Shown here: positions 1 to 64,000 of the stretch, one piece after another
How positions within the stretch are numbered: the stretch's first letter is position 1
How the letters are laid out: each line of letters opens with the position of its first letter
Assembly (NCBI RefSeq): GCF_003570885.1
Contig: NZ_QXJC01000001.1
Location: forward strand, 620,001-684,000
Direction of reading: 5' to 3'
Source: Simplicispira hankyongi
GTDB taxonomy: Bacteria > Pseudomonadota > Gammaproteobacteria > Burkholderiales > Burkholderiaceae_C
DNA length: 64,000 nt
Notes under the pieces: generated by a model
The model's input: only the letters and a program-made list of their open reading frames with translations
Told to the model about the DNA's origin: nothing
Databases searched by the model: none
Made by a program: the position numbers and the translations under genes

Positions 1-1
1 C

Positions 2-547
2 CCCAAGCCTGCCGCCCCCGCACCGCTCGCAGTGGCAAGCGCTGAGCCAAAAGGCGCCGTGGAACGCCGCCAGTCCCCTCGCAAGAACGCCCGCAAGGGG
101 ACGCGGGCGCTGATCATCGACGACTCGCCGACCGTGGTGGCCGTGTTGCGCAAGGCGCTGCGCTCGGCCGGGTGCAGCACGCGCGAAGCGCTGGATGCCG
201 AGCATGGCCTGGCGCTGCTCGACCAGGACCCGCCCGATCTGATTTTTCTGGACATCGTCCTGCCCGGCATGAACGGCTTTCATGCCCTGCGCCTGATCCG
301 CAAGAACCCGGCGTACCAGCACATCCCCGTCATCATGATCAGCGGCAACGAACACGCCATCGAACAGTTCTACGTCAATCGCATCGGGGCCGACGATTTC
401 ATGAAGAAGCCGTTTTCCCGCTTCGAGATCTTTGCCCGCATTGAAAGCCTGCTCGACGATGACCTGGTGCCCCGCCGCAAAGGCTTGAGCACACCAGCGC
501 TGGCCAGCGAAGCAATCCGCCCACGGACGGGCAGCGCAAGCGCGTAG
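2..547 (+). CDS. Response regulator, receiver domain (5' end outside window)
   Basis: The frame is open to the left edge of the window; the first possible internal start is a GTG at 32, preceded by an Ala/Pro-rich stretch that looks like a linker, so the true start may lie further left. The body is a CheY-like receiver: an acidic pair in ALIIDDSPTV, the phospho-acceptor Asp in DLIFLDIVLPGMNG, a Ser in VIMISG and the conserved Lys in MKKPFSR. No output domain follows the receiver; about 30 low-complexity residues end the protein. This resembles single-domain regulators such as PilG or CheY, or the C-terminal receiver of a larger signalling protein. Partner and pathway cannot be told from this window. 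Confidence 0.85.
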   Translation, partial: PKPAAPAPLAVASAEPKGAVERRQSPRKNARKGTRALIIDDSPTVVAVLRKALRSAGCSTREALDAEHGLALLDQDPPDLIFLDIVLPGMNGFHALRLIRKNPAYQHIPVIMISGNEHAIEQFYVNRIGADDFMKKPFSRFEIFARIESLLDDDLVPRRKGLSTPALASEAIRPRTGSASA

Positions 548-563
548 GGGAAAAATATCAATC

Positions 564-618
564 AAATTGGCCTCTAGCGCTTATCCACCAAGCGCTATTA
601 GCTATTAATCTGATAGTT
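564..618 (+). repeat. Dispersed palindromic repeat, copy A
   Basis: Reference copy of a repeat found ten times in this window. It contains the 7-bp inverted pair AGCGCTT / AAGCGCT, followed by a TAGCTATTA-type segment, and is flanked by A/T-rich ends. It is intergenic here, just downstream of the response regulator. Confidence 0.8.
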
Positions 619-677
619 AAAAACCACCTCTTTGACCGGCTTCGGAGCCACAACAGCCCAGGCAGCCGCAAACCGTT

Positions 678-1232
678 TCACCCGGCCCCATCGGCCCCGT
701 CACGCTCGCGGTCGCGTTTTGCCCGCAGCACTGCAGCGCGCCAGCGGGCCAGCGCCACCGCATAGCCAAGGGAGTAGCCCGCCAGCAGCCCATACGCGCA
801 CACCGTGGTGGCGCTGCCCATGAACTCTGCCGTACTCCTAGACACCACCGGCGCCAACCAATAGACCTCGGCGACCCGCCAGGCAATGCGCGCCAGGAAC
901 AGCGCGGACAGCGCAAACCCCAGGTGCGCATTGGGCGTGTAGAACAGCCCTTCGCCGCGCCGCGCTTCAAACTGCGTGTGGCGAACGCCCAGCAAGGAGA
1001 GCACCGCGCCCGCCAGCAGGCTGCCAATAAGCCACCCCACCCGACCCGGATGCGCCAGCGCTGCGTGCGCGACCCAGATGCTGAGCAGCGAATACACCGC
1101 TAGCGTGATCGGCGCCCGGTAGCGCGACAGGCGCTGGCGCCCAAACATCTTGCGCAGGCGCGCGTAGATGCGCCAGACAATCAGCGGGGAAAGCGTCAGC
1201 AGCGTGAGGGTGGACGAACCGGGAGCTTGCAT
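678..1232 (-). CDS. Multi-pass membrane protein of unknown function
   Basis: About 184 residues with four or five hydrophobic segments and basic loops, including an RIYARLRKMFGRQRL stretch. The layout resembles small DUF1453/CcdC-like membrane proteins but I cannot assign a family firmly. I chose the ATG at 1232, which opens directly before the first hydrophobic segment; an upstream in-frame ATG at 1301 would add a poorly conserved-looking leader. The tail is Arg/Asp-rich and cytoplasmic-looking. It stands alone between the response regulator and nnrS. Confidence 0.6.
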   Translation of the reverse strand: MQAPGSSTLTLLTLSPLIVWRIYARLRKMFGRQRLSRYRAPITLAVYSLLSIWVAHAALAHPGRVGWLIGSLLAGAVLSLLGVRHTQFEARRGEGLFYTPNAHLGFALSALFLARIAWRVAEVYWLAPVVSRSTAEFMGSATTVCAYGLLAGYSLGYAVALARWRAAVLRAKRDRERDGADGAG

Positions 1233-1459
1233 GGGAACGGGGAAGAAGAGGTGGCCGTGGTCACGAAATAATCCAGCGGCCAATATAGTGCGTACGTCCA
1301 TCGGCCTGTCAGCGCCTGTTCAAAGGTCCGTGGCTCATTGACAGAATTAAAGCAGCTCTCGCGCAGCGAGCAGGCCTGAAATGTCAGGCAATGCGATTTC
1401 TTCGATGCCCGCAATAGGCCCCCGACAGCCTCTGCCCCAGTTGCAGCCCACAACCAGCT

Positions 1460-2692
1460 CTACCCCTCACACCCCCACAATCCATCCTCCCGCGCCCGCA
1501 ACAACACCGGTGCGATAAATATGCACAGGAGGCCAAACGCCGCCATCCAGCAAAAACCGGCCAGCGCCATCCAGGCAACAGAGTATTCCCCCACCCACGC
1601 CGCCCCTGCGCGCAGCAGCGCGGCCAAGGCAATCAGGCCCGCACCCCACATGCCCCACGCGCGCTCGTCAATCGCCAGGCCGCAGTGCGCGCGCCCAGCA
1701 ATACAGATGACGGCGTAAATCGCCAGGCCAATCGTTCCCACGGTCAGCAGATGGCGCCCCGCAATGACGCCCGGGCCGCCGGCCAGCAGCGCCCAGCCCA
1801 TCAGCGCGTAGCCCAACGCCATGCACAGGTACACGGCGTAGAGCATGAGCGGCCAGCGCCGCAGCAGCGGGCGGCCCACATGCCAGTCGCCCAGCAGGTT
1901 GAACACGGCAGCGGCGCTGGCGCAGGCCAGCCAGCCGCTGGTGCGGCTGCCCTCGTGCAGAAACTCGGCCAGGGTGAACAGGGCAATGCACAGCACCGCC
2001 AGGTTGCGCCGGTGTGGGCGGGCCAGGTAGGGCTCGGCGCCGGGGTCCGCCTGGTCGATGGCGCGGTTCACGATGCGCATGGAGATACGGCTCATGGCGA
2101 CGACGATGAGCACCATCAGCAGGCCCAGAAAGGCGTGCAGCCAGCGCATGGGGTAGGCACCGCGCAGCGCATCGAAGTAAAAACCAGCGACCAGCAGTGC
2201 CAGGCCTGAGATCGCCCAGCCAAAGGCGTGGTGGCGCTGGCCGGCGGGCGTGCGAAATGCGGGCCAGAGCAGCACGATGAGCATGGCCAGCAGCGCGAAC
2301 TGCGCCGTGCCCGCCACGGCCAGCGCGGGCAGCCCGCCCACGCCCGAGAGCCAGAAGCCCGCACGGCCGAGCAGCCACAGCGCGGTCAGCCAGCGCGCAG
2401 CACGGGTCGAGGCGCCTGGGGTGTTCGTGAACTCAGGCACGGCGGTGAGCACGAAACCGACCACCGCTGCCAGGCCAAAGCCCAGTAGCAGTTCATGCGC
2501 GTGCCACACCAGCGCACCGCCAGTGACGGGCGGCGGCGGCAGGCCCAGCGCCAGCACGGCGCTCCACAGGCCAATCAGCAGCACCGCCGAGCCCATCGCG
2601 ATCAGAAAAAACGGCCGCATGGCGCACATCCACACCGGGTGGCGGGCCGAGAGCAGGCTGGGCGCTTGGCCTGGCGTGGCGGCTACCCGCAT
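1460..2692 (-). CDS. nnrS: NnrS family haem/copper membrane protein
   Basis: A 410-residue protein with about twelve hydrophobic segments. NnrS-type features include the early WHAHELLLGFG segment, with His residues thought to bind metal, and FVLTAVPEFTNTP after it. NnrS proteins are linked to tolerance of nitrosative stress and often lie in NO or denitrification loci. The start overlaps the end of the upstream ABC ATPase by 10 bases, placing it last in the receptor-ABC operon; a later ATG at 2620 (MRPFFLIAMG) is a possible alternative start. Its presence in a transport operon, rather than beside nsrR 7 kb away, is notable. Confidence 0.9.
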   Translation of the reverse strand: MRVAATPGQAPSLLSARHPVWMCAMRPFFLIAMGSAVLLIGLWSAVLALGLPPPPVTGGALVWHAHELLLGFGLAAVVGFVLTAVPEFTNTPGASTRAARWLTALWLLGRAGFWLSGVGGLPALAVAGTAQFALLAMLIVLLWPAFRTPAGQRHHAFGWAISGLALLVAGFYFDALRGAYPMRWLHAFLGLLMVLIVVAMSRISMRIVNRAIDQADPGAEPYLARPHRRNLAVLCIALFTLAEFLHEGSRTSGWLACASAAAVFNLLGDWHVGRPLLRRWPLMLYAVYLCMALGYALMGWALLAGGPGVIAGRHLLTVGTIGLAIYAVICIAGRAHCGLAIDERAWGMWGAGLIALAALLRAGAAWVGEYSVAWMALAGFCWMAAFGLLCIFIAPVLLRAREDGLWGCEG

Positions 2693-3549
2693 TGGCGGCT
2701 CCGGCTGCCGGGAAGTTGTGCGGCGCCTGGGTCTGCGGGTAGCGCTAGAGGCACGCGCGCACCCGGCAGGGGCAGCACCGCGGCTGCGGGTTCACTCGCA
2801 GCGCGCCCTTCTTCCTGCAAGGCATCGAGCCCAAAGGCCTCGCGCACCACCGGCACGCGCAGCAGTTCGGCGGTGTCATGGTAGACCGTCGCATCGCTGC
2901 GCGTCAGTGCGGCACCAGGCGGGGTATGGCGGTGCACGATGCGGCCCGGCGCTGCGGCCATGACCAGCACGGTATTGGCCAGGCGCACGGCCTCCATCAG
3001 ATCGTGGGTGATCATCAGCACTGCGGTGCCCTGCTCCGCCTGGTGGCGCAGCAGCAGGCGGTGCAACTGGGCTTTGAGGCCAATGTCGAGTGCGGCAAAG
3101 GGTTCGTCGATCAGCAGCAAGTCGGGTTGCAGCACCAGCGCACGCGCCAACGCGGCACGGCTTTGCATACCGCCCGAGAGCTGGTGCGGGTAGGCGGCCA
3201 ACGCCTCGGCATCGAGCCCCAGGGCGTTGCCCATCGCCTGGGCGCGGGTGCGCGCATCGGAGCGCGCCACACCTTGTGCACGCAGGCCCAGGGCGATGTT
3301 GTCAGCGGTGGTCTGCCAGGGCAGCAGGCGCGGCTGCTGGAACATGAGGGCGGGCTTGGCAAAGCCGCTGTGCATAGCCCCCTCTTGCAAGGTGAGCAAG
3401 CCGGCGCACAGGTGCAAGAGCGTGGTCTTGCCGCAGCCAGACGGGCCGACCAGCGCCACTACGCCGCCGGGGGGCAGCGTGAGGCTGACGCCGCCGATGA
3501 CCTCTGTCAGGGCGTAGCTGTGGCGAACGTCTTGCAATTGCAAACTCAT
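2683..3549 (-). CDS. ABC transporter ATP-binding protein, NitT/TauT (SsuB-like) type
   Basis: A 288-residue ATPase with Walker A (GPSGCGKTT), signature (LSGGMQSRAALARAL), Walker B (LLLIDEPFAALD) and the switch His in ITHD. It powers the permease encoded just upstream. Its ATG overlaps the permease stop (ATGA) and its own end overlaps nnrS, which indicates translational coupling. The C-terminal 35 residues are Ala/Pro-rich and longer than usual for this family. Confidence 0.92.
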   Translation of the reverse strand: MSLQLQDVRHSYALTEVIGGVSLTLPPGGVVALVGPSGCGKTTLLHLCAGLLTLQEGAMHSGFAKPALMFQQPRLLPWQTTADNIALGLRAQGVARSDARTRAQAMGNALGLDAEALAAYPHQLSGGMQSRAALARALVLQPDLLLIDEPFAALDIGLKAQLHRLLLRHQAEQGTAVLMITHDLMEAVRLANTVLVMAAAPGRIVHRHTPPGAALTRSDATVYHDTAELLRVPVVREAFGLDALQEEGRAASEPAAAVLPLPGARVPLALPADPGAAQLPGSRSRQCG

Positions 3550-4340
3550 ATAGGCGTCTCCCGCCAGCGCTCCACTTCGCGCTTGAGCGGCTCCAAGAAG
3601 CCGTACTCGACTGCCAGCAAGCAGCCCACCACGGCGACGATCCAGCCCATGGTGACAGCCGTATCGAGCTGCGCACGGCTGGCCGCGAGCGCTGCGCCCA
3701 CACCATCACTGCTGGCCAGCAGTTCGGCCATCACGGTGACCTTCCAGGCGCTGCCCAGCGCCGTCACCCAGGCCGGGAACAGGTAGGACAGCACATGCGG
3801 GCCATACACCTCGCGCAGCGCCATGCCGCGCGGCAGTCGGTAGGCGCGCGCCATGTCGCGCAACTGCAAATCGAGCGTGCGCGTGCCTTGCAGCGCGCTC
3901 ACAAACACCACGGGGAAGCAGGCGATGAAGACGGTGAACACGGGCGTGCCGTCGCTCATGCCAAACCACAGCATGGCGAGCACCAGCCAGGCAATAGGCG
4001 GCGTGCCCAACAGCACGGTGACCAGCGGGCGCGAAAGCACAGACGCGGTGACCGAAAGGCCGGCAGCCAGCCCCAGCAAGCTGCCCACCGAGACGGCCAG
4101 TGCCAGCCCCATCAGTGCGCGGCGCCCGGTGGCGACGATCGCGGGCCAGGCAGCGCCCTGCTGCACCAGGCCCCACAGCGCGGCGAACGCGGCGAGCGGA
4201 TCGGGCAGGATCAGCGGGTCGTAGAAGGCGGCGACGGCCTCCCAGGCGGCAAGCAACAAGAACAGGCTGGCGGCGGCACCCCAGCCGCTCCACAGATAGC
4301 CAGGCAGGCCCCGGAGCACGCGCGCCAGCAGCCGCAGCAT
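3546..4340 (-). CDS. ABC transporter permease, NitT/TauT (SsuC-like) type
   Basis: A 264-residue permease with about six transmembrane segments. The inner-membrane coupling motif typical of binding-protein-dependent permeases can be seen as the ARAYRLPRGMALREVYGP region. It starts inside the stop of the substrate-binding protein (TAATG) and ends overlapping the ATPase start. The family imports small organic or inorganic anions and cofactors; the substrate is not evident from sequence. Confidence 0.9.
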   Translation of the reverse strand: MLRLLARVLRGLPGYLWSGWGAAASLFLLLAAWEAVAAFYDPLILPDPLAAFAALWGLVQQGAAWPAIVATGRRALMGLALAVSVGSLLGLAAGLSVTASVLSRPLVTVLLGTPPIAWLVLAMLWFGMSDGTPVFTVFIACFPVVFVSALQGTRTLDLQLRDMARAYRLPRGMALREVYGPHVLSYLFPAWVTALGSAWKVTVMAELLASSDGVGAALAASRAQLDTAVTMGWIVAVVGCLLAVEYGFLEPLKREVERWRETPI

Positions 4341-5389
4341 TAGGCAGCCTTTGCTGAAGCCGGTGCACCAATCCCGTAAAACGGGTCGGTAGGCAGCTTG
4401 CCCCCCACCAGCGCGGGGTTGCGCGCCATGAGCTGCCCAAAGAAAAACTCCAGTTCGGGCCGCGCTGCAGCGGCAGGTACATCATCGAGCTGGCTGACGG
4501 CAATGGCGTCGGCCACCGCTTCCGGGGTGAGCAGGTCGATGTGCTTGGCCATCATGGCGCCGCACTCCATGGGGTTGGCACGGCACCAGTCGAGCGACTG
4601 CGCGTAGGCTTTTTCAACAGCTGCCAGCACCTCGGGCTGCTGGCGCACGGCGCCCACGGCGGCAATACCGGCCTGTGGAATATGGGGTTTTCGGTGGAAC
4701 AAGCGGCCCCACTCCTGCTGCAAATCTGCGCCCCGGTACAGATCGGGCGCGATCAGCCCGATGGGAAAGGAATGGGTTTTGCGCAGCGCCAGCGACACGG
4801 CGGGCTCGGCCAGCAGCGCATGCGAGACGCGCCGCGTGATCAGCAGCAGCATGGCCTCCATGGGGGTCGGCACGTACCGAATGCGAAAGTCCTTCTGCAA
4901 ATCCAGCCCCTGCTTGGCGGCCAGCAGTTGCAGCACGATGTCGGGCATGTCGCCATGGAAAGGCACGGCGATTTCTTCGCCACGGTAGTCGGCCAGTGTC
5001 TTGCGATGGGCATCGCGCGTCACGAGCCACAGCGCGCCCCAGGTCGAGATGTTCAGCAGCGTGACACCCGCGCCCCGGTTGAACAAATTTGCCGCCACAT
5101 TGCTGGGCATGGCCAGGATGTCGGCCTTGCCGCCCATGGCCATCATGCGCAGTTGGTCGGGGTCGCGCCAGGCGACAAAGCTCGTGCGTCCTGCGACGTT
5201 GGCCAGCGCATTGGTATCGGCCATGCGCATCAAGGGCGCCGAGACAATGGCGGGCGGTCCCGAAAGAGTGATGCCCTCGCGCAGCGGGGACGCGGGCGCG
5301 GCCTGCATCACGACTGGCAGGCTGCTTGCCACCAACCCAGCGAGCACCTGGCGACGTGAAAGACCTGAGGAATCCAAAGATTTCAGCAC
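4340..5389 (-). CDS. ABC transporter substrate-binding protein (NMT1/SsuA-like)
   Basis: A 349-residue periplasmic binding protein. The N-terminus carries a twin-arginine-like start (LSRRQVLAGLVASSLP) ending at a plausible cleavage site in MQAAPAS. The core has the NMT1-type pattern GKADILAMPSNVAANLFNRG. It begins only 10 bases after the TonB-dependent receptor stop. Gene order receptor, binding protein, permease, ATPase suggests one ligand is passed across both membranes. The ligand is unknown; this fold binds nitrate, sulfonates, pyrimidines and various cofactors. Confidence 0.88.
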   Translation of the reverse strand: MLKSLDSSGLSRRQVLAGLVASSLPVVMQAAPASPLREGITLSGPPAIVSAPLMRMADTNALANVAGRTSFVAWRDPDQLRMMAMGGKADILAMPSNVAANLFNRGAGVTLLNISTWGALWLVTRDAHRKTLADYRGEEIAVPFHGDMPDIVLQLLAAKQGLDLQKDFRIRYVPTPMEAMLLLITRRVSHALLAEPAVSLALRKTHSFPIGLIAPDLYRGADLQQEWGRLFHRKPHIPQAGIAAVGAVRQQPEVLAAVEKAYAQSLDWCRANPMECGAMMAKHIDLLTPEAVADAIAVSQLDDVPAAAARPELEFFFGQLMARNPALVGGKLPTDPFYGIGAPASAKAA

Positions 5390-5399
5390 GACGATCCCC

Positions 5400-7526
5400 T
5401 TAGAACTGGTAGTTCAAGCCTACGGTAAAGCTGCGCCCCAAGCCTTGCAGATAGCCCGGCTGCGCTGCGATGGCCTGGTTGCGGATGGCGTAGGCACTGG
5501 CGTAGCGCCGGTCGGTGACGTTGTCGGCCTGCGCATACAGCGCCAGAGGGCCATTGCGCCATTCGAGCTTGAGGCCCAGCAGTGCATAGGCGTCCTGCTC
5601 GGCACCCGGCGTGTTGGCGTGGTCGGTCGGGGTGCTGACGGGCATCCAGCGCACGTTGGGGCCAAAGCGCCAGGCACCCATGTGAAGCATCACTTCGGCG
5701 TTGATCAGCTGGCGCGGCACACCGGCAATCTGCTTGCCCGCGTATTCGCCACCCCGAAACCGGAAGTCGCTGTAGGTCCAGCTGGCACGGTAGTCCAGTG
5801 CACCGATACCGATCCGCCGGCTGCCCGAGAGGCCCAGCTCCACACCCTGGTGGCGCGTGCCGCCACGGTAGTTGTAGGTGCCGACCTTGATGCCGTTGGC
5901 GTCGGTGGTTGAAATCAGCTCGTCCGCCAGCACACTGCGGTACACGGCAGCCGTCCAGTGCAGGGCGTTGGTGCCAGCGCCCCATTGGCCCGCGCCGCCG
6001 AGTTCCAGTGTGGTGGCACGCTGCATCTGCAGGCGCACCAACTCGGCCTGGGCCGTGGCCGGGCTGTTGGGCGCCACCGCGGCGCTGACGATTTCCCAGA
6101 AGGTGGGCGCCTCCTGGCTGCGGCTCAGGTTGGCCCACAGGCGCGTGGAGGGCGTGGCCGCCCAGTTCACGCCGACCTTGGGCGTGGCAAAGTTCCAGCT
6201 CTGGTCGAGCTGCGTGCCCGTGTCGCGGCTTTGCGCGTCGCGTGTGAGATGGCTCCATTGCATGCTGCCCAGCAGGGTCCAGTCGGGCGCCAGCCGCCAA
6301 TCAGCCGCTGCCAGCGCCTGCAAATTTTGCGCACCCAGGTTGTAGCGGCCAAAGCGCTGCATCTCCTGGCCGTTGGCGGGATTGGTGGCGAACAGGTCAC
6401 GGTCCATGGTGCTGTCGGCCCATGACACAGCTGTGCGCCAGCCCAAGGCGCCTTCACTGCCCGCTGGGCGCCCACTGGCTTGCCACTGTGCGCCGGTGGT
6501 ATAGCTGTGCGTGACGGTGTAACTGGTCATGTTGTTGAACAGGTCGTCGGTGTCTTGCCAGTACACACCCACCTCCTGGCGCAGCGTGTCGTTGCCCCAG
6601 CGCGAGCGGTTCGCCAAGCGCAGCTGGGTGGCAGTGCGGCGCGGATCGCGCTTGTAGACGTTGAGCAGCGTGTCCTGAGGCGCGTTGCCGTCGCCCATGA
6701 CACCGCGCGGGTCGGAGTGGATGCGATCTTTGGGTACCACATTCGGAATGTGAAAAGCCAGGTCTGTCCAGGTCAAATACGTACGGTTCTCAAACCCGCC
6801 CTCGCCCTGAAAGCCTACGTTGGCCTGCAAGCTGTCGCGCCGCGAATCCGAATGGTGGCGGTAACCGTCGTAACGGTCGCTGCTGATGGACACCCGGCTG
6901 TCAAAGCGCTCGCCGACACCGCCCACGGCTGCCTGTGCGCCGCGCCGGCCAAAGCTGCCGCCCTCCAGGCGCACACGGCCGCGTTCATCGGCACCCGTCA
7001 TCGACACGAAATCCAGCTCCCCTCCCAGCATGGTGGCGCCGGGCGACCTGGCATTGGCGCCGCGCAACGCGCTGACGAAGGCGGCGTTGCGCGGCTCGAT
7101 CATTCCGATGATGAAAGAACCATCGGCCTCATTGAGCGGCAAGCCGTCTTGCAGCAGCAATACACCCCGGTTGACCGGGTTGCTCTGGATGCCCGAGCCG
7201 CGAATCCCCAGGCGCGGCTGGTCGGTACCGCCAAAAAAATCTTGCAACACGATGCCGGGCTGGTAGTCGAGGGCGTCGCGCAGTGTGGCCAGACGGGCTT
7301 CCTTTTGCGGCTCGGCCAGATTGGTGCCTCCAGGCACCTGTGCCAACTTCTCACGCTCGGCCTGCACGGTCGCGGCGAGCGGCAGCTTGGTGCTGTCGCG
7401 GCTGGCGTTTACGGTGACCGGTGGCAAGCTGGTATCGGACTGAGCGAGCGCTTGAAGGGACGAGAAGGCCGAAACGCTGACGAGGCCACTCAGGTAAAAA
7501 GGACGCAAAAGAAGGCTTTTTGTCAT
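5400..7526 (-). CDS. TonB-dependent outer-membrane receptor
   Basis: About 708 residues. The signal peptide runs from MTKSLLLRPF to a likely cleavage after ALA (SLQALA-QSD). A TonB box-like stretch (LPPVTVNAS) is followed by a plug domain (LRDALDYQPGIVLQDFFGG, RGSGIQSNPVNRG) and a beta-barrel ending in a C-terminal Phe (VGLNYQF). I prefer the ATG at 7526 over the upstream one at 7550, because the latter lies inside a Fur-like site and would spoil the signal peptide. It heads the ABC-NnrS operon and is probably iron- or metal-repressed. Confidence 0.9.
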   Translation of the reverse strand: MTKSLLLRPFYLSGLVSVSAFSSLQALAQSDTSLPPVTVNASRDSTKLPLAATVQAEREKLAQVPGGTNLAEPQKEARLATLRDALDYQPGIVLQDFFGGTDQPRLGIRGSGIQSNPVNRGVLLLQDGLPLNEADGSFIIGMIEPRNAAFVSALRGANARSPGATMLGGELDFVSMTGADERGRVRLEGGSFGRRGAQAAVGGVGERFDSRVSISSDRYDGYRHHSDSRRDSLQANVGFQGEGGFENRTYLTWTDLAFHIPNVVPKDRIHSDPRGVMGDGNAPQDTLLNVYKRDPRRTATQLRLANRSRWGNDTLRQEVGVYWQDTDDLFNNMTSYTVTHSYTTGAQWQASGRPAGSEGALGWRTAVSWADSTMDRDLFATNPANGQEMQRFGRYNLGAQNLQALAAADWRLAPDWTLLGSMQWSHLTRDAQSRDTGTQLDQSWNFATPKVGVNWAATPSTRLWANLSRSQEAPTFWEIVSAAVAPNSPATAQAELVRLQMQRATTLELGGAGQWGAGTNALHWTAAVYRSVLADELISTTDANGIKVGTYNYRGGTRHQGVELGLSGSRRIGIGALDYRASWTYSDFRFRGGEYAGKQIAGVPRQLINAEVMLHMGAWRFGPNVRWMPVSTPTDHANTPGAEQDAYALLGLKLEWRNGPLALYAQADNVTDRRYASAYAIRNQAIAAQPGYLQGLGRSFTVGLNYQF

Positions 7527-7543
7527 ATTGATATTGATTCGCG
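7525..7543 (-). promoter_or_regulatory. Fur-like operator before TonB-dependent receptor
   Basis: On the minus strand the sequence reads GCGAATCAATATCAAT just before the receptor ATG. The same GCGAATCAATATCA core occurs before hemP (54522-54535) in this window, where it overlaps a strong promoter. A CATAAT hexamer lies a little further upstream. Assignment to Fur is inferred from the shared motif and the gene type. Confidence 0.5.
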
Positions 7544-7752
7544 TTTGCATCTATTATGCCGAAGATTAGATGAATCTTTTGCTGGTGCAACAAAATTCCT
7601 GCACTGTCGGCCGGTTTACAGCGCTGGCGCATGCCTTGGCTGACCGAGCGTGGCAAATGGGACAATGCAAACGCTTGCCCACGCGCGGTCGCTAGCGACC
7701 GCCTCCGACCCACCCTTCTGGCTTGGCCCATCGGCCTGTTTCCCGAGACACC

Positions 7753-8532
7753 ATGCAAATTGCCACCTGGAACATCAACTCACTGACCGTGCGCCTGGCC
7801 CAGGTGCTCGCCTGGCTGGCCGCCAACCCGGTCGATGCCCTGTGCCTGCAAGAACTCAAGCTCACCGACGACAAGTTTCCCCACGAGGCGCTGCGCGAGG
7901 CAGGCTATGAAGCCGCTGCTTTCGGCCAAAAGACTTACAACGGCGTGGCCATCCTGAGCCGCAAGCCCCTGCGCGACGTGGTGCGCAACGTGCCCGGCTC
8001 AGAGGACACGCAGGCGCGCGTCATTGCCGGCACGCTGGACACGCCACATGGCGCGTTGCGCCTGGTCAATGGCTACTTTGTGAACGGCCAGGCACCAGAC
8101 AGCGAAAAGTTCGCCTACAAAATGCAGTGGCTGCAGGCGCTGCAGGACTGGTTGCGCACTGAGCTGGTCGCGCACCCGCAGTTGGTGCTGGTGGGCGACT
8201 TCAACGTGGCACCGGAAGACCGCGATTCGTACGATCCCATCGGCCTGGCGGGCACTATCCACCACACGCAAGAGGAGCGAGACCATTTCCAGGCGCTACT
8301 GGCGCTGGGGCTGCATGACGCTTATCGATTGTTCGAGCAGCCAGAAAAAAGCTACTCCTGGTGGGACTACCGCATGCTGGGTTTCCAGAAAAATCGGGGA
8401 TTGCGCATCGACCACATCCTGGTGAGCGAGGCGCTGCGCCCCAGCGTGCGCGCCTGCACCATTGACCGCGCACCGCGCAAGAACCCGCAACCCAGCGACC
8501 ACGCGCCGGTGGTAGTAACGCTGGCCGACTGA
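7753..8532 (+). CDS. xthA: Exodeoxyribonuclease III
   Basis: A 259-residue AP endonuclease/3' exonuclease of the XthA class that acts in base excision repair. Family motifs are all visible: MQIATWNINS at the start, LCLQELKL (metal-binding Glu), GDFNVAPED (catalytic Asp/Asn), LRIDHILVS and SDHAPV (catalytic Asp-His). The ATG at 7753 matches the usual N-terminus; an upstream start at 7723 would add ten unrelated residues. Confidence 0.95.
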   Translation: MQIATWNINSLTVRLAQVLAWLAANPVDALCLQELKLTDDKFPHEALREAGYEAAAFGQKTYNGVAILSRKPLRDVVRNVPGSEDTQARVIAGTLDTPHGALRLVNGYFVNGQAPDSEKFAYKMQWLQALQDWLRTELVAHPQLVLVGDFNVAPEDRDSYDPIGLAGTIHHTQEERDHFQALLALGLHDAYRLFEQPEKSYSWWDYRMLGFQKNRGLRIDHILVSEALRPSVRACTIDRAPRKNPQPSDHAPVVVTLAD

Positions 8533-8549
8533 CGCACCGCCCCTTCAGC

Positions 8550-9170
8550 ATGCTGACGATTACGGCTATTTTGCTGGCACTTGCATTGGCGACTGCGCTG
8601 TGGCTGCGGCCCTGGCAGTTCCTGCGCGGTGGCGCATTGGTCTCCCCGCTGCTGGGCAGCCTGGTGGTGCTGCCCTGGCTGTGGGCCCTGCCCTGGATGC
8701 ACACCATGCCTTTGCAAATGCACTGGTCATTTGCCTGCCTGGTGCTGCTCATGCTGGGCTGGCCGCTGGCGGTCCCCACCTTGTGCACCATCGCCCTGAT
8801 GGCCGGCTTGCTGGGCAGCCAACCCTGGGAAATCGTGGTGATGCTGGCCTTCTGGCGCGGCGTTCTGCCTGCCACTTTGGCACTAGGCCTTGGCGCAGCC
8901 ATTCGCCGCGTGATTGGGCCGCATTTGTTCGTCTATGTGCTCGGGCGCGGGTTTCTGGGCGCGGCCGCCTGCTTGTTTGCTGCCAGCGCCTTGCTGCAAT
9001 GGTCAGGCCCGACGCAACCTGGGCTGAACAAGGAGTTGTCGCTGGTGGCTCACTGGCTGACAGCCTGGGGCGATGCCTTTGTCACCGGTATGCTGACCGC
9101 TATCTTTGTCGCGTTCAAACCCGAGTGGCTTGCCACCTGGTCCGACACACTTTATTTGCACAAAACTTAA
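8550..9170 (+). CDS. Predicted integral membrane protein
   Basis: A 206-residue, very hydrophobic protein with six or seven membrane segments and short loops. The spacing (RGVLPATLALGLGAAIRR, then an HxF segment) recalls CbiM-like or COG3235-type membrane proteins, but no diagnostic motif is certain. It sits 17 bases after xthA and 5 bases before serB, so it is probably co-transcribed with both. Confidence 0.6.
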   Translation: MLTITAILLALALATALWLRPWQFLRGGALVSPLLGSLVVLPWLWALPWMHTMPLQMHWSFACLVLLMLGWPLAVPTLCTIALMAGLLGSQPWEIVVMLAFWRGVLPATLALGLGAAIRRVIGPHLFVYVLGRGFLGAAACLFAASALLQWSGPTQPGLNKELSLVAHWLTAWGDAFVTGMLTAIFVAFKPEWLATWSDTLYLHKT

Positions 9171-9175
9171 CGCCC

Positions 9176-9901
9176 ATGACCACTGCCCGCGAATTTGCCC
9201 CTGGCCTCATCGTTCAAGGCGCAGACGCGCCCCTGCGCCTTGCCGATTTCCGCCTGATTGCGTTCGATATGGATTCCACGCTGATCAACATCGAATGCGT
9301 GGACGAGATCGCCGATGCCGCTGGCCGCAAGGCAGAGGTAGCGGCCATTACCGAAGCCGCCATGCAGGGCGTGATATCTGATTACAAGGAAAGCCTGCGC
9401 CAGCGTGTGGCGCTGCTCAAAGGCGTGCCGATGAGCCACCTGGAGCAGGTTTACACACAGCGGCTGCGTTTCAATCCAGGGGCACAGCAGCTGGTCACCG
9501 CAGCCAAGGCGGCCGGGCTGGCGACCTTGCTGGTCTCGGGTGGCTTCACATTTTTCTCGGACCGCGTTCGCGCCGGGCTGGGCATCGACTTCGCGCGGTC
9601 CAACCAACTGGAAGTATGCGACGGCGTGCTGACCGGACGCATGCTCGACCAGACCTGGGGCGACATCTGCGACGGCGCGGAAAAGCGCCGCACCTTGCTG
9701 GAACTGACCTCGCTCATGGGTATTTCACCCGCGCAGACCATTGCCGTGGGCGACGGCGCCAATGATTTGCCCATGATGGGCGCTGCCGGGCTCTCGGTGG
9801 CCTACCACGCCAAGCCAGCCGTGCGGGCGCACGCCAACGTGGCGATCAACGAGGGCGGGTTGGATCGTCTGCTGGAACTGATGCCGCCTGAAAAGGTGTG
9901 A
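9176..9901 (+). CDS. serB: Phosphoserine phosphatase
   Basis: A 241-residue HAD-superfamily enzyme that removes phosphate from phosphoserine in the last step of serine synthesis. The nucleophile and acid Asp lie in FDMDST (about residues 31 and 33). Motif II Ser is in LLVSGGFTFF, and motif III is AVGDGANDLPMM. It lacks the N-terminal ACT domain of longer SerB proteins. The start at 9176 follows the preceding stop by 5 bases; its last 56 bases overlap the convergent nsrR gene. Confidence 0.93.
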   Translation: MTTAREFAPGLIVQGADAPLRLADFRLIAFDMDSTLINIECVDEIADAAGRKAEVAAITEAAMQGVISDYKESLRQRVALLKGVPMSHLEQVYTQRLRFNPGAQQLVTAAKAAGLATLLVSGGFTFFSDRVRAGLGIDFARSNQLEVCDGVLTGRMLDQTWGDICDGAEKRRTLLELTSLMGISPAQTIAVGDGANDLPMMGAAGLSVAYHAKPAVRAHANVAINEGGLDRLLELMPPEKV

Positions 9902-10415
9902 AGGCCGGTATGCCGATCGACGCGGCGGCTTGCGGAACCGCACGGCTGGGCAATCCCGGCACCAGCCGCACAAGGCTCATATTTTGTTGCCCCGCCAGTT
10001 GCGGCTGGTTGGCAACCAAAAGGTCGGCCAGCGTATAACGATCAAGCACAGCAAAAAAGCTGTGCATCGCCTCGCCCAAGATGCCTTGCAACCGGCAGTG
10101 GCTGCTCAGCCGGCATTGGTTGGTGGCCGAATCAAAGCACTCGACAAGGCTGAAATCGGTCTCGGTGGCGCGCACCACGACACCCACGTTGATCTCACCC
10201 GCAGGCCGCATCAACCGCATGCCGCCGCCCCTCCCCCGCGTGGTTTCCAGCAGTCCGGCGGCGGCAAGCTGCTGCACGATTTTGGTCAGATGGCTGCGCG
10301 AGATCCCGTAGCTCTCGGCCACTTCGGTAATGGTGACTGGCTGGGACCGTCCGTCGCAAGCTGCGCAGTACATCAGCACGCGCAGCGTGTAGTCCGTCCA
10401 CTGGGTCAGTCGCAT
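9846..10415 (-). CDS. nsrR: Rrf2-family nitric-oxide-sensing repressor
   Basis: An Rrf2 regulator with an N-terminal winged helix (MRLTQWTDYTLRVLMYCA, then ISRSHLTKIVQQLA) and three clustered Cys in CFDSATNQCRLSSHC that match the Fe-S ligands of NsrR. Loss of the cluster by NO relieves repression. I chose the ATG at 10415, the family's usual start. The protein (189 aa) has a tail about 35 residues longer than typical NsrR, and this tail overlaps the end of serB. It is divergent from ytfE, its expected target. Confidence 0.9.
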   Translation of the reverse strand: MRLTQWTDYTLRVLMYCAACDGRSQPVTITEVAESYGISRSHLTKIVQQLAAAGLLETTRGRGGGMRLMRPAGEINVGVVVRATETDFSLVECFDSATNQCRLSSHCRLQGILGEAMHSFFAVLDRYTLADLLVANQPQLAGQQNMSLVRLVPGLPSRAVPQAAASIGIPAFTPFQAASVPADDPTRPR

Positions 10416-10451
10416 AGGCACATTCGGGTTGGTAGAGAGATCACTCTGGAA

Positions 10452-10469
10452 TTTTATTGCGATAAAATA
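10452..10469. promoter_or_regulatory. Inverted repeat between nsrR and ytfE, likely NsrR operator
   Basis: A perfect inverted repeat, ATTTTAT-TGCG-ATAAAAT, lies 37 bases from the nsrR start and 33 bases from the ytfE start. The TAAAAT half could double as a -10 element for ytfE. It differs from the enterobacterial AAGATGCAT-type NsrR site. Assignment to NsrR rests on position. Confidence 0.55.
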
Positions 10470-10502
10470 TTCACGCAACATGCCTCTTTAAGGATAAACC
10501 CC

Positions 10503-11234
10503 ATGAACGCCCGCGTTGACGCCCTGAACCCCACCCTGGCACTGACCCCGCAAGCCACCATCGGCAGCATTGCCGTGGCATTGCCGGGAGCGACTGCCGT
10601 CTTTCGCCGCCTGAAACTCGACTTTTGTTGCGGTGGCCAAATAGCACTGGAGCAGGCCGTGGCCGACAAAGGCCTGGCGCTGGATTCCGTCCTGGCAGAG
10701 CTGGCGGCACTCAACCGCCCCGTGAGCGCCCCCGAAGCCGCAACGCCAGCCGAGATGGTGGACCACATCATTGCACGCTACCACGATGTGCACCGCGAAC
10801 AATTGCCCGAGCTGATCCGCATGGCACGGCGCGTTGAGGTCGTGCACCGCGAAAACCCCAACGTGCCGGCGGGTTTGGGCGATCTTCTGGAAGAATTGCA
10901 GGCCGAGCTGCTTACCCACATGCACAAGGAAGAGGCCATCCTTTTCCCCATGCTCAAATCAGGCGGTAACCCCTTTGTCACGCAGCCCATCGGCATGATG
11001 CGCGCCGAGCACGTGGACCACGGCGCGGCGCTGGAGCGACTGCTCGCAATGACCAACGACGCCAACCCGCCAGCCGGCGCCTGCAACACCTGGCGTGCGC
11101 TCTACACCGGCATTGCGCAGTTTTCCGACGACCTGGTCAACCACATTCACACCGAAAACAACATGCTGTTCCCGCAATTTGAACCGGTAGCGGCAGACAA
11201 CGGCGGTTGCGGGAGCTCTTGCGGATGCAGCTGA
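10503..11234 (+). CDS. ytfE: Iron-sulfur cluster repair di-iron protein (RIC)
   Basis: A 243-residue RIC protein that repairs Fe-S clusters damaged by nitrosative or oxidative stress. The N-terminal ScdA/DUF542 domain contains LDFCCGG. The hemerythrin-like domain carries the di-iron His and Glu ligands in HDVHREQLPEL, LLTHMHKEEAILFP, EHVDHGAALE and NHIHTENNMLFP. The C-terminus is unusual: a Gly/Cys-rich tail, CGSSCGCS. The start has an upstream AAGGA ribosome-binding site. It overlaps the truncated haemoglobin gene by 10 bases. Confidence 0.95.
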   Translation: MNARVDALNPTLALTPQATIGSIAVALPGATAVFRRLKLDFCCGGQIALEQAVADKGLALDSVLAELAALNRPVSAPEAATPAEMVDHIIARYHDVHREQLPELIRMARRVEVVHRENPNVPAGLGDLLEELQAELLTHMHKEEAILFPMLKSGGNPFVTQPIGMMRAEHVDHGAALERLLAMTNDANPPAGACNTWRALYTGIAQFSDDLVNHIHTENNMLFPQFEPVAADNGGCGSSCGCS

Positions 11235-11653
11235 GCCAGCCAGCCACCCCCGCCACACCAAGCTGCGAGCGCGGCCCGGTCACCAGGGAGCGCTTGGCCA
11301 CACTGGTGCATTCGTTCTACGCCGATGTGCGTGCCGATCCCCTGCTAGGGCCGGTGTTCGAGCACGCGCTCGCCGAGCGCTGGGAGCCCCACCTTGATCG
11401 CATGGTGGAGTTCTGGAGCACCGTGGCGCTGGGCAGCAAGTCGTTCAGTGGCAACGTCTTTGGCAAGCACATGGCGCTTGAGGACGTCACGCCAGCGCAT
11501 TTTTCTGCCTGGGTACGGCTATGGGGCGAGCACACCGAACGCCTGTTCGAGCCTGACGACGCCCGCGAACTGCAGTTCACGGCGCACGGCATTGCACGCA
11601 ATCTGTTTCAGGGGTATTTCGGCACGCTTCCCACCTTTGCGCACCGCGGCTGA
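11225..11653 (+). CDS. Group III truncated haemoglobin
   Basis: About 142 residues with the group III pattern: LVHSFYADVRADPLLGPVFE, then WEPHLDRMVEFWSTVALG and FSGNVFGKH, followed by FSAWVRLWGEHTERLF containing the proximal-His region. These proteins bind NO/O2. I chose the ATG at 11225, which lies inside the end of ytfE, suggesting coupled translation; a TTG at 11207 is also in frame. Together with nsrR and ytfE it forms an NO-defence module. Confidence 0.85.
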   Translation: MQLSQPATPATPSCERGPVTRERLATLVHSFYADVRADPLLGPVFEHALAERWEPHLDRMVEFWSTVALGSKSFSGNVFGKHMALEDVTPAHFSAWVRLWGEHTERLFEPDDARELQFTAHGIARNLFQGYFGTLPTFAHRG

Positions 11654-12326
11654 CACGCACCGCTGCGCGCTCAAGCGGGTTGGCATCAAGCGGCCTGCGT
11701 GCCCGACCACACCCACCAGGCCAGTACCAGATCATGCAGCCCGTTGCCGCGTCCAGCACCCGCCAGGACTGGGGGCGCGCAAACCAGCCCTGCAACTTCC
11801 GGCCAGCAAGTGCGAGGAACAAAAACCACGCCAGGCTGGCCGATGCCGCGCCGGCCACGAACGCCGCCTTGAGAAAGCCAGCCTCGCGCGCGCCCATAGA
11901 GCCCATCAGCACCACGGTGTCCAGATACACATGTGGATTGAGCAGCGTGATGGCGGCCAGCGCCAGCAGCACGGCACGCTTGGTGGGAGCTGCGGCCTCG
12001 GCTGACTTTGTTGCTTCTGCAGCAGCACGCCGGGGCAGCAAGCGCGACCAGGCCAGCAGGCCGTAGCACAGCAAAAACACCGCGCCGCCCAGGCTGAGCG
12101 CCTGCGCCAGCACAGGCCGGTTCGCCAGCATTTGCGCCATGCCAGCCACGCCGACCGTAATCAGCAGGGCATCGCTCAACACGCACCAGGCGACGCAGGC
12201 CCGCACATGCCGGCCACTGACCACCTGGCGCAAAACGAAAAGATTCTGCGCACCAATCGACGCCACCAGTGCAAAACACACGGTAAAGCCAGCGAGCCAG
12301 GAAGAAACGGCATTTGCAATCCACAT
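11577..12326 (-). CDS. argO: LysE/ArgO-family amino-acid exporter, probable C-terminal frameshift
   Basis: A LysE-type exporter (FALVASIGAQNLFVLRQ near the start; AAITLLNPHVYLDTVVLMGS in the middle) divergent from argP, as in the classic argO/argP pair. The frame reads normally to GCMIW near 11727, then enters Gly/Arg-rich sequence that runs on to 11577, into the 3' end of the haemoglobin gene. Shifting the frame at about 11724-11726 gives LAWWVWSGTQAA and a stop at 11686, which is the expected LysE ending and yields about 213 residues. So one base seems to be missing, either in the genome or in the assembly. The start at 12326 precedes the first membrane segment. Confidence 0.85.
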   Translation of the reverse strand: MWIANAVSSWLAGFTVCFALVASIGAQNLFVLRQVVSGRHVRACVAWCVLSDALLITVGVAGMAQMLANRPVLAQALSLGGAVFLLCYGLLAWSRLLPRRAAAEATKSAEAAAPTKRAVLLALAAITLLNPHVYLDTVVLMGSMGAREAGFLKAAFVAGAASASLAWFLFLALAGRKLQGWFARPQSWRVLDAATGCMIWYWPGGCGRARRPLDANPLERAAVRVSRGAQRWEACRNTPETDCVQCRAP

Positions 12327-12394
12327 GCCGCCATTCTGGTCAACGGGCAGTGTTAAGTACACTTCATTTTTCTAACCATGATTAAGCATTGCTG

Positions 12395-13300
12395 ATGTTT
12401 GACTACGCTGCTCTCGAAGCTTTGGCCGCCGTGGTACGCGAGGGTGGCTTCGAGCGCGCCGCGCGGCGCCTGCACGTGACGCCGTCCGCCATTTCTCAGC
12501 GCATCAAACAGCTCGAAGAGCGCTGTGGCCAGGTGCTGGTGCTGCGCGGCTCCCCCTGCACGGGCACCGACGCCGGGCGCCAGCTGTGCCTGCATTTCGA
12601 ACAGGTGGCGTTGCTGGAGCACCAGTTGCGGCGCAGCCACCCAAGCCTGGCCGGCCAGGCGGCAACCGCGCCGACGCTCAAGCTCGCCATTAATGCCGAC
12701 TCGCTCTCGACTTGGTTCATGGACGCCTTGGCAGCCTTCACCGATACCGGCAATGAGCTGCTCGATCTGCGTCTGGACGATCAGGAGCACACGGCGCAGC
12801 GCCTGCGCGAGGGCGAGGTTCTGGCCGCCGTGACGGCCACAACGGCCGCCATTGCCGGCTGCAACAGTTGGCCGCTGGGCACCATGCGTTATGTGGCCGC
12901 CGCCAGTCCTGGTTTTGCCGCACGCCATTGGCCGCAGGGTGTGTCGGTAGAGGCCCTGGCCACAGCCCCCATGCTGACCTTCGACCCCAAAGACCGCCTG
13001 CAGGAGCAATGGTTGGCACAACTAGGCCTGCCGGCCCGGGCGCACCCGCCGCACCACTACGTGCCGTCCAACGATGGCTACGTCCGGGGCTGCGAGCGCG
13101 GCCTGGGCTGGGGCATGCACCCCCTGGCCCTTGTGGCGGAGCAGTTGGCGGATGGCCGGCTGGTACGCGTACTGCCCAACACCGACCTGCACATTCCACT
13201 GTTCTGGGTGCACCTGCGCAGCGCGCAGGCGCCTTTGGCGCGCCTCACCCACTGCGTCATGGCGGCAGCGCGTGCCTGGCTGGAACCGGCAGACGCGTGA
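12395..13300 (+). CDS. argP: LysR-family regulator ArgP
   Basis: A 301-residue LysR protein with an N-terminal helix-turn-helix (ALAAVVREGGFERAARRL, then VTPSAISQRIKQLEE) and a ligand-binding domain with the ArgP-type segments LNxAINADSLSTWF-like and MLTFDPKDRLQ. ArgP senses lysine or arginine and activates the exporter transcribed away from it. I chose the ATG at 12395 over the TTG at 12389. The 68-base space to argO should hold the shared control region. Confidence 0.92.
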   Translation: MFDYAALEALAAVVREGGFERAARRLHVTPSAISQRIKQLEERCGQVLVLRGSPCTGTDAGRQLCLHFEQVALLEHQLRRSHPSLAGQAATAPTLKLAINADSLSTWFMDALAAFTDTGNELLDLRLDDQEHTAQRLREGEVLAAVTATTAAIAGCNSWPLGTMRYVAAASPGFAARHWPQGVSVEALATAPMLTFDPKDRLQEQWLAQLGLPARAHPPHHYVPSNDGYVRGCERGLGWGMHPLALVAEQLADGRLVRVLPNTDLHIPLFWVHLRSAQAPLARLTHCVMAAARAWLEPADA

Positions 13301-13303
13301 AGA

Positions 13304-13669
13304 TCACGTACCGCGCTTGGCACGCAGGCCGCGCTCGCTCAGCTCGGCGAGCACGCGCTCCACGTGGTCGCCCTGCAGCTCGATGACGCCCGCCTTGAGC
13401 GTGCCACCCACGCCGCAGGCCGCCTTCAACTCACGTGCCAACTGTGCCAAGGCATCTGCTGCCAGAGGCACGCTGCGCACCACGGTGACGGCCTTGCCGC
13501 GCCGGCCCTGGGTATCGCGGGCCACGCGGGCAACCCCGTCGCCCACGGGCGCCGCACTTCTTGCACAGAGGCAGTCGGCCACCGGCTGGCGGCAGGTGGG
13601 GCACATGCGCCCCTGCTCTGTGGAATACACCAGGCCACCCAAGCCGGCGGTGCGCTGCAAACGGCTCAT
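13304..13669 (-). CDS. SUI1/YciH-family translation factor
   Basis: A 121-residue protein with a C-terminal SUI1 fold (GKAVTVVRSVPL, LARELKAACGVGGTLKAGVIELQGD). Its N-terminal half carries a Cys pair (MCPTCRQPVADCLC) suggestive of a small zinc-binding knuckle. YciH proteins influence start-codon fidelity. The ATG overlaps the stop of the upstream DUF2721 gene, so the two are probably one operon. Confidence 0.85.
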   Translation of the reverse strand: MSRLQRTAGLGGLVYSTEQGRMCPTCRQPVADCLCARSAAPVGDGVARVARDTQGRRGKAVTVVRSVPLAADALAQLARELKAACGVGGTLKAGVIELQGDHVERVLAELSERGLRAKRGT

Positions 13670-14121
13670 GGCAGCCTGCTCACATGGCCAAAATTGAGGA
13701 TGCGGGTGGCGGCAACCGTTTCGACAAAAAACAGCACCAAAGCGCCCAGAAAGCACATCACCCCCGCCAAAAAACTTCCGACGGCCCAGCGGGGGCTGTT
13801 GAACTCGGTGGTCTGCCCCAAAAACAGAAAAAGAATGGTCAGCCCGATGAGAAAACCGCACAGTGTCAGCAGGCCAATGCACAGCGTGACCAGCCAACCC
13901 CGAGTCCGCAGCAGCGCCAGTTCCGCCACGGTGCGGGCATGGACATCTGCGTCTTCGACGTTGCGCCGCTGCGCCTCCAGCACCCGTGCCCGGTCAACGA
14001 TGCGGGCCAGGCGGTTGGCCACCGTGCCTATCATTCCCGAGACGGCCGTCAGCAAAAATACCGGTGCGACCGCCAGCTGAATGCTGTGGACAATGGCCCC
14101 TGAGTCGTCAACAAAGTTCAT
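13666..14121 (-). CDS. DUF2721 membrane protein
   Basis: A 151-residue protein with three membrane segments: one N-terminal (HSIQLAVAPVFLLTAVSGM) and two C-terminal, joined by a charged helical region (LARIVDRARVLEAQRRN) typical of DUF2721. Function is unknown. It is translationally coupled (ATGA) to the SUI1 gene and divergent from rhlE. Confidence 0.85.
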   Translation of the reverse strand: MNFVDDSGAIVHSIQLAVAPVFLLTAVSGMIGTVANRLARIVDRARVLEAQRRNVEDADVHARTVAELALLRTRGWLVTLCIGLLTLCGFLIGLTILFLFLGQTTEFNSPRWAVGSFLAGVMCFLGALVLFFVETVAATRILNFGHVSRLP

Positions 14122-14195
14122 GCGGCCGGATTATCGCGGCGGCGGCGCACAATCGCCCACTGCCCACGCCTCCCCTTTCTTCTCTTGGGCCTTCC

Positions 14196-15464
14196 ATGCC
14201 TTTTTCTGCACTCGGCCTCCACACCGCCCTTGCCCAGGCTGCGCAAACGCGCGGCTACACCGCGCCCACCCCCATCCAGGCAGAGATGCTGCCCGCCGTG
14301 CTCGCCGGCCGTGATGTGCTGGCACAGGCGCCCACGGGCTCGGGCAAAACCGCTGCCTTCGCCCTCCCCTTGCTGCAGCGCGTTGCGGCCCAGCCCAGCG
14401 AGCGCCCACGCCGGGTGCAGGCGCTGGTGCTGGTGCCGACACGCGAATTGGCTGCGCAGTGCGGCGGCGTGCTGCGCGATTTTTCCGCAGCCTGCTCGCC
14501 GCGTGTGGAAGTGGCACTCGCGTTCGGCGGTGTCTCGATCAACCCGCAAATGATGGCGCTGCGCGGCGGCGCCGATATCGTCGTGGCGACGCCGGGGCGC
14601 CTGCTCGATCTGGTGCGCCAAAACGCGCTGCGGCTGGACAATGTGCAGACCCTGGTCCTCGACGAGGCCGACCGCCTGCTCGACCTCGGTTTCGCCGACG
14701 AACTTGCACAAGTGCTGGCTTTGCTGCCGGCCAAACGGCAGAACCTGCTCCTGTCCGCCACGTTCCCGGGCAAGGTGCAGGCACTGGCAAAAGCCTTGCT
14801 GGATGGCCCCGTGCATATCCGGGTCGATGCAGTGCAAGAGGCGCCAGCCATCGCGCAGCGCAGCATTGCTGTCGATCCAGAAAAGCGCACGCAGCTGCTG
14901 CGCCACCTCGTCACGCAGGAAGCGTGGAGCCGTGTCCTGGTGTTTGTCGCCACGCAGTACACGGCGGAACACGTGGCGGAGAAGCTCTACAAGGCCGGTA
15001 TTTTCGCCACGCCGTTTCACGGTGGTCTCAGCCAGGGCGCGCGGCGCCAGGTGCTGGAAGAATTCAAGGCCGACCGCTGGCAGGTGGTGCTGACCACCGA
15101 CCTTGCCGCACGGGGGCTCGACATCAGCCTGTTGCCGGCGGTGGTCAACTTTGACCTGCCGCGCTCCAGCGCCGACTATGTGCACCGCATTGGCCGCACG
15201 GCCCGAGCAGGCGAGCAAGGGGTCGCGGTGAGCTTCGTCGTGCCGCAGAGCGAGCCGCATATGCGGCTGATTGAAAAACGCCTGGGCATGCAGCTGGCGC
15301 GCGAGGTGCTGCCCGGCTTCGAACCCACCGAGGCGCCCGCGCAAGCCGTCGCGGGCGCGGGCGGCATCAAGGGCAAGCGCCCCAGCAAGAAGGACAAATT
15401 GCGCGCTGCGGGCCTGCTACCCCCGTTGGAGTCGGGCCAACAGCCCGATCAGTCGCCTACATAA
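14196..15464 (+). CDS. rhlE: DEAD-box RNA helicase, RhlE type
   Basis: A 422-residue ATP-dependent RNA helicase. Helicase motifs run in order: Q motif (YTAPTPIQAEML), Walker A (APTGSGKT), PTRELA, TPGRLLD, DEAD (VLDEADRLLDLGF), SAT (LLLSATFP), then TTDLAARGLDI and YVHRIGRTARAG. The short basic tail (KGKRPSKKDKLRAAGLLPP) may bind RNA. The start at 14196 gives a conventional MPFSALGL N-terminus. It is convergent with, and overlaps by 16 bases, the next gene. Confidence 0.93.
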   Translation: MPFSALGLHTALAQAAQTRGYTAPTPIQAEMLPAVLAGRDVLAQAPTGSGKTAAFALPLLQRVAAQPSERPRRVQALVLVPTRELAAQCGGVLRDFSAACSPRVEVALAFGGVSINPQMMALRGGADIVVATPGRLLDLVRQNALRLDNVQTLVLDEADRLLDLGFADELAQVLALLPAKRQNLLLSATFPGKVQALAKALLDGPVHIRVDAVQEAPAIAQRSIAVDPEKRTQLLRHLVTQEAWSRVLVFVATQYTAEHVAEKLYKAGIFATPFHGGLSQGARRQVLEEFKADRWQVVLTTDLAARGLDISLLPAVVNFDLPRSSADYVHRIGRTARAGEQGVAVSFVVPQSEPHMRLIEKRLGMQLAREVLPGFEPTEAPAQAVAGAGGIKGKRPSKKDKLRAAGLLPPLESGQQPDQSPT

Positions 15465-15793
15465 GGCGCAGCAGCAAGCGGCGTACCGTCAGCGTTCTCG
15501 GTCGGATGGATGCGCGGCGCCCGCTTGGCTGCGCGTGCCAGCACCTCCAGGTAAAACTGGGCTGCCTGCGCGGCAGCCGCTGCGTCCACCAGCGCCATGA
15601 CGGCGCCCACCGCCACAGGCTCGGGCGCGTTCGGCGGCACGGCAAAACGGCAATCAAAATCCCAAAAATCAGCGCCCTCTGGCAGCGCCTTGCTGCGTTC
15701 ACGGCGCAGGTATTTGCGAATTTCGTGCTTGATGGCGTCCAGGCGCCGGTCGGGGTGCAGGCCCTCGACCTGCAGGGAAAAAGTCTTTTTCAT
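15449..15793 (-). CDS. DUF6172-type conserved hypothetical protein
   Basis: About 114 residues starting MKKTFSLQVEGL, with a basic helix (AIKHEIRKYLRRERSK) and the conserved-looking EGADFWDFDCRF. No catalytic motif or membrane segment is visible. I recognise the pattern as a small family of unknown function found in proteobacteria. The ATG at 15793 is preferred because the upstream extension overlaps the promoter region. Confidence 0.7.
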   Translation of the reverse strand: MKKTFSLQVEGLHPDRRLDAIKHEIRKYLRRERSKALPEGADFWDFDCRFAVPPNAPEPVAVGAVMALVDAAAAAQAAQFYLEVLARAAKRAPRIHPTENADGTPLAAAPYVGD

Positions 15794-15880
15794 GGCCAAT
15801 GGTAGCGCTCTACTTGTAAGCCCATGGTTACAGGGGAAGCAAAGTGCCACAATATTCCTTCATTGAACCTGTCCACGGCC

Positions 15881-17197
15881 ATGATTGCGATGTCCGCCCT
15901 GCAAGAACTGCTGCATGCTCTGCCCGGCGCGGTGCTGCTGGCGCGCAACGACGTCATCGTGTATGCCAATGCCGCCAGCGCAGCGCTGCTCGAAGTGGCA
16001 TCGCCTGAACAGCTCCACGGCCGCACGACCAATGAATTCGTGCACCCGCTGGACAAGCAGCGCTCGAGCGAGCGCATCTACCGCATCAGCAGCCAGGCGG
16101 TGGAGCCCGCTACAGCGCCCAACAAACCCTCGGAATTCCGACTCCGCACCAGCCTTGGCAACCTGCGCATGGTGCTGATCTCCAGCGTGGCCCTGGTGGT
16201 CGAAGGTGCGCCCGCCGTGCTGATGTGCGGCCTGGACATGACGCACCAGAGTGAGATCCAGCAGCAGCTGCGCGAGAGCGAGCAGAACTTCCGGCGACTG
16301 TTCGAGAGCATGCAGGATGTGTACTACCGCACCAACGCCCAGGGCGTGGTACAGCACGTAGGCCCCGGCGTGCGCCGGGTACTCGGCTACGAACCGCACG
16401 AGATTGAAGGCCGCACCGCGGAGTCGTATTACCCGCAAAGCAGCGACCGGGATGCCTTCAAGGCCGCCATCATGGCGCATGGGGAAGTCTCGGATTTTCC
16501 AGGCCAGATGGTGTGCAAGGACGGCAGCATCATCGACATTTCCATCAGCAGCCATGCCTTGTTCGACCACAACGGCCAGTTCGCCGGCATCGAGGGCATT
16601 TACCGCGACGTGACGCAGCGCAAAAACCTCGAACGCGAGCTGCAGCGCCTGGCCACCACCGACATGCTTACCGGCATGGCCAACCGCCGCGCATTCCTCG
16701 ACGCTGCCGAGCAGGCCTGGGCCGAGGCGAGGGGAAACGGCCAGGCCATGTGCCTGCTGATGCTCGACCTGGACCACTTCAAGAACATCAACGATCGCAA
16801 TGGCCACCTTGAGGGCGACCGGGTCCTCGTGGCCTTTGCGCAGGCGGTGCGCGCGCAACTGCGTGCCAGCGACACCGTGGGGCGCCTGGGTGGCGAAGAG
16901 TTCTGCGTACTGCTGCGAACGACCGACGCCGACAGCGGCAGCGAGGTCGCCACACGCATTCTGGAGGGCGTACGCACCATGCCGCTCACAACCGCCACCG
17001 GCGAACGCTTGAGCGTGACGGTCAGTGTGGGCTTGGCCAACCTGCGTTCTGTAGACCGCAGCCTGCACGAATTGCTCGACCGCGCCGATCAAGCGCTGTA
17101 CAACGCCAAGCGCGGGGGACGTGACCGGGTAGCGTTCAATGCGGGCGGCGGGCCTTCACACACGGACTCCCTCGGACCAGAGCATCAGGACACTTAG
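15881..17197 (+). CDS. PAS-PAS-GGDEF diguanylate cyclase
   Basis: About 438 residues. An N-terminal PAS domain (ALPGAVLLARNDVIVYANAA) is followed by a second PAS/PAC (FRRLFESMQDVYYRTNAQG; YRDVTQRKNLERELQRLA) and a GGDEF domain with an intact active site (GRLGGEEFCVLL). An RxxD I-site (RASD) precedes the GGEEF by five residues, so product inhibition is expected. No membrane segment is seen, so the sensor is probably cytoplasmic. The exact start (15881 or 15890) is uncertain. Confidence 0.88.
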   Translation: MIAMSALQELLHALPGAVLLARNDVIVYANAASAALLEVASPEQLHGRTTNEFVHPLDKQRSSERIYRISSQAVEPATAPNKPSEFRLRTSLGNLRMVLISSVALVVEGAPAVLMCGLDMTHQSEIQQQLRESEQNFRRLFESMQDVYYRTNAQGVVQHVGPGVRRVLGYEPHEIEGRTAESYYPQSSDRDAFKAAIMAHGEVSDFPGQMVCKDGSIIDISISSHALFDHNGQFAGIEGIYRDVTQRKNLERELQRLATTDMLTGMANRRAFLDAAEQAWAEARGNGQAMCLLMLDLDHFKNINDRNGHLEGDRVLVAFAQAVRAQLRASDTVGRLGGEEFCVLLRTTDADSGSEVATRILEGVRTMPLTTATGERLSVTVSVGLANLRSVDRSLHELLDRADQALYNAKRGGRDRVAFNAGGGPSHTDSLGPEHQDT

Positions 17198-17201
17198 ATA
17201 G

Positions 17202-17256
17202 AAAATGGCCTCTAGCGCTTACCCAGAAAGCGCCATAAGCTATCTTATAAATAGCA
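17202..17256 (+). repeat. Dispersed palindromic repeat, copy B
   Basis: Same element and orientation as copy A: GGCCTCTAGCGCTTA at the left, then AAGCGCCATAAGCTATC. It lies between the diguanylate cyclase and slyX. Confidence 0.8.
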
Positions 17257-17284
17257 ACAAGCCCTGTGCAAATACCGCCCGCTG

Positions 17285-17500
17285 TCAATAGTGCGGGGGC
17301 ATTTCGTCGCGCGGGTTGCGCTCACCGCCTTCAGCGCCCGGCGCCTGCTGGCGCAGTTGGACCAGCTCGCGCGCCAGCCGATCGATCTGCTCCTGCTGGC
17401 GGTAGATGTTGAGGTTGAGCCCATCCACCAGGTCTTCCAGGTAGCTCAGCTTCACTTCCAGGCTCTCGAACCGCTGGTCGCTATTGTTTGCTTCCCGCAT
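17285..17500 (-). CDS. slyX: SlyX family protein
   Basis: A 71-residue coiled-coil protein (FESLEVKLSYLEDLVDGLN, then QEQIDRLARELVQL) ending in the PPHY tail that typifies SlyX. Function is unclear in general. It follows the aminotransferase gene by 5 bases and is probably co-transcribed with it. Confidence 0.9.
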   Translation of the reverse strand: MREANNSDQRFESLEVKLSYLEDLVDGLNLNIYRQQEQIDRLARELVQLRQQAPGAEGGERNPRDEMPPHY

Positions 17501-17505
17501 GGCGT

Positions 17506-18702
17506 TTACAGGGCACGCGCCAGGCGCGCCACGCCTTCGCGAATCTTGTCCGCGTCGGCGGTGGCGAACGACAGGCGCAGCGTGGCGTTGTCGGGCTGGG
17601 AGCAGAAGAATGGCGCGCCCGGCACAAAAGCCACGCCTTTTTCAATGGCGCGCTTGGCAAACACATTGCCATCGGCCACCTTGCCGCCCGCTCCCGTCAG
17701 CCGCGCCCAGACAAACAGGCCGCCTTGGGGCTGCACGAACGCGATGGCATCGCCCAGCTCCTTGCGCAGCGCATCGCCCATGGCCTGTGCGCGTTCGGCG
17801 TACACCGCGCGCACCCTGGCCAGCGTGGCCGGCATGCGGCCGGCCTTGAGGTACTGCGCCGCCGTGGCCTGGGCAAACGTGCTGGTGTGGGCATCGCTGA
17901 ACTGCTTGCACATGGTGGCCTTGGCCAGCAGCTCGGGCGGGGCAATCATCCAGCCCACACGCAAGCCGGGCGAGAGCACCTTGCTCAAGGAACCGCAATG
18001 CACCAGCAGCTCGCGGCTGCCGGGCACCTGGGCAGAGAGCGCCAACAGGCTGGGCGGCGGTGCCTCGCCGAAATACAGGTCGCCATAGGGGTCGTCTTCC
18101 ACCACCAGGGTGTTGTACTTGACGGCCAGTTCCAACACCTTCTTGCGGCGCTCCAGCGGCAGCAGCGCACCGCTGGGGTTGCCAAAGGTGGGAATCAGGT
18201 AAACAAACTTCGGTTGGTGTTCGGCGATGAGCTGCTCCAGCACATCGGTCTGCACGCCATCGCCATCAATGGGCGCGCTGATGAGTTCGGCACCGTACAG
18301 GCGAAAACACTGGATGGTGGCCAGAAAGGTCGGGCCTTCGACAATGACCTTGTCACCGGGGCTGATCAGCGTCTTGCCCAGCAAATCGAGTGCCTGCTGG
18401 CTGCCGGTGGTGACGATGAGGTTCTCGGGCGCGATATCCTGCGCGCCCTTGCTGGCCATGAAGGCGGCAAGCTGCTCGCGCAGCGGCTGGTAGCCCTCGG
18501 TGGCGCCGTACTGCAGCGCCGCGCCGGGCTCTTCATCCAGGGCTGCGTTGCTGGCGGCGCGAATGCCGTCCACGTCGAACATGGCACTGTCGGGGAACCC
18601 CCCGGCAAAGCTGATGATGCCGGGCTTGCCCAGCAGCTTGAAAAGCTCGCGGATGGCAGAGGTTTCAACGTTGTTCAGGCGGTCGGCAAATTGCAATGGC
18701 AT
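17506..18702 (-). CDS. PLP-dependent aminotransferase (class I/II, 2-aminoadipate type)
   Basis: A 398-residue fold-type I aminotransferase. The PLP lysine is in GSLSKVLSPGLRVGW; the cofactor-binding YGATEGYQPLREQLA, VTTGSQQALDLLGK and PTFGNPSG segments are present, as is VVEDDPYGDL. The family includes LysN/2-aminoadipate and broad-specificity aromatic aminotransferases; the exact substrate cannot be read from sequence. I chose the ATG at 18702, which gives the usual MPLQFADRL start. Confidence 0.88.
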   Translation of the reverse strand: MPLQFADRLNNVETSAIRELFKLLGKPGIISFAGGFPDSAMFDVDGIRAASNAALDEEPGAALQYGATEGYQPLREQLAAFMASKGAQDIAPENLIVTTGSQQALDLLGKTLISPGDKVIVEGPTFLATIQCFRLYGAELISAPIDGDGVQTDVLEQLIAEHQPKFVYLIPTFGNPSGALLPLERRKKVLELAVKYNTLVVEDDPYGDLYFGEAPPPSLLALSAQVPGSRELLVHCGSLSKVLSPGLRVGWMIAPPELLAKATMCKQFSDAHTSTFAQATAAQYLKAGRMPATLARVRAVYAERAQAMGDALRKELGDAIAFVQPQGGLFVWARLTGAGGKVADGNVFAKRAIEKGVAFVPGAPFFCSQPDNATLRLSFATADADKIREGVARLARAL

Positions 18703-18792
18703 GGTGGGGTTCCGTAAAGTCTGGGCGCAATTGTCCCAAAACCGCAAGCGGTTTTCCTGCGTTTACGCCGCACGCACCGTAGACTGCCGGCC

Positions 18793-19056
18793 ATGCCCAT
18801 CGAACTGCCCAAAGAGACCCGAACCGCTGCCATTGCCTCCATCGAGCGCTACTTCTCGGAAGAACACGGCGAGCGCATCGGCAACATGGCCGCAGGCGCC
18901 TTGCTGAACTTCTTCCTCGCCGAGATTGGCCCCGCGGTCTACAACCTGGCGGTGGCGCAGGCGCAGGAGCGCATGCAGGCGCGGGTGGCGGAACTCGACA
19001 TCGAACTGCAGGAAGACGCGTTCACCTGGTGGCACCGCAGCGCGGCGAAACGCTGA
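18793..19056 (+). CDS. DUF2164 family protein
   Basis: An 87-residue acidic protein (MPIELPKETRTAAIASIERYF, then IGNMAAGALLNFFLAEIGP) matching the small DUF2164 family of unknown function. It is divergent from the aminotransferase. No membrane segment or metal motif is apparent. Confidence 0.8.
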   Translation: MPIELPKETRTAAIASIERYFSEEHGERIGNMAAGALLNFFLAEIGPAVYNLAVAQAQERMQARVAELDIELQEDAFTWWHRSAAKR

Positions 19057-19091
19057 GGCGCGGCGCACACCGCACGCCGCCTTCGAGCCAC

Positions 19092-19928
19092 TCACGCCGG
19101 CCGTTTTGGTGCCAGCACCACCAGCGCAATGCCGCCCAGGATGGCCAGGCCCGTCCAGCTCAGGCGCTGCGTCCAGGCTTCCCCCAGCAGCAGCGTGCCG
19201 CCCAGTGCCGCCAGCATCGGCACGCTCAGCTGCACCGAGGCGGCAGCGCTGGAGCGCAAGCGCGGCAACACGGTGTACCAGACGATGTAGCCCAGACCCG
19301 AGGTAACGGCCCCCGAACACAGAGCGTAGACCAGCCCGGCACCACTCACCGACAACTGCGTGGCGCACACGGCGACCAGCAGCGCGGCAAACGGGACAGC
19401 CCGCACGAAATTGCCCGCCGTCGCCGCGCCGGGATCCAGCGCCTGCTTCCCATACAGCGAATACGCTCCCCAGCCCACGCCGGCCGCGAGCATGAGCGCC
19501 GCGCTGCCGGGCGACGGCGCGCTCAAACCCGGCAGCAGCAGTGCCACCAAGCCGCCCATGGCGAGCACCAGCCCGCACCACTGGCGGGGCAACAGGCGCT
19601 CGCCGCGCCACAGGCCCGCTCCCACCATGGTCGCCTGCACAGCGCCAAACAGCAGCAGGGCCCCCACACCCGTAGGCAGGCGAACGTAGGCAAACGAAAA
19701 CGCGGCCGCGTAGGCAAACAACCAAAAGGCTGGCACCCAGCCGCCCCGCGCGATGGGCGACACCTTGCGCACGCGCATCACCACCACCAGCATGGCGGCG
19801 CCGGAGGCCAGGCGGATGGCGGAAAAACTGGCCGGGTCGATGGAGCCGCTGGCCAGCGCCAGACGGCACAGCAACGAATTGGCGGCAAAGGCCAACATGG
19901 AAAGCAGGGTCAGGAGCACAAGGCGCAT
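19092..19928 (-). CDS. EamA/DMT-superfamily permease
   Basis: A 278-residue membrane protein with about ten segments arranged as two EamA repeats; the first begins LTLLSMLAFAANSLLCRLAL and the second includes LMLAAGVGWGAYSLYGKQAL. It probably exports a small metabolite. It is convergent with the DUF2164 gene and divergent from nth. Confidence 0.88.
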   Translation of the reverse strand: MRLVLLTLLSMLAFAANSLLCRLALASGSIDPASFSAIRLASGAAMLVVVMRVRKVSPIARGGWVPAFWLFAYAAAFSFAYVRLPTGVGALLLFGAVQATMVGAGLWRGERLLPRQWCGLVLAMGGLVALLLPGLSAPSPGSAALMLAAGVGWGAYSLYGKQALDPGAATAGNFVRAVPFAALLVAVCATQLSVSGAGLVYALCSGAVTSGLGYIVWYTVLPRLRSSAAASVQLSVPMLAALGGTLLLGEAWTQRLSWTGLAILGGIALVVLAPKRPA

Positions 19929-20068
19929 AGGACATCCAGGGGAAAACTGCTTGAAGCATACGGGCTCCGCGCGCGCGGCGCCGCTTGCAGCTTGGCCGCA
20001 AAGCCGTGCGGCGCCCCGATCCCGCCTCTTCTATAGTGGCCGGGCTGCCCATCCAACAAGCGCCACCC

Positions 20069-20707
20069 ATGAAAACCGCACTGATCCCACCCTTTTTTGC
20101 TGCATTGCAGGCAGCCAACCCCGAGCCGCGAACCGAGCTGGAGTACAGCAGCCCGTTCGAACTGCTGGTTGCCGTGCTGCTTTCCGCCCAGGCCACCGAC
20201 GTGGGCGTGAACAAGGCCACGCGCAGACTGTTCCCCATAGCGAACACGCCGCAAGCCATTCTTGATCTGGGGCTGGAGGCGCTGGAGGAGCACATCAAGA
20301 CCATCGGCCTGTACCGCAGCAAGGCCCGCCACCTGATGCAGACCTGCCAGATGCTGGTCGAGCAACACGGCGGCCAGGTGCCCGACACGCGCGAAGCCCT
20401 CGAGCAGCTCCCCGGCGTGGGCCGAAAGACCGCCAACGTGGTGCTCAACGTGGCCTTTGGCCAGCCCACCATGGCGGTGGACACACACATCTTTCGCGTC
20501 AGCAACCGCACAGGCCTGGCGCCGGGCAAAACGCCGCTGGCGGTAGAGCAGCAACTGCTCAAACGTGTACCGCCCGAATACGCCGTAAATTCGCACCATT
20601 GGCTGATTCTGCTGGGCCGCTACGTCTGCCAGGCGCGCAAGCCGCGCTGCTGGGAATGCCTGGTTGCACCGTATTGCGACTACAAGCCCAAAACGCCACA
20701 CCCCTAA
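20069..20707 (+). CDS. nth: Endonuclease III
   Basis: A 212-residue DNA glycosylase/AP lyase for oxidised pyrimidines. The helix-hairpin-helix with the catalytic Lys is LPGVGRKTANVVLN; the catalytic Asp is in AVDTHIFRVSNR; the C-terminal 4Fe-4S ligands follow the C-x6-C-x2-C-x5-C spacing (CQARKPRCWECLVAPYC). The ATG at 20069 gives the family's normal length. Confidence 0.95.
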   Translation: MKTALIPPFFAALQAANPEPRTELEYSSPFELLVAVLLSAQATDVGVNKATRRLFPIANTPQAILDLGLEALEEHIKTIGLYRSKARHLMQTCQMLVEQHGGQVPDTREALEQLPGVGRKTANVVLNVAFGQPTMAVDTHIFRVSNRTGLAPGKTPLAVEQQLLKRVPPEYAVNSHHWLILLGRYVCQARKPRCWECLVAPYCDYKPKTPHP

Positions 20708-20716
20708 GGTCGGCGC

Positions 20717-20760
20717 ATAGCTATGTATTTTGTAGCTATAAGTTCTTTATTTGTAAGCGG
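20717..20760 (-). repeat. Dispersed palindromic repeat, degenerate copy C
   Basis: In reverse orientation this reads CGCTTACAAATAAAG, then a TATAGCTAC segment. The left third of the element is poorly conserved. It lies just after nth. The surrounding region to 20870 holds no gene. Confidence 0.5.
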
Positions 20761-20870
20761 TACGGCCCATAAACTTCCAAATATTGCGAAACGCTCCACC
20801 CCCAATAGCGTGCACGCCGCTGGCTATACTGAAATTCACCACCCGCCTGCGCACCCCACACTTTCTACGC

Positions 20871-22004
20871 ATGAATTCCCTTGATCCGCGTTCCCTGATT
20901 GCCATGGGCGGCTTCATGGCGTTGGTGATGGGATTGGTGCTGGGCTTCATGCGGCGCTACTACCCTCCCAGCATCCTGGGGCTGGGCTACTGGGCACTGG
21001 CACCCGCCGTCTGGCTGATTGCCACGGTTTTCTTCGCCGCCCCCGGTCCATGGCCTCAAGAAATGGGACGCTGGCTAGGCAACGGACTGATCTTGCTGGG
21101 TTTCGTCCTGTTCCATGTGGGCTGCCGCTGCTTCTTCGGTCAACCCGCCAAATGGCGCCGAATCGTGGTTGCATTCGCGCTGGTCATGCTGTGCCTGGCC
21201 TGGTTTACCGGGCCCGAGCCGTCCTACCGCATGCGCGTGGCCATTGTCACCGCAGCCATTGCCGTGGTCCACAGCAGCACGTTGGTGTTCCTCTGGCTGA
21301 GCGGCAACCGCAATTTCCCGGTGCGCATGGTGCAGGTGACCCTGGCGCTGCACCTGTGCGTGCTGCTGGTGCGGCTGCAAAGCGTACTTTCTGTACCCGA
21401 AGTTGGAGACCTGATGGACGCCTCCACCGTGCAGTCCTTCTACCTCGGCGCCTACGTGCTGGCCGTGCTGCTGCTTTCCATTGGCGCAGTGCTCATGGCC
21501 ACGGACCGTGTGCGCACCGAGCTGGAACACATGGCCACGCACGATGTGCTGACCGGCACGCTCAACCGCCGCGCCATTCTCGATTTCTGCGAGGACGAGC
21601 ACGAACGCAGCCTGCGCTACGGGCAGGCGTTCTCGCTGATGATGATCGACCTGGATCACTTCAAGGCCATCAACGACACCCACGGCCACCAGCACGGCGA
21701 CCGGGTACTGGCCCACTTTGCCGAATGCACCCGCGCCGCCCTGCGCCGCGCCGACCGCTTTGGGCGCTATGGCGGTGAGGAATTTCTGGTGCTGCTGCCC
21801 AACACCGCCACCGAAGCGGCGCTGCCCGTGGCAGAGCGCATTCGCACCGCACTGACCACTGGCCACGCACTTGACTGCACCGCCAGCATCGGCGTGACCC
21901 AATGGCGCGGCCCCGAAGACACGGTGGACGCCATGCTCGGCCGCGCCGACGCGGCGATGTATCAGGCCAAGGAACGGGGCCGCAACCAGACCTGCGCAGC
22001 CTGA
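20871..22004 (+). CDS. Membrane-anchored GGDEF diguanylate cyclase
   Basis: A 377-residue protein: about 200 residues with six or seven membrane segments, then a GGDEF domain (HDVLTGTLNRRAILDF, MMIDLDHFKAINDTHGH, GRYGGEEFLVLL). An RxxD I-site (RRAD) sits five residues before GGEEF. The sensor part does not match a named input domain I can identify. The ATG at 20871 opens just before the first membrane segment. Confidence 0.88.
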   Translation: MNSLDPRSLIAMGGFMALVMGLVLGFMRRYYPPSILGLGYWALAPAVWLIATVFFAAPGPWPQEMGRWLGNGLILLGFVLFHVGCRCFFGQPAKWRRIVVAFALVMLCLAWFTGPEPSYRMRVAIVTAAIAVVHSSTLVFLWLSGNRNFPVRMVQVTLALHLCVLLVRLQSVLSVPEVGDLMDASTVQSFYLGAYVLAVLLLSIGAVLMATDRVRTELEHMATHDVLTGTLNRRAILDFCEDEHERSLRYGQAFSLMMIDLDHFKAINDTHGHQHGDRVLAHFAECTRAALRRADRFGRYGGEEFLVLLPNTATEAALPVAERIRTALTTGHALDCTASIGVTQWRGPEDTVDAMLGRADAAMYQAKERGRNQTCAA

Positions 22005-22072
22005 AGCTGGCGTGCTGCGGCGCCCCGCGCACCGGCCTTTGAGCAGGTTCACGGGCCTCTTGCCAAACAAAA

Positions 22073-22088
22073 CTGTATACATATACAG
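22073..22088. promoter_or_regulatory. LexA-type SOS box
   Basis: The 16-mer CTGTATACATATACAG is an almost ideal match to the proteobacterial LexA consensus (CTG, A/T-rich centre, CAG). It lies 52 bases before the VOC-protein start and is followed by a small GTGCA/TGCAC inverted repeat. No usual SOS gene is adjacent. Confidence 0.75.
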
Positions 22089-22139
22089 TATCGGTGTGCA
22101 ACGTATGCACGACCCTAACCACCCCACAGGAGCCACCCC

Positions 22140-22553
22140 ATGCTTGACCACATGACCTTCCGCGTCACCGACATCCAGCGCGCCAAGGCGTTTTACGGCG
22201 CCGCCCTCGCGCCCCTGGGCTACAGCGTTTCTTTCGAAGGAAACTACGGCATGAACATCCTCGGGTTCGCCTACCCCGACCCGGCGGAGCCCGACGGCAA
22301 AAAGGCCGACGTGTGGTTCATCGACGGCCCCTCGCCCTACGGCGGCCCGCCGGCCACCACAGGCTGCCACCTGGCCTGGAAGGCCCAGACCCGCGCCCAA
22401 GTGGATGCTTTTTACGCCGCCGCCATCGCCGCCGGCGGCAAGGACAACGGCGCCCCCGGCCTGCGCCCCGACTACCACCCCCACTACTACGGCGCTTTCG
22501 TCATCGACCCTGAAGGCAACAACATCGAGGCGGTGTGCCATTTGGCGGAGTAG
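22140..22553 (+). CDS. VOC (glyoxalase/bleomycin-resistance) superfamily protein
   Basis: A 137-residue single-domain VOC protein: MLDHMTFRVTDIQRAKAFY at the start with the first metal His, HLAWKAQTRAQVDAFY in the middle, and GAFVIDPEGNNIEAVCH at the end. These proteins usually bind a divalent metal and act as lyases, isomerases, dioxygenases or antibiotic-binding proteins. No substrate can be deduced. A LexA box lies just upstream. Confidence 0.88.
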   Translation: MLDHMTFRVTDIQRAKAFYGAALAPLGYSVSFEGNYGMNILGFAYPDPAEPDGKKADVWFIDGPSPYGGPPATTGCHLAWKAQTRAQVDAFYAAAIAAGGKDNGAPGLRPDYHPHYYGAFVIDPEGNNIEAVCHLAE

Positions 22554-22751
22554 GCGGGGCACGGTGCCTTGGCGTTGCTGGGCGGGAAATTTTGGATATC
22601 AATTAGCCAATACCGCCCGTCCATGTTGCGTTATGAGCTCTTACTCTAATAGCATTCACGTCGACCAAAAAGGCGCTCGACTTGATAAACCACGCTCTCC
22701 TGGCTGAACAGCCTCGCACCTTTTCTTCAGGCTCTTCTTCATCGCACACAG

Positions 22752-22770
22752 TACGGCAATGCCGTATAAT
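22752..22770 (+). promoter_or_regulatory. Promoter with overlapping operator of the toxin-antitoxin genes
   Basis: A perfect inverted repeat TACGGCA-A-TGCCGTA (22752-22766) overlaps a consensus -10 TATAAT (22765-22770). The GTG start of the toxin gene is at 22776, so the predicted transcript begins at or next to the start codon. The operator is probably bound by the antitoxin or the toxin-antitoxin complex. No strong -35 element is visible. Confidence 0.6.
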
Positions 22771-22775
22771 CCTAA

Positions 22776-23090
22776 GTGAAAACTGTTGCCGAAACTGCCA
22801 TCTTCCAGCGCTACGCCAGCGAAGCCTGGTCAGACGCCGAACGCGTTGAGTTCATCAACTGGATCGCCGCCAACCCCGACGCCGGAGATGTGATCCGAGG
22901 CAGCGGCGGCTGCCGAAAGGTACGCTGGACTTCCGCTGGGCAAGGCAAACGCGGCGGCGCCAGGGTGATTTATTTCAACGCGAGCACGGAGACCATTTGG
23001 CTCTTGATCGTTTACAAGAAAGCCAAGTTCGACAACCTCCCCACATCCTTCCTGGCGCAGTTGAAGCAAGGAGTCGAAGATGCCCACTGA
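22776..23090 (+). CDS. RelE/HigB-like toxin
   Basis: A 104-residue toxin-like protein. It matches the HigB-2/RelE group: WSDAERVEFINWIAANP, then GDVIRGSGGCRKVRW and GARVIYF. Such toxins cleave mRNA at the ribosome. The start is a GTG that fits the family's N-terminus, and no Shine-Dalgarno is present because the -10 box is only 5 bases upstream. It overlaps the antitoxin gene by 11 bases, in the toxin-first order usual for higBA. Confidence 0.85.
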   Translation: MKTVAETAIFQRYASEAWSDAERVEFINWIAANPDAGDVIRGSGGCRKVRWTSAGQGKRGGARVIYFNASTETIWLLIVYKKAKFDNLPTSFLAQLKQGVEDAH

Positions 23091-23361
23091 AATCGAAAAA
23101 TTCCAACGCGATCTGCTGGAGTCCGTCCAGCAAATGAAACGTGGCGAAGCCGCCCGCACCACCCAAGTCAAGCTGCCGGTGGCTGCGGAGGCACGCGCAA
23201 AAATGGGGCTGTCCCAGCAAGCGTTTGCATTGCTTCTGGGCGTTTCGGCGAGAACATTGCAAGACTGGGAGCAGGGCCGCCGCTCGCCTACGGGCGCGGC
23301 GAAGACATTGCTCCGTGTGGCCGTTGCACACCCGGAGGTTTTGCAAGAGTTGCGCGTGTAG
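23080..23361 (+). CDS. HigA-like antitoxin (XRE helix-turn-helix)
   Basis: A 93-residue antitoxin with a C-terminal XRE-type helix-turn-helix (MGLSQQAFALLLGVSARTL, then WEQGRRSPTGAAKTLLRV). It should neutralise the toxin encoded upstream and repress their shared promoter. Seven bases after its stop begins a sequence that resembles an integron attC site. Confidence 0.85.
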   Translation: MPTEIEKFQRDLLESVQQMKRGEAARTTQVKLPVAAEARAKMGLSQQAFALLLGVSARTLQDWEQGRRSPTGAAKTLLRVAVAHPEVLQELRV

Positions 23362-23367
23362 AGCGAT

Positions 23368-23407
23368 GCCCAACAGGCATTTCACGCAGAGCCCTTAAAC
23401 GTTAGCC
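23368..23407 (+). other. attC-like site after antitoxin gene
   Basis: GCCCAAC (23368-23374) fits the R'' core RYYYAAC, and CCCTTAAACGTTAGCC ends in GTTAGCC (23401-23407), close to the R' core GTTRRRY with one mismatch. The site starts just after a stop codon and ends 10 bases before the next ATG, as in integron cassettes. At about 40 bases it is shorter than most attC sites, and internal pairing is weak. Confidence 0.4.
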
Positions 23408-23417
23408 CCTCAAGACG

Positions 23418-24131
23418 ATGAACGCACTTCCACCAGAACAACTCCTAGCAGAGGTCGAGGACGTTTTGCGCACAATGCCAGAGCGCAAAACTATCCGCCA
23501 TGAACTGCCGGAAAACTACGCTTGGTTTGGACGTGCAGCCGCTCTTGTCGCTCAGTGGAACTCGGTAAAGTCAGTAGAGTTTGATGTGTGCGTTCGGCAA
23601 ATACATAGCTTCATGGCAATGGATGCAAGTCAGGCGCTCGGCGGCATACTCACGCTACTTCAACAGGCTCGGCACGACCTTCGACTAAAGGCTGTTGGGC
23701 CGCTCACTGTTGCCATAGACAAAGGAAGCGTCTTTGACTATTTCGACGAAGTACGAAAACTAATCGAAGAAGCACAAACCGATCTACTTTTCGTCGACCC
23801 CTACCTAGATGCGGAGTTCGTTTCCAGGTACCTTCCGTTCGTAAGGTCTGGAGTAGCCATTCGTCTTCTAGGAAAAGAGAAAATGCCCACACTGGTACCA
23901 GCGGTGCAGGCATTCGCGCAACAAAACAGCGTAAACATACAAGTCCGTGCAGCAACCGCGCTGCATGACCGATTCGTCTTTATTGACAAGAAATCATGCT
24001 ATCAATCAGGGGCCTCATTCAAAGATGGCGCAAAGAAGGCTCCAACAAGTCTGGCGCAAGTTAACGATGCTTTCGCTCCAATTCAAACAACTTATGAAAC
24101 GTCGTGGAGCACCGCTCAGGTTCACATTTAG
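23418..24131 (+). CDS. Unknown protein with phospholipase-D-like C-terminal domain
   Basis: A 237-residue protein of unknown function. The first 90 residues are mainly helical and unrecognised. The second half looks like one phospholipase-D-type lobe: DLLFVDPYLDAEFVSRYLPF, then HDRF (His about 183) in LHDRFVFIDKK, followed by GASFKDGAKK (about residues 198-207). The HxK of classical enzymes is replaced by HDR, a variant seen in bacterial PLD-like proteins of unknown role. Base composition is visibly more A/T-rich than in neighbouring genes. It lies between two attC-like sequences, so it may be a mobile gene cassette. Defence or nuclease roles are only guesses. Confidence 0.7.
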   Translation: MNALPPEQLLAEVEDVLRTMPERKTIRHELPENYAWFGRAAALVAQWNSVKSVEFDVCVRQIHSFMAMDASQALGGILTLLQQARHDLRLKAVGPLTVAIDKGSVFDYFDEVRKLIEEAQTDLLFVDPYLDAEFVSRYLPFVRSGVAIRLLGKEKMPTLVPAVQAFAQQNSVNIQVRAATALHDRFVFIDKKSCYQSGASFKDGAKKAPTSLAQVNDAFAPIQTTYETSWSTAQVHI

Positions 24132-24138
24132 TGCCAGG

Positions 24139-24160
24139 GTCTAACTGACGGTTCAACTCG
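24139..24160 (+). other. Left half of an attC-like site
   Basis: Eight bases after the stop of the PLD-like gene, GTCTAAC is followed by a 5-base spacer and GTTCAACTC. This matches the R''-L'' half of attC sites such as those of aadA cassettes. I cannot find the expected GTTRRRY right half before cobT, so the site is incomplete or decayed. The rest of 24161-24336 holds no gene; a GCCCAAC occurs again at 24224-24230. Confidence 0.4.
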
Positions 24161-24336
24161 GACACCAACACTCGCCATGGATTCACCATTTTCATGGCCA
24201 GTGATCCTGCGAAGCAGAGTGGTGCCCAACATACAACGCCATTTCGCGCCAGCTCTGCCTCTCCCACACCGCGCAGATCCACAGCCAAATCGCCTTGCAG
24301 CGCATACGCAACAGGCGGCAACACCAAGGCTGCCCC

Positions 24337-25407
24337 TCACGCTGCAGCGCTTTGCTCCGACACCCCCGCCGCCTCAAAGCTAGCCATCTCACGCAAGATG
24401 GCGCAGGCCGATTGCAGCAGCGGCCAGGCCAGCGCGGCGCCGGAGCCTTCGCCCAGGCGCAAGCCCAGATCCAGCAGCGGCTCGGCCTGCATTTGCGCGA
24501 GCATGAGCTGGTGGCCGCGCTCGCCCGAGCGGTGGGCGAACACGCAGCGTTGCAGCACATGGGGCTGCAGGCGGCTGGCGACGAGCACGGCGGCGCTGGT
24601 GATGAAGCCGTCCACCAGGATCACGCGGCGCTCCTGCGCGGCCTGCAGCACGGCGCCGACCATGGTGGCCACCTCGTAGCCGCCCAGGGCGGCCAGGGCT
24701 TCGAGCGGCGTGGTGGTGGCGGCGTTGGCGTCCAGCGCCTGTTGCAGCACGGCGCGCTTGCGCTCGATACCTGCGGCATCGAGCCCGGTGCCCGCGCCCG
24801 TCACCTCGGCCAGCGGCAGGCCCGCCAGGCGCGCCAGTAGCAGCGATGCCACCGAGGTGTTGGCAATCCCCATCTCGCCCAGCAAAAGCGCGTTGCCCGG
24901 CAGCCCACGCACCACCTCCACACCGTTGGCCAGCGCCTGGGCACATTGCTCCGCACTCATCGCCGGGCCGACCGACGCATCCTGCGTGCCAGGCGCCACC
25001 TTGCGCAGCAACAGGCGCGGCTGACCGGGCGCGGCGTCGCGCGCCGCGATGGGCTTGGCCACACCACAGTCCACCACTGTGAGGCCCAGGCCATGCTGGC
25101 GCGCGAGCACACTCACGGCTGCGCCACCGGTCAGAAAGTTCTCCACCATCTGCCAGGTCACATCGCTCGGGAACGCCGAGACACCACGCGCTGCCAGGCC
25201 ATGGTCGCCCGCACACACCAGCATCTGGGGGGCATTCAGCACGGGGGATTCGGTGCCCAGAATCACACCCAGGCGCAGCGCCAGGCGCTCCAGCAGGCCC
25301 AGCGAGCCCAGGGGCTTGGTCTTGTGGTCAATGATGTGCTGCAGGCGGCTGGCCAACGCGGCATCATGCAGGTCAGCAACGGATGGAAGTACGAAAGGTG
25401 ATGTCAT
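24337..25407 (-). CDS. cobT: Nicotinate-nucleotide:dimethylbenzimidazole phosphoribosyltransferase
   Basis: A 356-residue CobT that makes alpha-ribazole phosphate for the lower ligand of cobalamin. Family segments are clear: KTKPLGSLGLLERLA, VCAGDHGLAARGVSAFPSDVT, GEMGIANTSVAS, GAGTGLD, and the C-terminal RLGEGSGAALAWPLL containing the catalytic Glu. The ATG at 25407 overlaps the divergent methyltransferase start. It is the last gene of the cobalamin block. Confidence 0.95.
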   Translation of the reverse strand: MTSPFVLPSVADLHDAALASRLQHIIDHKTKPLGSLGLLERLALRLGVILGTESPVLNAPQMLVCAGDHGLAARGVSAFPSDVTWQMVENFLTGGAAVSVLARQHGLGLTVVDCGVAKPIAARDAAPGQPRLLLRKVAPGTQDASVGPAMSAEQCAQALANGVEVVRGLPGNALLLGEMGIANTSVASLLLARLAGLPLAEVTGAGTGLDAAGIERKRAVLQQALDANAATTTPLEALAALGGYEVATMVGAVLQAAQERRVILVDGFITSAAVLVASRLQPHVLQRCVFAHRSGERGHQLMLAQMQAEPLLDLGLRLGEGSGAALAWPLLQSACAILREMASFEAAGVSEQSAAA

Positions 25408-26194
25408 GGTGATGGAGAACACAAAGAACGCCGTGCACAAAGCGGCACAGCAGGGTTTTGAAAAAGAGGCGCAGGCCTACGCGCGCGGCAGGCCGGACTA
25501 CCCGGCGGCGCTGTCGGCCTGGTTGGCGCAGACCGTGGGCCTGGGCCCCGGTCGCGAGGTGGCCGATGTGGGCGCGGGCACCGGCAAGTTCACCGCGCTG
25601 CTCGCAACCACCGGGGCCACGGTGGTGGGCGTGGAGCCCGTGGACGCCATGCGTGCCAAGATCGAGGCACTGCAACTGCCCACGGTGCGCGCCGTGGCAG
25701 GCACAGCGCAGGCCATCCCGCTGCCGCCCGGCACACTCGATGCCGTGGTCTGTGCGCAGGCCTTCCACTGGTTTGCCACCAACGAGGCGCTGGACGAGTT
25801 CCACCGCGTGCTGCGCCCCGGTGGCAAGCTGGGCCTGGTGTGGAACGTGCGCGATGAATCGATGGACTGGGTGGCCGAGCTCACGGCCATCATCACGCCC
25901 TACGAAGGCGATGCCCCGCGCTTCTACAAGGGCGACTGGCGCGAGCCCTTTTCGCACCCCGGCTTCAGTCCATTGGTCGAGACCCGGCTGCCGCACGAAC
26001 ATGTGGGGCCGCCACAGCGGGTCATCGTGGACCGCTTCATGTCGGTGAGCTTTATCGCCGCCCTGCCCGATGCCGAACGGGCCCAGGTGCGCGCGCAAAT
26101 CGAGGCTTTGATAGCCCGGCACCCCGCGCTGCGCGGGCAAGACACCGTGCGCTTTCCGTACACCACCCTCGCCTACCACTGCGAACGGGTGTGA
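25406..26194 (+). CDS. Class I SAM-dependent methyltransferase
   Basis: A 262-residue methyltransferase (UbiE/Methyltransf_11 type). SAM motif I is VADVGAGTGKFTALL, the acidic motif II is VGVEPVDAMRAKIE, and post-motifs LDAVVCAQAFHWF and FHRVLRPGGKLGLVW follow. An AAAGGTG site supports the ATG at 25406. It is the only plus-strand gene within the cobalamin block and shares its start bases with cobT. A role in corrinoid metabolism is possible but not shown by the sequence. Confidence 0.85.
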   Translation: MVMENTKNAVHKAAQQGFEKEAQAYARGRPDYPAALSAWLAQTVGLGPGREVADVGAGTGKFTALLATTGATVVGVEPVDAMRAKIEALQLPTVRAVAGTAQAIPLPPGTLDAVVCAQAFHWFATNEALDEFHRVLRPGGKLGLVWNVRDESMDWVAELTAIITPYEGDAPRFYKGDWREPFSHPGFSPLVETRLPHEHVGPPQRVIVDRFMSVSFIAALPDAERAQVRAQIEALIARHPALRGQDTVRFPYTTLAYHCERV

Positions 26195-26225
26195 GGAGCT
26201 GCGGCGTACCACGGTAGCCGGTTTC

Positions 26226-27698
26226 CTACGGCGCCACCAGCGCATCCAGCACGCCCGGTGTGAAGCTGGTGCCCAGAAAACCCGCCAGGCCGTCAAACAC
26301 ACTGTCCAGCGTAGGCACCTGCGCGCCAAACAGCGCGTGCAGCACGGCGGCATCCTCAAACAGACCGTGCAGGTACACGCCCAGTACATTGCCCGCCGGG
26401 TTTTGCCAGGCAATGCCCGGGATGACCTCACGGGCCACATCGCCCTTGGCAGCCATGGCCGGGTGCTGGGCCGTCTGGCCGTGATGGATTTCGTAGCCCG
26501 TAGCCGGTACACCAGCCAGCGCAGCCCAGGCGCCCAACACCACGCCAAACTGCGTCTGTGTGCGCTGCACGGTCTTGGCGGGCTCGAACACGGTGACCAG
26601 CGGCAGCAGGCCCAGGCCGGGGCCGTTGCCGTCAATGCCCTCGGGGTCGATCAGCGCCTCGCCCAGCATCTGCAGGCCGCCGCACACGCCCAGCACGGCG
26701 CCGCCCTGCCCTGCATGCGCGGCAATCGCACGGTCCAGCCCCTGCGCGCGCAGCCAGGCCAGGTCGGCGGCGGTAGCCTTGGAGCCGGGCAGCACGATCC
26801 AGTCGCTGGGACGCAGGCCCGCCACATCGGCCGGGCTGCGCACCCAGAGCAGGCGCAGGCCGGGCACGTTCTTGAGCGGCTGGAATTCGTCGAGGTTGCT
26901 GATGCGCGGGTAGGCCACCACGGCCACGGTGGTGTGCACGGCGCCGGGCGTGGTGCTGCGGTCGTCGAACACGCCATCTTCCTCGGGCAGGCCATGGTGC
27001 CATTGCATGGGAATGGTGGCCACGGTGGGCACGCCGGTGCGCTCCTGCAGGTGCTGCGGCGCGGGCGCGAGCAGGCTGGCGTCGCCCCTGAACTTGTTGA
27101 GCACGAAGCCGTGGATCAGCGCGCGCTCGTCCTCGGGCAGCAGTGCCCAGGTGCCGTAGAGGTGGGCGAAGGCGCCGCCCCGGTCGATGTCGGTCACCAG
27201 CAGGCAGCGCGCACCAGCATGGCGCGCCACGCGCATGTTCACGATGTCGCTGGCGTGCAGGTTGGTCTCGGCGGGCGAGCCCGCGCCTTCGATGACGACC
27301 ACGTCGTTCTCGGCGCGCAGCGCATCGAGCGCGGCGGCGATCTGCGGCCACACCACGGCGCTGCGGCCGCGCCAGGGCAGCGCGGTGAGCAGCTCGCTCA
27401 CCTGCCCCAGCAGCACCACCTGGCTGTGCGTGTCGGCCTCGGGCTTGAGCAAGAGCGGGTTCATGCGCACTTCAGGCACGGCACGCGCGGCCAGGGCCTG
27501 GAAGTACTGCGCCGAGCCGATCTCGCCCCAGGCGCCGTCGACACCCTCGACCACGCGGGCGTTGTTGCTCATGTTCTGCGCCTTGAACGGCGCCACCTTC
27601 AGGCCCAGGTTGCTGTAATAGCGGCACAGCGCAGTGGTGAGCCAGCTTTTGCCGGCGCCGCTGGTGGTGCCCAGCACCATGACGCAACGCGCCGCCAT
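26226..27698 (-). CDS. cobQ: Cobyric acid synthase
   Basis: A 490-residue glutamine amidotransferase that amidates adenosylcobyrinic acid a,c-diamide to cobyric acid. Walker-type VLGTTSGAGKSWLTTALCR and FKAQNMSNNARV open the synthetase domain. The glutaminase domain has the nucleophile Cys in VLGVCGGLQMLG and a late His in GYEIHHG. The ATG at 27698 overlaps the queD stop (TGATG). It is the first gene after the queuosine pair. Confidence 0.95.
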   Translation of the reverse strand: MAARCVMVLGTTSGAGKSWLTTALCRYYSNLGLKVAPFKAQNMSNNARVVEGVDGAWGEIGSAQYFQALAARAVPEVRMNPLLLKPEADTHSQVVLLGQVSELLTALPWRGRSAVVWPQIAAALDALRAENDVVVIEGAGSPAETNLHASDIVNMRVARHAGARCLLVTDIDRGGAFAHLYGTWALLPEDERALIHGFVLNKFRGDASLLAPAPQHLQERTGVPTVATIPMQWHHGLPEEDGVFDDRSTTPGAVHTTVAVVAYPRISNLDEFQPLKNVPGLRLLWVRSPADVAGLRPSDWIVLPGSKATAADLAWLRAQGLDRAIAAHAGQGGAVLGVCGGLQMLGEALIDPEGIDGNGPGLGLLPLVTVFEPAKTVQRTQTQFGVVLGAWAALAGVPATGYEIHHGQTAQHPAMAAKGDVAREVIPGIAWQNPAGNVLGVYLHGLFEDAAVLHALFGAQVPTLDSVFDGLAGFLGTSFTPGVLDALVAP

Positions 27699-28141
27699 CA
27701 GCCGTCCACCTCCGCCCAGCAATTGGGCGTCTCGTACAGCGTCACCTTGGTCAGCGACAGGTGGCGGCCGAAGCGGTCGTGGTAAACGTCTTTGAGAATG
27801 TCAAACGCGGCCTGGGCCAGGTTTTCCACCGTGGGCACGCGGTCGATGACCACCGTCTTGTGGCCCGGCATGCTGTCCAGAAAGGCGCGCACGGCGGTGT
27901 CTTTTTCATGGACGATGAAGGCGTGGTCCCACAGGTCCACCAGGTGCGCCTTGGCCAGCGCCTTGATGTCGCCAAAGTCCATGACCATCCCGTTGTCGGA
28001 TGCGCCGTCTTTTTGCACCACATCGCCTGTGAGCGTGATGAGCAGCGTATAGCGGTGGCCGTGCAGGTTGCGGCACTGGCTGTTGTGGTCGGGAATGCGA
28101 TGGCCGGCATCGAACTCCATTTTTCGCGTAATGGTCAGCAT
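27698..28141 (-). CDS. queD: 6-carboxy-5,6,7,8-tetrahydropterin synthase
   Basis: A 147-residue QueD of the queuosine/7-deazaguanine pathway. Zinc His residues appear in FDAGHRIPDH and NLHGHRY; the Cys before the second motif (SQCRNLHGH) is the expected catalytic one; the C-terminal Glu is in LYETPNCWAEV. It lies between queE and cobQ and overlaps cobQ by one base, so queuosine and cobalamin genes are co-transcribed here. Confidence 0.95.
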   Translation of the reverse strand: MLTITRKMEFDAGHRIPDHNSQCRNLHGHRYTLLITLTGDVVQKDGASDNGMVMDFGDIKALAKAHLVDLWDHAFIVHEKDTAVRAFLDSMPGHKTVVIDRVPTVENLAQAAFDILKDVYHDRFGRHLSLTKVTLYETPNCWAEVDG

Positions 28142-28155
28142 GGGTAGGTTCTGTT

Positions 28156-28791
28156 TCAGGGAATCTGCAGCAGCTTGTGGGTCTGCACCGACAGGTTCCA
28201 CAGGGGATGGGCTTTGCAGAAGCCAATGGCCAGGCGCAGATTCGTGGCCTGCAGTGGCCCGTCCATGGCCTGCACAAAATGGTGTTCAAAATCCAGCGCG
28301 GCATAGTCGTCCAAGGGCTGTCCGGGCTGCGGAATGACGACCTTGATCTCATTGCCCCGGCGCACCACCAGTTCCGCGCCCATCTTGGGGCTGACGCAGA
28401 CCCAGTCCACGCCGCCAGGAACCGGCAGCGTGCCGTTGGTTTCAATGGCCACCGCAAACCCGGCCGCATGCAGGGCGTCGATCAGGGGGGCATCGAGCTG
28501 CAGCAGCGGCTCGCCGCCTGTGCAGACCACGTATTTCTGCGCGGGGTAGTCCACAGGCCACAGGGCGTTGACGCGCGCGGCCAGGCTGGCCGCGTCGGCA
28601 AACTTGCCACCACCTTCGCCATCGGTGCCCACAAAGTCGGTATCGCAGAACTGGCACACCGCGCTGGCACGGCCCTCTTCCACGCCGCTCCAGAGGTTGC
28701 ACCCGGCAAAACGGCAGAACACGGCTGGGCGCCCGGCATGGTGGCCTTCGCCTTGCAGGGTATAGAAAATTTCCTTGACGCTATAGGTCAT
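28156..28791 (-). CDS. queE: 7-carboxy-7-deazaguanine synthase (radical SAM)
   Basis: A 211-residue radical-SAM enzyme. It starts MTYSVKEIFYTLQGEG, and the three cluster-binding Cys have the expanded C-x14-C-x2-C spacing (from CNLWSG to CQFCDTDF), a known QueE variant. CTGGEPLLQLD and IETNGTLP follow. It uses the QueD product. The ATG at 28791 is chosen over one at 28806. Confidence 0.95.
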   Translation of the reverse strand: MTYSVKEIFYTLQGEGHHAGRPAVFCRFAGCNLWSGVEEGRASAVCQFCDTDFVGTDGEGGGKFADAASLAARVNALWPVDYPAQKYVVCTGGEPLLQLDAPLIDALHAAGFAVAIETNGTLPVPGGVDWVCVSPKMGAELVVRRGNEIKVVIPQPGQPLDDYAALDFEHHFVQAMDGPLQATNLRLAIGFCKAHPLWNLSVQTHKLLQIP

Positions 28792-28828
28792 GGGGGAGGG
28801 CCTCACACATCGACACGGGGGCGTATTG

Positions 28829-29830
28829 TCACCACCCGGTGCCAGACACCGCTGCCAGCAAGGCCTCCTGGGCCTGTGGCCCCAGAACGCCCAGCCGATA
28901 CCAGCCGGTCAGACCGAAGGACGTGGTATCGCGCAGCTTGATGCCCTGCGCGCGCAAGTCGCGCAGCCGTTCGGGCCGGGCGGCACCCGGTGGCCGCGCG
29001 CAGAAGTAATTGGCCTGGCTGCCGGGCAGCACCTGCCAGCCCATGGCGGCACACAATGCCACCTGGCGCGCCTTCCAGTCGCGCAGCACGGGCAGGCAGT
29101 CGGCCAGCCAGCGCTGCGTGCGCGGCTGCGCCCAGGCCTGCAGCAGCGCCACGCCGTGCGCACCCACGGGCCAGGACGGGGCCAGTGCCACGAGGGCCGC
29201 AGCATCGGTTTCGCTGCCCTGCGGTGCGATGGCGTAGGCCGCGCGCACGCCCGTCAGGCCCAGGGCCTTGTTGGGTGTCCACAGTTGCCAGAGACCGCCC
29301 AGGCGCCCCGGCGGCGGCGCATGGCCTTCAAGGCGCAGGGGGTTATAGGCGCAGTCGAGCACGCGCAGTTCCTCGGCCCCGCCGCCCTCCCGCAGCCAGG
29401 CCGCCAGGGCCGTATCGTCCCGGCCCAGCGGGCTGGAGGGCTCGCAGGCCCAGTGCAGCGCCGCGCCCACCCCAGGCGCGTGCCGCACCGCCAAGCCCCA
29501 GGCGCGGGCGGCCTGGGCGTAGTCGCCGTAGCCATGCTGGGGTACGGCCACGGCGCGCACACCGCGCTGAGCGGCCAATGCGGTGATGCGGTGGATGAAT
29601 TCGCTGGCGCTGCCCGCCAGCACGATGCGTGCGGGCGCCACGCCGTGAAAGGCGGCCAACTGCGCGCGCAAGGCGGCGTAGGCCGGGTCGGGGTAGCGCG
29701 TGGCATCGGCCTGCTGCACGGCGGCCAGCGCCTCGGGGCACGGACCGCAGGCGTTGGCGTTGGTGGAAAAGTCGTGCAGCGGCACGCCCTGGACATCGGG
29801 GCCGCCGTGCATGAGGCATGCATTCGGCAT
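28829..29830 (-). CDS. cobC: Threonine-phosphate decarboxylase
   Basis: A 333-residue PLP enzyme that supplies aminopropanol phosphate for the cobalamin side chain (CobD in Salmonella naming, CobC in Pseudomonas naming). Visible features are LHDFSTNANACGP, YPDPAYAALRAQLAAFHGV, LAGSASEFIHR and the PLP Lys in WTPNKALGLTGVR. It directly abuts cbiB, whose stop shares a base with its ATG. Confidence 0.92.
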   Translation of the reverse strand: MPNACLMHGGPDVQGVPLHDFSTNANACGPCPEALAAVQQADATRYPDPAYAALRAQLAAFHGVAPARIVLAGSASEFIHRITALAAQRGVRAVAVPQHGYGDYAQAARAWGLAVRHAPGVGAALHWACEPSSPLGRDDTALAAWLREGGGAEELRVLDCAYNPLRLEGHAPPPGRLGGLWQLWTPNKALGLTGVRAAYAIAPQGSETDAAALVALAPSWPVGAHGVALLQAWAQPRTQRWLADCLPVLRDWKARQVALCAAMGWQVLPGSQANYFCARPPGAARPERLRDLRAQGIKLRDTTSFGLTGWYRLGVLGPQAQEALLAAVSGTGW

Positions 29831-30906
29831 CAGGAACCCCTACAGAAAACTACCAAAACAATAGCTGACAGCGCAATCAGGACAATCGCTAGAGCCACTT
29901 TTGACACCAAATTCTGCGCACGCGCAGCATCGTGCGCCGTGGGCACGCGGCCCGCCGCATGGAGCTGGTACACGCCTGGCTTGGTCAGCCGCACGCCCAG
30001 CGCCAGCGCCATCGCCGCCATGGGCCAGCCGCTGTTGGGCGACGGGGTCTTGCGGGCTTCCTGCGCCAACCTGCGCAGCGGCACGCCCCCGGCCATCAGC
30101 GCCAGCAGCAGAGCCGTCAGCCGCGCCGGCAGCCACGAGAGCACATCGTCGGCCCGTGCCGCCCATTTGCCGGCCCATTGCCAGTAGCGGCCGCCGCGCA
30201 TGCCGGGGTAGCCCCACATGGCGTCGGCGGTATTGGAAAATCGGTACAGCACCGCGCCGGGCAGGCCCGCCAGCGCGAACCAGAACAGGGGCGCCACCAC
30301 CGAATCGTTCAGGTTTTCGGCCAACGATTCGATGGCGCTCTGGCGCACTTCATCGGCACTGAGCCGGTCCACCTCGCGGCTGACCACCCAGGCCAGGCGC
30401 GCACGGCCCGCCTGCAGCGATTCACCCAGAGCAGTTTCCACGGCGCGCACTTCGCCTTGCAGCGCGGCCAGCGCCAGCATCGGCTTGAGCAGCAGGCCCA
30501 GCGCCGTGGCCGTCAGCACGGTGACCAAGGCCGTTTGCACCGCTTGCGCACCCGCCATGCCAACGCCTTCAATATCCAGCCCCGGGGGATGGGCAGGCGC
30601 CGGGACACTGAGCCACAGCACCACGCCTTGCAAAATGGCGGCTGCTATCGTTACAAGAGCTGCCAAGGCACACCAGACAAGCGCTGCAAGCCAAAAATGC
30701 TTGAAGCATTGCTGGGTCTCGGCAGCCGGTGCGATGCGCGCTCCGCAGGCCTCCAGGGCGCGGCCCATCCACACCACCGGGTGCCAGCGCGCAGGCGGCT
30801 CGCCCCAGAGGCGGTCCACCGCCAGCGCCACGAGCACGGCCAGCGCCAGGCAGGCGCCACCAAAACCAGGATGTGCCGCGAGGGGATGGAGCCAGTACCA
30901 GGGCAT
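29830..30906 (-). CDS. cbiB: Adenosylcobinamide-phosphate synthase (CbiB/CobD) with two repeat-encoded segments
   Basis: A 358-residue membrane enzyme that joins aminopropanol phosphate to adenosylcobyric acid. Family motifs include VDRLWGEPPARWHPVVWMG, ESLAENLNDSVVAPLFWFA and SNTADAMWGYPG. Two copies of the dispersed repeat lie inside the gene in the same reading frame: one encodes part of the second membrane segment (WLAALVWCALAALVTIAA), the other the last membrane helix (VALAIVLIALSAIVLVVF). Without these inserts the protein would be nearer the usual length of about 310-320 residues. Confidence 0.93.
   Translation of the reverse strand: MPWYWLHPLAAHPGFGGACLALAVLVALAVDRLWGEPPARWHPVVWMGRALEACGARIAPAAETQQCFKHFWLAALVWCALAALVTIAAAILQGVVLWLSVPAPAHPPGLDIEGVGMAGAQAVQTALVTVLTATALGLLLKPMLALAALQGEVRAVETALGESLQAGRARLAWVVSREVDRLSADEVRQSAIESLAENLNDSVVAPLFWFALAGLPGAVLYRFSNTADAMWGYPGMRGGRYWQWAGKWAARADDVLSWLPARLTALLLALMAGGVPLRRLAQEARKTPSPNSGWPMAAMALALGVRLTKPGVYQLHAAGRVPTAHDAARAQNLVSKVALAIVLIALSAIVLVVFCRGS
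29844..29903 (-). repeat. Dispersed repeat copy D, inside cbiB 3' end
   Basis: On the minus strand it reads GTGGCTCTAGCGATTGTC, then GCGCTGTCAGCTATTG, aligning along its length with copy A. It encodes the C-terminal hydrophobic helix of CbiB. Confidence 0.75.
30631..30699 (-). repeat. Dispersed repeat copy E, inside cbiB 5' part
   Basis: On the minus strand: TTTTTGGCTTGCAGCGCTTG, then GTGCCTTGGCAGCTCTTG and an A/T-rich end. Reading frame is the same as in copy D. More diverged than A, B or H. Confidence 0.65.
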
Positions 30907-30920
30907 GCAACGGGGGCCGT

Positions 30921-31490
30921 TCAGTCCTCAATCCCACGCTGCGCCGGAATGCCCGCCTGGAAGGCATGCTTGATCAGCGCCATCTCGGTCACGGTGTCGG
31001 CCAGCGCGATGATCTCCGGCGGGCAGCGGCGGCCGGTGAGCACCACATGCACGTCTTTGGGCCGCGTGCGCAGCGTCTCCAGCACGGGTTCGAGCGGCAG
31101 CCAGCCGTAGATCAGCGGGTAGGTGATTTCGTCGAGCACCACCAGGAAGTGATCGCCCGAGGCGATGGCGGCGCGCGCCCTGTCCCAGCCGTCGCGCGCC
31201 AGCTGCGCCGAGTGCTCCAGGTCTTTGCTCTTCCACGAAAAGCCGTCGCCCAGCCCCTCGATGGGAATGCCGAGCTGCTCGAACACGCGGTGCTCGCCAA
31301 AGCGCGCGCTGGGCACCTTCATGAACTGGAAGATGCGCACCACCTTGCCGCGCCCGTGCGCACGCAGTGCCAAGCCAAAGGCGGCGGTGCTTTTGCCCTT
31401 GCCGTCGCCGGTGTTCACGATGACCAAACCTCGGCGCTCGCCTTCCGGTTTTGCGTAATTTTTCTCGGTGGGTGCGGTTTCGATTTCCAT
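30921..31490 (-). CDS. cobO: Cob(I)alamin adenosyltransferase, CobO/BtuR type
   Basis: A 189-residue enzyme that attaches the adenosyl group to cobalt. The P-loop is [34 protein letters not shown] and [13 protein letters not shown] are also typical. The ATG at 31490 follows the btuD stop by 10 bases; upstream in-frame sequence belongs to btuD on a different frame. Confidence 0.95.
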
Positions 31491-31500
31491 GGAGTCCTTG

Positions 31501-32301
31501 TCAGACGACAGCTTCAGGGGCGTGCAGGCGGGGCAAGGCCAGCCACTGGCCCTGCACGCGGTGGATGGTGATGCGCTGGTCGAACACGGCCTCCAGCGCA
31601 CGGTGCGTGGCCGGGTCGCGCGCGGCGCCGTGGTGCTGCAGGCGGCCGTCCTGCAGCACGGCCACGTCATCGGTCTGCAGCGCCATCGACAGCTCATGCA
31701 GCACGCTGACCACCGTGCAGCCGCGTGCCACCAGGCTGCGCACCAGCAGCAGCCAATCGGCCTGGTGCGGCGGATCAAGGTTGGCCAGCGGCTCATCCAT
31801 CAGCAGCACCGGAGCGTTCACGGCCAGGGCGCGCGCCAGCAGCACGCGCTGGCGCTCGCCGCCCGAGAGCTGGCCCAGCGGGCGCTCGCGCCAGGCCCAG
31901 GCCTGCGTCTGGCGCAACGCCGCTTCGGCGGCGGCATGGTCGGCCGCGCTGGGCGGCTGCAGCCAGCCCTGGTGCGGCAGACGGCCCAGCAGCGCCACAT
32001 CAAGCACCGTCAGGTCATCGGCCGCCGCTTCGTTCTGGCCCAGCCAGGCCATCTGCCGGGCGCGTTCGCGGGGCTGCCAGTCGTGCAGAACGCGGCCAAA
32101 CAGTTGCACTTGCCCCGTCTGCGCCGGCAGCAGCCCAGCCAGCACCTTGAGCAAGGTCGATTTGCCCGCGCCGTTGGGGCCGACGATGCTGGTCCAGCGG
32201 CCCGCCGCCAGCGGCAGCGTGATGCCGTGCAATATGGAGCGTTTTCCTATTCCAGCGCTTACCTGATCTGCGCCAATAGCTATTTTTTCAGTAGCAATCA
32301 C
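31501..32301 (-). CDS. btuD: Cobalamin ABC transporter ATP-binding protein
   Basis: A 266-residue FecE/BtuD-type ATPase: Walker [20 protein letters not shown], signature [15 protein letters not shown], Walker [12 protein letters not shown], and the switch His in LHELSMAL. The start is a GTG at 32301 that overlaps the permease stop (GTGA), which implies coupled translation. The first 20 codons lie within repeat copy F, in antisense orientation to the repeat's reading frame elsewhere. Confidence 0.92.
32241..32300 (+). repeat. Dispersed repeat copy F, at btuD 5' end
   Basis: Plus strand: CCAGCGCTTACCTGATCTGC, then GCCAATAGCTATTTTTTCAG. Read on the opposite strand it encodes residues 1-20 of BtuD, up to the first beta-strand. 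Confidence 0.65.
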
Positions 32302-33419
32302 AACAGCCCCCCAGGGGATGTGCGCCGGTGCATCAGCCACAGCAAATAGCCGCCGCCGAGCACGGCGGTGAGCACGCCCACGGGCAGCTCCTGCGGCGCG
32401 AGCAGCCCACGCGCGAGCAGGTCGGCGCCGGCGAGCAGCGCGCCGCCCATCAGGCTGGAGAGCAGCATCAGCCGCCCGTGCGGCACCGGAGCGGCGGCGC
32501 GCACCAGGTGCGGCGCCGCCAGGCCGACAAAGGCAATCAAACCCGTCTGCGCCACTGCGGTGCCCGTGGCCAGCGCCAGCACCGCCACCAGCGCGGCGCG
32601 CAGCGGCGCCAGCCGCAGCCCCAGGCTCAGGGCGGTGGCTTCGCCCAGCGCCAGGCCATCGAGCCCACGCGCCAGCAGCCAGGCCACCACCAGGCACAGC
32701 AGCCACACACCCGCCATCAGCACGCAGGAAGTCCAGCCGACAAAGCCGGTGGAGCCCAGCAAAAACGCCTGCATGGCCTGCAGCGAATCGGGCGACAGCA
32801 GCAAGATGAGCGAGGTGAGCGCCCCCAGCACCACGCCCACCACCACACCGGCCAGCAGCAGGCGCAGCGTGTGCTGCACGCCGCGCGCCAGCACCAGCGT
32901 CAGCAGCACCGCCAGCACGGCGCCCACAAAGGCCGCGCCGGTGAGGCCCAGGCGCACCAGCCAGTGGCTGGAATACACCGAGACGGTGATGGCGCTTTGC
33001 GCCCCGCCCAGCATGCCGGCGCCGCCGCCCATCAGGGCCAGCGCCAGCGCCACGCCCAGCGAGGCGCCCGAGGCACTGCCCAGCAGGTACGGGTCGGCCA
33101 GCGGGTTGCGAAACAGCCCCTGCGCCACCGCACCCGCCAGCCCGAGCAGCGCGCCTGCACACCAGGCGCCGAGCGTGCGCGGCAGGCGAATGTCCCAGAC
33201 GATTTTCTGCGCCATGGCGTGCGCCGCGCTGTCGCCCTGCGGGTTCCACAGCGCGGGCAGGAGGTTTTCAAACCCGCTGCTGCCCACCGCCGTGCCCAGC
33301 ACGAACAGGCCCAGCGCCAGAGCGATGAGCACCAGCGCCAGCCAGCGGCCGCGCCGTGCGTGCACGGTGCTGGCACAGGTGGGCAAGGTGGCGGGCGGCA
33401 GGGGCATGACGGCGCTCAT
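32298..33419 (-). CDS. btuC: Cobalamin ABC transporter permease (BtuC/FecCD)
   Basis: A 373-residue permease with about ten membrane segments. BtuC-type sequences include WDIRLPRTLGAWCAGALLGLAGAVAQG and GSASGASLGVALAL, GLAAPHLVR and LARGLLAPQELPVGVLTAVLGG near the end. It overlaps both neighbours by four bases (ATGA with btuF, GTGA with btuD). Confidence 0.92.
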   Translation of the reverse strand: MSAVMPLPPATLPTCASTVHARRGRWLALVLIALALGLFVLGTAVGSSGFENLLPALWNPQGDSAAHAMAQKIVWDIRLPRTLGAWCAGALLGLAGAVAQGLFRNPLADPYLLGSASGASLGVALALALMGGGAGMLGGAQSAITVSVYSSHWLVRLGLTGAAFVGAVLAVLLTLVLARGVQHTLRLLLAGVVVGVVLGALTSLILLLSPDSLQAMQAFLLGSTGFVGWTSCVLMAGVWLLCLVVAWLLARGLDGLALGEATALSLGLRLAPLRAALVAVLALATGTAVAQTGLIAFVGLAAPHLVRAAAPVPHGRLMLLSSLMGGALLAGADLLARGLLAPQELPVGVLTAVLGGGYLLWLMHRRTSPGGLL

Positions 33420-34324
33420 CGTCGCACTTCTTTGCTGGGCGCTTTGTCGGTGAGGCAGGTCGCCATCAGGCGGGCCGCTTCGGCCATGCGCGGGCCGGGG
33501 CGGATCAGCACGTCGGACTGCGCTGCGTCAAACCGGCACAGCCGGCCGTCCCGCAGCGCGCGCATCTGGCTCCAGCCGGGGCGCGCGGTCAGGCCCTCGG
33601 CGCTGCGCGCACCGACCATGATGAGGTCAGGGTCGGCGCGCACCACGAATTCAGGGTTGAGTTTGGGGAAAGGCCCGAGCGCCGCGGGAACAATGTTGCG
33701 GGCCCCCAGCCGCGCAAGCGTCTCGCCAATGAAGGAGGACGGGCCTGCCGCGTACGGCCCGCTGTTGACTTCGAAATACACCCGCGTGCCGCGCGCCGAG
33801 GCGGGCACCGACTGGGCGGCGGCCTGCACGCCTGCATCAATCACGCGCCAGACCTGCTGCGCATCCGCCACGCCCAGCACCTGGCCCACCTTGCCGAGCA
33901 CGCGCTGCACGTCGGCGTGCGTCTTAGGCTCCAGCGCCACCACTTTCACGCCCAAGGATTCGAGCTGCGCCTGGGCGCGCGACGAGGTCGCCATCAGCAC
34001 CACGTCGGGCCGCAGCGCCACGATGGCCTCGATGTTCGGGTCCAGCCCGCCACCCACCACGGGCAGTCGCACCACCTGCGCAGGCCAGTTGGAATAGCGG
34101 TCCACGCCCACCAGGCGCTCGCAGGCACCGAGCGCGCACACGGTCTCCGTCAGCGAGGGCAGCAGGCTGACGATGCGCTCGGGCGGGTGGGCCAGCGTGA
34201 CGGTTCGGCCCCGATCGTCCACCACGCTGATGGGCGCAGCCTGCGCCAGCGTGGCCATGAGCAGCACCAGCACCAACAACACGGCCAGCACCGCGAGAAT
34301 GCGTTTGATGGGCGTGGGTTTCAT
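33416..34324 (-). CDS. btuF: Cobalamin-binding periplasmic protein
   Basis: A 302-residue binding protein with an N-terminal hydrophobic signal segment (LAVLAVLLVLVLLMATLAQA-AP). The fold-type signatures are PERIVSLLPSLTETVCALGA, LVGVDRYSNWP and LRPDVVLMATSSRAQAQLESLG. It delivers corrinoid to BtuCD. Start and stop overlap cobU and btuC by four bases each. Confidence 0.9.
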   Translation of the reverse strand: MKPTPIKRILAVLAVLLVLVLLMATLAQAAPISVVDDRGRTVTLAHPPERIVSLLPSLTETVCALGACERLVGVDRYSNWPAQVVRLPVVGGGLDPNIEAIVALRPDVVLMATSSRAQAQLESLGVKVVALEPKTHADVQRVLGKVGQVLGVADAQQVWRVIDAGVQAAAQSVPASARGTRVYFEVNSGPYAAGPSSFIGETLARLGARNIVPAALGPFPKLNPEFVVRADPDLIMVGARSAEGLTARPGWSQMRALRDGRLCRFDAAQSDVLIRPGPRMAEAARLMATCLTDKAPSKEVRR

Positions 34325-34908
34325 GGCGGGTCTTTCAAGGTGAGCGGCAGCCCGGCCGCCATCAGCGTGACGCGCTCGCAGGCCTGCGCCGCCTGCTGGT
34401 TCAAGAGGCCCAGCGCATCGACAAAGGCGCGCACTTCGCGTCCCATGGGAATGACCCCCAGGCCGATCTCGTTGCCCACCAGAACAACGGGCCCAGGGGT
34501 TTTCGCCAATACTTCAAAAAAGAGAGCTGCTTGCGCACGCCAGCCGTTCGTTAGAGCCTCTTTTTTATCAAAATTTTTATCGTGCCGAAATAGCCAGTGG
34601 GTCAGCCACAGCGTCAGGCAATCCACAACGATGAGCGTATCCGGCGCGCCGTGCTGCGCCAGGGCACCCGCCACATCGCGCGGCTCCTCCAGCGTCTGCA
34701 TGCGCGGCACGCGCGCGGCGCGGTCGCTCTGGTGGCGGGCAATGCGCTGGCGCATTTCCTCGTCGTGCGCCTCTGCGGTAGCAATCAACAGCGCGCGGTG
34801 CGCGGGGCTGGCCGCCAGCCATTGGGCCGCCAGCGCCTCGGCGCGGCGCGATTTGCCGCTTTTCTGGCCACCCAAAATCAGCTCGCTGCGGACCACGGAG
34901 AGGCTCAT
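34321..34908 (-). CDS. cobU: Adenosylcobinamide kinase/guanylyltransferase with repeat insert
   Basis: A 195-residue CobU/CobP. The P-loop is LILGGQKSGKSRRAEALA; the guanylylated His is expected in the IARHQ region; VVDCLTLWLTHWL and VLVGNEIGLGVIPMGR are family signatures. Between the last two, about 25 residues (including KKEALTNGWRAQAALFFEVL) are encoded by repeat copy G. The insertion falls in a loop region, so activity may survive. ATGA overlaps join it to cobB and btuF. Confidence 0.92.
   Translation of the reverse strand: MSLSVVRSELILGGQKSGKSRRAEALAAQWLAASPAHRALLIATAEAHDEEMRQRIARHQSDRAARVPRMQTLEEPRDVAGALAQHGAPDTLIVVDCLTLWLTHWLFRHDKNFDKKEALTNGWRAQAALFFEVLAKTPGPVVLVGNEIGLGVIPMGREVRAFVDALGLLNQQAAQACERVTLMAAGLPLTLKDPP
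34511..34578 (-). repeat. Dispersed repeat copy G, inside cobU
   Basis: Minus strand: AAAGAGGCTCTAACG, then GCGTGCGCAAGCAGCTCTC. Same reading frame as in cbiB and rlmD (Ala-Leu after the first GCT CTA; Ala near GCA GCT). The centre is diverged. Confidence 0.65.
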
Positions 34909-36230
34909 GCTGCGCCTCCGAGCAACTGCGCAACCGCCACCGGGTTCGAGGCAAACCAGGCGTGGAAGTAGCTGGCACGCAGGCTGCCCAAGGCGAACAG
35001 CGGCTCGCCGTCTGCATCTGCTCCGCCGGGCCGGCTGCTGCGAACGAGCACCGGGGCGCTGCAGTCGGCGGTCGAGTAATGGAAGCTGTGGCCGCGCAGC
35101 ATCTGGCCCGCCAAATCCAGTTGCCGCGGCCCGAGCGACGCCAGGCGCGCTTGCATGGCCGCTGTGCCGGGCAGCAGGCCCCACATGGCTTGCACGCTGC
35201 CGTCTTGCAGGCGCAGCGACTCGAACAGCGCCAGCATGCCGCCGCATTCGGCCCACAGGGGTTTGTCTGCGGCCAGATGGGCGCGCAGGCCGTCTTGCAG
35301 GCCCCGGTTGGCGGCAAGTTGCGCCGCGTGCAGCTCGGGGTAACCGCCGGGCAGCCACACGGCATCGCAAGCAGGCAAGGCATCGCCCGCCAGTGGCGAG
35401 AAAAACCGCACTTGGGCGCCAAGCTGCGCCAGGGTATCGAGGTTGGCCGGGTAGATGAAGCTGAACGCCGCGTCGCGCGCCACGGCCACCGTGCGGCCAG
35501 CCAGCAGTGGGGGCACGGGCAGACGGTCGGGCGGCGCCGGGAAATCCACCGCCCAGCGCTGCAGTTCGACCAAATCCATTTGCCCCAACGGTGTGGCGGC
35601 CAACGCATCGGCGGCGGCGTCCAGCCGGGCCAGCGCATCCGGCAGTTCGTGTGCCGCCACCAGGCCCAGGTGGCGCTCGGGCAGCAGGGCGGCATTCTCC
35701 AATGCCACGCGCGGCAAGGCGCCCAGCCAGTCGGCCGGCTCACGCAGCCCGCGTTGCAGCATCTCGGCATGGCGCTCGCCCGCCACGCGGTTGGCCAGCA
35801 CACCCGCCCAAGGCAAGTCCGGCTGGTAGTGCCGTAGGCCATGCGCCAGCGCGCCAAAGGTGCCGGCCATGGCCGAGGCATCGACAACCGCCAGCACCGG
35901 CACGCCAAAGTGTCGCGCCAGATCGGCGGCACTGGGCTCGCCGTCAAACAGTCCCATGACACCTTCGATGAGCACCAGGTCGGCATCGCACGCAGCGGCA
36001 TGCAGGCGCGCGGCGCAATCCTCGGCGCCGTTGATCCACAAATCGAGCGAATGCACGGGCGTGCCGCTGGCGAGCTGGTGCCAGTGCGGGTCGAGAAAAT
36101 CCGGCCCGCACTTGAACACGCGCACGCGCCGCCCCTGGCGCGCATGCAGGCGCGCCAGGGCCGCCACCACCGTGGTCTTGCCCTGGCCCGAGGCCGGAGC
36201 GGCCACCAGAAGTGCGGGGCAGCGCGTCAT
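34905..36230 (-). CDS. cobB: Cobyrinic acid a,c-diamide synthase
   Basis: A 441-residue glutamine amidotransferase (CobB/CbiA). The ATP-binding start is LLVAAPASGQGKTTVVAALA; IEGVMGLFDGEPS and VVDASAMAGTFGAL follow. The glutaminase half has the nucleophile Cys in WAECGGMLALFE and the His of GHSFHYS. The ATG at 36230 is preferred over an upstream extension. Its presence implies use of incomplete corrinoids, beyond simple cobinamide salvage. Confidence 0.93.
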   Translation of the reverse strand: MTRCPALLVAAPASGQGKTTVVAALARLHARQGRRVRVFKCGPDFLDPHWHQLASGTPVHSLDLWINGAEDCAARLHAAACDADLVLIEGVMGLFDGEPSAADLARHFGVPVLAVVDASAMAGTFGALAHGLRHYQPDLPWAGVLANRVAGERHAEMLQRGLREPADWLGALPRVALENAALLPERHLGLVAAHELPDALARLDAAADALAATPLGQMDLVELQRWAVDFPAPPDRLPVPPLLAGRTVAVARDAAFSFIYPANLDTLAQLGAQVRFFSPLAGDALPACDAVWLPGGYPELHAAQLAANRGLQDGLRAHLAADKPLWAECGGMLALFESLRLQDGSVQAMWGLLPGTAAMQARLASLGPRQLDLAGQMLRGHSFHYSTADCSAPVLVRSSRPGGADADGEPLFALGSLRASYFHAWFASNPVAVAQLLGGAA

Positions 36231-36331
36231 CACACAAACTCCTGGCGTTGGATAACCCCCACAACGCTTGATCCTAGCCCGCACCAGGCGCGGGCCGCCG
36301 TGCAAGGGCCGCCCCGCCGCACCGGCGGCGT

Positions 36332-36364
36332 CCCCCTTCCCACGCGAAGCGTGAGAGAAGGGGG
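36332..36364. repeat. Strong hairpin between btuB and cobB
   Basis: CCCCCTTC ... GAAGGGGG arms flank an inner CACGC/GCGTG pair. A second short pair (GGCGC/GCGCC) follows at 36367-36379. There is no T-run, so it is not a standard terminator; it may be another small repeat type or an mRNA-processing site between btuB and cobB. The rest of 36231-36393 contains nothing recognised. Confidence 0.55.
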
Positions 36365-36393
36365 AAGGCGCGAAGCGCCACAGGGGGTTGAGC

Positions 36394-38310
36394 TCACAAT
36401 GGCTCCCACTTCAGGCCGATATAGAGCTGGCGCCCGCCGGTGGCGTAGGTGCCTGCGGTTTCGTAGTTTTTGTCGGCCGCGTTGTCGATGCGGGCCAGCA
36501 GCGTGTAGTCGCGGGCGATGCGGGTGCTGGCGACCAGGTTGAACAGCGTGTAGCCGCCCAGCACCTTGGTATTGGCCGCGTTGTCAAAGCGGCGGCCCGA
36601 GGCCTGCATTTCCGCACCCAGGGTCCAGCCGGAAAGCACCGTGTCGGCGCCCAGCGTGGCGTGGCGCTTGGCGCGGCGGGCGAGTTGCTTGCCCGTATCG
36701 CGGTCGTGCGGGTCCTGGAAGTCCACCGAGCCGTGCAGTTGCACACCCGCGAGCTTGTAGGAGCCCGCCAGCGTGATGCCGCTGTATTCGGCGTTGCCGG
36801 TGTTGAGGTAGCAGCCAAATGCCTGGCCGCAGGTGCCGCCTGCCGCAAAGTTGATGAGGTTGGTCACGCGGTTGCGGTACGCCACGGCCGAGAAGGCGCT
36901 GGTGCCGCTGGCATAGCGCAGGCCCAGCTCGACGTTGCGGCTGGTCTCGGGTTGCAGCGAGGCGTCGCCGTACTGGCTGAAGCGCTGGTACAGCGTTGGC
37001 GCGCGGAACGCCGTGCCCGCCGACGCCGTGGCGCGCCAGCTTGGCGCAAAGGCGTAGCCATACGACAGGCTGCCGGTGCCCTTGCCGCCGAATTCGCTGT
37101 CGCTGTCGTGGCGCAGGTTGGCTTGCACTGTGTGTGCGCCGGTGTGGTAGCCATAGCCCAGGGCCAGCGCATCCTGCGAGCGGCCGCGCGAGAGGCCCAC
37201 GCTGTAGGCGTCCAGCGCCGGGTTGTCCAGATGGTCTTCGCGGCGCTCGAGCGCGGCGCTCAGACGGTGCGCGCCCAGGCGCCACTCGTTTTGCCACAGG
37301 TAACCGCGCAGGTCCGTTTCGGTCAGGTAGAGGGACGGCGTGGTTGCGTAGCGGCTGGCCGAATCGCTTACCGAGACACGGGTGCTGTACACATCGCTCC
37401 ACTGCGCGTCCCAATGCGCACCCACCGTCTGCAAGCGGTGTTGGTTGCGGTCGTCCACGGGCGCGGAGGGCAAGTAGCCATACGCGTCATAACCAGAATC
37501 AAGGCGACTGCTCAGGAGGCTGGCGCCGATCTTGTGCTGCGCGTTGACGCGGTAGTCCACACGCGCACTGCCACTGGTGCTGTGATAGCCGTCGTCATCC
37601 GGGTTGTGCACGCCGCTGGTCTTGCTGTCAAAGCCGCTGCTGCGCGCATGCGCCAGGCCCACGGCGTAGTCGAGTGCGCCATCCGGCCCGGCCGTGCCAC
37701 TCACGCCAGCCTCGATCTTGCGCGTGCCCTGGTTGCCCAGGCCCACACCCACATAAGGCGCCGCCGGGCCTTCGCCCTTGCGCGTAAAGAGCTGGATGAC
37801 ACCGCCAATGGCATCCGACCCATACACCGCAGCAGCCGGGCCGCGCAGCACTTCGATACGCTCGATCTGCGCGAGCGGAATTTGCTCCCACAGGGCGCCG
37901 CCGGTGGATTGCGAATCGACGCGCACACCATCGATATAGACGGCCGTAAAGCGCTGCTCAGCGCCGCGCAGGTACACGCTGGCCGCATTGCCTAAACCTC
38001 CGTTGCGCGTCATCTCGACGCCGGGCAGTCGCGCCAGCACGTCGGCGATACCCGTCGCACCGCTGGACTCGATCGTCTCGCGGTCCACGATGGAGACGTC
38101 GGCCACCAGATCTGACAGAGGCTGCTCGGTGCGCGTGGCCGTGACAACGGTTTCTTCGAGCTGCGGTGCACGCAGGTTCTGCGCGACCTGTATGGGGGCA
38201 GCCTGCTGCGCACGCGCCACTTGCATGGCCAACAAGGACAGCGCAGAAAAGACAGCGGGAGACAGGCACAGCGCAGCCGCACGGCGCACACGGGAAGAGC
38301 GATTTTTCAT
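36394..38310 (-). CDS. btuB: TonB-dependent vitamin B12 receptor
   Basis: A 638-residue outer-membrane receptor. Signal segment ends at VARAQQAAP; the TonB box is in EETVVTATRTEQP; the plug contains ADVLARLPGVEMTRNGGLG, VYIDGVRVDS and RIEVLRGPAAAVYGSDAIGGVI; the barrel ends LYIGLKWEPL. The ATG at 38310 is downstream of a B12 riboswitch, which strongly supports the B12 assignment. Upstream in-frame codons run through the riboswitch and are not coding. Confidence 0.93.
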   Translation of the reverse strand: MKNRSSRVRRAAALCLSPAVFSALSLLAMQVARAQQAAPIQVAQNLRAPQLEETVVTATRTEQPLSDLVADVSIVDRETIESSGATGIADVLARLPGVEMTRNGGLGNAASVYLRGAEQRFTAVYIDGVRVDSQSTGGALWEQIPLAQIERIEVLRGPAAAVYGSDAIGGVIQLFTRKGEGPAAPYVGVGLGNQGTRKIEAGVSGTAGPDGALDYAVGLAHARSSGFDSKTSGVHNPDDDGYHSTSGSARVDYRVNAQHKIGASLLSSRLDSGYDAYGYLPSAPVDDRNQHRLQTVGAHWDAQWSDVYSTRVSVSDSASRYATTPSLYLTETDLRGYLWQNEWRLGAHRLSAALERREDHLDNPALDAYSVGLSRGRSQDALALGYGYHTGAHTVQANLRHDSDSEFGGKGTGSLSYGYAFAPSWRATASAGTAFRAPTLYQRFSQYGDASLQPETSRNVELGLRYASGTSAFSAVAYRNRVTNLINFAAGGTCGQAFGCYLNTGNAEYSGITLAGSYKLAGVQLHGSVDFQDPHDRDTGKQLARRAKRHATLGADTVLSGWTLGAEMQASGRRFDNAANTKVLGGYTLFNLVASTRIARDYTLLARIDNAADKNYETAGTYATGGRQLYIGLKWEPL

Positions 38311-38399
38311 GGGGAACAAAGAAAACAGACAACCCGTGCCGGCTTCCCCGCCAGCGTATGGGTGAAACGGCCGCACCCACCGCAAGGCGTGCGCAACCA

Positions 38400-38600
38400 C
38401 CGTGTTGGCCGGTATCCGGGCTGGCGGCGCGCCTTTCACGGCCTTCCCAGGCGCTTGTTCAAGGCGCCCAGTGGCACTGGGTGTGAAAGGTGAATCGAAA
38501 GATTCGGCCGCTGACCGTTGCGGGGGCAGCGCAGGCTCGGCGGCACCGTGGACGGCACCCTCCTCCCTGCTTCCCGTTGAACTGCGACGTGCGAACCACG
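38400..38600 (-). promoter_or_regulatory. Cobalamin riboswitch
   Basis: Read on the minus strand, the leader of btuB shows the conserved blocks in order: AACGGGAA near 38580, GCTGCCCCCGCAACGGT near 38520-38530, GTGCCACTGGGC near 38470, and the B12 box-like GCCAGCCCGGATACCGGCC at 38408-38427. B12 binding should lower expression of btuB and possibly the downstream block. Ends are approximate. Confidence 0.88.
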
Positions 38601-38754
38601 GCGCGAGCACCAACGGGTAGAGTTTACGACATGGTGCCCCCTCTGTTGCTTGCCTCGAACACGGCCGAAGGCCTTGGGACGCCCATCCCATCTGAAGAAC
38701 TCCTCGGGCACAGATTTCTAGACGCCGACAAAGCGTATTTCGGAGCGCACCGCC

Positions 38755-38760
38755 TACAAT
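38755..38760 (+). promoter_or_regulatory. -10 element next to ZapB-like start
   Basis: A TACAAT hexamer ends 9 bases before the ATG at 38770. Initiation from it would give an almost leaderless mRNA. No clear -35 box is seen. Confidence 0.4.
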
Positions 38761-38769
38761 TGTTCGGCT

Positions 38770-38988
38770 ATGTCCATGGACTCTTCGTCACCCTTCGATC
38801 GGATTGCCAAACGCGTAGAGCAACTGCTCGTGCGCCACGAGCAGTCTGAACGCACCATCGCCCTTCTGACGGACCAGGTTGCCACGCTGACGCAGGAGCG
38901 CGATTCGCTGCGCTCACGTTTGCAGGCCGCGCGCGCCCGTGTGGATGCCCTGATTGAACGCCTGCCCCCGCCGCCTGCAGAAGAATAG
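38770..38988 (+). CDS. ZapB-like coiled-coil protein (TIGR02449 type)
   Basis: A 72-residue protein that is almost entirely a coiled coil (DRIAKRVEQLLVRHEQSE, then LTDQVATLTQERDSLRSRL). Small proteins of this kind precede zapA in many beta- and gammaproteobacteria and are thought to work with ZapA at the division ring. The gap to zapA is 8 bases. Confidence 0.8.
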   Translation: MSMDSSSPFDRIAKRVEQLLVRHEQSERTIALLTDQVATLTQERDSLRSRLQAARARVDALIERLPPPPAEE

Positions 38989-38996
38989 GACGCGCC

Positions 38997-39350
38997 ATGA
39001 AACAGCTGGAAGTGCAAATCATGCAGCAGAGCTACCTGCTCGGTTGCCCCGAGGGACGCGAAGCGCGCCTGCTCGACGCCGTGGAGCGCGTGGACACCGC
39101 CATGACCGCCATCCGCGACGCCGGCAAGGTGCGCGCCCGCGAGCGCATTGCGGTATTGGCCGCGCTCAATCTGGCGTTTGATCTTGCCGACCGCGAGGCC
39201 GCTGAATTGGCTCATCCCTCGGCATCTGCTGCGCCGTCGCAGCAAGCCGATTCGTCCGAAAGTGCACTCCCCCCCAGCGACAGCGAACGCCTTGAAGCCC
39301 TGGTCAAGCGCCTGGACGACGCGCTCGGCGCAGACGGACGGCTTTTCTGA
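38997..39350 (+). CDS. zapA: Cell division protein ZapA
   Basis: A 117-residue ZapA that cross-links FtsZ filaments. The start (KQLEVQIMQQSYLLGCPEG) matches the family, followed by a dimerising helix (RERIAVLAALNLAFDLADRE) and a C-terminal coiled coil (RLEALVKRLDDALG) after a Ser/Ala-rich linker. Followed, as in many proteobacteria, by the 6S RNA gene. Confidence 0.92.
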   Translation: MKQLEVQIMQQSYLLGCPEGREARLLDAVERVDTAMTAIRDAGKVRARERIAVLAALNLAFDLADREAAELAHPSASAAPSQQADSSESALPPSDSERLEALVKRLDDALGADGRLF

Positions 39351-39390
39351 AACCTTGTGCATCCGTGCGACGCCGGTGCCGTGCCAAGCC

Positions 39391-39396
39391 TACAAT
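39391..39396 (+). promoter_or_regulatory. -10 element of the 6S RNA gene
   Basis: TACAAT, seven bases before the predicted 5' end of the 6S RNA. Confidence 0.5.
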
Positions 39397-39402
39397 CAAG
39401 CG

Positions 39403-39571
39403 GTCTGCGGTGCTGTCGGGTTGTAATTCCTTGAACCAATGCTCATAGAGCCCGGGCTTGGTACATTGCTTGGTGAGCGTGATCATCTCGCGTCAGATGA
39501 ACCCAACGTCAGGCTGCCCTCGCCCACCTGAACCCCCGGTTCAGGATGCCGGCTCGGCGGCATCCGCAGAC
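39403..39571 (+). ncRNA. ssrS: 6S RNA
   Basis: The ends pair perfectly (GTCTGCGG at 39403-39410 with CCGCAGAC at 39564-39571). Internal blocks match betaproteobacterial 6S RNA: ATTCCTTGAACC, GGGCTTGGT, CTGCCCTCGCCCACCTGAAC and CCCGGTTCAGG. It is located just after zapA, the standard place for ssrS. 6S RNA binds RNA polymerase-sigma70 and dampens transcription in stationary phase. The usual downstream 5-formyltetrahydrofolate cyclo-ligase gene is absent here. Confidence 0.85.
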
Positions 39572-39654
39572 ACCTATGCCTTGAGCCACCAAGCGTTGCG
39601 ACCCGCCCCAGGCAGCGCAAGTCTGGCGCCCCCCTCGGTTCATTTCCTCCTGTG

Positions 39655-40476
39655 ATGATGTCCATTTCGCTCACCCTTTTGGCTGGTTTGGCCGTGCTCG
39701 GCCTGTTCACAGGGCTTCTCGCAGGCCTGTTGGGCATTGGCGGCGGCATGCTGCTGGTGCCTTTTCTTACCTACATCATTGGCCTGCAAGGCGTGGCCCC
39801 CGGTCTTGCCGTGAAGATGGCGATTGCGACGTCCATGGCCACCATCATGTTCACCTCACTCTCCAGCATGCGCGCCCACCACAGGCGCGGCGCGGTGCGC
39901 TGGGACATTGCACAGCGCCTGGCACCGGGCATCGTGATGGGCGGTCTGGCCGCCAGTCTGGGCATGTTTTCACTGTTGCGTGGTTCAGTCCTGGCCATCG
40001 TCTTCGCCATTTTTGTGAGTTTCTCTGCGCTGCAGATGCTGCGCGGAACCAAGCCTGCAGCCAGCAGGCAGCTCCCCGGAACCGCTGGACAGCTCGCCGC
40101 CGGCGGCGGCATCGGCTTTCTCTCGGGCCTGGTGGGCGCCGGGGGCGGCTTCGTCAGCGTTCCCTTCATGACCTGGTGCAACGTACCTATCCACAGCGCT
40201 GTGGCTACCAGCGCGGCGCTCGGTTTTCCCATTGCGGTGGTCAACGTGCTCGGATACGTGCTGGCCGGTCGCTCCGAGACAGGGCTGCCGCCTGCTGCAT
40301 TGGGTTACGTCTGGCTACCCGCACTGGCGGCGGTGGCCCTGTGCAGCGTGCTCACCGCACCGCTAGGCGCCCGGGTGGCACACCAGTTGCCCGTGGCGCA
40401 GCTCAAGCGCGTGTTTGCCAGCCTGCTGTTCGGCCTGGCAGCCTACATGCTCTGGAAGGGACTCAGGGCGGGCTGA
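39655..40476 (+). CDS. TauE/SafE-family membrane transporter
   Basis: A 273-residue protein with about eight membrane segments and the two TauE repeats: GLLAGLLGIGGGMLLVPFL and GFLSGLVGAGGGFVSVPFM. The family exports sulfite or sulfonate-derived compounds. The start could be any of three adjacent codons (39652-39658). The 3' end overlaps the convergent GGDEF-EAL gene by 34 bases. Confidence 0.88.
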   Translation: MMSISLTLLAGLAVLGLFTGLLAGLLGIGGGMLLVPFLTYIIGLQGVAPGLAVKMAIATSMATIMFTSLSSMRAHHRRGAVRWDIAQRLAPGIVMGGLAASLGMFSLLRGSVLAIVFAIFVSFSALQMLRGTKPAASRQLPGTAGQLAAGGGIGFLSGLVGAGGGFVSVPFMTWCNVPIHSAVATSAALGFPIAVVNVLGYVLAGRSETGLPPAALGYVWLPALAAVALCSVLTAPLGARVAHQLPVAQLKRVFASLLFGLAAYMLWKGLRAG

Positions 40477-42884
40477 GCCGAAGCCAGCCACTGCTCGAAA
40501 TCGGGGGCGGTCATGGCCGCAGCACACAGGTATCCCTGGTAGTGGCTGCAATGCATGGATTGCAGGCTACTGCGCTGCGCCTGGGTTTCCACACCCTCGG
40601 CCACCACCGTGAATTTGAGCGCCTGGCCCAAGTGCACGATGGCACTGACAATGGCGCAGTCGCCCTCGTCGTCCGGCAGGCCGCGTACAAAAGATTGGTC
40701 GATCTTGAGCTTATCGATGGGCAGGTTTTTAAGATACGCCAGACTTGAATACCCGGTACCAAAATCATCAATCGCCAGTGCAATGCCAAGGTCTGCAAGT
40801 GCATGCAAGCGCTGTGCTGCTTCCTGGGCATCTTGAAGCAGCATGGATTCGGTGAGCTCCAGTTCGAGACAGTGAGCGGGCAAGCGATGCTCCTGCAACA
40901 ACTTGGCGATACGTTCCACAAAATCCGCCTGCCTGAGCTCGAGCGCCGACACATTGACCGACACCACAAGCGACAAGCCGGCGCGTGCCCAGTGGGCCGC
41001 CTGCATCACGGACTGCTCCAGGACCCAGGCGCCGAGTGTGACGATGTAGCCCGTATCTTCGGCCAGGGGAATAAAGGTGGCGGGAGACACCACGCCCATT
41101 TCTTCATCCGTCCAGCGCAGCAGCGCCTCCACACCGACGATGCGGCCCGAGCCCATCTCCACCTGTGGCTGGTAGTGCACCTGCATGGCGTGGCGGCCAA
41201 GGGCTTGGCGCATCGCGTGTTCGAGCTTCATGCGAGCCAACAGGTTGGCATTCATCTGCGGCTGATAGAAGCCGAAATTGCCTCGCCCGCGCTCCTTGAC
41301 GCGGTACATCGCCGAGTCCGCCTGTTTGATCAGTTCGTCCAGCGACATACCATCCTGCGGATACAGCGCAACACCGATACTGCACTGGATGGAAAAGCTC
41401 ATGCCATCGAGCGAATAGGGCAGCAACATCTCCTGCAACATGCGCCGCGCCACGTTTTCCGCGGCAGCGCTGTCGCTGGCGTGAATATAGGCGACAAATT
41501 CGTCCCCGCCCAGACGGCACAACATGTCGGTCTGGCGCAGGCAAATCTGCAGCCGCGCTGCAACGAGGCGCAGCACCCGGTCCCCAAACGCATGCCCCAG
41601 CGAATCGTTGATGATCTTGAAGCGGTCCAGATCCAGCACGAGGATGGCAAATCCGGCCTGCCCTGGCCGTGCGCCGCGCAATGCCGACTCGACGCGCTGC
41701 GACAGCTGCAGGCGATTGGGCAGGCCGGTGAGCACATCGCTGTAGGCCAGTTCGTCAATGCGCTTGCGTGCCGCATGGTGCTGCGTGAGGTCACGCACAA
41801 AACCGATACTTTGCCCGATGTTGCCAGCCGCATCGCGCAGCGCCACCCAGGCCAATTGCACAGCGCAGTCGCCGTGCGAGGCGCGTGGCAAGGTCAATTC
41901 ACCCTCCCACACCAAGTTGTTCTGCCAGGCGAGCTGCACTTGCTCCATGAAAGCCGGCCCGCCCGATGTGCCAAACAGGCCCGCTGCCGGGCGGCCCAGG
42001 ATGCCGGCGATGGGAATGCCCATGAGCCGCTCGAACTGAGGGTTGACCTGGGTGACTACCTGCCTTGCATCAGCAACAAAAATGGCATACGGGCTTGCCT
42101 CAAAGGTCAGCGACGCGATGCGCAGTGCGGCCTCCGACTGCGTTTGTTCGGTGATATCCCGAAACGAGTACACCCGCCCCGTCACACTGCCATGGCTGAG
42201 TTGCGGAACGCAGCGCCGCTCCACAATCTGGCCGCCGTGCAGTTCCAAAACGTCACGCGAGGGCGTTGCCGGGTCGCGCGCTATCTCATTGAGTCGGTCC
42301 TGGTACGGTCCGGGCGCCATGACCCGACTCGCGAGATAGGCATGCAGTGCTGCATCATCGCGGCGCAATAACAGCGCCTGCGGCAGGTGCCAAATGCTGA
42401 CCAGACGGTGGTTGAATGCACGAATGTGTCCGTCGAGACCGCAGACCAGAATGCCATCGGCGACGGAATCCAATGTGGCGCGCAGCTCTGCCAAGAGGCG
42501 TTCGAGCTCTCGCTCAGCGCGCTGGCGCTCGCTCAAATCAAGCATGGTCACCAACATCGAACCAAGGCCGGGAGCCATGGTCAGCGGCGTGACACGGCGC
42601 ATGACAGGCACCAGTTCGCCATCGGCGCGCAACACCACGGTCATCGATTCAATGCCGTCGGCCACCACCTGCCGGGTATCGGTCCAGAACAGATGATCTT
42701 GCGGCGTTGCAGCAAAGCGCTCGACTGAGGCGCCTTGCAATTCCTCACGCGGCAGCCCCAGCAAGCTCGCGGCGCTGGGATTGGCAAACACGATGTTGCG
42801 TGCGCTTGCGTCCACCACCCAGACGGCCTCTTGCAGGTCGTCAAATGCGTTGTGCCATGACGGATCGATGGCGGTTCGGCTCAC
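40443..42884 (-). CDS. PAS-GGDEF-EAL c-di-GMP signalling protein
   Basis: An 813-residue protein with three PAS regions (EAVWVVDASARNIVFANPSA; LDSVADGILVCGLDGHI; ASPYAIFVADARQVVTQV), then GGDEF (CRLGGDEFVAYIH, canonical) and EAL (VGVEALLRW; LELELTESMLLQD; DDFGTGYSSLAYLKNLP). Both catalytic signatures look intact, so net activity cannot be predicted. No membrane segment is seen. The ATG overlaps the stop of the HD-GYP gene. Confidence 0.92.
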   Translation of the reverse strand: MSRTAIDPSWHNAFDDLQEAVWVVDASARNIVFANPSAASLLGLPREELQGASVERFAATPQDHLFWTDTRQVVADGIESMTVVLRADGELVPVMRRVTPLTMAPGLGSMLVTMLDLSERQRAERELERLLAELRATLDSVADGILVCGLDGHIRAFNHRLVSIWHLPQALLLRRDDAALHAYLASRVMAPGPYQDRLNEIARDPATPSRDVLELHGGQIVERRCVPQLSHGSVTGRVYSFRDITEQTQSEAALRIASLTFEASPYAIFVADARQVVTQVNPQFERLMGIPIAGILGRPAAGLFGTSGGPAFMEQVQLAWQNNLVWEGELTLPRASHGDCAVQLAWVALRDAAGNIGQSIGFVRDLTQHHAARKRIDELAYSDVLTGLPNRLQLSQRVESALRGARPGQAGFAILVLDLDRFKIINDSLGHAFGDRVLRLVAARLQICLRQTDMLCRLGGDEFVAYIHASDSAAAENVARRMLQEMLLPYSLDGMSFSIQCSIGVALYPQDGMSLDELIKQADSAMYRVKERGRGNFGFYQPQMNANLLARMKLEHAMRQALGRHAMQVHYQPQVEMGSGRIVGVEALLRWTDEEMGVVSPATFIPLAEDTGYIVTLGAWVLEQSVMQAAHWARAGLSLVVSVNVSALELRQADFVERIAKLLQEHRLPAHCLELELTESMLLQDAQEAAQRLHALADLGIALAIDDFGTGYSSLAYLKNLPIDKLKIDQSFVRGLPDDEGDCAIVSAIVHLGQALKFTVVAEGVETQAQRSSLQSMHCSHYQGYLCAAAMTAPDFEQWLASAQPALSPFQSM

Positions 42885-44167
42885 GGCGTCGCTTTCATGC
42901 CTTGTGCATCGACCGCACGCTCGAAAAAGTAGCAGATGCGCTTGCGTGGCGAGAGATAGTCCAAGGCCTCGCGCGGCAGTTGGGTAGGTTTGAGGCTGCG
43001 GCGAATGCCCAGTTCAGGCACTGTTTCAAGATCCAGGATGAGTGCCTGCTCCTTGGGAATCGCCGGATCGTGCACGATCACGCGCGGTCGCAGCGGACGC
43101 GAAGAATTGACCGACACCACAATGGCATAGCGGTCGTTGACGAGTTGCACCACAGAGCCCGGCGGGTACACGCCCATCATGCGGATAAAGACGCCCAACA
43201 CCTGAGAATCAAATTGCGTCTTGCATTTGGCAAAAATGACAGACAGCGCCTCATGGGGCGTAAGCGCCTCTACTCCATGCACCGGGTTGCACAAGCGGTC
43301 GTAGTAGTTGACAAGACCCACGATGCGCCCGGCATTTCCAATCGCCTCGCCGCGAAGCCCCATGGGGAAACCGCTGCCATCGACCATCTCGTGGTGCTGT
43401 GCAATGCCGTCCAGCACGGCTGCAGGCAACTCCATTCGCCGGCCTATGTCGATCGAATAGCCCACGTGCTTCTGATAGCCCAGCAGATCGCCCAACGCCA
43501 TGTCCTTGGTGCGCACCCATTGGTGCGGGGGCATGCGCGACTTCCCGATGTCGTGCAGCAAAGCGACCAAGCCAATGGCGCGCAGATCCCCAGGGCCAGC
43601 CCCTTGCGCCTTGCCCAGCAGCAAGCTGAGCACCATGACATTCACAGGATGCAGCGCATTGCGTTCGCCTACCCCCTCAGACAACAACCGAATCACCGAG
43701 TCACCGTTGACCAAAAGCCCATCCACGCAACGGCCCACCAGGGCTTCGCTTTGGGCACGTGCGTCCAAAGGCTGCTTGTCCGCCACAGAACCCACGCGAA
43801 GACAAGTTCGGGTAGCGGCCAGAAACTGTTGGTCACAGGCTGAAAGCGCCGCGTGCTGCGCCAGCAATTGCAGCTTCAACTGCTCAGCCGCTTCATCGCG
43901 CACGTTGTGTTGCGCTTCCTCGGTCCCTGCCTGTGTCCGGTCATCGCTGCGCACTGGCTCAGTGGAAGAGCGGTGAAATTCTGGGTCGCTGCGGGCGGGC
44001 AGGTAACGCACGGTGGGCAGCCCCAGGCTCCGGACAGTGTCTATTTGTTCCTGCGAGGCAATGCGAAAACTACCCAGCGGAAATGGGTGCTGCATCCAGT
44101 TGAGATCCAACTGGATGAACATGCCAACGCGCAGTTGGTCAATGGGAATTTCAATGGATGTGTTCAC
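42881..44167 (-). CDS. HD-GYP c-di-GMP phosphodiesterase
   Basis: A 428-residue protein with an N-terminal DUF3391-like domain (TSIEIPIDQLRVGMFIQLDL) and an HD-GYP domain: HD in VALLHDIGKSRMP and the GYP region as HHEMVDGSGFPMGL, where Tyr is replaced by Phe. The start is inferred as a GTG at 44167 with GAAGG 7 bases upstream; the longer frame from 44239 has no such site. It is coupled to the PAS-GGDEF-EAL gene (ATGA), so two different c-di-GMP enzymes are made together. Confidence 0.9.
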   Translation of the reverse strand: MNTSIEIPIDQLRVGMFIQLDLNWMQHPFPLGSFRIASQEQIDTVRSLGLPTVRYLPARSDPEFHRSSTEPVRSDDRTQAGTEEAQHNVRDEAAEQLKLQLLAQHAALSACDQQFLAATRTCLRVGSVADKQPLDARAQSEALVGRCVDGLLVNGDSVIRLLSEGVGERNALHPVNVMVLSLLLGKAQGAGPGDLRAIGLVALLHDIGKSRMPPHQWVRTKDMALGDLLGYQKHVGYSIDIGRRMELPAAVLDGIAQHHEMVDGSGFPMGLRGEAIGNAGRIVGLVNYYDRLCNPVHGVEALTPHEALSVIFAKCKTQFDSQVLGVFIRMMGVYPPGSVVQLVNDRYAIVVSVNSSRPLRPRVIVHDPAIPKEQALILDLETVPELGIRRSLKPTQLPREALDYLSPRKRICYFFERAVDAQGMKATP

Positions 44168-44285
44168 ATAGTGCCTTCGCACATCCACGTGCAAAGTGGA
44201 AACTATTATCGGGTGACAAAACGCAAACGATTCGCGCATTTACTTGCAAATGCAGCTTCAACGCAACACTGATGCAGTATGTTTG

Positions 44286-45020
44286 CTATTGACAAATGAG
44301 CGAGGGGCGGATTATCAGGTCGTGCCACAGCGCCCAGGCTGCGATGCCGCACAGCAGCAGCCCGCCCAGTCGGGTACCCCAGTCGGCACGCAACCGGTTG
44401 GCGCGCTGGCGCAGTGCCAGCCAAGCCCAAGGCCCAGCCAGCAGCCACAGGCCGCTGCCCACGGCAAACATGGCCATAGTGACCGCCCCTTGCAGGGCGC
44501 CGCCGCTAAGCGCCGCCACAAGCAACGCCGAATACAGCAGACCACAGGGCATCAGCGCCCAGAGGAAACCTGTGGCGAATACCCCACCGGGGGCGTCCAC
44601 CAGAGGCCGCACGCGTCCCCACACGGATCGCCCTGCCGCCTCGACCCAGGCGGGCTGGCGCGCCAGCAGAAGCATCATCAGCCCCCAGGCCAGCACCGCG
44701 ACGTGCATGAGGATCCAGACCTGACGAAAGGCAGACGCCTGCTGCGTCACCCAGGCAAAACTCTGCATCGCAAATGCAATCAGCGCGCCCGCGCTGGCAT
44801 AGCCACAAAGCCGCCCCAGGTGGTAGGCCATCAGGCGCCTGCGGGCGCCGCGCGGGCTTTGCCAATGCAACGGCTGAACGTCGGCGCTTGCCATTGAGGC
44901 GGTGCCGGCCGGTAAGGTCGGGCGCGTCACGGCACTGCATGGCGCTGCGCACATGACCAGGCAGTGGGAGCCTCCGACGAGGCCCATCGCCAACGCTGTC
45001 CAGGCCAGCGAGCCGAGCAC
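44286..45020 (-). CDS. TauE/SafE-like (COG2836) membrane protein
   Basis: About 244 residues with six membrane segments and a Cys-containing first helix (GLVGGSHCLVMCAAPCSAV) typical of the heavy-metal-transport-like COG2836 group that lies near cytochrome cbb3 assembly and fnr genes. The start is a GTG at 45020, one base after the hemN stop. A link to copper handling for respiratory oxidases is inferred from context. Confidence 0.75.
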   Translation of the reverse strand: MLGSLAWTALAMGLVGGSHCLVMCAAPCSAVTRPTLPAGTASMASADVQPLHWQSPRGARRRLMAYHLGRLCGYASAGALIAFAMQSFAWVTQQASAFRQVWILMHVAVLAWGLMMLLLARQPAWVEAAGRSVWGRVRPLVDAPGGVFATGFLWALMPCGLLYSALLVAALSGGALQGAVTMAMFAVGSGLWLLAGPWAWLALRQRANRLRADWGTRLGGLLLCGIAAWALWHDLIIRPSLICQ

Positions 45021-45021
45021 G

Positions 45022-46404
45022 TCAGATGATGCGCGAGAAGCGCGCGCGGTTGCGATCGGACTGCAGGTAACGGTCGAACACCATGGCAATGCCGCGCACG
45101 AAATACCAGCCCATCGACGTGACTTCAACGCCGTCGGGCTTCAAGGCGACCAAGCCCTGCTGCTCCATTTCGACAAGCTGCTCCAGCTCGCGTGCGAAAT
45201 ATTGGCGAAAGTCGATCAGCCAGGACTGCTCAACCGATTCGATGTTCAAGGCGCCTTGGCACATGATGGCCATGATCACCGCGCGGCGCACCAGGTCGTC
45301 CCGCGAAAGCGCCAAGCCGCGCACGATGGGCAAATGCCCCTGGTTAAGCCGGTCGTAGTAATCCTCAAGCGTCTTGGCATTCTGGCTGTAGGTCGCCCCC
45401 ACCCGTCCAATGGCCGACACCCCGAGCCCGATAAGGTCGCAATCGGGCTGTGTGCTGTAGCCCTGGAAGTTGCGGTGCAGGCGCCCTTGCCGCTTGGCAA
45501 CGGCCAGCGCATCTTCGGGAAGGGCGAAATGGTCCATTCCCACGTACACATAGCCAGCGTCCGTCAGGGCATCAAGCGAGCGCGAGAGCATGGAAACCTT
45601 GGCCGACCCCATGGGAAGATCGGCCCACACAATACGCCGCTGTGGCTTGAAACGCTCAGGCAGATGGGCATAGGCATACAAGGCAATACGGTCCGGGCGC
45701 AATTCCTTGATCTGCTCCAGCGTGCGGTCGAAGGACTCAGGCGTCTGCTTGGGCAGGCCATAAATCAGATCGACGTTGATGGAATCAAAACCAATGGTGC
45801 GTGCAGATTCCACCAGGGCGAACACCTGCTCGGCCGGCTGGATGCGGTGCACCGCCTTTTGCACGTCTGGATCGAAATCCTGCACGCCAAAGCTCAGTCG
45901 ATTGAAGCCCAGTTCCGCCAGCACCTTGAGCCGCCCGGCGTCTACGGTACGCGGGTCCACCTCAATGGAATATTCGCCGCCCGACACCAGCGTGAAGCTG
46001 CGCCGCAGCATGTCCATCAGTTCGCGCAATCCGTCATCGGACAAAAACGTGGGTGTGCCGCCACCGAGGTGCAGCTGGCTCACAATCTGGCCGGTGCCGC
46101 AATGCGCCGTGTGCAAGTCAATCTCCCGGCTCAGGTAGCGCAGGTACACGTCGGCACGGTCGTGGTGCTTGGTGATGATCTTGTTGCAGGCGCAGTAGTA
46201 GCACAGCGACTCGCAAAACGGGATGTGCACGTAGATGGACAAAGGCATCGCCTTTGCTGCGCTGCCCAGATGGCGCTGCTTCAAGGCCAGCACATAGTCG
46301 TTCTCGCCAAACGCCTCTACAAACCGGTCGGCCGTCGGGTACGAGGTGTACCGCGGTCCGGAAACATCGAAACGGGTCAGCAATTCTGGCGTGGCAACGG
46401 TCAT
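45022..46404 (-). CDS. hemN: Oxygen-independent coproporphyrinogen III oxidase
   Basis: A 460-residue radical-SAM enzyme for anaerobic haem synthesis. The cluster Cys are in YVHIPFCESLCYYCACNK (C-x3-C-x2-C plus a fourth Cys); HLGGGTPTFL, SIEVDPRT and GFNRLSFGVQDF also match HemN. An AGGAGA site precedes the ATG at 46404. An FNR-type site lies about 50 bases upstream. Confidence 0.95.
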   Translation of the reverse strand: MTVATPELLTRFDVSGPRYTSYPTADRFVEAFGENDYVLALKQRHLGSAAKAMPLSIYVHIPFCESLCYYCACNKIITKHHDRADVYLRYLSREIDLHTAHCGTGQIVSQLHLGGGTPTFLSDDGLRELMDMLRRSFTLVSGGEYSIEVDPRTVDAGRLKVLAELGFNRLSFGVQDFDPDVQKAVHRIQPAEQVFALVESARTIGFDSINVDLIYGLPKQTPESFDRTLEQIKELRPDRIALYAYAHLPERFKPQRRIVWADLPMGSAKVSMLSRSLDALTDAGYVYVGMDHFALPEDALAVAKRQGRLHRNFQGYSTQPDCDLIGLGVSAIGRVGATYSQNAKTLEDYYDRLNQGHLPIVRGLALSRDDLVRRAVIMAIMCQGALNIESVEQSWLIDFRQYFARELEQLVEMEQQGLVALKPDGVEVTSMGWYFVRGIAMVFDRYLQSDRNRARFSRII

Positions 46405-46450
46405 GGATTCTCCTGGAGAGGCGCTACTGTGCCCCACAGTAGAACGCAGC

Positions 46451-46470
46451 TTCTTGACCATAATCAAGAA
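46451..46470. promoter_or_regulatory. FNR-type box between hemN and fnr
   Basis: TTCTTGA-CCATAA-TCAAGAA is a perfect 7-bp inverted repeat that contains TTGAC-CATA-ATCAA, one base from the FNR consensus TTGAT-N4-ATCAA. It lies 47 bases before hemN and 58 bases before fnr, so it could serve either gene. Confidence 0.75.
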
Positions 46471-46527
46471 TGGACGGCGCCCCTTGGGGTTTGAAGGTAC
46501 AGACTGCAATAGTTCATAATTTGATGT

Positions 46528-47337
46528 ATGTCAGCATCCAGCACACCCACGGCTCGGCAACCCGCTGCGGCAAAAGCCTTGCCGACAAGCGATATTGCGC
46601 ACATTCCCATCCAGGACGCATCGTCAACCTTCCGCGTTGCCTGTTCCAACTGCAATCTGCGTGAGCTCTGTCTGCCCGTGGGACTGTCGAGCGAGCAAAT
46701 GGAGCGCGTGGATGATGTGGTGGCGGTGCGGCGCAAAATCAAGCGCGGCGGCATGCTGTTCCGCAACGGCGAGGCATTCACATCGCTCTACGCGATTCGC
46801 ACGGGTTTTTTCAAGACCTGCGTGGCCACCGAGGACGGACGCGATCAGGTGACGGGTTTTCAGATGGCGGGCGAGATCATCGGGCTCGATGGCATCGTCA
46901 ACGACCACCACAGCTGCGACGCCGTGGCCTTGGAGGACGCCGAAGTGTGCGTCATGCCGTTTGACCGTATCGAAGAGATTTCGCGTGAAGTCACCGCCTT
47001 GCAGCACCATGTGCACAAGATCATGAGCCGCGAAATCGTACGCGAGCATGGCGTCATGCTGCTTTTGGGCAGCATGCGCGCGGAAGAGCGTCTTGCCGCC
47101 TTCCTGCTGAACCTGGTGCAGCGCCTGCACGCGCGCGGTTTTTCACAAAGCGAGCTGGTGCTGCGCATGACGCGAGAAGAGATCGGCAGCTACCTCGGCC
47201 TGAAGCTGGAAACCGTAAGCCGCACCTTCTCGAAGTTTGTCGAAGAAGGCATTGTCGAAGTCAAGCAGCGCCATGTGCGCATACAGGACCCCGAGGCGCT
47301 CAAGCGCATCGTCAACAGCCAGCAGGAATTCCGATAA
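46528..47337 (+). CDS. fnr: FNR-type oxygen-sensing regulator
   Basis: A 269-residue CRP/FNR regulator. N-terminal cluster Cys are in CSNCNLRELCLPVG, and a fourth Cys lies in HHSCDAVAL, consistent with a 4Fe-4S sensor. The cyclic-nucleotide-like domain is followed by a helix-turn-helix (MTREEIGSYLGLKLETVSRTFSKF) whose ETVSR recognition helix matches FNR. Anaerobic activation of hemN is the likely local role. Confidence 0.93.
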   Translation: MSASSTPTARQPAAAKALPTSDIAHIPIQDASSTFRVACSNCNLRELCLPVGLSSEQMERVDDVVAVRRKIKRGGMLFRNGEAFTSLYAIRTGFFKTCVATEDGRDQVTGFQMAGEIIGLDGIVNDHHSCDAVALEDAEVCVMPFDRIEEISREVTALQHHVHKIMSREIVREHGVMLLLGSMRAEERLAAFLLNLVQRLHARGFSQSELVLRMTREEIGSYLGLKLETVSRTFSKFVEEGIVEVKQRHVRIQDPEALKRIVNSQQEFR

Positions 47338-47361
47338 CCGTCCCCGGCGCTACACACAGAC

Positions 47362-47402
47362 GCAAAAAAACCCTGTCTGCGCTTGGAAACCCGTTTTTTT
47401 GC
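47362..47402 (+). terminator. Inverted repeat after fnr, possible terminator
   Basis: GCAAAAAAAC (47362-47371) pairs perfectly with GTTTTTTTGC (47393-47402), with an internal CAGAC/GTCTG alternative. The T-run is inside the stem, so it is an unusual terminator at best. Confidence 0.4.
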
Positions 47403-47476
47403 CATTAGCATCCCTCTGCCAGTGGAGAAACAGGTTTTCGCTGGTCCATCGAACACCCAACCAGGAAAAAACCAAC

Positions 47477-47788
47477 ATGGCAACTGCAAAAAAAGCCCCG
47501 GCCGCTGCCGGCGCCAAGACGGCCGCTCCCGCAAAGAAGCGCACCCCCAACGCCGCCTTCATGAAGGCCCTCACGCCCAGCCCGGCCTTGGCTGCCGTCG
47601 TAGGCGCTGCACCGCTGCCCCGCACCGAAATCATCAGCAAGCTGTGGGTCTACATCAAGGCGCACAACCTGCAGGACGCCGCCAACAAGCGCATGATCAA
47701 TGCCGACGCCAAGCTCAAGGAAGTGTTCGGCAAACCGCAAGTCTCGATGTTCGAAATGGCGGGCCTCATCGGTAAGCACGTGAAATAA
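47477..47788 (+). CDS. SWIB/MDM2-domain protein
   Basis: A 103-residue protein: a Lys/Ala-rich N-terminal tail (TAKKAPAAAGAKTAAPAKKR), reminiscent of histone-like tails, then a SWIB domain (LPRTEIISKLWVYIKAHNLQ, MINADAKLKEVFG, SMFEMAGLIGKHV). Similar bacterial SWIB proteins are often near chromatin- or development-associated genes; function is unproven. An AGGA site precedes the ATG, and a clear terminator follows. Confidence 0.88.
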   Translation: MATAKKAPAAAGAKTAAPAKKRTPNAAFMKALTPSPALAAVVGAAPLPRTEIISKLWVYIKAHNLQDAANKRMINADAKLKEVFGKPQVSMFEMAGLIGKHVK

Positions 47789-47810
47789 GGCGCTTTGCGC
47801 TCACACTCAG

Positions 47811-47831
47811 GCCGGCTTTTGCCGGCTTTTT
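47811..47831 (+). terminator. Terminator of the SWIB gene
   Basis: GCCGGC-TTTT-GCCGGC hairpin followed by TTTTT, 22 bases after the SWIB stop. Confidence 0.85.
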
Positions 47832-47877
47832 CACGCCATGCGCACCAATGCTGTTGGAAATCAGCATCATTGTTAAC

Positions 47878-47900
47878 GCGAATAAATCTCATTTGATTTA
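47878..47900 (+). promoter_or_regulatory. Fur-like box before siderophore receptor
   Basis: In reverse orientation, CAAATGAGATTTATTCGC is close to the ATGAGAATNATT-type Fur box. A TAGAAT hexamer overlaps its right end as a candidate -10. It is about 110 bases before the receptor start. Confidence 0.5.
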
Positions 47901-48010
47901 GAATAATACTCTGTCACGAGGCACAGCCACGGTTTTCCCAGCCACTGCTTCTTGCGCCTGATGGGCCCACGCCCACCAAGACCCAAGTCCACAGCAACCG
48001 GAGAACCCTT

Positions 48011-50233
48011 TTGGCCCACGCTCGCACACCGCGTCCCCCTTCCCAACCCGTCTCGACGGCACCTTCAACAGCAGGCGCCGACAAGGCCTTGATTCCGCTG
48101 GGGGCCTTGATGCTGCTGGCAACCTGCAGCGGCTGGGCGCAAACCGCGCCCACGACCGGCGCGCAGCTCCCCACCGTCACCGTCAAGGGCAGCGCAGACA
48201 TCCAGAACAAAGACACGCTCAAGCCCGCCACCACCACCATCGGCAAAGGCAAACAGGCCCTGCGCGACATTCCGCAGAGCGTGACCGTATTCACCGAGCG
48301 GCTCATGACCGACCGCAACCAGGACGACTTTCGCGACGTGCTGCGCAGCACGGCAGGCGTCACCTTCCAGGCGGGCGAGACCGGCGAGGAAGACATCCGC
48401 CTGCGCGGGTTCTCGCTTGGCCAGGCCGGCGACATTTATGTGGATGGCATGAAGGACGCCCCGCTCTACGAGCGCGACACCTTCAACAACGACAGCGTCG
48501 AGGTGCTCAAGGGCTCGGCCTCCATGCTGTTTGGCAAAGGCTCGACCGGCGGCGTGGTCAACCAGGTCAACAAGATGCCGCTGCTGATGGACCAGCACGA
48601 AATCAGCTACACGCTGGGCACCGGCCAGGAAAACCGGCTGACGGGGGACTTCAACTTTCTCACGGGCGAGAACGCCGCCTTTCGCCTCAACGCACTGGTG
48701 CACGACGAAAAGAACTACGGCGCCAAACAGCGCAAGCTCGGCATCGCCCCCACCTACAGCTGGGGCATTGGCACGCGCGATGAGTTCTCGGTGGGCCTGT
48801 ATTCGCTCGATATCGAGGGGCGGCCGCTTTACAACCACCCGTGGTTCCTCAACGACGGCAAGCTGGTGCCTTCACTGCCGGCGCGCAACTACTACGGACT
48901 GGCCAGCGACAAGCTCGACACCTCGGCGCAGTACGTCACGCTGGCGCACACGCATCGGTTTGATGACAACGGCGAACTCAAGACGCGCCTGCGCCACGGC
49001 CGCTACGAGCGCGACCTGCTGGCCAGCGCCGTGCGCTTCGCCGCCGGCACCACGCAGGACAACCTGAGCGACAGCACCGTGATCACCCGCTCGCCCAAAG
49101 GGCGCCTGGGCATCAGCGAGCTGACGCAACTGCAAAGCGACTACACCAACACCTTCAACTGGGGCGGCCGCAAGCACGCGCTGATCGCTGGCGTGGACCT
49201 TTACCACGACGATGCCAAGCGCGACCAGCGCTACACCGGCACGGGCAGCATGCCCGACACCACCGTGGGCACGCCCGACGACGGCGCCGTACGCCCCACG
49301 CCGCGCGGCGAGCCGACGTTCAACACCTTCGACGCGAGCAACGTCGGCTTGTATGCGCAGGACACTGTGTCAGTGACCGACACCGTCAAGCTCCTCGGCG
49401 GCCTGCGCTACGACGACTTCAAGGCCTCGTACCACACGCCTATGGCGCTGTCGAATGAGCGCTCGGACGGCCTCTGGAGTCCGCGCGTCGGCATCATCTA
49501 CCAGCCGAACGACAGCAGCTCGTACTACGCTTCCTACGGCACCTCCTACAACACCTCGGGCGACACCTACCAGTTCGGCCTGAGCGTCAATAACAGTACG
49601 GCACGCGCCTCCAACACGCCACCCGAGAAGAGCCGCAATTTCGAGATCGGCGGCAAGTTCGACCTGTGGGGCAAGCGGGCACTGCTCAGCGTCGCGGCCT
49701 TCTACAGCGAGAAATATAACGAGCGCAACACCGATCCGGATTCGGCCGCTACCCAGGAACTTCTCTCAGGCAAGCGCCACGCCGCAGGCATGGAATTCAA
49801 CCTGGCCGGCCGCATCACGCCCAAATGGGAAGTGTTCTTCAACCACACCTGGATTCCCAGCGCCAGGATTGACGAGAGCAACGTAGCGCTTGCAGCCGGC
49901 GACGGTGGCGCCCAAGTGAAGGGCGACCGGCCGGGCCTGACACCACGCCACAGCGGCAGCCTCTGGACCACCTATGCCGTGGCGCCGCAGTGGCGCCTCG
50001 GCGCGGGCGTGAACTACCGTGGCGAGCAGAACCCGGACGGCCAGCGCTCGGTCACGGCCGGCAGTTTTGCCGTGGTGGACGCCATGGTGGAATACACCGT
50101 GAACGACAAGACCAGCCTCAAGCTCAACGTTACCAACCTCACCAACAAGCTCTATGCCGACACGCTGTACCGCGGCTTCTACGCCCCAGGCGCCGCCCGC
50201 AGCGCACAGCTGACGGTCAAGACGCGCTTCTAA
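48011..50233 (+). CDS. TonB-dependent siderophore (catecholate-type) receptor
   Basis: A 740-residue receptor resembling Fiu. A signal-like segment ends at SGWAQTAPT; the plug has LRDIPQSVTVFTERLM, FQAGETGEEDIRLRGFSL, IYVDGMKDAPLYERDTF and VEVLKGSASMLFGKGSTGGVV; the barrel ends SAQLTVKTRF. The start is a TTG at 48011 with GGAG 7 bases upstream. It heads an iron cluster, with a PiuC-like hydroxylase directly after it. Confidence 0.9.
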   Translation: MAHARTPRPPSQPVSTAPSTAGADKALIPLGALMLLATCSGWAQTAPTTGAQLPTVTVKGSADIQNKDTLKPATTTIGKGKQALRDIPQSVTVFTERLMTDRNQDDFRDVLRSTAGVTFQAGETGEEDIRLRGFSLGQAGDIYVDGMKDAPLYERDTFNNDSVEVLKGSASMLFGKGSTGGVVNQVNKMPLLMDQHEISYTLGTGQENRLTGDFNFLTGENAAFRLNALVHDEKNYGAKQRKLGIAPTYSWGIGTRDEFSVGLYSLDIEGRPLYNHPWFLNDGKLVPSLPARNYYGLASDKLDTSAQYVTLAHTHRFDDNGELKTRLRHGRYERDLLASAVRFAAGTTQDNLSDSTVITRSPKGRLGISELTQLQSDYTNTFNWGGRKHALIAGVDLYHDDAKRDQRYTGTGSMPDTTVGTPDDGAVRPTPRGEPTFNTFDASNVGLYAQDTVSVTDTVKLLGGLRYDDFKASYHTPMALSNERSDGLWSPRVGIIYQPNDSSSYYASYGTSYNTSGDTYQFGLSVNNSTARASNTPPEKSRNFEIGGKFDLWGKRALLSVAAFYSEKYNERNTDPDSAATQELLSGKRHAAGMEFNLAGRITPKWEVFFNHTWIPSARIDESNVALAAGDGGAQVKGDRPGLTPRHSGSLWTTYAVAPQWRLGAGVNYRGEQNPDGQRSVTAGSFAVVDAMVEYTVNDKTSLKLNVTNLTNKLYADTLYRGFYAPGAARSAQLTVKTRF

Positions 50234-50248
50234 GAAAGCCTGCAGGCC

Positions 50249-50938
50249 ATGTTTTTGCACATCAAGAACCTGCTCATGGCAGAAGAAGTCGCGCAAATGC
50301 GTGGCCTGCTGGGGGACGACGCGCCCTGGGTGGACGGGCGCACCAGCGCCGGCACCCAGGCGCTGGCGCACAAGCGCAACCAGCAGTTGGCGCAAACCAG
50401 CGAAGCGGCCAGCACCCTGCGCCCCCTCGTGCTGGCCGCCTTGCAGCGAGACCCACTGTTCTTCTCCGCTGCGCTGCCGCGCAAAATTTTCAACCCGCTG
50501 TTCAACCGCTACAGCGGCGACACCAACTTCTACGGCGCCCACGTTGACGGCGCCGTGCTGCGCTCCCAGGCCACGGGCGAATGGGTGCGCAGCGACCTCT
50601 CGTGCACCGTTTTTCTGAGCGATCCGCAGGAATACGACGGCGGCGAACTGCTGATCGCGCAGCCGGGGGGCGACCAGCGCATCAAGCTGCCGGCCGGCGA
50701 CGCCATCCTCTACCCCGGCTCCACGGTGCATCAGGTGGCGCCGGTGACGCGCGGCGCCCGCATCGCCAGCTTCTTCTGGGTGCAGAGCATGGTGCGCAGC
50801 ACCGAGCAGCGCGAGTTGCTGTTCGCCATGGACATGGATTTGCTGCGCCTGCGCCAGCGTGTGGGTGAAAGCGACAGCGCTGTGGTGGGCCTCACGGGCA
50901 CCTACCACAACCTGCTGCGCATGTGGGCGGACGCCTAG
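50249..50938 (+). CDS. PiuC/PKHD-type Fe(II)/2-oxoglutarate dioxygenase
   Basis: A 229-residue dioxygenase. The iron triad is visible as HVD (YGAHVDGAVL) and the distal His in STVHQVAPVTRG, with the 2-oxoglutarate Arg in RGARIASFFW. PiuC proteins accompany Fiu-type receptors and are iron-repressed; the substrate is unknown. The gap to the receptor is 15 bases. Confidence 0.9.
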   Translation: MFLHIKNLLMAEEVAQMRGLLGDDAPWVDGRTSAGTQALAHKRNQQLAQTSEAASTLRPLVLAALQRDPLFFSAALPRKIFNPLFNRYSGDTNFYGAHVDGAVLRSQATGEWVRSDLSCTVFLSDPQEYDGGELLIAQPGGDQRIKLPAGDAILYPGSTVHQVAPVTRGARIASFFWVQSMVRSTEQRELLFAMDMDLLRLRQRVGESDSAVVGLTGTYHNLLRMWADA

Positions 50939-50950
50939 GCCTGCCACCCG

Positions 50951-51010
50951 AAATTGTTCTTATTTTGATAGCTGCTTGCACAATACCCATAAGCGTTAGA
51001 GGCCATTTTG
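50951..51010 (-). repeat. Dispersed repeat copy H, upstream of FMN oxidase
   Basis: Minus strand: CAAAATGGCCTCTAACGCTT, then GTGCAAGCAGCTATCA. It closely matches copies A and B. On the plus strand its end contains AGAGG followed 6 bases later by TTG, the start codon of the next gene. Confidence 0.8.
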
Positions 51011-52156
51011 ACTCTAAATTCTTCTCGCACCCCGCAACGGGAGGCGCTGGCCCCCGGCACGCTGACCTTGGCCGACCACGAACGCCATGCACGGGCGCGG
51101 CTGGACGCCAATGCCTGGGCCTATTTCAGCGGTGGCGCGGGGGACGAGCACACCCTCCACGCCAACCGCCACGCCTGGGACAGCATCGCATTGCTGCCGC
51201 GCGTGCTGCGCCCGCTGGCCGGTGGACACACCCGCTGCACGCTGCTCGGCCGTGAGCTTGCCCACCCGATCCTGCTCGCACCCGTGGCGTACCAGTGCCT
51301 GGCGCACCCGGACGGCGAAATCGCCACGGCCTGGGCGGCGGCGGCCCTTGGCGCCGGCATGGTGCTGAGCATGCAATCGAGCACCACGCTGGAAGCGGTG
51401 GCCGCGGCCATGGTGGGCGAGCGGTCCGCCGGCCCGCTCTGGCTGCAGTTGTATCTGCAGCACGACCGCGCTCTGGTGCGTGAGCTGATTGCCCGCGCGG
51501 AGGCGGCCGGCTGCGAAGCCCTGGTACTCACCGTGGACGCGCCGACCAGCGGCGTGCGCGACCGCGAGCGTCGCGCCGGTTTCGCGCTGCCGCCCGGCAT
51601 CCGCGCCGCCAACGTGAGCGCCATGGCGGCACCGCCACCAATGCGCCTGGGCGCTGGCCAGAGTGCCCTGTTCGACGGCCTGCTCCAGCACGCCCCCACC
51701 TGGGACGACGTCGCCTGGCTGCAGGCGCAAACCCGCTTGCCGGTGCTGCTCAAAGGCGTGTTGCATCCAGAAGACGCGCGGCTTGCCGCTGCCCAGGGTG
51801 TCGCCGGCCTGATCGTCTCCAACCACGGTGGCCGCACACTGGACACCGCGCTCAGCACTGCCAGCGCCCTGCCCCGCATTGCCGACGCCGTGGGCGGCGC
51901 ACTGCCGCTGCTGGTCGATGGCGGCGTGCGACGGGGCACCGATGTGTTCAAGGCCCTGGCGCTGGGCGCCACGGCGGTGCTGGTCGGCCGCCCAGTGGTC
52001 TGGGGCCTGGCGCACGCCGGCGCAGCGGGCGTGGCCCACGTGCTGCGCGTGCTGCGCGACGAGTTGGAAGTGGCCATGGCGCTCACCGGTTGCGCCACGC
52101 TCGGCGGCATCAGCCGCGCGGCGCTGGCACCGGCACCAACGGCGGCAGTCGTTTAA
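51008..52156 (+). CDS. FMN-dependent alpha-hydroxy-acid oxidase/dehydrogenase
   Basis: A 382-residue enzyme of the lactate/glycolate oxidase family. Flavin and active-site motifs: [20 protein letters not shown], then [18 protein letters not shown], the active-site His in [12 protein letters not shown], and [21 protein letters not shown]. The start is a TTG at 51008, within the end of repeat copy H, which also supplies the AGAGG ribosome-binding site. It lies between PiuC and bfd in an iron cluster; its role there is unknown. Confidence 0.88.
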
Positions 52157-52160
52157 AAAT

Positions 52161-52190
52161 TTGCTAATGCGACCGATTCGTATTTATAAT
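52161..52190 (+). promoter_or_regulatory. bfd promoter with Fur-like operator in the spacer
   Basis: TTGCTA (52161-52166) and TATAAT (52185-52190) are separated by 18 bases. The 19-base imperfect palindrome AATGCGA ... TCGTATT (52166-52184) fills the spacer, so repressor binding would block RNA polymerase. Fur is the likely regulator because bfd is a known iron-starvation gene. Confidence 0.65.
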
Positions 52191-52230
52191 AAACCACCTC
52201 AGCACCTTTCGGCCCCTGCGGCCTGTTGCC

Positions 52231-52473
52231 ATGATCGTCTGCGTTTGCCGCCGAATTTCCGACCGCGAAATTGCCCGCCATGCCAAGGCTGGCATGGGCT
52301 TTGACGAAATTCAATGGGAGCTGGGCGTGGCCACCCAGTGCGGCCGGTGCGAGAATTGCGTCCGCGAGGTGGTTGCACAATGCAGCGCCGACAGCCCGGT
52401 AGCGGCCGTGCGCAATGAATCTCAGCTTGCCTGCGCCTGCGCGCAAGGCGGGACTTGCGCCTGCGCAGCCTGA
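52231..52473 (+). CDS. bfd: Bacterioferritin-associated ferredoxin
   Basis: An 80-residue 2Fe-2S protein that passes electrons to bacterioferritin to release iron. The ligands are CVC near the start ([14 protein letters not shown]) and CGRCENC. The C-terminus is unusually Cys/Ala-rich ([14 protein letters not shown]), with four further Cys outside the cluster motif. Confidence 0.92.
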
Positions 52474-52482
52474 GACTTGGGC

Positions 52483-52554
52483 ATGCTGGCATTCGCGCTC
52501 TGCCTGTCGCTGGCCGCCGTAGGCTTGGCACTTTCCTGGATTTTTAGGCGCTGA
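52483..52554 (+). CDS. Possible 23-residue single-pass membrane peptide
   Basis: [20 protein letters not shown] then FRR: one hydrophobic helix and a positive end. It begins 9 bases after the bfd stop and ends just before repeat copy I. There is a weak upstream GA-rich stretch. Coding is suggested only by the clean membrane-helix pattern and position. Confidence 0.35.
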
Positions 52555-52562
52555 ATTGGTAG

Positions 52563-52616
52563 CAAAATTGGCTGCCAGCGTATGTACCGTGTGCGCTGGC
52601 AGCTATTCTTTTTGAT
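52563..52616 (+). repeat. Dispersed repeat copy I, before tonB
   Basis: AAAATTGGCTGCCAGCG, then GTGCGCTGGCAGCTATTC, with long self-pairing arms (GCTGCCAGCG with CGCTGGCAGC). It ends at the tonB ATG. Confidence 0.75.
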
Positions 52617-53316
52617 GTCTTCTGATCATTTTTCACCCGTATCGCACAGCAAACGCAATGCCGCAGTCTTCGCCGGCATTGCCTTGGCGCATGGCGCTGC
52701 CTTGTGGGCGCTGCAAGCTGGGTTGAGCCACCAGCGGCCGATAGAAGTCATCGTTCCCGCGGTGCTGCTGAGCGAGTTCGTCGCACCGCCGGCACCTCCC
52801 GCCCCACCGCCGCCCAAGCCCGCAGCGCCACCGCCCGTTCCGGTGAGCCAGCACACCAAACCTACCCCCAGACCGGCACCGGTTCACACACCACTGCCCA
52901 GCCCGACCCCCATCGCCAACGCGGCACCGGAGGCTCCCGTGGTGAGCGCGCCGGTGCCGACGCCCGCACCCACCAATGCGCCGTCGGCACCGCCTGCGCC
53001 GCCGGCACCTCCCGTACCACCGGCGCCACCCCGCATTGATCTGCCGTCGAGCAACGCGGCCTACCTGAACAATCCGGCTCCCGCCTACCCATCGATCAGC
53101 AAGCGCATGGGCGAACAGGGCAAGGTGGTGCTGCGCGTGCTCATCAGCGCCGATGGGCGGCCGGAACAGGTGGAAATCAAGCAATCGAGCGGTTTTGACC
53201 GGCTGGACCGGCAGGCCCACGACACCGTTCTGCGCTGGCGCTTCGTACCGGGCAAGCGCAATGGCGTCGCCGAGACCATGTGGTACCTCGTGCCGATCAA
53301 CTTCGTTCTCGAATAA
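52615..53316 (+). CDS. tonB: Energy transducer TonB
   Basis: About 233 residues: an N-terminal anchor (NAAVFAGIALAHGAALWALQ), a long Pro-rich periplasmic spacer (PPAPPAPPPPKPAAPPPVP and similar), and a C-terminal TonB domain (YPSISKRMGEQGKVVLRVLI, then LDRQAHDTVLRWRFVPGKRNG). I chose the ATG at 52615, because the upstream 11 codons are encoded by repeat copy I. It is followed by exbB and exbD and should energise the receptors in this window. Confidence 0.9.
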   Translation: MSSDHFSPVSHSKRNAAVFAGIALAHGAALWALQAGLSHQRPIEVIVPAVLLSEFVAPPAPPAPPPPKPAAPPPVPVSQHTKPTPRPAPVHTPLPSPTPIANAAPEAPVVSAPVPTPAPTNAPSAPPAPPAPPVPPAPPRIDLPSSNAAYLNNPAPAYPSISKRMGEQGKVVLRVLISADGRPEQVEIKQSSGFDRLDRQAHDTVLRWRFVPGKRNGVAETMWYLVPINFVLE

Positions 53317-53339
53317 TTAACGGATCTTCAGGAGTTTTC

Positions 53340-54056
53340 ATGGAATCGCAATTCGGCTTGGCCAACCTCTGGAACCAGGGCGACCTGATCACGCGAGGCG
53401 TCGCGCTGCTGCTGCTGCTGATGTCCCTGGCCACCTGGGCTGTCATCGCCATCAAGGCGCTTGACATCGTGCGCTTCAAGCGCGACGCCCGTGCAGTTCA
53501 GACGTTCTGGCACAGCGACGATTTTGCGGCAGCACTCGCCACGCTGGGCACTGACCCGGCAAACCCGTTTCGCGCACTGGCCATCGAAGGGCGCGAGGCC
53601 ACAGCGCACCACCGCAATACCAAGGGCCAGTTGCACGAGAGCCTGGATGTGAGCGACTGGGTCACCGGGAGCCTGCGCAACAGCATCGACGAATTCACGG
53701 CCCGCCTGCAATCGGGCCTGGCCATCCTCGCGTCGGTAGGCTCCACCGCCCCGTTCCTCGGGCTGTTCGGCACCGTCTGGGGCATTTACCATGCCTTGAT
53801 CGCCATCGGCACCTCAGGCCAATCGACGATTGACAAGGTGGCCGGCCCCGTCGGCGAGGCCTTGATCATGACGGCGCTCGGCCTGGCCGTGGCCATTCCC
53901 GCCGTGCTCGGCTACAACGCACTGGTGCGCGGCAACAAGCACATTCTGGTGCGCATGAACAGCTTCGCCCACGACCTGCACGCGTATTTCGTCACCGGTG
54001 CGCGCGTTTCAGGCGGCGACGCTGGCAAGGTGCTGCCGCTCAAAAAGGGAGTCTGA
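53340..54056 (+). CDS. exbB: Biopolymer transport protein ExbB
   Basis: A 238-residue inner-membrane protein of the TonB motor (MotA/TolQ/ExbB family). Three membrane segments are present; the conserved region is LAILASVGSTAPFLGLFGTVWGIYHAL, with the pore-lining GEALIMTALGLAVAIPAVL. A CAGGAG site precedes the ATG. Confidence 0.95.
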   Translation: MESQFGLANLWNQGDLITRGVALLLLLMSLATWAVIAIKALDIVRFKRDARAVQTFWHSDDFAAALATLGTDPANPFRALAIEGREATAHHRNTKGQLHESLDVSDWVTGSLRNSIDEFTARLQSGLAILASVGSTAPFLGLFGTVWGIYHALIAIGTSGQSTIDKVAGPVGEALIMTALGLAVAIPAVLGYNALVRGNKHILVRMNSFAHDLHAYFVTGARVSGGDAGKVLPLKKGV

Positions 54057-54058
54057 GC

Positions 54059-54469
54059 ATGGCCTTCGGCACCCAGGACGACACCGACGAAGTGATGAAC
54101 GAAATCAACATGACGCCGCTGGTCGACGTGATGCTGGTGCTGCTTATCATCTTCATCATCACGGTGCCTGTCATGAAGCACTCGGTCAGCGTCGATTTGC
54201 CGAAAGCGAGCGTGCAGGCCGAACAGGTCAAACCTGAAACCCTGCGCCTGTCGGTGCAGGCGGACGGCAGCTATGCGCTCGACGGCACAGCCCTCAGCGA
54301 CGAGGCACTGGAGCAGCGCCTGCAGGCGGCCGCCGTGCAGACGCCGCAGCCCGAACTGCACCTCAGCGGCGACAAGAATGTGCGCTACGAACGTGTGGCG
54401 CTGGCCCTGGCCGCGGCCCAGCGCGCCGGTGTGCGCAAGATCGGGTTTGTCACCGAGCCCAAGCCCTAG
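54059..54469 (+). CDS. exbD: Biopolymer transport protein ExbD
   Basis: A 136-residue ExbD/TolR protein with one membrane helix carrying the proton-path Asp (EINMTPLVDVMLVLLIIFII). The periplasmic domain ends RAGVRKIGFVTEP. It begins 2 bases after the exbB stop. Confidence 0.94.
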   Translation: MAFGTQDDTDEVMNEINMTPLVDVMLVLLIIFIITVPVMKHSVSVDLPKASVQAEQVKPETLRLSVQADGSYALDGTALSDEALEQRLQAAAVQTPQPELHLSGDKNVRYERVALALAAAQRAGVRKIGFVTEPKP

Positions 54470-54507
54470 GACACGCGCTCCTGTAGACAAAAAAATCGCA
54501 CAAGGCA

Positions 54508-54541
54508 TTGACCAAATGAATGCGAATCAATATCATTAGCG
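54508..54541 (+). promoter_or_regulatory. hemP promoter with Fur box
   Basis: TTGACC (54508-54513), a 17-base spacer and TATCAT (54531-54536) form a good sigma70 promoter. AATGCGAATCAATATCATT (54519-54537) overlaps it as a Fur-type site. It shares its core with the site before the receptor at 7.5 kb. Confidence 0.7.
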
Positions 54542-54542
54542 A

Positions 54543-54776
54543 ATGCCAACATTGCAAACCCTTGCCGCCGAATCACCGGACTCCTGCGCCACCGCTACCC
54601 ACAAGAACGATAGCGCCATGCGCCCGACGCCCGTGTGCAGCAACACCGCGCAGCCGTGCTTCACCTGGCAGAGCGCCGAACTGCTGCAAGGCAACAAACG
54701 CGTGCACATTGCGCACAACGGCGGTGTCTACCAATTGCAGGCCACACGGCAAGGCAAGCTCATCCTGACCAAATAG
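54543..54776 (+). CDS. hemP: Hemin uptake protein HemP
   Basis: A small protein ending in the HemP signature (LLQGNKRVHIAHNGGVYQL, then ATRQGKLILTK). The predicted transcription start is at about 54543, so the ATG there would be leaderless; an ATG at 54618 would give a 52-residue protein that keeps the conserved part. Region 54777-54912 contains no gene, only a hairpin near 54885. Confidence 0.88.
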   Translation: MPTLQTLAAESPDSCATATHKNDSAMRPTPVCSNTAQPCFTWQSAELLQGNKRVHIAHNGGVYQLQATRQGKLILTK

Positions 54777-54912
54777 TTCCTGATCTCGTTTCATCGTGGG
54801 GCGACTCCAGTGCCAGGGGGCACATGTCGTTGTTTGCCAGCCAGCGGGCCCTGCCCTTGTAGCCAGGCTTTTTTCCCCCCACGTGGCAGCGTTGCGCTGC
54901 CAGTTGGCCGCT

Positions 54913-55317
54913 TCAGCCCAGCGCGGCAATGCCTGCGCGGGCAATCTGCACGTCTTCGTTCGACTTCACGCCGCTCACGCCCACCGCGCCCAGACAGTTG
55001 CCGCCCTGCAGGATGGGCACGCCGCCTTCAAGCAGCGCCTCGGCGCCAGGAGCGCTCAGGAAGGACACGCGGCCGCCATTGACCATGTCTTCGTAGGTTT
55101 TGCTCTCGCGCCGCCCCAATGCCGCCGTGCGGGCCTTGCCGGGCGCAATGTGTGCCGAAAGCGGTGCCGCACCGTCCAGGCGCTGCAACCACAGCAGGTG
55201 GCCGCCCGCATCCACGATGGCAATCGTGACCGCCCAGCCGTTGGCCAGCGCCTCGGCTTCCGCGCCTGCCGCAATTTTGCGAATGTCGACGAGTTCAAGT
55301 TCGGTGGTGGTTTTCAT
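54913..55317 (-). CDS. GlcG/HbpS-family haem-binding protein (DUF336)
   Basis: A 134-residue protein with the GlcG/HbpS pattern: AEALANGWAVTIAIVDAGGHL, then KARTAALGRRES and GGVPILQGGNCLGAVGVSG near the end. Members bind haem or corrinoid. No signal peptide is apparent. It is convergent with hemP, consistent with a haem role. The ATG at 55317 fits the family length. Confidence 0.8.
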   Translation of the reverse strand: MKTTTELELVDIRKIAAGAEAEALANGWAVTIAIVDAGGHLLWLQRLDGAAPLSAHIAPGKARTAALGRRESKTYEDMVNGGRVSFLSAPGAEALLEGGVPILQGGNCLGAVGVSGVKSNEDVQIARAGIAALG

Positions 55318-55546
55318 GCAGACGTTCCTAAAAAGTAGCCGGGCCGAAAGAGCGAGGCCGAGGCGTTGGAGCATAGCGGGGCCTGCATGCGCAGGGAACC
55401 AAACGCCGGGTAAAAGAATCATGACCAAAACAAGCCCATTGCATCGATTGATGGCAAAGGCAATGCCCACGCCTTGCAATGGTGGATGGGACCACCATCT
55501 AGAATGCCACTTACCCGCACCGTGCGGGCCACTCTGGAGAGACACC

Positions 55547-56248
55547 ATGAACGATCGGGTTACCCCCTTCCCCTCCTCTGCGGGCTACGGCACTGGCGTA
55601 TCGCAGGAGCAGCGCCACAGGGTGCTGCGCAATACCTACTGGCTGCTGGCCTTGAGCCTGCTGCCCACCGTTCTGGGCGCCTGGGTTGGCGTGGCCACGG
55701 GCATCACGCAGTCGCTGCGCGGTGGCCTGGGGCTGATGGTTTTCCTCGGCGGCGCCTTTGGCTTCATGTACGCCATCGAGAAAACCAAAAATTCTGCAAC
55801 GGGCGTACCGGTGCTGCTGGGCTTCACCTTCTTCATGGGCCTGATGCTCTCGCGCCTGATTGGCATGGTGCTGGGTTTTTCCAATGGCGGCCAACTCATC
55901 ATGACGGCATTTGCCGGCACGGCCGGCGTGTTTTTCGTCATGGCCAGCTTGGCCACGGTCATCAAGCGCGATATCTCGGGCCTGGGCAAGTGGCTGTTTG
56001 TCGGTGCCATGGCGATCGTCGTGGGCGCTGCCATCAACGTGTTTATCGGCTCGACAGCGGCCATGATGGCCATTTCGGTGGCGGCCATCGGCGTTTTCAG
56101 TGTCTACATGCTGTACGACCTCAAGCGCATCCTGGATGGTGGCGAGACCAACTACATCAGCGCTACGCTGGCCCTGTACCTGGACCTGTTCAACGTGTTC
56201 CAGAGCCTGCTCATGCTGCTGGGCATCATGGGCGGCGATAGCGACTGA
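55547..56248 (+). CDS. Bax inhibitor-1/YccA family membrane protein
   Basis: A 233-residue protein with seven membrane segments: LLALSLLPTVLGAWVGVATG, then GFTFFMGLMLSRLIGMVLG, and the C-terminal LALYLDLFNVFQSLLMLLG typical of BI-1/YccA. E. coli YccA modulates FtsH; the role here is inferred. The ATG at 55547 follows a GGAGAG site. Region 55318-55546 shows no other gene. Confidence 0.9.
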   Translation: MNDRVTPFPSSAGYGTGVSQEQRHRVLRNTYWLLALSLLPTVLGAWVGVATGITQSLRGGLGLMVFLGGAFGFMYAIEKTKNSATGVPVLLGFTFFMGLMLSRLIGMVLGFSNGGQLIMTAFAGTAGVFFVMASLATVIKRDISGLGKWLFVGAMAIVVGAAINVFIGSTAAMMAISVAAIGVFSVYMLYDLKRILDGGETNYISATLALYLDLFNVFQSLLMLLGIMGGDSD

Positions 56249-56271
56249 TCTCACTGCGTTGACACCGCAGG

Positions 56272-56301
56272 CAAAGGCTCCGTATCGGGGCCTTTGTTTT
56301 T
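56272..56301 (+). terminator. Terminator of the YccA-like gene
   Basis: CAAAGGC ... GCCTTTG stem with an 11-base loop, followed by TTTTT. Confidence 0.85.
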
Positions 56302-56334
56302 CCGAATCCTCAAGCCAAGGCTTCTGGCGCCGAT

Positions 56335-56697
56335 ATGACCTGTATGCGCTCAACCTTTCTGCCATCGCTGCGTCTTCCGATCGCACTTGCGTTGCTCAGC
56401 CTGCTGGCGGCCTGCGACATCCCTGGCCTGGGGCCTGACCCGCGCGTTGCACAGCGCGAGGAAGAGGCCAAAGCCATTGGCGGTGCTTGCCGCTTCGCCG
56501 TGCGCGGCATTGAAGACTGCTACGCGAACAATCCGAAATCGTCCAAGGCAGCCATTTTTGCCGGTTGGAAAGACATGGATGGCTACATGCGCGACAACAA
56601 GATCGAAGGCATTCCTGCTTCCGGTTCTGCCGCAGCGACCCCACCCGAAGACACCCCGGCACCCGTCGCGGCGGCAAGCGCCCCGGCCAAGAAATAA
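56335..56697 (+). CDS. Putative lipoprotein, unknown function
   Basis: A 120-residue protein with a lipoprotein signal (PIALALLSLLAAC; lipobox LLAAC). The mature part has a Cys pair (GACRFAVRGIEDCY) that may form a disulfide, a short helical core (AAIFAGWKDMDGYMRDNK), and an Ala/Pro-rich tail. The start may be 56335 or 56344. No family is recognised. Confidence 0.75.
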   Translation: MTCMRSTFLPSLRLPIALALLSLLAACDIPGLGPDPRVAQREEEAKAIGGACRFAVRGIEDCYANNPKSSKAAIFAGWKDMDGYMRDNKIEGIPASGSAAATPPEDTPAPVAAASAPAKK

Positions 56698-56710
56698 CGC
56701 GGGGCTGGCG

Positions 56711-58141
56711 TCAGACTCGCTCGAACACCGCCATGCTCTCCACATGCGCTGTATGCGGGAACATGTTCACAGCCCCCGCCGCCGTGCAGCGGTAACCCGC
56801 CAGATGCACCAGCAGGCCGGCGTCGCGCGCCAAAGTGGCCGGGTTGCAGCTCACGTAGACAATGCGGCGCGGCGGCGTCCAGCCCTCGGCCCCGCCGGGC
56901 AGTGGCAGAGCGTCTTGCACACCCCGGCGCGCCTGCTCGATGTCGGCCAGCGCTTTGGCGAGGGCAAAAGCGCCTTCACGCGGCGGGTCTACCAGCCACT
57001 TGTCGGCAACCCCGTCGGCCACCAGCATCGCAGGCGTCATCTCGAACAGGTTTCTAGCTACGAATTTCGTAGCTGCTAGCGCACGACCCATATGCGGTAG
57101 AGCCCTATTTGACTCATAATTTTGCAGCGCACGGGCCACCAGCACCTCGCTGCCTTCAATACCCAAGACCTCGCCCGCCTGGGTGGCCAGCGGCAGCGTG
57201 AAATTGCCCAGGCCGCAAAACCAGTCAATCACGCGCTCGTTGGCTTGCACATCCAGCAGGCGCAGCGCCCGCACCACCAGCACGCGGTTGATGTGCGGGT
57301 TCACCTGCGTGAAGTCGGTGGGTTTGAAGGGCATGGTGATGCCGAACTCGGGCAGCGCATAGGCCAGCTGAGGCCCGCCCTCATCGAGCAGGCGCACCGT
57401 GTCGGGGCCCTTCGATTGCAGCCACCATTGCACACCGTGCGCGGCGGCAAAGTCGCGCAGGCGCTGCAGGTCGGCACCAGACAGCGGCTCCAGGTGGCGC
57501 AGCACCATCGCCGTGACCGCATCGCCGCAGGCCAGTTCAATCTGCGGAAGCGTGTCGCGCGCGTCCATGTCGCCGATCAGCGCGCGCAGCGGCATCAGCA
57601 TGGCGCTGACGTGCGGCGGCAATACCGGGCAGACGCGCATGTCGGCGACATAGCGGCTTTTGCGCTCGTGAAACCCAATCAGCACCTCGCCCTTTTTCAC
57701 CACGTAGCGCACGGACAAACGCGCGCGGTAGCGGTAGCCCCAGGCGGGGCCTTCTATCGGGCGCAGCACAATCTCGGGCTTGATCTTGCCCAGGTGCCAC
57801 AGGTTGTCTTCCAGCACCCGCTGCTTGACCGCCACTTGGGCTGCCGGGTGCAGGTGCTGCATCTTGCAGCCGCCGCAGGCGCCCGCGTGCAAGCCGAAAT
57901 GCGGACAGCCAGGGCGCACACGCTGCGAAGATTCGCGGTGAATCTCGGTCAGCTCGGCCTGTTCCCAGTTGTTCTTGCTGCGGGTGCGTCGGGCACTGAC
58001 CCGCTCGAACGGCAGTGCGCCATCGATGAACACCACCTTGCCATCGGGCCGCCGGGCAACGCCCTGCGCGTCGAGGTTCAACGACTCGACTTCCAGCCAC
58101 TCGGGCGCCTGCACGGGCGCCAATTCTTTCGTATCGCTCAT
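56711..58141 (-). CDS. rlmD: 23S rRNA (uracil-1939-C5)-methyltransferase with repeat insert
   Basis: A 476-residue methyltransferase with an N-terminal TRAM-like domain and Fe-S Cys ([19 protein letters not shown], then CPVLPP). SAM-binding and catalytic motifs are [25 protein letters not shown] and the nucleophile Cys in [14 protein letters not shown]. Between [15 protein letters not shown] and ARNLFEMTP, about 20 residues (including [14 protein letters not shown]) come from repeat copy J. The insertion lies in the Rossmann domain between two core strands. Confidence 0.93.
57051..57124 (-). repeat. Dispersed repeat copy J, inside rlmD
   Basis: Minus strand: GGGCTCTACCGCATATGGG, then GTGCGCTAGCAGCTACG, followed by a second small palindrome (TAGCTACGAA with TTCGTAGCTA). 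Reading frame matches that of copies D, E and G. Confidence 0.75.
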
Positions 58142-58188
58142 GGGGCCGATTGTCTCAGGCCCGCGAAGCGTTACAGAAACCGGGCCAT

Positions 58189-58503
58189 TCAAGCGCCGCG
58201 GTGGGTGCGGGCCACTCGGGCCGGCCGTACCTTGCTCGGAGCCGGTTGAACCATGCTGTGCAGCGTGTCCAGCTTGTGGATTTCCAACTCGCAGCCGGTC
58301 GGCTCAAGCGCAAAGACAAGGTGCCCGCCCGGAGCCACCAGCGGCATCGTCGCATGCAGCGGCATGGACAGGTCGACCGGTGGTTGCAACGATCGGTACA
58401 CCACCGTGTTGTCCGGCGCATACACCAGGTAACAGGCGGCACTTGCCGCTTGAACCAGAGAGGTGGCTGCAATCAGCACGGCCGCTTTCCAAAGTGCGTG
58501 CAT
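58189..58503 (-). CDS. Small secreted protein, unknown function
   Basis: A 104-residue protein with a signal peptide ([19 protein letters not shown], cleavage near ASAA-CY). The mature part begins with a Cys and has a second Cys in [12 protein letters not shown]. The tail is basic. An AGGAGA site precedes the ATG at 58503. No family is recognised. Confidence 0.7.
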
Positions 58504-58586
58504 GGAATTTCTCCTGAGGGTGTGAGGGACAAGGGACAGGCCATTATGCAAGCCTCTTCGCAGCCCGCGCCGCGCGCCCGGCGACC

Positions 58587-59063
58587 TTACGTGAGCGGTA
58601 AACGCGTGGAATGCTTGACCTCTTCCATCACCGCGTACGTGCGTGTCTCACGCACGCCCGGCAATTGCCAGAGCACCGCTCCCGCGAAAGCCCGGTAGGC
58701 GTTCATGTCGGCGGTACGTGTCTTGAGCAAATAGTCGAAGCCCCCAGCCACCATATGGCACTCCATGATTTCCGGGCGTACCTGCACCGCGGCATTGAAT
58801 TGCTCGAATACGTTGGGCGTGGTGCGGTCCAGCAGCACCTCGACAAACACCAGCATCGCAGCGCCGAGTTTGAGCGGGTTGAGCCGCGCCTCATAGCCCA
58901 GCACATACCCGTCGCGCGAGAGGCGCTGCACCCGGCCGAGCACTGCGGTGGGCGACAAACCCACTTGCTCGGAAAGGCGGAGATTGGAGATACGTCCATC
59001 CTCTTGAAGAATCGAGAGGATTTTTCGATCTATTCTGTCTATTTCGTTTTTTTCTTCTGACAT
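58587..59063 (-). CDS. Lrp/AsnC-family regulator (probable putA activator)
   Basis: A 158-residue Lrp-type regulator: N-terminal helix-turn-helix (IDRKILSILQEDGRISNLRL, then VGLSPTAVLGRVQRL) and C-terminal RAM domain (MLVFVEVLLDRTTP, then MECHMVAGGFDYLLK). It is divergent from putA, the arrangement of PutR-type proline-responsive activators. The 106-base AT-rich intergenic region should contain its sites. Confidence 0.9.
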   Translation of the reverse strand: MSEEKNEIDRIDRKILSILQEDGRISNLRLSEQVGLSPTAVLGRVQRLSRDGYVLGYEARLNPLKLGAAMLVFVEVLLDRTTPNVFEQFNAAVQVRPEIMECHMVAGGFDYLLKTRTADMNAYRAFAGAVLWQLPGVRETRTYAVMEEVKHSTRLPLT

Positions 59064-59169
59064 ATTGGATTTATTGACTGTAGATATTTATAAATTCGAA
59101 ATTTTATTCTCTCACCCGTGACGCATGATGCGCCATTCCTTGTCCTTCTGGCCTCGCACCATGCCCAAC

Positions 59170-62100
59170 ATGACTGAACCCTTTGCTCCCCGCGCACCTG
59201 TGGGCGTCTTGCAGCACGCAGCACTGCAGGCGCTGTGCCGGGCACCCGAACCCGAAGCACTCGCGCCCCTGCTGGTGCTGGCACGCAGCGATACCGCAAC
59301 GGCAGATCGGATTCACTCCCTGGCCCGCCGCCTTGCGGGCACATTGCGCGACCGCAAAGGCGGCGCCGGGCGCGCCGGGCTGGTGCAAAGCCTGCTGCAG
59401 GAGTTCTCACTTTCTTCCCAGGAAGGCGTGGCCCTGATGTGCCTGGCCGAGGCCTTGCTGCGCATTCCGGACAAGGCCACGCGCGATGCGCTGATCCGCG
59501 ACAAGATCGGCAACGGCCAGTGGGAAGCGCATCTGGGCAAGAGCCCCTCGCTGTTTGTCAACGCAGCCACCTGGGGCCTGCTGCTGACCGGCAAGCTGGT
59601 GGCCACGCACAGCGAAAAGACTCTGTCCTCATTGCTCACCCGGCTCACGGCCAAGGGTGGCGAGCCCTTGATTCGCAAGAGCGTGGACATGGCAATGCGC
59701 ATGATGGGCGAACAGTTCGTCACCGGGGAGACCATCAAAGAGGCACTCGCCAACGCCCGTGCGCGCGAAGCAGCGGGATTTCGCTTTTCGTACGACATGC
59801 TGGGCGAGGCCGCACTGACGCAACCAGACGCCGAGCGCTACCTGGCGGCGTACGAAGCCGCCATCCACGCCATCGGCCAGGCCTCGGGTGACCGCGGCAT
59901 TTACGCCGGGCCGGGCATTTCCATCAAACTCTCGGCTCTACACCCGCGCTATGTGCGGGCCCAGACGCAGCGCGTGCATGACGAGCTCTACCCGACGCTG
60001 CTGTCCCTGGCCACGCTGGCGCGCCAGTACGACATTGGCCTGAACATCGACGCCGAAGAAACCGAGCGGCTGGAACTCTCCTTGGAACTGCTGCAACGCC
60101 TGTGCACAGAGGACGCACTGGCAGGCTGGAACGGCCTGGGCTTCGTCATCCAGGCGTACCAGAAACGGTGTCCCGCTGTGGTGGACGAAGTGATTGCCTT
60201 GGCGCGCCAGAGCGGGCGCCGCTTGATGATTCGGCTCGTGAAGGGCGCTTACTGGGACAGCGAAATCAAGCGCGCCCAGGTCGATGGTTTGAGCGACTTC
60301 CCGGTGTACACACGCAAAGCGCACACCGATGTCTCCTACATCGCCTGCGCCCGCAAGCTCCTGGCGGCTCCCGACGCCGTTTTCCCGCAGTTCGCCACGC
60401 ACAACGCCCATACGCTGGCAGCCATCTATGAAATGGCGGAGCCGGCCACCTACCGCCCGGACCAATACGAATTCCAATGCCTGCATGGCATGGGTGAGCC
60501 GCTGTACGAACAGGTCGTGCGCCCCGTCAGCCAAGGGGGTCTGGGCAGGCCATGCCGCGTCTATGCCCCGGTGGGCACGCACGAAACCCTGCTCGCCTAC
60601 CTGGTACGCCGGTTGCTGGAGAACGGCGCCAACACCTCGTTCGTGAACCGCATTGCCGACGAAAGCATCGCCCTGGACGAACTGGTGCGCGACCCTGTCG
60701 ACACGGTGGACGCGGCGGCGGTCGTCGAGGGCGCTGCCGCGCTGCCGCACCCACGCATCGCGCACCCCTGGGCACTGTACGGACCAGCGCGGCGCAACTC
60801 TGCCGGACTGGACCTGGCCAGCGAGCCGGTTCTGGCAGACCTGGAGACTGCCTTGCAAGACTCGCGCAACCAGCGCTGGCAGGCCGGCCCGCTGCTCGCC
60901 TGTGATGTGGCCGAAGGCGCACGGCTAGCCGTGCGCAACCCGGCCGATGCGAGCGACACCGTAGGCGAGGTGCAGGAAGCCAGCCTGCAGGACGTTGAGC
61001 ATGCGCTTGCACTCGCCCAGGCTGACGGTCAAGCGTGGCGAGCCACCCCGGCAGCAGAGCGCGCCCAGGCCCTGCTGCGCGCTGCCGACCTGGTGCAGGC
61101 CGACATGCCGGCCCTCATTGCCCTGCTGGTGCGCGAGGCCGGTAAAAGCGCCGCCAATGCCATTGCCGAAGTGCGTGAAGCGATTGATTTCCTGCGCTAC
61201 TACGCGACTCAGGCCAGCAGCACCCTTGCCCCCTCACAGGCGCAGGCTCATCCCGAAGTCCAGGCGCTTGGCACCGTGGTCTGCATCAGCCCATGGAACT
61301 TTCCACTTGCCATTTTCACGGGGCAGGTGTGTGCCGCGCTCGCCGCCGGCAACTGCGTAATCGCCAAGCCGGCGGAACAAACCCCGCTGATCGCCGCGCA
61401 GGCGGTTCGCCTGCTGTGGCAGGCGGGAGTACCGCGCGCCGCGCTGCAGTTGTTGCCTGGGCGTGGCGAAACCGTCGGTGCAGCACTGGTCGCAGACCCG
61501 CGCGTAATGGGCGTGGTCTTCACCGGGTCCACCCAGGTGGCCCGTGCCATCCAGCACACGCTGGCAGGGCGGCTCGACAGCGCAGGCCGACCAGTGACGC
61601 TGATTGCCGAAACCGGTGGCCAGAACGCCATGGTGGTGGATTCCTCAGCGCTGGCCGAACAGGCCGTGGTTGACATCCTCGCCTCGGCCTTCGACAGTGC
61701 CGGGCAGCGCTGCTCAGCACTGCGCGTGCTGTGCATTCAAGAAGACGCTGCCCCCCACCTGCTGCCCATGTTGCGCGGCGCAATGGGCGAACTGCGGCTG
61801 GGCAACCCGGCCCTGCTGGCCACCGACGTCGGTCCCGTCATCGACGCCGAGGCGCAAGCCGGCATTCAGGCGCACATTGATGCCATGCGCGCGCGCGGCT
61901 GCACTGTGTTCCAGTCGCACGACTCGGCACAAGCTGGCCCAGGCACCTTCGTCTCGCCCACGCTGATTGAACTCAAAAGCATCAGCCAACTGGAGCGCGA
62001 GGTATTTGGCCCCGTACTGCATGTGGTGCGCTATGCGCGTACTGCCCTCCCCCGGTTGCTCAAAGACATCAACGCCACGGGCTACGGCTTGACGCTGGGG

Positions 62101-62892
62101 GTACACACGCGCATCGACGAAACCATTGCGCAGGTGCTGGCGCAGGCACATGCCGGCAATGCCTATGTCAACCGCAACATGGTGGGCGCTGTGGTGGGCG
62201 TACAGCCCTTTGGCGGCGAAGGCTTGTCAGGCACCGGCCCCAAAGCCGGTGGGCCGCTGTACCTGCGCCGCCTGGTCGCGCAAGCACCCGGCAGCGCCCG
62301 CGGCACGATTTGCAGCCCCGATACGGAAGACGCACCCTCCGCCCTGGCCCCGCTCAATGCCCTGCAGCAATGGGCGACGGCCACAGGCCGCTCCGCGCTG
62401 GCAACCAGCTGCCAGATGTTTGCAGCCCAGTCTCCCACGGGTGTCTCTCAGACCTTGCCTGGCCCCACGGGCGAGCGCAATGTCTATTCGGTGCTGCCGC
62501 GTGCCATCACAGGTTGCCTGGCAATACAAGACGTCGACTTGCTAACGCAGCTTGCGGCTGTGCTCGCCGTGGGATCGCAGGCTCTGTGGCAGGGGAACGC
62601 TGCAGCAAGCCTGCGCGAACAACTGCCCGCCGCCGTGCAGCAGCACGTCACGCTGGCTGCCGTGGGCGTGCTGGACGCGCCAGCACTCGACGTGGTGCTG
62701 CAACACGGAACAAGCGCCGACCTGCAGCGCAGCAGCGAAATCCTGGCCAAGCGCCCGGGGCCCATAGTTCTGCTGCAGGGCCTTGCACCTGGCGAGACGG
62801 CCATTGCTCTGGATCGATTGGTGCTGGAGCGTTCGCTCAGCGTGAACACCGCAGCGGCCGGCGGCAACGCCAGCCTGATGACCATAGGCTGA
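59170..62892 (+). CDS. putA: Bifunctional proline dehydrogenase/P5C dehydrogenase
   Basis: About 1240 residues. The proline dehydrogenase barrel contains YAGPGISIKLSALHPRY, then IRLVKGAYWDSEIKRAQ and FATHNAHTLAAI; the aldehyde dehydrogenase half has the catalytic Glu in LIAETGGQNAMVVDSSA and Cys in FDSAGQRCSALRVL. There is no N-terminal ribbon-helix-helix domain, so it does not autoregulate as E. coli PutA does; the divergent Lrp protein fits that. The tail of about 190 residues after the dehydrogenase core is typical of long PutA proteins. Starts at 59125, 59161 and 59170 are all in frame. Confidence 0.93.
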   Translation: MTEPFAPRAPVGVLQHAALQALCRAPEPEALAPLLVLARSDTATADRIHSLARRLAGTLRDRKGGAGRAGLVQSLLQEFSLSSQEGVALMCLAEALLRIPDKATRDALIRDKIGNGQWEAHLGKSPSLFVNAATWGLLLTGKLVATHSEKTLSSLLTRLTAKGGEPLIRKSVDMAMRMMGEQFVTGETIKEALANARAREAAGFRFSYDMLGEAALTQPDAERYLAAYEAAIHAIGQASGDRGIYAGPGISIKLSALHPRYVRAQTQRVHDELYPTLLSLATLARQYDIGLNIDAEETERLELSLELLQRLCTEDALAGWNGLGFVIQAYQKRCPAVVDEVIALARQSGRRLMIRLVKGAYWDSEIKRAQVDGLSDFPVYTRKAHTDVSYIACARKLLAAPDAVFPQFATHNAHTLAAIYEMAEPATYRPDQYEFQCLHGMGEPLYEQVVRPVSQGGLGRPCRVYAPVGTHETLLAYLVRRLLENGANTSFVNRIADESIALDELVRDPVDTVDAAAVVEGAAALPHPRIAHPWALYGPARRNSAGLDLASEPVLADLETALQDSRNQRWQAGPLLACDVAEGARLAVRNPADASDTVGEVQEASLQDVEHALALAQADGQAWRATPAAERAQALLRAADLVQADMPALIALLVREAGKSAANAIAEVREAIDFLRYYATQASSTLAPSQAQAHPEVQALGTVVCISPWNFPLAIFTGQVCAALAAGNCVIAKPAEQTPLIAAQAVRLLWQAGVPRAALQLLPGRGETVGAALVADPRVMGVVFTGSTQVARAIQHTLAGRLDSAGRPVTLIAETGGQNAMVVDSSALAEQAVVDILASAFDSAGQRCSALRVLCIQEDAAPHLLPMLRGAMGELRLGNPALLATDVGPVIDAEAQAGIQAHIDAMRARGCTVFQSHDSAQAGPGTFVSPTLIELKSISQLEREVFGPVLHVVRYARTALPRLLKDINATGYGLTLGVHTRIDETIAQVLAQAHAGNAYVNRNMVGAVVGVQPFGGEGLSGTGPKAGGPLYLRRLVAQAPGSARGTICSPDTEDAPSALAPLNALQQWATATGRSALATSCQMFAAQSPTGVSQTLPGPTGERNVYSVLPRAITGCLAIQDVDLLTQLAAVLAVGSQALWQGNAAASLREQLPAAVQQHVTLAAVGVLDAPALDVVLQHGTSADLQRSSEILAKRPGPIVLLQGLAPGETAIALDRLVLERSLSVNTAAAGGNASLMTIG

Positions 62893-62906
62893 TAAGTGGC
62901 CTGCGC

Positions 62907-64000
62907 TCAGAGCGCATGGCTGACGAGCTTGAAGTCAGGGTCTTCCGCAAACGCCTTGACGCTGAAACCCAGGCTGCGCATAAGCTTGAGCATGCCAGGG
63001 TTGTTGGCCAGCACCAGGCCTTCCATTTCGCTCAAACCACGTTCACGCGCTACGTCCATGATGCTGAGCATCAGGCGCGAACCCAGGCCACGGCCACTGA
63101 AATCGTCTGCCACTACGAGGGCGAACTCACAACTGCTGTGGTCGGGATTGGTGATGTAGCGCGATACGCCGACAACGCGCTCGGTCTCCACCATTTCCCC
63201 ATCCGCGCCCGGCGCGCGTTGCTTGAACACGGCGACCAGCGCCATTTCCCGGTCGTAGTCGATCAAGGTGAACCGCGCCAGCATGCTGGGCGGCAGCTGC
63301 GCCATTGAGGAGATGAAGCGGAAATAACGGCTCTCAGGCGAAAGGCTGTGCACCAAGGCCTGGAGCATCTGCGCATCGTCAGGACGTATCGGGCGTACCG
63401 TGTATTCGCCGCCACCGCTGAGCGGCCAGACCTGGCGAAAGCGTGCCGGGTACGGCAGGATGGCCAGATGGCTGTAGTGCGCGGCACTGCCGCTGGCCTG
63501 CGGCGCATGGTCGACCACGATGCGAGCATCCACCGCAATGACGCCGGAGGCATCGACGATCAACGGATTGATGTCCATTTCGCGCAACTGCGGAAGCTCG
63601 CACACCATTTCGGAAACGCGCAGCAGCACCTGTTCCAGCGCATTGCGGTCCACTGCGCTTGCGCCGCGCCACTCGTCCAGGGTTTCAGCAACACGGGAGC
63701 GCTCAATGAGCCGGCGCGCCAGGAACTGGTTGAGGGGCGGAAGCTCCATGGCTCGGTCATCGATCAGTTCGATCATGGTGCCACCAGCGCCAAAAGTGAT
63801 CACCGGACCGAAGGGATCGTCGGTCACCAAACCAATACACACTTCGCGGCCACGCCGGCTGCGCGCCATCTTCTGCACCGTCACGCCGTTGATGCGCGCG
63901 TTGGGCAGCTGCTGCTTGACCCGCTGCACCATATCGGTATAGGTGTCGCGGGCATTGGCGCCGCTCATGATGTTGAGCGCCACGCCCTGCACATCCGACT
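62907..64000 (-). CDS. Pat-type acyl-CoA synthetase/GNAT acetyltransferase, C-terminal part
   Basis: The frame is open to the right edge, so this is a partial gene. Visible are the end of an ATP-grasp (ADP-forming acyl-CoA synthetase beta-like) region (INGVTVQKMARSRRGREVCIG, then PVITFGAGGTMIEL and LREMDINPLIVDASGV) and a C-terminal GNAT domain (YTVRPIRPDDAQMLQALVHSL; VVADDFSGRGLGSRLMLSIM). This fusion matches PatZ/YfiQ-type protein lysine acetyltransferases. It is convergent with putA. Confidence 0.9.
   Translation of the reverse strand, partial: SDVQGVALNIMSGANARDTYTDMVQRVKQQLPNARINGVTVQKMARSRRGREVCIGLVTDDPFGPVITFGAGGTMIELIDDRAMELPPLNQFLARRLIERSRVAETLDEWRGASAVDRNALEQVLLRVSEMVCELPQLREMDINPLIVDASGVIAVDARIVVDHAPQASGSAAHYSHLAILPYPARFRQVWPLSGGGEYTVRPIRPDDAQMLQALVHSLSPESRYFRFISSMAQLPPSMLARFTLIDYDREMALVAVFKQRAPGADGEMVETERVVGVSRYITNPDHSSCEFALVVADDFSGRGLGSRLMLSIMDVARERGLSEMEGLVLANNPGMLKLMRSLGFSVKAFAEDPDFKLVSHAL

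Follow-up and report, generated by a model that had tools for sequence, protein, structure and literature searches.

The window analysed here is a 64,000-nucleotide stretch of contig NZ_QXJC01000001.1 of Simplicispira hankyongi. An AT-flanked dyad of ~71 bp around TAGCGCTTAnnnnnTAAGCGCTA recurs along it, within cbiB (twice), cobU and rlmD, over a gene start, at a two-gene junction and in spacers between genes (Table 1), and it is a repeat found throughout the S. hankyongi genome. We built a covariance model (R1) from 22 training copies, of which two lie in the window (551 and 17189) and 20 in other parts of the genome; E-values come from a short calibration, and the window was searched with filters off. 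The first-pass annotation had listed ten copies. Six of the ten were recovered at E <= 0.001, but four were weak when taken alone (E 0.12, 0.31, 0.4 and 2.8). Orthologous sites in relatives (genomes are given as G numbers) rescue three of the weak copies, reaching 41 bits in congeners at the N-terminal cbiB site, 37 bits in G071 and 32 in G070 at the cobU site, and 33 bits in G071 at the junction at 32228. The site at 20716 is weak in a relative too (G063, 19 bits, E 1). The copy at 22587 had been overlooked. In an Rfam search of the window, no match to the element exceeded the gathering score, and the sole match was a cobalamin riboswitch.

Table 1. Copies of the ~71-bp element in the window, scored with model R1
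Copy	Coordinates	Strand	Score and remarks
Full copy, between convergent genes	551..621	+	84.6 bits; in training set
Full copy, between convergent genes	17189..17259	+	69.2 bits; in training set
Weak intergenic copy	20716..20785	-	18 bits, E 0.31
Intergenic copy	22587..22657	+	25.2 bits, E 0.004; 42.9 bits for the orthologous copy of G074
Coding copy, 3' end of cbiB	29845..29914	-	33.1 bits; 44 bits in G076
Coding copy degraded here, in the 5' part of cbiB (hydrophobic helix)	30640..30710	-	19.6 bits, E 0.12
Weak copy, two-gene junction	32228..32299	+	14.4 bits, E 2.8
Coding copy in cobU, degraded here	34507..34577	-	17.6 bits, E 0.4
Copy between co-directional genes	50952..51022	-	45 bits; present in 4 congeners
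Copy overlapping gene start	52552..52622	+	31.2 bits
Coding copy in rlmD	57053..57123	-	39.6 bits; 140 orthologues compared

No synteny was found for the copy at 551 among the relatives' stretches compared, and the place of the copy at 17189 holds a longer-loop form in G063 and G074. The copy at 29845, which judged by its residues encodes a C-terminal membrane helix of CbiB, is gap-free in orthologues and has a z of 8 against synonymous shuffles; at 30640, the alignment columns are gap-free against the outgroup L083. Colinear non-repeat sequence occupies the 32228 junction in G061 and G064, and the spacer around 50952 is 77 bp shorter in the repeat-free G061.

Searching the whole S. hankyongi genome with the model yielded at least 150 matches, confirming that the palindromic repeat is dispersed well beyond the window. 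In 864 kb we counted 125 copies (the best 150 of 166 matches minus overlaps, with weaker ones omitted and one copy cut by a tile edge), a density among these copies of ~1 per 7 kb. Genes were called with our own script rather than an annotation tool; 98 copies fell between genes, 25 inside genes and 2 at gene edges. The element has sharp ends, occurs dispersed on both strands and averages 40% GC. Its dyad is laid out as GC, GCGC, GCGC and GC blocks with AT tracts, and eight positions (A26, G29, C30, C43, G44, G51, C52 and T53) were invariant in 17 ungapped coding copies. Spacing between copies was slightly more even than random, with 3.6% of nulls equally even. One consensus, searched at E <= 1e-3, matched four records in a set of 72,556 from plasmids and none in a set of 50,697 from phages; an exact pattern matched one stretch among IMG/VR viral contigs.

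Copies are mostly at gene ends. Among the 125 copies from the best 150 of 166 matches, a copy was present in 24 of 49 convergent spacers and 3 of 88 divergent ones, and between co-directional genes 45 copies lay closer to the upstream stop and 19 closer to the next start; 4 of the 98 intergenic copies fell outside the regions tallied. Orientation was unbiased (32 versus 33). One copy adjoins a separate terminator-like hairpin, as read by eye. An autoregulated neighbour gene was considered and set aside, as no relationship was apparent by eye among the genes that lie between copies spaced under 1.3 kb.

How the element came to lie inside genes was addressed by comparing orthologues. NCBIfam models were used to name four proteins only: CbiB scored above the TIGR00380 cut-off, RlmD and DapF above their own cut-offs, and CobU, at 156.8 bits, fell short of its cut-off (161). 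The alignments showed that, at comparable coding sites, copies differ by in-place base substitutions, without a repeat-length insert. The first-pass annotation had drawn a parallel between the coding copies and Rickettsia palindromic elements, and had suggested selection for an open frame or a mobile element suited to genes. Insertion of a mobile element in genes was not supported: rlmD, cbiB (twice), cobU and dapF show no repeat-length insert, and repeat-free orthologues of these genes code for the corresponding segments in matching positions, with the same or nearly the same segment length in rlmD, at both cbiB sites and in cobU. In G061 and G064, cobU is colinear and 6 nt shorter over the compared stretch. 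A full copy occurs in dapF of one species (G063, position weight matrix [PWM] score 58), whereas three relatives have ordinary codons there (-35, -39 and -47 in G000, G076 and G070, with 0 gaps); the W-P-L and V-A residues are retained. Gene conversion from another copy does not seem to be needed in dapF, because G063 and G000 differ at 35 of 77 positions inside the copy and at 46 of 147 and 46 of 150 in the flanks. Weaker in-place contrasts were found at 94516 and 102451 of contig C13b. Among 54 relatives' copies in syntenic stretches, 29 could be judged and 25 lacked a single alignment over both flanks; 7 of the 29 had no copy called in G000, and no fresh insertion facing an empty site was seen in these stretches.

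These coding sites are maintained as DNA motifs and not merely as peptides. Real coding sequences contained 31 PWM matches of at least 15 bits, compared with a mean of 0.75 over eight synonymous shuffles. For individual sites, z against synonymous shuffles was mostly 4 to 10 in repeat-bearing genomes and about 0 in most repeat-free ones. The possibility that the equal-length cbiB sites are chance matches was rejected, since congeners score 36 to 44 bits there.

The rlmD site offers the largest comparison (134 different rows among the 140 orthologues): 65 rows were repeat-like, 45 were repeat-free with an extension, 20 were repeat-free without it, and 10, with z of 2 to 4, did not enter the change counts. 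The compared segment is 34 aa long in 64 of the 65 repeat-like rows, and the LAPT position, never Pro in the 65, is Ala in 61, Thr in 3 and Asn in 1. Repeat-free rows with the extension have 34 aa in 27 of 45 (the others 31 to 36; Fisher p 1e-7 for length) and retain the LAPT Pro in 37 of 45. Some outgroups are 7 aa shorter, and the extension is also present in repeat-free genera. On the rlmD tree, the repeat state changes, by gain or loss, at least 17 times; across eight supported independent pairs, Pro/Ala differences ran in the expected direction ~5.7 times and in the opposite direction 0 times. In these alignments the repeat accompanies absence of the Pro and a fixed length.

Translation of the repeat within genes, with one sense frame favoured, was upheld: the four coding copies in the window share one frame, and 8 of 9 sense copies use it when one-base indels are allowed. 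The claim that the other sense frames run into stops stood for one of them (GGC CTC TAG) and failed for the other, which is open in the consensus (GCC TCT AGC GCT TAT CCA); the favoured frame itself runs into TAA wherever the loop reads CCAGTAA. Nor is use confined to a single frame, since 16 of the 25 coding copies are antisense. By peptide, 11 of these use an ASAxxISA-type frame, 4 an LLAxxxQALE-type frame and the last, truncated at a tile edge, a third frame. Of the 25 coding copies, only 1 lies in either of the two frames that carry a fixed stop in the consensus, so stop avoidance accounts for much of the frame pattern.

Across relatives, copy positions are shared throughout the genus, and copy number is sharply divided. 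Within the genus, G061 and G066 have 0 matches and G064 has 2, and these three form one clade; the other 20 members have 73 to at least 150. A similar split occurs in genus g78 (24 among the matches listed for G175, 0 in G215). That close relatives are either rich in copies or nearly devoid of them suggests a reader of the element within the cell. We favour, at slightly better than an even chance, the reading that the element is a dyad-symmetric ~71-bp DNA site read by a lineage-specific cell factor, whose existence we infer. With such a trans-acting reader present, chance partial matches (e.g., TGGCC... or GTGGC) would be improved stepwise, through selection for binding or through molecular drive in the form of biased uptake and recombination of motif DNA; if the reader or its taste were lost, the whole set of copies would decay. 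Several observations weigh against this DNA-site reading. No reader protein came to light. Counts across the family are not all-or-none, with 1 to 25 matches in 11 of 60 genomes ("repeat-free" in the family means none at E <= 1e-5 with strict filters, and a few such genomes give 1 or 2 at E <= 1e-3). Some repeat-rich genomes lack single sites (cbiB2 in G015, G003 and the congeners G082, G081 and G062; cbiB1 in G002), and some genera with 0 to 2 matches retain repeat-like ones (cbiB2 in G054, G020, G027 and G047, z 6 to 9; rlmD in G054, z 6). Copies between genes may have arrived by insertion, given the 77 bp that G061 lacks at 50952 and the copy at 44280 of C13b that is absent from G070.

The favoured reading takes two forms, of which uptake-signal-type drive seems slightly likelier than a chromosome-organizing binding site. 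As a strict DNA uptake or conspecific-recognition signal, the element is a possible if doubtful candidate. Coding copies gained or lost in place, a whole clade lacking the element, preference for gene ends, rarity on plasmids and phages and mildly even spacing all fit, and the element evolves in place and is present or absent lineage-wide much as an uptake sequence is, at the level of the genus though not strictly of the family. Published uptake sequences are likewise described within genes and, paired in inverted orientation, at terminators (PMC3630211, PMC2346458). However, a 71-bp unit at ~1 per 7 kb is far from the 10- to 12-mers in thousands of copies described there (PMC3630211). Isolated half motifs are absent: TAGCGCTTA was observed 75 times against 31 expected from its sub-words before masking, but once the 125 copies were masked the core k-mers left the enriched list, with only TAGCGCTTG mildly staying (20 versus 10.2). 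A short uptake-type motif was rejected on this basis, TAGCGCTTG excepted. ComEC does not discriminate, being found in 38 of the 39 genomes, repeat-bearing or not. The alternative form, a nucleoid or chromosome-organizing protein site kept by selection at each place, is rather unlikely. It would suit the GC/GCGC dyad blocks with AT tracts, the eight invariant positions, the slightly even spacing and the lack of copies in a whole clade, but it requires selection at hundreds of sites, some of them costing a Pro, which must then be strong. We know of no chromosome-organizing site this long and numerous.

Two explanations without such a reader were weighed against the DNA-site reading. A mobile palindrome, of the MITE or Rickettsia palindromic element type, whose coding copies are old in-frame inserts, is improbable: the sharp-ended 71-bp unit dispersed on both strands, its density and the shorter G061 spacer at 50952 speak for it, but the comparable coding sites hold no repeat-length insert, positions are genus-shared with no fresh insertion at an empty site in the syntenic stretches (where 29 of 54 copies could be judged), and copy number does not follow the presence of PF01797 genes. 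PF01797 occurs in 28 of 33 genomes, irrespective of whether they are rich in the repeat or free of it, and the single PF01797 gene of S. hankyongi has no element within 4.4 kb. In REP/RAYT systems, the RAYT gene is bordered by REP copies and occurs where the repeat does; a REP/RAYT origin was rejected, as PF01797 is untied to copy number and has no flanking copies. Quite improbable is a transcription terminator working in both directions, or an RNA hairpin at 3' ends, that arose repeatedly at gene ends through convergent evolution. The convergent-spacer and upstream-stop preferences agree with it, as does slight covariation in one set of relatives' copies (A4; 15 of 500 shuffles reach the score, in a set that includes some opposite-strand matches of the same copy). 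The larger set A2, which also includes some such matches, shows no covariation (468 of 500 shuffles reach the score), orientation is unbiased, one copy adjoins a separate terminator-like hairpin, and copies occur within coding sequence, that in dapF in a single species, where a terminator should harm. The RNA-hairpin explanation is weak.

Translated repeats are usually taken as inserted mobile elements; here codons and repeat swap in place and the protein follows. The exchange between codons and repeat provides a case, open to testing, in which a long DNA signal takes precedence over protein preference. The element may represent a new class of genome-wide DNA signal, although we hold this as somewhat less than an even chance. 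Such a signal would be a 71-bp dyad with a putative lineage-specific reader; it would convert the coding sequence of numerous unrelated genes without insertion, exchanging residues (Pro, for example) and fixing the local length, and would disappear genome-wide once the factor was lost. Comparing the gene content of near-zero lineages (G061, G064, G066 and G215) with that of rich congeners could find the reader.

Many short palindromes at gene ends are typical of REP sequences and resemble the element; the difference is that the PF01797 gene here lies more than 4 kb from the nearest copy and also occurs in repeat-free genomes. In the literature searched, only two papers (PMC5217627, PMC3110155) and general work on repeats and uptake proved relevant. 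The nearest likeness is a motif pair of Acidovorax ebreus TPSY, GCTTAT(N)5AAGCG, listed in 2017 without explanation, with 114 copies, 107 intergenic, placed 44 convergent, 4 divergent and 59 co-oriented (PMC5217627). The motif matched 63 times in our 864 kb, 62 of them inside element copies, and resembles the element in core letters and placement; that listing gives the 16-bp core only, without the full element, relatives, coding evolution or function (PMC5217627). The Polaromonas spacing ATAGCT(N)22CAAAAG had 0 matches in the sequence examined. BRE, described from Bordetella and other betaproteobacteria, also occurs in Comamonadaceae with some copies in coding sequence; by its description (about 90 bp, 69% GC in Bordetella, often tandem) it stands apart from our 40% GC element (PMC3110155). 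Rickettsia palindromic elements are likewise palindromic and read through in genes, but are reported as ~150-bp in-frame integrations, whereas no insert is present at the sites compared here (PMC10969869). ERIC and RU-1 to RU-3 of enterobacteria are likewise intergenic units also translated in more than one frame, yet are presented as mobile units fused to open reading frames, not as conserved segments converted in place (PMC2759123). Uptake sequences of Neisseriaceae and Pasteurellaceae, as characterized in the published accounts, likewise lie in genes and at gene ends and differ lineage-wide (PMC3630211, PMC2346458). The element is far longer, rarer and palindromic as one unit; were it to act in uptake or recombination, such systems would reach beyond these two families in a very different form.

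With a single copy as the query, 41 matches of the palindromic element were found in the own genome (3.71 Mb in 19 contigs, with the window at 620001-684000 of contig C1). Twenty of those copies with their flanks, together with two window copies, aligned without gaps over 71 columns, yielding the consensus nAAATTTTAAGTnAAATTGGCCTCTAGCGCTTATCCAGnAAGCGCTAnnAGCTATTAATTTAATAGTnAnn. The arms are AT-rich, and the flanking DNA is GC-rich again immediately. A covariance model (R1) built from these 22 copies detected at least 150 copies in the own genome. Across 17 coding copies without gaps, eight positions do not vary (A26, G29, C30, C43, G44, G51, C52, and T53); they form a dyad made up of GC and GCGC blocks with AT tracts between them. 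Longer forms also occur, in which extra bases separate the two half-sites.

Placement was counted in 864 kb (40 20-kb stretches plus the window), with genes called by a home-made script (∼90% coding). The best 150 of 166 R1 matches gave 125 separate copies, ∼1 per 7 kb, with a mean GC content of 40% versus 65% in the surrounding DNA. Of these copies, 98 were intergenic, 2 were partial, and 25 lay within genes (16 antisense and 9 sense); none of the 52 best-scoring copies was fully intragenic. Among spacers of at least 70 nt, a copy was present in 24 of the 49 between convergent genes, in 57 of the 233 between co-directional genes, and in 3 of the 88 between divergent genes. Copies in co-directional spacers lay closer to the stop of the upstream gene in 45 cases and to the start of the downstream gene in 19; neither orientation was preferred (33 opposite, 32 same). 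Spacing of copies was slightly more even than in a matched null (3.6%).

Coordinates of element copies and neighboring features (C13b, C13:600001-800000 of the own genome, G000)
Feature	Coordinates	Remark
Intergenic copies, examples	C13b 34295, 71092, 107932, 121130	same places in congeners
Intergenic copy	C13b 44280	absent from G070
Copy	window 50952	missing in G061, whose DNA is 77 bp shorter there
Copies holding a start codon or coding an N-terminal signal-peptide-like segment	C13b 82036-82106 (G000 C13:682036-682106); C1b 172613-172682; C1a 137744-137813	
Longer form	L123:9643-9747	105 nt
Longer form	G000 C13:156444-156555	112 nt
Cobalamin riboswitch (RF00174)	window 38390-38629 (-)	69.5 bits; adjoins cobalamin gene cluster

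The first-pass annotation had suggested, as one of two readings, a mobile element suited to life inside genes. An inserted element does not fit the coding sites: orthologues of cbiB, cobU, rlmD, and dapF (gene names from NCBIfam) that lack the repeat encode the same segments. In cobU, the compared stretch is 6 nt shorter in the repeat-free congeners G061 and G064. Both cbiB sites lie inside hydrophobic helices, and their columns contain no gaps within the genus or against an outgroup (L083, 51% identity); the congeners' orthologous DNA reaches 44 bits. At cobU and at the gene junction at window position 32228, congeners carry the element, and G061 and G064 have GC-rich colinear sequence. In dapF, one of four genomes, G063, has a full sense copy, scoring 58 with the position weight matrix (PWM) versus -35 (G000), -39 (G076), and -47 (G070) at the same site without a copy; the alignment across the site is gap-free, with W-P-L and V-A conserved.

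For rlmD, repeat-free genera of the same family encode the segment NYxxNQAxxxxGxALAATxFVARN with GC-rich codons and LAPT. Element-like sequence (z > 4 versus synonymous shuffles) was found in 65 of 140 orthologues; the compared segment was 34 amino acids long in 64 of the 65, and none had Pro at the LAPT position. Among 45 repeat-free orthologues with the extension, the length was 34 in 27 and 31 to 36 in the others, and 37 had Pro. The segment is 7 amino acids shorter in some outgroups, which makes the extension as such an older or a separate feature. The rlmD tree implies at least 17 changes of repeat state, counted without fixing gain or loss at each. Across eight supported independent pairs, the Pro/Ala difference tracks the element in ∼5.7 and runs contrary to it in none.

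What is conserved at the coding sites is the DNA sequence itself. Within the 864 kb, real coding sequence contained 31 PWM hits of at least 15 bits (both strands, so that a palindromic copy may count twice) versus a mean of 0.75 and a maximum of 2 in eight synonymous shuffles. Codon fit to the motif in rlmD and cbiB gave z mostly of 4 to 10 in repeat-bearing genomes and near 0 in most repeat-free ones. Exceptions were the 3' cbiB site, without the element in five repeat-rich genomes (G015, G003, G082, G081, and G062), and the 5' site, without it in G002. Conversely, a repeat-like 3' site is kept in the nearly repeat-free G054, G020, G027, and G047, whose genera have 0 to 2 R1 matches. These cbiB 3' ends (L182, L189, L176, and L180, respectively) retain the right half AGCT..TT.ATAGC, perhaps as relics or a variant form.

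The reading xGG CCT CTA GCG is indeed common to the four coding copies first described, and with one-base indels allowed it holds for 8 of 9 sense copies in the 864-kb sample, the other being read as GCC TCT AGC. The proposed use of a single frame did not hold up: 16 of 25 coding copies are antisense, and by-eye assignment from translated peptides placed these in GCT nnT AGC GCT (11), CTn nTA GCG (4), and the third frame (1). Because the two of six frames with a stop fixed in the consensus contain only 1 of 25 coding copies, frame use is read as stop avoidance plus the tolerance of each protein.

Within the genus, G061, G066, and G064 had 0, 0, and 2 matches at E ≤ 0.001 and form a single clade on the rlmD tree (99% SH-aLRT); the other 20 members had 73 to at least 150 each (completeness 84% for G066, 61 to 67% for four of the 20). 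Genus g78 has at least 24 matches in G175 and none in G215. In the family (60 genomes, one per genus, own genome included; E ≤ 1e-5), 17 matched, 6 with 52 to at least 83 and 11 with 1 to 25. At the level of the order, matches were confined to 2 of 200 genomes, the own one and G175, which belongs to the same family. Copies were present in named loci from, among others, Acidovorax, Giesbergeria, Simplicispira, and Rhodoferax. One consensus (E ≤ 1e-3) matched 4 of 72,556 plasmid and 0 of 50,697 phage records; one stretch in viral contigs had the exact core pattern. Intergenic copies occupy the same places across congeners (aligned DNA ∼10 to 30% different), with the core conserved and the loop variable. 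The differences at C13b 44280 and window 50952 may be insertions or deletions alike.

Taken together, the in-place coding change, motif conservation, and lineage pattern point to a factor acting on DNA sequence at many places at once and losable at once. A putative reader protein, its sites maintained by selection or drive, would account for this pattern; the step to such a reader is an inference. A short uptake signal is disfavored, as core sub-motifs barely stand out after copies are masked; an RNA element is less likely, the covariation signal being slight in one set and missing from the larger one. Neither RAYT (PF01797) nor ComEC tracks the repeat in its presence. Separately, contig C1 of G015 holds 20 matches to PF01797 (IS200-like transposase), several in two pieces; 32 other genomes have 0 to 3.

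In the open-access literature searched, we found no account of coding sequence being converted in place by a palindrome of 71 bp, nor of such a palindrome being absent from a whole clade. Translated palindromes are already in print as inserts (PMC10969869 and PMC2759123). PMC5217627 describes the core motif and its placement at gene ends without giving a function: in Acidovorax ebreus, GCTTAT(N)5AAGCG is reported there in 114 copies (107 intergenic, 44 convergent, and 4 divergent). Here, 62 of 63 matches to that motif in the 864 kb fall within element copies, and the placement that we observed resembles that described for A. ebreus.
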